Shown here: positions 1 to 11,474 of the stretch, in pieces | Position numbering within the stretch: position 1 is the first letter of the stretch | How the letters are laid out: every line of letters begins with the position of its first letter | Assembly (NCBI GenBank): GCA_003149915.1 | Contig: QAMK01000029.1 | Location: forward strand, 1-11,474 | Direction of reading: 5' to 3' | Length of the DNA stretch: 11,474 nucleotides | Source: Bacillota bacterium | GTDB taxonomy: Bacteria > Bacillota_I > Bacilli_A > RF39 > UBA660 | Position numbers and translations under genes: made by a program | The notes under the pieces: generated by a model | The model's database searches: none | What the model was told of the DNA's origin: nothing | What the model saw: only the letters and a program-made list of their open reading frames with translations

Positions 1-204
1 GCGGATGATGGAGAACTGGCCCAGGGTGACGTACAGGCGGTGTACGTCGCCCCCCATCACCAGCTCCTCCGGGAAGCAGGCACAGATGGACGGGGGAATC
101 TCGCAGCAGCAGTCGCAGGGGCGGCACTCGCACACGTCCACCAGCTTCATGCTGAGGATGATGGGGTCCACCGACTCCACTATCCGCACCAAATAGGTAA
201 ATGG
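1..204 (-). pseudogene. 3' half of interrupted host gene
   Basis: The minus strand is open from the recombinase stop (205-207) to the window edge. Host sequence starts at the TTG codon 192-190 and reads LVRIVESVDPIILSMKLVDV, then a cysteine-rich stretch (CECRPCDCCC, later ICACF), and continues beyond the window. The 5' half lies at 11262-11474. I do not recognise the family. The cysteine cluster could bind metal or form disulfides, but that is inference. The fragment is in the same frame as the recombinase, separated only by the recombinase TGA, so read-through or a TTG/GTG restart could in principle express it. No good ribosome binding site is seen in front of it. Confidence 0.75.
192..194. 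other. attL core (AAT)
   Basis: AAT is shared by the left junction (GCACCAAATAGG) and the right junction (TATCTAATTGTG). Exchange here rebuilds GCACCAAATTGTGG in the host gene with the frame intact. In the excised circle the joined ends would read TTATCT-AAT-AGGTAA, an imperfect dyad centred on the core, as expected for a serine-integrase attP. A 3-bp match alone would be weak; the restored frame and the adjacent recombinase make the call. Confidence 0.75.
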
Positions 205-1713
205 TCAAAAGGTATCCAGGTCATCCAGTTTCTTTAGGACAATGCGGACATTTCCGTCTCTATTAACGCTGATATGGTCAATAATCTTGCGTAAATCCAC
301 ATTTGTCACGGATTCCAACTGCAAGAACCGCTCAATCTCCTGTATGTACTGTTCCACAAAACGGCCTGAATCCTCTTTGACCGCCAGGAAATGCTCATAT
401 TGCTTTAAGTCATAGTCCAGTGACTCCAATTCTTCAAGGATGCTTGCAGTGTGCTTTTTTAGTTCGTTCATTGTGATAATCTCATTGGCGTACATTTCCT
501 GGTATCGCTCTTTTTTCGCCAGTAAAGATTTCTGCCGCCGTTCAATTTTGACCCTATCATCCGAAGATTGCCCACTGGAAAGTCGCTTTTCTATGTCGGA
601 CAGTATTCCAGAAATGAAGTTGCCCTTGTCATGAATAAGGGATGTAAAATACACCTGTATCTCTGTTAGGAGTTCCGCTTCGTTCAGTGTTACATTGTTG
701 TCGCACCGTTCAGCGGTAAACTGGTCATTTGTGGTGCATTTCCAATATATGCGAGTGTTCTTGTAGGTGTAATGTTTCTGGCAGAAAGAGCGTCCGCAGT
801 GCTCACACTTGATAAGGGTGCTGAATAGGTGCTTCGTGCTGTACCTGGCCCCTCTAAACGGCTCCCCGCTATCATACTGCGCCCGGCGTTGGTTTAGCTG
901 TGCCTGCGCCTGTTCAAATACCTCCGGCGGAATAATGGCCCACTCCGGTCTTTCGTGGTGGAAGTGTTCTTCGGCTGGTATATGTACTTGTTTCCCGGTT
1001 AGGTAGTCCGCTATCTCATACTTATGATTGATATAATGGCCGCAATAGATGGAATTGGTCAGCACACGCCGAACTGCTCGGGGATTCCAGTCACACTTAA
1101 ACTTGGTTTTGCGCTGGCTTTGATTTAACCGCAAGCTGATAGTCCGACACCCAAGCCCTTCTTCCAGGTAAAGCCGGTAAATTTCCTTTACCGTTTGTGC
1201 CTCCTGGCTGTTTATCACAAGGGTAAAATTATCAATGCGGTCATAGCCAAAAATCCTCTGCGGAACCCTGCCTTTTTGGGCATTTATCTTCTTTCCGAAC
1301 TTTACCCGCTTGGATAGATTTGCGCTCTCCTCCTGCGCCATAGCCCCGAAGATAGTAAGAACAAATTCAGAATCCGAAAAAGTTTCCATGTTCGCTGTAA
1401 TAAACATGGTATTGATACCTAATGCTTTTAACTCTCGGATACTCTGCAAAAAATCAACGGTATTTCTGGCAAAACGGGAAATGTCCTTCACGACTACGGC
1501 CTCAAACAATCCAAGTTTGGCATCTTTCATCAGCCGCAGAAATTCACTTCGCTTCCGCAGACTTGTTCCTGTAATCCCCTCGTCTGCATACACTTTACGC
1601 AAATTGTGACCGTTTTTCTGCGCATACTCCCCGAAGAATTGCTTTTGGTGTTCCAGGCTGTCTACCTGTTCTTCTTTGTCTGTGGACACACGGCAATAAG
1701 CTACTATATTCAA
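205..1713 (-). CDS. Large serine recombinase (site-specific integrase)
   Basis: A 502-aa large serine recombinase that would catalyse integration and excision through a 5'-phosphoserine intermediate. From the TTG start, the N-terminal resolvase domain (about 1-140) begins NIVAYCRVST with catalytic Ser10 and Arg8, followed by the conserved KDISRFARN motif (Arg80, Arg83). A recombinase domain (about 150-290) follows, then a zinc ribbon with Cys303, Cys306, Cys326 and Cys337, and a helical coiled-coil region (about 370-460) before the C-terminus. The TTG at 1713 is preferred: AAAGGAG lies 11 nt upstream, and the possible extended -10 TATAAT at 1758-1763 would start transcription at about 1751, so an ATG at 1752 would fall at the transcript end. 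Starting there would add 13 residues. The gene abuts attL, and its TGA is in frame with the host gene remnant. Confidence 0.93.
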   Translation of the reverse strand: MNIVAYCRVSTDKEEQVDSLEHQKQFFGEYAQKNGHNLRKVYADEGITGTSLRKRSEFLRLMKDAKLGLFEAVVVKDISRFARNTVDFLQSIRELKALGINTMFITANMETFSDSEFVLTIFGAMAQEESANLSKRVKFGKKINAQKGRVPQRIFGYDRIDNFTLVINSQEAQTVKEIYRLYLEEGLGCRTISLRLNQSQRKTKFKCDWNPRAVRRVLTNSIYCGHYINHKYEIADYLTGKQVHIPAEEHFHHERPEWAIIPPEVFEQAQAQLNQRRAQYDSGEPFRGARYSTKHLFSTLIKCEHCGRSFCQKHYTYKNTRIYWKCTTNDQFTAERCDNNVTLNEAELLTEIQVYFTSLIHDKGNFISGILSDIEKRLSSGQSSDDRVKIERRQKSLLAKKERYQEMYANEIITMNELKKHTASILEELESLDYDLKQYEHFLAVKEDSGRFVEQYIQEIERFLQLESVTNVDLRKIIDHISVNRDGNVRIVLKKLDDLDTF

Positions 1714-1734
1714 ATTGTTGGTTGCTCCTTTCAT

Positions 1735-1751
1735 CAACCAACTCATATCCA
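1735..1751 (-). repeat. 17-bp repeat in recombinase leader
   Basis: TGGATATGAGTTGGTTG on the minus strand lies between the predicted -10 box and the ribosome binding site of the recombinase gene. An exact copy is at 11238-11254 on the plus strand, 9 bp from the right core. The two copies are inverted relative to each other. It may be a recombinase or accessory-factor binding site allowing autoregulation (inference). Confidence 0.6.
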
Positions 1752-1757
1752 CATCGG

Positions 1758-1763
1758 ATTATA
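1758..1763 (-). promoter_or_regulatory. Extended -10 of recombinase promoter
   Basis: The minus strand reads TGCTATAAT, a perfect -10 hexamer with the TGn extension. No strong -35 is present at 17 bp (best TTTATC). The likely transcript start near 1751 is about 38 nt before the TTG start codon. Confidence 0.55.
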
Positions 1764-1824
1764 GCATAAAAAGCAAAGGAGATAAAGGCTTGTCGGCCCT
1801 TATCCCCGTGGTATGAGTTAGTAT

Positions 1825-2175
1825 TTAATTTTCACTTGCGCTGTGATAAGGTGAATCCAACATTGCCAGTAGCTTTTCAAAAATGATTTGCCGTAAAATA
1901 TCTTCAACTGCCTTGTTTTCACTGTTTGGATTGACAAAGGTATACTTGACCTCCACGCTGTTCTTCCTCGTAGGATACGCCCCCTCTCTGGTAAGAGTAT
2001 ATGGGCGATATACCTCTATCATGCTGAAATAGCCTTTCAATCTGGTTATCACTCCAACCCGCTCTCCTGCCTTCGGCGAGGATATGTCCCACTTGACAGC
2101 GGCAAGATAAGCCAAGTGGTTCAAATGGTCAAAGCGATTTATTTTGCGCCAGCTTCCGGCGTGGCGGCTCTGCAC
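1825..2175 (-). CDS. Hypothetical protein, possibly 5'-truncated
   Basis: A 116-aa product that I cannot assign. It starts QSRHAGSWRKINRFDHLNHL and then looks like a mixed alpha/beta soluble domain rich in Arg, Lys and Tyr, with a helical end (AVEDILRQIIFEKLLAML). The only start is a GTG at 2175 with no Shine-Dalgarno in front. The frame stays open for only eight further codons (RNPPYYWV) before a stop. This suggests the C-terminal remnant of a longer protein, or a start dependent on translation from upstream. It lies 72 bp beyond the ATG at 1752, on the same strand as the recombinase, and might feed transcription into it. Codon use looks natural. Confidence 0.55.
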   Translation of the reverse strand: MQSRHAGSWRKINRFDHLNHLAYLAAVKWDISSPKAGERVGVITRLKGYFSMIEVYRPYTLTREGAYPTRKNSVEVKYTFVNPNSENKAVEDILRQIIFEKLLAMLDSPYHSASEN

Positions 2176-2373
2176 CCAATAATATGGGGGATTTCTTCAT
2201 TTTTTCGGATAAAGCCTCAAAAAGCCCTTAACCATCAATATTTCTCTGGACAAAATCATTGATTTTCAAATTGATAAGCCGTTGCGGCACAATCATTGCT
2301 TGTCCAGAAAACAAAATGTTGACATGAGATGTGAGATATTTTTCACGGCTCTGAAAGTGAAAAAAGCCTCCTG
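2176..2373. other. Intergenic region with inverted repeat and leftover open frame
   Basis: TCTGGACAA at 2245-2253 and TTGTCCAGA at 2300-2308 form a 9-bp inverted repeat separated by 46 bp. On the minus strand one frame is open from about 2436 (inside the end of the next gene upstream) to a TAA at 2228-2230. Its tail (MIVPQRLINLKINDFVQRNI..., ATG at 2296) looks protein-like. No ribosome binding site precedes that ATG. It may be a gene remnant or chance. No terminator with a T-tract was found after the 2374 gene. Confidence 0.35.
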
Positions 2374-2748
2374 TTAAGCCTCTTTCTTTACTTTTCTTTG
2401 CTGTTTCATCTCTGGATTATCCAGGATAATTAAATGTCGTTCGTCATTTCCTGCAATAATTACATAGGCGTTCCCCTGTTCATTTCCCCGAATATGTTCA
2501 ATGCCCTGTACATCACTAATACGGATACGTCCGTTTTCTGCACCATCCTTCTGCGAATATAACACTAACGTTTTAACATACCCGTACAATCCAGAAAAAA
2601 AGTCCCATCTTGCACTATCAAATCTAATCGTAGCACGTAAACTTCCGGTTGCTTCCGCCGTAGCTTCATTCATGCCAGCTTCATATCGTCCAGCATGGCA
2701 ACGATTAACTTCTGCAATCAAATCATCAACTGTTTTTATTTTTACCAC
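2374..2748 (-). CDS. Hypothetical protein (124 aa)
   Basis: Unassigned soluble protein. It starts MVKIKTVDDLIAEVNRCHAG, contains a GSLRATIRFDSARWDFFSGL segment, an alternating beta-rich core (YVKTLVLYSQ, GRIRISDVQGIEHI, NAYVIIAGNDERHLIIL) and a very basic lysine-rich tail (QQRKVKKEA). There is no signal peptide or membrane segment. The GTG at 2748 was chosen because AGAGGT lies 6 nt upstream. A GTG at 2772 in the same frame would add eight residues but has no site. The basic tail could favour nucleic-acid contact (inference). It is probably transcribed with the other minus-strand genes of the left arm. Confidence 0.65.
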   Translation of the reverse strand: MVKIKTVDDLIAEVNRCHAGRYEAGMNEATAEATGSLRATIRFDSARWDFFSGLYGYVKTLVLYSQKDGAENGRIRISDVQGIEHIRGNEQGNAYVIIAGNDERHLIILDNPEMKQQRKVKKEA

Positions 2749-2795
2749 ATCTTTACCTCTCACATAATACACTAGTCATACGTACAGAAACCCAT

Positions 2796-2873
2796 TTTGG
2801 ACACGCTGTTTGTCCAAATCAATTTTGAAACCCTTGCGGCTCAAGGGTTTGAAGGGCTTTCTTTATAAAGAAA
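2796..2873. repeat. Three consecutive dyads in non-coding DNA
   Basis: The gap 2749-3015 holds no convincing gene but is highly structured. TTTGGACA (2796-2803) and TGTCCAAA (2811-2818) form an 8-bp stem with a 7-nt loop. AAACCCTTG (2828-2836) and CAAGGGTTT (2842-2850) form a 9-bp stem with loop CGGCT. TTTCTTTATAAAGAAA (2858-2873) is a perfect 16-bp palindrome. A further TGTCCAAA occurs at 2965-2972. No T-tract follows the hairpins, so they are unlikely to be simple terminators. An operator cluster, origin or transfer origin is possible but unproven. Confidence 0.55.
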
Positions 2874-3015
2874 ATAAGGCAATGAAATTTAGTAGCTTGA
2901 AATTAAGGCGCGAGAGCGTAGTGTAAACGGAGCGGAAGCAAATTTGGTCCTGACAAAAACCGTGTGTCCAAAAACTTTAGTATGATGAAGGGGAGTGATT
3001 CTGTTTTGGATTTCA

Positions 3016-3204
3016 CTATACATCGACACGCTTGCTTCGTTTAGATTTATATTGGGGACAAGAAATTACGATAGTCCTAAAGCTCTGCTTACATTCGTGA
3101 ACACAACGACGGCATAGATCATTGTATTCTTTGCGCCCTTTCTCATTAAGGAAAAAGTTCCACTCTTCTTTTTCCCTTTTGGACATCCTGGGAATAGGTA
3201 CCAC
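3016..3204 (-). CDS. Small Cys-rich protein, possible zinc knuckle
   Basis: A 62-aa basic protein (56 aa if translation starts at the ATG 3186-3184). Four cysteines, Cys31, Cys34, Cys38 and Cys49 (DLCRRCVHECKQSFR...ISCPQY), make a plausible zinc site. The N-terminal part (SKREKEEWNFFLNEKGRKEY) is helical and charged, and the C-terminus is Lys/Arg-rich. AGAAGGTGG lies just upstream: too close to the GTG at 3204 and rather far from the ATG at 3186, so the start is uncertain. A minus-strand promoter at 3302-3329 would serve it. Function is unknown; a DNA- or RNA-binding accessory role is inference. Confidence 0.6.
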   Translation of the reverse strand: MVPIPRMSKREKEEWNFFLNEKGRKEYNDLCRRCVHECKQSFRTIVISCPQYKSKRSKRVDV

Positions 3205-3301
3205 CTTCTTTCCAACTGTTATATTTCGGGGTGATTCTGACGCTTTTTTCGTTCTCTGTGCGCTTTTTACGCAATAAGCATATAATTCCTTCTACCCATA
3301 C

Positions 3302-3329
3302 ATTATCGTGTATTTTAGAACGCTTTCAA
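3302..3329 (-). promoter_or_regulatory. Promoter for minus-strand left-arm genes
   Basis: The minus strand carries TTGAAA (3329-3324), a 16-bp spacer and GATAAT (3307-3302). Each hexamer matches the sigma-A consensus at five of six positions. It points to the 3016-3204 gene with a leader of about 90-110 nt. It lies in the 3205-3425 gap, where I see no gene. Confidence 0.5.
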
Positions 3330-3425
3330 AACATTTTCTGTTATCCGTTGCCCTATACTTCTTAATAAAACTATGATTTGTTTGTGTGGTTACAATTCAA
3401 AAACGGCGTGGTTAAGCCATCCTTC

Positions 3426-3695
3426 TTACCAGTGCGTTATCCGTTTTGGCTTACCTGCTCGCTCAATAATGCGGTCATAAATCCAGTCCATACAATCGCC
3501 ACATACATTCAGCGTTACCCGCTCACCATCATGCTTGGAACCACGGTTAGCTTCAAGTGTAATTAGGGATGGGCCATATATGTCGTCCTGGTCACATATA
3601 TCGCACTCAAAGCCAGACCATATAGAATCCATGCTTTCTTCTTCATTTTCCTCCGAAATCATTTTCAAAACATCGTCATAGTTCGTAAGCTCCAT
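3426..3695 (-). CDS. Small acidic CxxC-CxxC protein, possible zinc finger
   Basis: An 89-aa protein beginning MELTNYDDVLKMISEENEEE. Cys31-Cys34 (FECDICDQDD) and Cys65-Cys68 (NVCGDCMDWIYDRI) are spaced like a four-cysteine zinc ribbon with a 30-residue connector. The N-terminal 25 residues are strongly acidic and the C-terminus is basic (GKPKRITHW). The start at 3695 has GGAGG 7 nt upstream (3703-3707); a longer reading from 3767 would add 24 residues encoded by GC-rich leader DNA and is rejected. Function unknown; proteins of this layout are common as small accessory genes of mobile elements. Upstream lies the tandem repeat and large-loop terminator region. Confidence 0.7.
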   Translation of the reverse strand: MELTNYDDVLKMISEENEEESMDSIWSGFECDICDQDDIYGPSLITLEANRGSKHDGERVTLNVCGDCMDWIYDRIIERAGKPKRITHW

Positions 3696-3770
3696 TTTGT
3701 TCCCTCCCTTCTGCGGCTCTGCCGCTTTTCTTTTTGGCTGGACATTGTTCCTGACTCCTCGGAGCACTGC

Positions 3771-3885
3771 ACCCTTGGGCGGAGAACATCAGCACGCCCT
3801 TTCCGCTTCTAACCGCAAGGGGTGTACCCTGGGCGGCTGGGAAGCGGCGGGGCCGTCCCTGTCCGCCCCTAACCGCAAAGGGTCA
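3771..3885. repeat. Degenerate tandem repeat, two ~55-60 bp units
   Basis: Unit 1 begins ACCCTTGGGCGG (3771) and ends CTAACCGCAAGGGGTG (to about 3824). Unit 2 begins ACCCTGGGCGG (3826) and ends CTAACCGCAAAGGGTC (to about 3884). The middles differ, but both are GC-rich. This block makes up much of the 3696-4149 gap and is richer in GC than its surroundings. No gene is supported here. It would form part of the 5' leader of the 3426-3695 gene if transcription starts further right. Confidence 0.55.
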
Positions 3886-3951
3886 ACCATCTTGTCAGCA
3901 ACTCAATATCTCTATGTCACATTGTCAAGGTACACGCCATCCAGAACGAAA

Positions 3952-4003
3952 AAAGACACACTCCCCGCAAGGCACTTATGGCCTCATGGGTAAGTGTGTC
4001 TTT
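3952..4003 (-). terminator. Large-loop terminator or attenuator
   Basis: AAAGACACACT (3952-3962) pairs perfectly with AGTGTGTCTTT (3993-4003) over 11 bp, enclosing a 30-nt loop that contains a smaller GGC...GCC pairing. Read on the minus strand the stem is followed by a T run (GTCTTTTTTCG), fitting intrinsic termination of transcripts leaving the 4150-4383 gene. The big loop is unusual for a plain terminator. Confidence 0.6.
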
Positions 4004-4149
4004 AACTTCTGTCGGCGACATTTTCAACTTACGGCGCTATTATAGCAAACCAATTTAGGCAGGTCAACCCAATGATATAAACAAAACCGATTTAGATTTC
4101 CATTAGTCCAGAGATAGAATCGGGCCGTGCCTATGCGGTGAACCGACTA

Positions 4150-4383
4150 CTAAGAAATATCCTGCTGGACAGCTTCGGAAATACCAAAACCACCCCCGGC
4201 CTGTGTCTGCTCCCGCTCCATACGTTCCCTGACAGCTTGCAGGACATACGCTTGTACTGACTGACCAGCATTAGCGGCGGCGGCTCGTATCGTTGCCCCT
4301 ACCTCTTGTGTCGGACGTATCATTATATTGTCTTGTCTCCGATTGTAATTTGTGCTTGCCCTCTTTTGTGCTTCTGTTGACAT
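4150..4383 (-). CDS. Ribbon-helix-helix DNA-binding protein, likely autorepressor
   Basis: A 77-aa protein with the layout of Arc/CopG-type ribbon-helix-helix regulators. A basic N-terminus (STEAQKRASTNYNRRQ) precedes a short beta strand (DNIMIRPT, about 18-25), helix A (EVGATIRAAAANAG) and helix B (SVQAYVLQAVRERMEREQ). A Gly-rich linker and a tail follow. RHH proteins dimerise and insert the paired strands into the major groove. The ATG at 4383 has GGGGGTG 5-6 nt upstream; a 10-residue longer reading from 4410 has no site. Immediately upstream are six CTGATAT/ATATCAG half-sites, which also cover the divergent plus-strand promoter. Repression of itself and of the 4678-6061 operon is therefore likely, but inferred. 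An antitoxin role is an alternative; no toxin is evident. Confidence 0.75.
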   Translation of the reverse strand: MSTEAQKRASTNYNRRQDNIMIRPTQEVGATIRAAAANAGQSVQAYVLQAVRERMEREQTQAGGGFGISEAVQQDIS

Positions 4384-4410
4384 GGTATCACCCCCATTAG
4401 ATTTTACCAT

Positions 4411-4505
4411 CTGATATAAATATCAGTAAACTGATATAATGCACAAAAATATCAGTTAACTTTTATGCATTATTCCATCTTCACAAACTATCAGTTAACT
4501 GATAT
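4411..4505. promoter_or_regulatory. Operator cluster of CTGATAT half-sites
   Basis: Half-sites are CTGATAT 4411-4417, ATATCAG 4420-4426, CTGATAT 4431-4437, ATATCAG 4449-4455, TATCAG 4489-4494 and CTGATAT 4499-4505. The first pair makes an inverted repeat with a 2-bp centre. The last pair makes the 16-bp palindrome TATCAGTTAACTGATA (4489-4504). Arrays of short half-sites are typical targets of RHH dimers, and the RHH gene starts 28 bp away. Confidence 0.7.
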
Positions 4506-4508
4506 ACT
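4480..4508 (+). promoter_or_regulatory. Promoter of plus-strand SprT operon, overlapped by operator
   Basis: TTCACA (4480-4485), 17-bp spacer, TATACT (4503-4508); each hexamer matches consensus at five of six positions. The 16-bp palindrome at 4489-4504 occupies the spacer and touches the -10 box, so a bound repressor would block RNA polymerase. The transcript would run about 160 nt before the first gene. Confidence 0.65.
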
Positions 4509-4534
4509 AAAAGCACAACAGGGGAACACCCCGA

Positions 4535-4654
4535 CAGGTCAAGCCAAGGTGGACGATAGCATCAAGACCACCAGATAAGACCGGAACCGGATACGGGAGA
4601 TTGTGACGCACTTAGAAGAACGCTATGCCGTAAAGCCCTCCGGCGCTTGACCTG
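4535..4654 (+). other. Structured leader of the SprT operon
   Basis: CAGGTCAAGC (4535-4544) pairs with GCTTGACCTG (4645-4654), a 10-bp stem closing about 100 nt. Inside are GGTGG...CCACC and CCGGAACCGG pairings, and GGGGAACACCCC lies just before it (4521-4532). The stem ends 13 nt before the AAGGAAGG of the first gene. One frame (IREIVTHLEERYAVKPSGA, stop 4648-4650) is open for only 23 codons without a start and may be a gene remnant instead. Confidence 0.4.
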
Positions 4655-4677
4655 GAAGAATGAAAGGAAGGTTGAAT

Positions 4678-4953
4678 ATGTCCAGTATCGAAATCATTTC
4701 CAAGATTGAAGCACTCAAGGAATGGGAAGCCATTCTGGAAGAAGCCAAGGCAGAGGTGGAAAGCCTCAAAGATACCATCAAGAAAGAGATGGACAGCCGG
4801 GGGGTGGAGGAATTATCTGCTGGGCCTTATATTGCAAGGTTTAGTGCCGTTATTTCTCACAGATTAGACACCACCGCACTTAAGCGTGAGAACGCCGCCC
4901 TTTATCAGCGGTATCTCAAACAGTCTACCAGCCGCCGCTTTTCTATCGCATAA
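4678..4953 (+). CDS. Small helical protein, accessory of mobile elements
   Basis: A 91-aa protein. Residues 1-50 form a long charged helix, likely coiled coil (EIISKIEALKEWEAILEEAK, then a VESLKDTIKKEMDSRG segment). The second half has a conserved-looking LSAGPYIARFSAVISHRLDT segment and ends in KQSTSRRFSIA. I recall similar small proteins in Firmicutes phage and conjugative elements, with a DTTALK...TSRRF ending, but no function is established that I can cite. The ATG at 4678 follows GGAAGG by 6 nt; the in-frame ATG at 4660 has no good site. It is the first gene of the plus-strand operon, with 148 bp before the SprT-like gene. Confidence 0.7.
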   Translation: MSSIEIISKIEALKEWEAILEEAKAEVESLKDTIKKEMDSRGVEELSAGPYIARFSAVISHRLDTTALKRENAALYQRYLKQSTSRRFSIA

Positions 4954-5020
4954 AACAAGCCCCTTGCACAACACGCCGACCAAAGCAAGAGTGCAAGAGA
5001 CTTGACCCACACTCACCAAA

Positions 5021-5059
5021 GAGGGAGCGGGTATATTCAGTATAGCCGCCCGCTCCCTC
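5021..5059 (+). other. Strong intercistronic hairpin
   Basis: GAGGGAGCGGG (5021-5031) pairs perfectly with CCCGCTCCCTC (5049-5059). The 17-nt loop has an inner TATA/TATA pairing. No T-tract follows on the plus strand, so it is more likely an RNA-stability or processing element, or a weak attenuator, than a full terminator. A 7-bp CTTGCAC/GTGCAAG inverted repeat lies before it in the same 148-bp gap. Confidence 0.5.
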
Positions 5060-5101
5060 AAAATCAACTACAATTTGTTTGAATGAAAGGGAGCGCACAC
5101 C

Positions 5102-5749
5102 ATGAAAGAACTCACCAAGTATAGCCGCCTTGCCGGTTATCTGGAAAAACTCTATGATAAGCTGAATGCCGACTTTTTCAATGGTGAACTTGTACGGCCT
5201 GTTATCACCATCCAAAGCAGTAGCCGCAGTTATGGGCATTACACCTTATATGACGCATGGAGCGTTAAGGGAGAAGGGTATAAAGAAATCAATATTGCCG
5301 CCGGGACACTGAACCGGCCCATTGAGTACACGGTCTGTACATTGCTCCATGAAATCTGTCACCAGTATAACAACGAGATTGCACACGTCCAGGATTGTAG
5401 CCGTGGAGGAACCTACCATAACAAATATTTTAAGCGAACAGCCGAAGCCCACGGCCTCACTGTTACCCGTTCAGAGAAATACGGATGGAGCATAACAAGC
5501 CCATCTGATGAACTGCTCGACTGGATATTGAACAACGATATTCAAGAAATCAAGTTGAACCGCAACGAGTATCACGGTATCCGCATTGCAGGGGGTAACG
5601 CCGCCGCCGAAAGTGGAGCGCCTACACCCTCCGCACGGCCTAACCACAACCACCGCTATGTCTGCCCCCACTGTCACAATATCGCCCGCTCCGGTAAGCC
5701 TATCCGCCTTATCTGCGGCGATTGTCTGCAACCTATGATAGAGGGCTGA
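5102..5749 (+). CDS. SprT-like zinc metalloprotease domain protein
   Basis: A 215-aa SprT/Spartan-like protein. The zincin motif is HEICH (His83, Glu84, His87) in TVCTLLHEICHQYNNEIAH. The probable third zinc ligand is His106 in GGTYHNKYFKRTAEAHG. A fold-typical N-terminal part (LADFFNGEL-like segment, then SYGHYTLYDAW) comes before it. The C-terminus carries a four-cysteine zinc ribbon, CPHC (188-191) and CGDC (205-208), after a Pro/His-rich linker. There is no signal peptide, so it acts in the cytoplasm. Eukaryotic Spartan cleaves DNA-protein crosslinks; bacterial SprT-like proteins are poorly characterised, and this substrate is unknown. GGGAG lies 8 nt before the ATG. The next gene starts 4 nt after the stop, so translation is probably coupled. 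Confidence 0.9.
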   Translation: MKELTKYSRLAGYLEKLYDKLNADFFNGELVRPVITIQSSSRSYGHYTLYDAWSVKGEGYKEINIAAGTLNRPIEYTVCTLLHEICHQYNNEIAHVQDCSRGGTYHNKYFKRTAEAHGLTVTRSEKYGWSITSPSDELLDWILNNDIQEIKLNRNEYHGIRIAGGNAAAESGAPTPSARPNHNHRYVCPHCHNIARSGKPIRLICGDCLQPMIEG

Positions 5750-5753
5750 CCCC

Positions 5754-5948
5754 ATGCGGCGCACCACCAAACGCCGCTTGTACGTCCAGCAAAGGGCAAT
5801 GGGGCTGTGCTTACTTCTGGTAAGCGGCCTCTTGCTCTGGCTGGCCTACTGCGGAACGACACCCCTTGACCAGGATTGTACGGCGGTACTGATAACGGCC
5901 CCGCTGGGCGCATATCTTCTGACCACGAAAAAACTTGTGATTGTTTGA
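5754..5948 (+). CDS. Small two-helix membrane protein
   Basis: A 64-aa protein with a basic N-terminus (MRRTTKRRLYVQQR) and two predicted membrane helices: about 16-33 (GLCLLLVSGLLLWLAYCG) and about 43-58 (TAVLITAPLGAYLL). The ends are positively charged (RRTTKRR and TTKK), placing both termini in the cytoplasm. It begins 4 nt after the SprT-like gene, with GAGGG from the end of that gene as likely ribosome site, and 14 nt before another membrane peptide. Function unknown; the tight packing argues it works with the protease or a membrane partner. Confidence 0.65.
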   Translation: MRRTTKRRLYVQQRAMGLCLLLVSGLLLWLAYCGTTPLDQDCTAVLITAPLGAYLLTTKKLVIV

Positions 5949-5962
5949 AAGGACGGTTTACC

Positions 5963-6061
5963 ATGGGAAAATTTATCTGCTGTATTTTCATCTGCGCGCT
6001 TGCTATGGCGTGCGCTCCACTAGCTTTGCTCCTGCTGTGCCTTTGTGGCTGGAAAGATTAA
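5963..6061 (+). CDS. Cys-rich membrane micropeptide (32 aa)
   Basis: Encodes MGKFICCIFICALAMACAPL then a LALLLLCLCGWKD end: one membrane helix with six cysteines. The ATG follows AAAGGA by about 9 nt, and the preceding gene ends 14 nt before it. A strong hairpin (6069-6094) closes the operon just after its TAA. Short length means it is easily missed in annotation. The cysteines could be acylated or disulfide-linked (inference). Role unknown. Confidence 0.55.
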   Translation: MGKFICCIFICALAMACAPLALLLLCLCGWKD

Positions 6062-6068
6062 CATACAT

Positions 6069-6094
6069 AGGGCGGGGTGTAATATCCCCGCCCT
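6069..6094. terminator. Bidirectional terminator hairpin between convergent genes
   Basis: AGGGCGGGG (6069-6077) pairs with CCCCGCCCT (6086-6094) around an 8-nt loop. It sits between the convergent 5963-6061 and 6105-6698 genes. Neither side has a strong T-tract (TTGTCGTTT on the plus side), so termination may be partial. Confidence 0.6.
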
Positions 6095-6104
6095 TGTCGT
6101 TTGC

Positions 6105-6698
6105 CTATCCAACCAATTTGTAAAACGTGCTTTTCTTCATACCAGTCAGCCGCATGGCCTCTACGGCGGTTATTTCCCCTGTGTGCCACCGCTCTATTAC
6201 TTCATTCCAGTTATCAGGCTTAACAGCTCTTGGGCGGCCTAGGTGCTTACCTTTAGTCCTTGCCGCCGCGATCCCCTCCGCCTGCCGCTGGCGTAACGTT
6301 TCCCGCTCCTGCTGGGCAATGGAGGATAAAACCTCAATCAAAATATTGTTTACCATTTCAAGAACCCATTCTTGCCCCGCTGGATACTCAATCATCGTTG
6401 TGGGCAAGTCCAGCACCTTCAAACGGATACCATTTTCTTTGAAGTATTGCAACTCGTTTTTAATATCTGCTTTGTTCCTGCTTAGACGGTCAAGGGATTT
6501 TACCACCAAAGTATCCCCACGGCGCAGTAAGGCCGCTTTAAGGGCTGTGTATCCCGCCCGGTCTAAGTTCTTGCCTGATTCCTTGTCGGTGATTATATCC
6601 CGCTCCTGCGCCCCTAGAGAGCCAAAGGCGGCAAGCTGGCGGTCAAGATTCTGTTCTTTACTGGATACCCTGGCATAGTAGTAAGTCCGATTTTCCAT
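6105..6698 (-). CDS. Small serine recombinase (resolvase/invertase family)
   Basis: A 197-aa Tn3 resolvase/Hin invertase-type recombinase. The N-terminus YYYARVSSKEQNLDRQL carries catalytic Ser12 and Arg10, LDRLSRN (69-75) supplies the second arginine pair, and the E-helix follows (about 100-140, EMVNNILIEVLSSIAQQERE). The DNA-binding end has GRPRAVKPDNW then a helix-turn-helix (ITAVEAMRLTGMKKSTFYKL). It is full length for the family. AAAGGGG lies 9 nt before the ATG. It could resolve cointegrates or invert DNA; no nearby pair of res- or hix-like sites was recognised. A 34-codon open frame ends 27 nt upstream on the same strand. Confidence 0.9.
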   Translation of the reverse strand: MENRTYYYARVSSKEQNLDRQLAAFGSLGAQERDIITDKESGKNLDRAGYTALKAALLRRGDTLVVKSLDRLSRNKADIKNELQYFKENGIRLKVLDLPTTMIEYPAGQEWVLEMVNNILIEVLSSIAQQERETLRQRQAEGIAAARTKGKHLGRPRAVKPDNWNEVIERWHTGEITAVEAMRLTGMKKSTFYKLVG

Positions 6699-6725
6699 CA
6701 GAAAGCGCCCCTTTCCTGTTTCTGC

Positions 6726-6830
6726 TTATAGCTTAACAGGCGGGGCGCAATCTGCACACTTCAAGTTTCCAGAAAAGTCATTCAATTTTTGGATATGTTC
6801 AGAAAGTAAATCAGGGTACTTGACAGACAC
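6726..6830 (-). CDS. Possible 34-aa ORF before the small recombinase
   Basis: A GTG-started frame directly after an in-frame TAA reads SVKYPDLLSEHIQKLNDFSG then NLKCADCAPPVKL, with a CxxC pair. Composition looks protein-like, and it is on the strand and just upstream of the recombinase (27-nt gap). No convincing ribosome site precedes the GTG. It may be a leader peptide, the C-terminal scrap of a lost gene, or chance. It is the only coding-like content in the 6699-6880 gap. Confidence 0.3.
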   Translation of the reverse strand: MSVKYPDLLSEHIQKLNDFSGNLKCADCAPPVKL

Positions 6831-6880
6831 TTAACAAGGCCGCTTTCTTACCGTCTCCAAAGGTAGAACTTTTAGGAATA

Positions 6881-7294
6881 CTATTTCTGGAATACAAGGG
6901 TTACACCGGATGGAATATCATAGTAGATGTTTTTTATATCATAACTTAATAACTTCTTTTCACCTCCATCTGAACAAAGTTCAATGAAGGTATCGCCAAC
7001 GGTATATGTACCCGACACCTCAACAGGTGTTCCTTCCTCTGTGCGGTGTAAGTATACTGTCCCGGTATTCGTAAAAATCAGGCTGGCATCATTCCACTCT
7101 AAAAAGGAATATCCTCGTAGTTCACAAAGTTCTGCAACATTAGAGGTTTTATATGTTTTACCATCGTATTCATAGCCGTTGACTTTCCATGTACCAACAA
7201 CTGAATTTCCACCAAAAGCATTAAAGGATATAATTACCAGGCAAACACATAGCGCACAGATAATAATAGCTAACCTTTTACTTTTTGTTTTCAT
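6881..7294 (-). CDS. Membrane-anchored lipocalin-like protein
   Basis: A 137-aa protein with one N-terminal hydrophobic segment (about 8-27, LAIIICALCVCLVIISFNAF) after a basic start MKTKSKR. It is a membrane anchor or uncleaved signal; no clear lipobox. The remainder resembles small lipocalin-like domains: an opening VVGTWKVNGYEYDGKTY, then beta strands (ASLIFTNTGTVYLHR, VSGTYTVGDTFIELC) ending in GVTLVFQK. Such domains usually bind a small ligand or act as assembly factors; the ligand is unknown. It is the last gene of a three-gene unit, 23 nt after the 7318-7716 gene. AGAGG abuts the ATG, a poor spacing; GGGG 10 nt upstream may help. Confidence 0.65.
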   Translation of the reverse strand: MKTKSKRLAIIICALCVCLVIISFNAFGGNSVVGTWKVNGYEYDGKTYKTSNVAELCELRGYSFLEWNDASLIFTNTGTVYLHRTEEGTPVEVSGTYTVGDTFIELCSDGGEKKLLSYDIKNIYYDIPSGVTLVFQK

Positions 7295-7317
7295 CCTCTA
7301 TAATCCCCATTGTAAAA

Positions 7318-7716
7318 TTAGGCATGATTTCTCTTTGACCGCCAGAACAGAAAAAGGCTAGTAGCAATGGCGAGTACGCATATCACGATGATTGAAATGC
7401 AACCTGTTTTTACCACCATTACGGTGCTCAAATCAAAATTTAGTATATCTTCCTCAAAGAGAATTGCTCCAAGCCCAATGGGGCTCTTTCCTATCACACA
7501 ATTATAGGCATTTTGGGCGCAGGCAAAAACGAAACCAGAAGGAATTAGGAGAACTGCCGCAACAACAGCAATCACAATATATATTTTGCGGGATAGCTTC
7601 GATTTCGATGAAATAGGCTTGCCGCCATTGCCCGGAGCGTTGACCGCACATCCACAGTTTGGACATACCACGGCATAGTCAGAAATGTCCTTGCCGCAAT
7701 TCTTACATTTTTTCAC
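7318..7716 (-). CDS. Zinc-ribbon membrane protein
   Basis: A 132-aa protein starting with a cytoplasmic zinc ribbon, CKNC (Cys4, Cys7) and CPNC (Cys18, Cys21). A Gly/Ser/Lys linker follows, then a first membrane helix (about 45-66, YIVIAVVAAVLLIPSGFVFA), an external loop with two cysteines, and a second helix (about 100-125), ending in a basic tail RSKRNHA. The GTG start overlaps the stop of the upstream gene (GTGA), with AAAGAGG 7 nt before it, so translation is coupled. Zinc-ribbon plus membrane proteins of this type are common in Firmicutes; the function is unknown. The neighbours suggest an envelope-related module. Confidence 0.7.
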   Translation of the reverse strand: MKKCKNCGKDISDYAVVCPNCGCAVNAPGNGGKPISSKSKLSRKIYIVIAVVAAVLLIPSGFVFACAQNAYNCVIGKSPIGLGAILFEEDILNFDLSTVMVVKTGCISIIVICVLAIATSLFLFWRSKRNHA

Positions 7717-7967
7717 TGTTGTACCTCTTTCCCTTTTGCAACGTCTTTTAACAATTCAATCATTTGCTGATTTTGACTCTGCTGGATTAAATCTGGTAAA
7801 GCCATGACATAAATACCACCCGCAATACCAAGCCAGAAACACATGGCCCATGCGTGGGCATCATCTCCATAGCCCTTTCTCACAGCGACTTTCCGCATGA
7901 AGTTGGCAAAGATAAATTGAACAAGAAGAATGAAGCAGAGTAGAAAAATTATAACTGCATACCTCAT
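7713..7967 (-). CDS. Small membrane protein, first gene of envelope module
   Basis: An 84-aa protein with an N-terminal membrane helix (about 3-23, YAVIIFLLCFILLVQFIFAN), a basic and polar loop (RKVAVRKGYGDDAH), a second hydrophobic segment (about 42-58, WAMCFWLGIAGGIYVMAL) and a Gln-rich cytoplasmic tail. The ATG at 7967 has AAAGGA 9 nt upstream; a TTG three codons earlier lacks a site. It overlaps the next gene by 4 nt. A TACAAT -10-like box lies just upstream on the minus strand (near 7990), without a good -35. Function unknown. Confidence 0.65.
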   Translation of the reverse strand: MRYAVIIFLLCFILLVQFIFANFMRKVAVRKGYGDDAHAWAMCFWLGIAGGIYVMALPDLIQQSQNQQMIELLKDVAKGKEVQQ

Positions 7968-8077
7968 ATGACCCAATCCTTTTCTTAGATTGTATTCTTA
8001 ATTAGATATTGCTTTTAGAATATAGTTTTAGCATATCAGAAAAGATACAATTTAGCAAGAGGGAGGGTAATGGCGAT

Positions 8078-8257
8078 ATGGCAAAGTTTACACCCAGGAA
8101 GTTTGAAAAAGAAGTAATATCCATGCGGATTTCTTCGGAAGTCTTAGAAAAGATTGACGATAAAGCGGCTAAAATTGGTATATCCAGGAATGAACTGCTG
8201 AATCAGTGCATACAATTTGCGCTCGACAACATGGAGGACAATCCAAAGAACGATTAA
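8078..8257 (+). CDS. Small ribbon-helix-helix protein
   Basis: A 59-aa RHH (CopG/Arc-like) protein. A basic start (MAKFTPRKFEK), the beta strand EVISMRIS (about 12-19), helix A (SEVLEKIDDKAAKIG) and helix B (SRNELLNQCIQFALDNME) match the fold closely. It should bind DNA as a dimer. The ATG at 8078 follows GGGAGGG by about 10 nt; the longer frame from 8009 adds 23 non-conserved-looking residues and is rejected. It is divergent from the envelope module (gap 7968-8077) and could regulate it. It ends at a strong terminator. It differs in sequence from the 4150-4383 RHH protein. Confidence 0.75.
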   Translation: MAKFTPRKFEKEVISMRISSEVLEKIDDKAAKIGISRNELLNQCIQFALDNMEDNPKND

Positions 8258-8289
8258 GACCGCCCTGTTTGTTGCAGGACGGTCTTTTT
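8256..8289 (+). terminator. Intrinsic terminator after RHH gene
   Basis: AAGACCGCCCTG (8256-8267) pairs with CAGGACGGTCTT (8275-8286), 12 bp with one mismatch, loop TTTGTTG, followed by TTTTT (8285-8289). It overlaps the stop codon end of the 8078-8257 gene and separates it from the convergent 8294-8620 gene. Confidence 0.85.
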
Positions 8290-8293
8290 CTGC

Positions 8294-8620
8294 CTACTTC
8301 TGGAAAATCAGCGTGTAGGACCGGTCATAGTGCTTTGCCCCAAAATCGCCGCATAGCACGGTAATTATTGTGCCCAACACACTGGATTCTGTATCGACTT
8401 TCACACACTGTATCCTGTCCAGGCACAAAACGTTTTTCCCTGACTTCAAGTAAAGTATGTTTGGATTCTCATATATCTCCATAGCCGGAAAGGCCATCTC
8501 GACCTTGCAAGGGTCTGCACACTGATACCACTCCTGATTTTCACTGTGGTAGACAATACGGGTAAATCGTTCTTTCTCGCAGTATTTCTTGAACTCGCTG
8601 ACGGTCAATGTTTTCTTCAT
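8294..8620 (-). CDS. Hypothetical protein (108 aa)
   Basis: An unassigned soluble protein. It starts MKKTLTVSEFKKYCEKERF and then looks largely beta: TRIVYHSENQEWYQ, EMAFPAMEIYENPNILYLKS, KNVLCLDRIQCVKV, LGTIITVLCGD and SYTLIFQK. Five cysteines are scattered without a CxxC motif. There is no signal peptide or membrane helix. GGGGGTGAG lies about 6 nt before the ATG. It is convergent with the small RHH gene and has its own upstream region with a GC hairpin (8655-8672). No function can be given. Confidence 0.7.
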   Translation of the reverse strand: MKKTLTVSEFKKYCEKERFTRIVYHSENQEWYQCADPCKVEMAFPAMEIYENPNILYLKSGKNVLCLDRIQCVKVDTESSVLGTIITVLCGDFGAKHYDRSYTLIFQK

Positions 8621-8654
8621 CGTTTCTCACCCCCCTCTGCAAGTAATAGAAACA

Positions 8655-8672
8655 GGGGCGGAAAACCGCCCC
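8655..8672. other. GC-rich hairpin
   Basis: GGGGCGG (8655-8661) and CCGCCCC (8666-8672) form a 7-bp stem with loop AAAA. On the minus strand it is followed by TGTTTC, a weak T-tract. It may limit read-through into the 8294-8620 gene. Confidence 0.4.
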
Positions 8673-8696
8673 CGCTCCTATGGTGGTGCTTGCGTT

Positions 8697-8795
8697 CTAT
8701 GCGTCCTTCCATACTTTGATTTTACCATCCACCGATGCCAACGCACACTTCAAAATCAGCGGCTCAAACTTCAATTTTTCCTTATCGGATAAAGT
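8697..8795 (-). pseudogene. Possible C-terminal gene remnant
   Basis: On the minus strand 32 codons are open after a TGA (8796-8798) and end at TAG 8697-8699. They read LSDKEKLKFEPLILKCALAS then VDGKIKVWKDA, a protein-like tail with no start codon except an internal TTG. It lies in the 290-bp gap 8621-8910. It may be a scrap of a gene lost in earlier rearrangement, or chance. Confidence 0.25.
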
Positions 8796-8806
8796 TCAAA
8801 AATCCG

Positions 8807-8824
8807 CAAATCGTGTTTGATTTG
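8807..8824. promoter_or_regulatory. Candidate XRE operator dyad
   Basis: CAAATC (8807-8812) and GATTTG (8819-8824) are inverted around a 6-bp centre, about 87 bp before the XRE start codon. Spacing fits a helix-turn-helix dimer site, but there is only one copy. Confidence 0.3.
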
Positions 8825-8910
8825 TGCTGATACCCCTTTGCTACAAAATGCGTCACGCCGCGACACCAAAAGAAGCGCCATTTGCGGTATCTTTAGGGAG
8901 GTATACCAAA

Positions 8911-9204
8911 ATGGCCTATTTGCAGATTGCGGCTCGGCTGAAACAGCTACGCATGGAGCGGGGCATGACCCAGGCGCAAGTCGCCCGCCATGTGGGGGTG
9001 ACCCGCTCGGCGTTCTCTGCCTATGAAAACGGCACACGCTATCCAAGTTATGATACCCTTATCAATCTGGCGCACCTGTTCAGCGTTTCCACGGATTTTC
9101 TGCTTTGTATAGATAACCGGCACTTTGTAGATGTTTCCGGGCTGACGGCGGAAGAAACAGCGGCAATCACAAATATGGTCAACCTGTTACGCTCCAAAAA
9201 ATAG
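8911..9204 (+). CDS. XRE-family transcriptional regulator
   Basis: A 97-aa Cro/CI-type regulator. The helix-turn-helix domain occupies about 8-62 (RLKQLRMERGMTQAQVARHV, then TRSAFSAYENGTRYPSYDTLINLAHLF). It continues with STDFLLCIDN, the usual end of the XRE fold, and a short helical tail (LTAEETAAITNMVNLLRSKK) probably for dimerisation. GGAGG lies 9 nt before the ATG at 8911. The longer frame from 8824 would add 29 residues and is rejected. The surface-protein gene starts 16 nt after the stop, so the two are likely co-transcribed and the regulator may control the pair. Confidence 0.88.
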   Translation: MAYLQIAARLKQLRMERGMTQAQVARHVGVTRSAFSAYENGTRYPSYDTLINLAHLFSVSTDFLLCIDNRHFVDVSGLTAEETAAITNMVNLLRSKK

Positions 9205-9220
9205 GAAAGGTCGCTGTCCA

Positions 9221-11122
9221 ATGAGAAGAAAATCCCTGCTGTCGTTCATGCTTTCACTGTCCCTGTTGCTCTCTGCATTGCCCCTCACGGCCTATGCCAC
9301 AGCGGAAGATGATGCTCCCCCCACTGACCCGCCGCCTGTATCGGAACCTACGGAAGATAGCCCACAGATACCGGAAGTCACTACCCTGGAAGAACTGCTT
9401 GCCGCTATTGATGCCGCTGAATCTGGGGATACAATAGCTTTAAGCAACCAAATTTACATTGACCAAAATTGTGTTATCGGCGATACAGAAAAAGTGATTA
9501 CGCTTATTCCAGGCGACACCTTTACCGCTGGAACTTTTTTGACCGTTTCCAGTTTTGCCGAACAGGACGTTACCATTCAAAATTTGAACCTTGACGGGCA
9601 GGGGGCGGCCCTCTCTGCCGTTGTTGTAAACCACACATCACTTGACGATATTGTTGGACAATTTGAAATGTCCAATATCAATATCTCAAACTTTGCTTCC
9701 ACAAACCGACCTGTTATTCTGTCTGCCGTGACCGCCACAGTTAGCAACTGCACTTTCAGCGACAATACAGGCAGACGGACGGCGGGGATTGAATTACCTT
9801 CAAACAGCACGGCTATCATTGAAAACTGTACCTTTACCAACAATACCTCTGCCGGGAACGGCGGCGCTATCCTCTGTATGGGGCAACTGGAACTTAAAAA
9901 CAGCCAAATTTCCAATAATCAAGCGGGGGTAGAGGTTGACCGTCCATGTGTTGGTGGAGGTATTTATATCAGCAATACCGGTTCTGGACTACTATATAAC
10001 TGCGCGATTACAGGCAACAATGCTAATCTAGGCGGCGGTATTTCCACCGATGGAAAGTTAGAAATTGTTGATTCCCTTATCTTTGGGAATACGGGGGCAA
10101 TGGGCGCAAGCGACATCTACGCCCCCAGCAACACGCCGCTGTCCATTTCCTATACAAACGGCATGGATTCTATTTATACGGAAAATGACCCCGTGGGGTA
10201 TTATGCTGACTACTTTGAAAATGCTTTTGACCCGGAGAACAACGCAGTATTTTTAGGGGAAAGTCTCTCCATGGAAAAGGTTGATACCCACTTCGGAGCA
10301 AAGTTTGTGTTTGCCTCCGATTTGCCAGAAGAACCAGAACCCGAACCGATACCGCCGGAACAGGACACGCCGGATTCCTCCGACACTCCATCTGACCCCG
10401 AACCTGTTAAACCTTCTGACCCTGGTACCCCTGATAAGCCAGATACACCGGACAGCCCCGATGAATCAGATGAACCGGAAGAACCCGAACCGCCAGAGGA
10501 ACCCGAACACTCCAAAGACCCGGAACCGGATACCTCCGATGAAGATACCCCCGCCCCTTCCAGGCCGCACCGGCCCAGCCACAGCGATACCCCGGCGATA
10601 GAAATAACGGAACCTGTTAAGCTGGTGCTGTCCTGCGGCGACGCTGTTCTTGACCCCGCTGTCCCTCTGTTCCTCGCTGGATATGGAGATGGGCAAGCAC
10701 ACGAAAATGACCTCATAACCAGGGCGCAAATTGCCGTTCTGCTGTACCGCTCCCTAACTCCCGCAAGCGTGGCTATGCTGTCCGGTGATTATGATACCTT
10801 TTCCGACGTGGAGCGGGGCACATGGTACTACGATGCTGTTTCCGCTCTGGTCTCTGCGGGCATTGTAAGCGGATATAACGGTCTTTTCCGTCCAGACGAT
10901 ACCCTGACCTCCGGGGAACTGATAACCATGCTGACACGCTTTGTAGAGGCCAAAACCGTCCCCATGCCATGGGTATCCTATCAAGGCCATTGGTCATATC
11001 CAAGCATTGTAACCGCCGTTGCCTATGGCTGGATTGACGATGCTTCGGAGATAGACCCTGACCGCCCCGTTACCAGGGGAGAAGCGGTTGCATGGGTCAA
11101 TTCAATTTTTGAACTCTGTTAA
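9221..11122 (+). CDS. Exported beta-helix protein with SLH cell-wall anchor
   Basis: A 633-aa surface protein. It has a signal peptide at 1-26 (MRRKSLLSFMLSLSLLLSAL, then PLTAYA before TAEDD). After a short Pro-rich spacer a parallel beta-helix follows, about 50-300. It has repeated rungs such as VSNCTFSDNT, IENCTFTNNTSAGNGGAIL, LKNSQISNN, LLYNCAITGNNANLGGGIST and VDSLIFGNTGAMGASDIY, typical of pectate-lyase-like and polymorphic-repeat adhesins. A Pro/Glu/Asp/Ser linker (about 368-460) spans the wall. Three S-layer homology units form the C-terminus (about 472-514, 525-576, 584-633; FSDVERGTWYYDAVSALVSA is diagnostic), binding wall polysaccharide. No catalytic residues are obvious, so adhesion or carbohydrate binding is more likely than lyase activity. 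AGGAAAGG lies 10 nt before the ATG. Confidence 0.88.
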   Translation: MRRKSLLSFMLSLSLLLSALPLTAYATAEDDAPPTDPPPVSEPTEDSPQIPEVTTLEELLAAIDAAESGDTIALSNQIYIDQNCVIGDTEKVITLIPGDTFTAGTFLTVSSFAEQDVTIQNLNLDGQGAALSAVVVNHTSLDDIVGQFEMSNINISNFASTNRPVILSAVTATVSNCTFSDNTGRRTAGIELPSNSTAIIENCTFTNNTSAGNGGAILCMGQLELKNSQISNNQAGVEVDRPCVGGGIYISNTGSGLLYNCAITGNNANLGGGISTDGKLEIVDSLIFGNTGAMGASDIYAPSNTPLSISYTNGMDSIYTENDPVGYYADYFENAFDPENNAVFLGESLSMEKVDTHFGAKFVFASDLPEEPEPEPIPPEQDTPDSSDTPSDPEPVKPSDPGTPDKPDTPDSPDESDEPEEPEPPEEPEHSKDPEPDTSDEDTPAPSRPHRPSHSDTPAIEITEPVKLVLSCGDAVLDPAVPLFLAGYGDGQAHENDLITRAQIAVLLYRSLTPASVAMLSGDYDTFSDVERGTWYYDAVSALVSAGIVSGYNGLFRPDDTLTSGELITMLTRFVEAKTVPMPWVSYQGHWSYPSIVTAVAYGWIDDASEIDPDRPVTRGEAVAWVNSIFELC

Positions 11123-11130
11123 TACAAGAG

Positions 11131-11158
11131 AAAGTCGGTGCACAGAGGCACCGGCTTT
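11131..11158 (+). terminator. Terminator after SLH protein gene
   Basis: AAAGTCGGTGC (11131-11141) pairs with GCACCGGCTTT (11148-11158) around a 6-nt loop with one T-G wobble, followed by TCTC. It is 8 bp past the stop codon. Confidence 0.7.
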
Positions 11159-11171
11159 TCTCATGGGCAAA

Positions 11172-11201
11172 AGTATAGTATACTGTTATCAGTCTTTGAT
11201 A
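11172..11201. repeat. Short dyads near right end
   Basis: AGTATA-G-TATACT (11172-11184) is a 13-bp palindrome. TATCA (11187-11191) and TGATA (11197-11201) form a second dyad. Both lie in the gene-free right end, 60-95 bp from the core, and could be accessory-protein sites. The 11159-11261 stretch holds no gene. Confidence 0.4.
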
Positions 11202-11237
11202 GCTCAACGATTCATAACAATACGCTTAAAAGAACAT

Positions 11238-11254
11238 TGGATATGAGTTGGTTG
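11238..11254 (+). repeat. 17-bp repeat beside attR
   Basis: TGGATATGAGTTGGTTG is identical to the minus-strand sequence at 1751-1735 in the recombinase leader. Here it ends 9 bp before the AAT core, inside the arm that a large serine recombinase would contact. Confidence 0.65.
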
Positions 11255-11261
11255 TTCTTAT

Positions 11262-11474
11262 CTAATTGTGGGCGGTTATTTCCACCACCGCGGTGGGCAG
11301 GCTGCGGGTGGGCAGGTTCTGCACATCCAGGGCCTTCTCCTGGCCCAGGGAGGAGAACACCTTGGCGCTCCCCTCGCTGCCGAACAGGATGACCCGCTTG
11401 TCAAAGACGGCCAGGCCGCTGATCTCCACCGGCCGGGCGGCCCCCACGAAGGCGTCGGCGGTGATGCGGTAGAA
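11262..11474 (-). pseudogene. 5' half of interrupted host gene
   Basis: Minus-strand frame open from the window edge to TAG 11264-11262. It reads FYRITADAFVGAARPVEISG, ISGLAVFDKRVILFGSEGSA, KVFSSLGQEKALDVQNLPTR and SLPTAVVEITAHN. The real start is outside the window. The insertion adds no foreign residues: the stop begins inside the core. Base composition is GC-rich like 1-192. The continuation is 1-192. The family is not recognised; the beta-rich N-terminal part and Cys-rich C-terminal part suggest a structural or envelope protein, which is inference. Confidence 0.75.
11264..11266. other. attR core (AAT)
   Basis: Right-hand copy of the 3-bp core, in TATCTAATTGTG. To its right the host reading frame resumes on the minus strand. 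TAG at 11264-11262 stops the truncated host protein exactly at the junction. Confidence 0.75.

Follow-up and report, generated by a model that had tools for sequence, protein, structure and literature searches.

The window, the whole 11,474-nucleotide stretch of bacterial DNA analysed here, carries a mobile element that is, judged from its genes, of a non-phage type with its own large serine recombinase. It interrupts a conserved clostridial gene, and we consider it probable that this is an intervening element of the skin or gin kind, which the mother cell cuts out so that the host gene is rebuilt. The sequence shows the junction together with its site-specific family, footprints of promoters, constraint on both gene halves and the small protein with its pattern, and relatives suggest precise excision with reconstitution of the gene during sporulation. 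No head, tail or packaging genes were found among 10 window proteins compared with PHROGs or 8 further frames compared with Pfam only (frame 1825-2175 was in both test sets). The YCRVS motif of the large recombinase is what we take to be the catalytic serine motif.

The preliminary description had identified the flanks (11262-11474 and 1-192, minus strand) as two halves of one gene, and relatives confirm this: the joined query was matched by 34 of 40 relatives, 31 of which run uninterrupted across the join and are the intact homologues it had proposed to search for. Its view that the target is a protein gene rather than a tRNA agrees with a tRNA search of the window, which found none, and its attribution of a site-specific insertion to the left-end recombinase was also right. 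The ends themselves have to be moved. Copies of AAT do stand at 192-194 and 11264-11266, and a join made at them does keep the frame open, but these copies are not the ends of the element: AAT is one of many 3-base matches between the ends, and 154 of 420 nearby joins are likewise stop-free. The ends also share two 5-base matches, TCCAC (176/11281) and CACCA (187/11283). Compared with the uninterrupted relatives, the AAT join gives 11 residues too many (ITAHNLVRIVE), the CACCA join 3 and the TCCAC join 0 (PTAVVESVDPIIL); the AAT join removes the element yet leaves 33 bp of the attP inner arms. The consensus in these relatives is P(T/I)A(V/I)VE-x-V(D/E)P. VE, one residue and then V(D/E)P follow each other at 19 of the 19 loci that are uninterrupted here (L001-L019), the AVVExVDP region is exactly 8 residues long in all 56 proteins of alignment A1, TAHN is present in 0 of 240 homologues, and YLVRIVE occurs only beside the 3' halves of split loci.

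The common core is GTGGA (TCCAC at 176-180 and 11281-11285), not AAT, and the element measures 11,105 bp instead of 11,072 bp (Table 1). The AAT core, the 11,072-bp element and the restored ITAHNLVRIVES are ruled out by uninterrupted homologues without the 11 residues; empty sites joined differently, which the preliminary description had itself named as counting against it, are what these relatives present. GTGGA stands at both ends in the window and in Flavonifractor sp. An10 and once in the empty site, which comes from other species. It coincides with the VE (Val-Glu) codons of uninterrupted homologues, and its precise removal restores the frame, in sequence LPTAVVESVDPIILSM. In one split genome (G020), the core differs between the two ends. 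The dyad previously reported at the joined ends belongs to the outer arm of attP and not to the core. In the corrected attP, the best dyad is centred inside GTGGA and is weak (12 of 22 pairs, equalled by 488 of 2000 shuffles). Neither an excision product nor an unoccupied site from the window's own strain or species was seen, and the predicted attP junction was not found in the viral contigs searched.

Table 1 Features of the window
Feature	Position	Strand	Remarks
Host gene 3' half, residues ~151-212 of homologue P0005	1..183	-	66% identity to P0005
Host gene 5' half ending in PTAVVE (residues 89-154 of P0005), followed by ITAHN from the element and a stop	11277..11474	-	71% identity
attL core GTGGA, crossover placed within	176..180	-	common to 11281-11285; matches homologues' VE codons
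attR core GTGGA	11281..11285	-	common to 176-180
Element including one core copy, 11,105 bp	176..11280		counterpart in Flavonifractor sp. An10, with these ends, 12,194 bp
AAT, left copy, in attP arm, outside core	192..194		
AAT, right copy, in attP arm, outside core	11264..11266		
Large serine recombinase, 515 aa from listed GTG; ATG ~1734 likelier	205..1752	-	Resolvase, Recombinase, zinc ribbon; motif YCRVS
Extended -10 TGCTATAAT, 5' of recombinase	1758..1766	-	sigma-A type by eye
Candidate recombination directionality factor FVNPN...LRQIIFEKLL, ~43 aa from an inferred GTG start	1825..1956	-	C-terminal part of 116-aa frame 1825-2175
Sigma-E-like promoter GCATGAT-N14-CATATACT, 5' of candidate directionality factor	1996..2024	-	pattern set after inspection
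Cargo: SprT-like protein	5102..5749	+	
Further serine recombinase, small (197 aa) and of the invertase type	6105..6698	-	
Cargo: helix-turn-helix regulator	8824..9204	+	
Cargo: 633-aa protein, beta-helix and S-layer-homology domains	9221..11122	+	

The host protein, of ~277 aa, had no Pfam family above the cut-off and no fold match. Its gene was found in 98 of 181 SpoIVA-positive versus 2 of 62 SpoIVA-negative genomes (p=1.3e-14), or 83/181 versus 2/62 (p=3.3e-11) without 15 weak matches (E>1e-10), a co-occurrence partly due to shared ancestry. A sigma-K-like promoter, AC-N14-18-CATANNNT(A/G), lies in 66 of 71 host-gene upstream regions (shuffle mean 0.6, maximum 3, in 100 shuffles), a set that includes at least two (L001, L008) in which a split at codon ~32 makes the chosen start false. 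A C. difficile sigma-K promoter is described as a -10 of CATATAAT and a -35 of AC (PMC3789822). From the SpoIVA co-occurrence and this promoter, which are strong but indirect evidence, we read the host gene as a putative sporulation gene whose expression is very probably confined to the mother cell at a late stage.

Counting the window, 25 genomes carry the gene split at one and the same codon; three of these (L029, L030, L032) show only the 3' half, and the contigs L027, L028 and L031, which by length and content belong to G001, G020 and G006, are counted once. Next to the 3' half, 22 of the split genomes have a related serine recombinase (42-99% identity), on the same strand in 21 and in the opposite orientation in G271. 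In the DNA examined, the outer parts of the locus, G295 showed no recombinase and G319 only distant ones (26-28%). Other recombinase lineages have used codons ~32 and ~70-77 of the host gene. Between the window and Flavonifractor sp. An10, the aligned parts of the element are 95-99% identical and the flanks 79-90%, and this greater likeness of the element points to a recent transfer that used the same site; the An10 recombinase is 99% identical to that of the window.

Every one of the 17 elements with an unshortened recombinase encodes a small protein ahead of it, and 0 of the 5 with a shortened one do, as found with a looser pattern; a stricter version found it in 9 of the 17. We regard it from this distribution as a candidate recombination directionality factor. 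The small-protein motif was absent from a phage-record scaffold of 6.4 kb that carries a full-length relative (43%). A sigma-E-like promoter, by a pattern chosen post hoc after looking at the sequences, lies 5' of the small protein in 9 of 16 elements (shuffle mean 0.16, maximum 2, in 500 shuffles) and is absent in 7, with 6 of the 9 matches coming from one clade; a near-copy of the window (L033) was left out of the 16 and kept among the 17.

Selection on the gene halves bears on the unlikely alternative of an ordinary integrative element that inactivates a dispensable gene and is excised rarely and non-developmentally. The window and An10 elements did move recently between species, and the gene is missing from 83 of the 181 SpoIVA-positive genomes and is thus not universally needed. 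However, both halves are free of stops in all six split species tested, those with a nagB-nagA element, and the split-split dN/dS medians of 0.033 and 0.061 for the two halves lie below the 0.142 and 0.247 of 29 intact species, a comparison that covers one clade, ignores kinship and includes any time before insertion. These values show both halves to be under strong purifying selection in the six species. The nag element also seems to be inherited, since the dS of nagA/nagB (0.16-0.65 among G041, G130, G179, G232, G234 and G220; up to 1.03 with the nagB of G236) is comparable to that of the host-gene halves in nag species (0.20-0.97). The retention of the sigma-K-like promoter at split loci likewise argues against simple inactivation.

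Stochastic excision in growing populations, partly as in the yin element of C. botulinum, with spores arising from already excised cells, is very unlikely. The yin circle and intact yabG were reported to be amplified at every time point (PMC10747680), whereas here the sigma-E-like sites point to timing, and excision would cost a lineage the element's nagA, the sole copy over the cut-off in 7 of the 7 g22 genomes that carry nag cargo (it lies on another contig in G236). Two uninterrupted g22 genomes, G221 and G235, have no nagA above the cut-off, so nagA is dispensable in the genus. It is slightly less probable still that the halves are separate polypeptides that assemble, a permanent split needing no excision. 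The 3' half may have its own start downstream of the recombinase in some elements (138 aa in L102, 145 aa in L128), but the element-derived stretch before it in the window lacks an ATG (PFTYLVRIVE after a stop), the split falls within a strand predicted with moderate confidence (residues 149-154), and the 3' half would be without the sigma-K-like promoter. The AAT-bounded version has its open frame in its favour and, with the 11 residues in no homologue examined, practically no chance of being correct.

For developmental excision in the mother cell, we infer the timing of expression, the activity of the directionality factor and the excision itself as follows. The element, sitting at the GTGGA (Val-Glu) codons, would be held integrated by a recombinase made from an ordinary promoter. 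Early in the mother cell, sigma-E would drive transcription of the small protein just upstream of the recombinase, and this protein, acting as a directionality factor, would enable the recombinase to recombine attL with attR. The element would be released as a circle, the gene would regain PTAVVE-SVDPI, and sigma-K could then transcribe the entire rebuilt gene. The element would stay in the forespore chromosome, and descendants would lose nothing.

Programmed gene reconstitution in sporulation has been described for a small set of genes, sigK, spoVFB, spoVR, spsM, gerE and yabG (PMC5595907, PMC10747680, PMC5025042, PMC4191935). The gin element in gerE of Bacillus cereus ATCC10987, whose rearrangement is reported to need the 42-aa GirX (PMC5595907), resembles the window element in its absence of phage genes, its serine recombinases, the split gene, here apparently a mother-cell sporulation gene, the short common core and a small factor (here a candidate); unlike it, gin is 28.6 kb long with three recombinases, lies in another host gene and bacterial class, and has been shown to excise, whereas here excision is read from sequence only. 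In the C. difficile skin element in sigK, the small factor CD1234 is under sigma-E (PMC5025042); a recombinase that is not sporulation-specific, a small directionality factor under sigma-E and a rebuilt mother-cell gene would be common to both, but skin is prophage-like and hits the sigma-K gene, in contrast to an apparently sigma-K-controlled gene here. SP-beta in spsM of B. subtilis has a vegetative SprA and a 58-aa SprB with a mother-cell promoter, and the recombinase and this small protein suffice (PMC4191935). A mother-cell-type promoter directly 5' of the small gene is shared, whereas SP-beta is a full prophage in a polysaccharide gene. Like yin (yabG, PMC10747680), the window element is clostridial, lies in what appears to be a sporulation gene and has a recombinase with the same three Pfam domains; yin is prophage-like and described from one strain, whereas the insertions found here span many genera and use three or more codons of a single gene.

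A broader reading, which we put somewhat short of even, is that, throughout the Clostridia, this sigma-K-type gene persists as a developmentally split gene, repeatedly entered by unrelated elements, some of them permanent or capable only of excision. If so, the entry points of the unrelated serine-recombinase elements would be codons ~32, ~70-77 and ~153; some elements would now be permanent, inherited DNA bearing the host's only full nagA, and others would have shrunk to 1.3-2.3 kb, their recombinase lacking the zinc ribbon and coiled coil and, along with these, the directionality factor, so that excision would be all it could carry out. On this reading, spore-formers would carry out an intron-like splicing of DNA in a mother-cell gene. 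One uncharacterised gene of gut commensals is struck time and again here by unrelated recombinases, and the elements grade from recently mobile to minimal ones apparently inherited. Genome annotation will take the gene for fragments in many gut genomes, as in 11 of the 19 genus-g1 genomes having it. The shortened recombinases without a partner protein are natural candidates for one-way excision enzymes, and the series opens two questions to test: what draws such elements to mother-cell genes, and by what steps a recombinase turns into a dedicated excisase.

The two flanks of the element are halves of one minus-strand gene, as the preliminary description proposed: matches were obtained in 34 of 40 relatives, and in 31 of these the queried stretch is unbroken. 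The junction itself had to be moved. Joining the halves at the shared AAT (192-194 and 11264-11266) adds ITAHNLVRIVE, 11 residues seen in no homologue examined, and comparison with uninterrupted homologues went against this join, since all 19 loci unbroken at this point (L001-L019, the DNA of most inspected) read VE, one residue and then V(D/E)P, an empty-site comparison made with relatives of other species. The frame is indeed open across the AAT, but this is weak evidence, as stops are likewise lacking from 154 of 420 joins in the vicinity. TAHN occurs in none of 240 homologues, and the AVVExVDP stretch is exactly 8 residues long in 56 of 56 aligned homologues. On split loci, the 5′ half is followed by xTAHN-stop (or a diverged equivalent) and the 3′ half is preceded by element-derived sequence, (Y)LVRIVE in close relatives; these two stretches are therefore part of the element. 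Both junctions share the core GTGGA, read as TCCAC on the plus strand; joined there, the halves read LPTAVVESVDPIILSM, and the corrected ends give an insertion of 11,105 bp instead of 11,072 bp. A second 5-base match, CACCA, was rejected as the core, because its join would leave three extra residues. The element of Flavonifractor sp. An10, with the same ends, is 12,194 bp long.

Coordinates of features in the window
Feature	Position	Strand	Remark
Core, left copy (TCCAC)	176-180	+	
Large serine recombinase	205-1752	minus	left end of element
16-base motif, inverted copy	1735-1750	-	just before recombinase start
Sigma-E-like promoter	1996-2024		upstream of small frame
Segment without match in An10 element	2325-3364		
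Ribbon-helix-helix-like protein	4150-4410	-	weak score
Segment without match in An10 element	6874-7991		
Ribbon-helix-helix-like protein	8066-8257	+	weak score
Beta-helix + S-layer-homology protein	9221-11122	+	possible surface trait carried by element
16-base motif	11239-11254	+	near right end
Core, right copy (TCCAC)	11281-11285	+	

Among the cargo are, besides the S-layer-homology/beta-helix protein, regulators, an SprT-like protein and a second small serine recombinase; no phage head, tail or packaging genes were found among ten window proteins tested against PHROGs. Of the two small ribbon-helix-helix-like proteins, one is ParD/MobA-like and the other CopG-like; they could be related to mobilisation or regulation. 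In three aligned blocks the window and An10 elements share 94.8-97.3% identity, with 99.1% for the left 2 kb and 96.8% for the right 2.3 kb, and about 2.2 kb of the window element has no match in that of An10. The host flanks are less alike, with 78.8% identity in 179 columns and, for part of the right flank, 90.4% in 114 columns, indicating a recent transfer of the element from one species to another at the same site.

The host gene is broken at the window's codon, about 153, in 25 genomes, each counted once: the window, G001, G006, G020, three named assemblies in which the 3′ half alone was seen (L029, L030, L032), nine genomes of genus g22, G058, G171, G271, G284, G295, G318, G319, G339 and G390. 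Several of them have the two halves on separate contigs. Beside the 3′ half, 22 of the 25 have a recombinase related to that of the window (42-99% identity), encoded on the same strand as the gene in 21; of the remaining three, G295 had no related recombinase in the DNA examined, G319 had distant ones only (26-28%), and the DNA examined for G236 covered the 5′ side. Judged from match coordinates, the inserts span about 1.3 to 32 kb. In the 32-kb insert of G257 (L110/L111), the recombinase is apparently split, its first ~69 residues lying about 22 kb from the remainder, with three other serine recombinases between the parts.

The same gene is also interrupted elsewhere. Genus g1 has it in 19 of 20 genomes, interrupted in 11 of the 19, nine times at codon ~32 and three times at codon ~153 (G006 counted at both). 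In seven of the nine, the codon-32 3′ part adjoins a recombinase from a different lineage, 23-27% identical to that of the window; in G003 and G011 none was found within the roughly 1 kb upstream examined. G019 (L140) has a prophage inserted at codon ~32, carrying genes for portal, large terminase and DnaB-like helicase. Codon ~70-77 is the break point in G057, G322 and G195, the last with its parts on two contigs. Further recombinases (21-24% identity) accompany the G057 and G322 splits, and the G057 insert encodes an AMP-ligase and a ketoacyl synthase. G319 (L135, L136) and G006 (L034, L139) each contain two breaks, and rebuilding the gene there would need the exit of both inserts.

The host gene product (~277 aa, with conserved cysteines) gave no Pfam or NCBIfam family above cut-off and no fold match. 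In a class sample of 243 genomes, the gene was present in 98/181 SpoIVA-positive versus 2/62 SpoIVA-negative genomes (Fisher p = 1.3e-14), or 83/181 versus 2/62 minus 15 weak matches (p = 3.3e-11), and in an order sample of 197 genomes in 156/185 versus 5/12 (p = 0.0016), all these tests being inflated by shared ancestry. All nine class-sample genomes with the codon ~153 split have SpoIVA. Of 71 distinct regions upstream of the gene, 66 contain AC-N14-18-CATANNNT(A/G), typically as GCACC-N15-CATA(C/G)AATGG some 50-75 bases ahead of the start (mean 0.6 and maximum 3 in 100 shuffles), and the motif is common to split and intact copies. It fits a C. difficile sigma-K promoter (−10 CATATAAT, −35 AC) as described in passages of PMC3789822.

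The recombinase is directly preceded by a short frame that has the motif (V/F/I)(D/N)(P/R)N...L..I(I/L/V).(E/D)KL. Its loose form occurs in 17/17 elements with an unshortened recombinase (window and An10 being nearly identical, and L130 keeping the first part only) and in 0/5 with a shortened one (L107, L127, L128, L129 and L132). The shortened recombinases stop behind the Recombinase domain, at 275-277 residues from their catalytic serine motif and without a zinc ribbon (Pfam for L127); that of L107 ends about 100 residues early. The coiled-coil region of the recombinase is the presumed site of action of directionality factors (passages of PMC5025042); joint loss of the coiled coil and the small protein is thus what such a role would predict, and the small frame is a candidate directionality factor. 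The motif is not in MT838016.1, a full-length relative outside this site (43%). L127, L128, L129 and L132 encode ~280-aa serine recombinases without zinc ribbon or coiled coil; the inserts of L127-L129 measure 1.3-2.3 kb and carry GAF or HAD-type cargo, and the L132 recombinase is in the opposite orientation.

A sigma-E-like promoter precedes the small frame in 9 of 16 upstream regions, including the window's (shuffle control: mean 0.16, maximum 2 of 500), by a pattern fixed after inspection, with six of the nine matches from one clade. An extended −10, by eye of the ordinary type, stands before the recombinase in the window and its close relatives. The 16-base motif GGATATGAGTTGGTTG stands near the right end of the window element and again, inverted, just ahead of the recombinase start, and other versions match between the same two places in L115/L116 (TGGATATAGGTTGGCT) and L035/L036 (TGATATAGGTTG), as if a single regulator bound both; the tested nag or short elements had no match.

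Seven g22 genomes carry nag cargo beside the 5′ half, nagB with nagA in six and nagB alone visible in G236, and the insert measures 3.8 kb in the five of these six where a single contig spans it. Neither half contains a stop in the six g22 nag-element genomes with both halves available. Pairwise dS of the halves in six split g22 genomes is 0.20-0.97, and the median dN/dS of split copies is 0.033 (5′ half) and 0.061 (3′ half), against higher values of 0.142 and 0.247 in 29 intact g22 species (kinship ignored). The dS range of nagA and nagB overlaps that of the halves, which fits inheritance of the nag element rather than repeated capture; its recombinase evolves faster. The element's nagA is the only one over the family cut-off in 7/7 nag-cargo genomes, six at the locus and that of G236 on a separate contig. 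Germ-line loss of the element would cost that nagA, whereas loss from the doomed mother cell costs nothing; G221 and G235, uninterrupted g22 members, have no nagA over cut-off, and the weight of this argument is therefore to be taken with caution.

In SP-beta, SprA is vegetative and SprB comes from a mother-cell promoter, the two together being sufficient (passages of PMC4191935); the recombinase and small protein of this element would form a like circuit, here read from sequence, and the parts of PMC5025042 on C. difficile skin describe the same circuit as proposed here. Literature on intervening elements, serine recombinases and sporulation in Oscillospiraceae, Flavonifractor or metagenomes yielded nothing on this gene among the titles and abstracts listed, and in passages of a large recombinase survey (PMC10083194) sporulation appeared only in a reference title. 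The element probably works like skin, gin, SP-beta/spsM and yin, and its membership of that kind is only probable because its sequence features agree with or support it while excision in sporulation is a prediction. What would be new here are the host gene, the several independent insertion codons and the minimal forms that look inherited.
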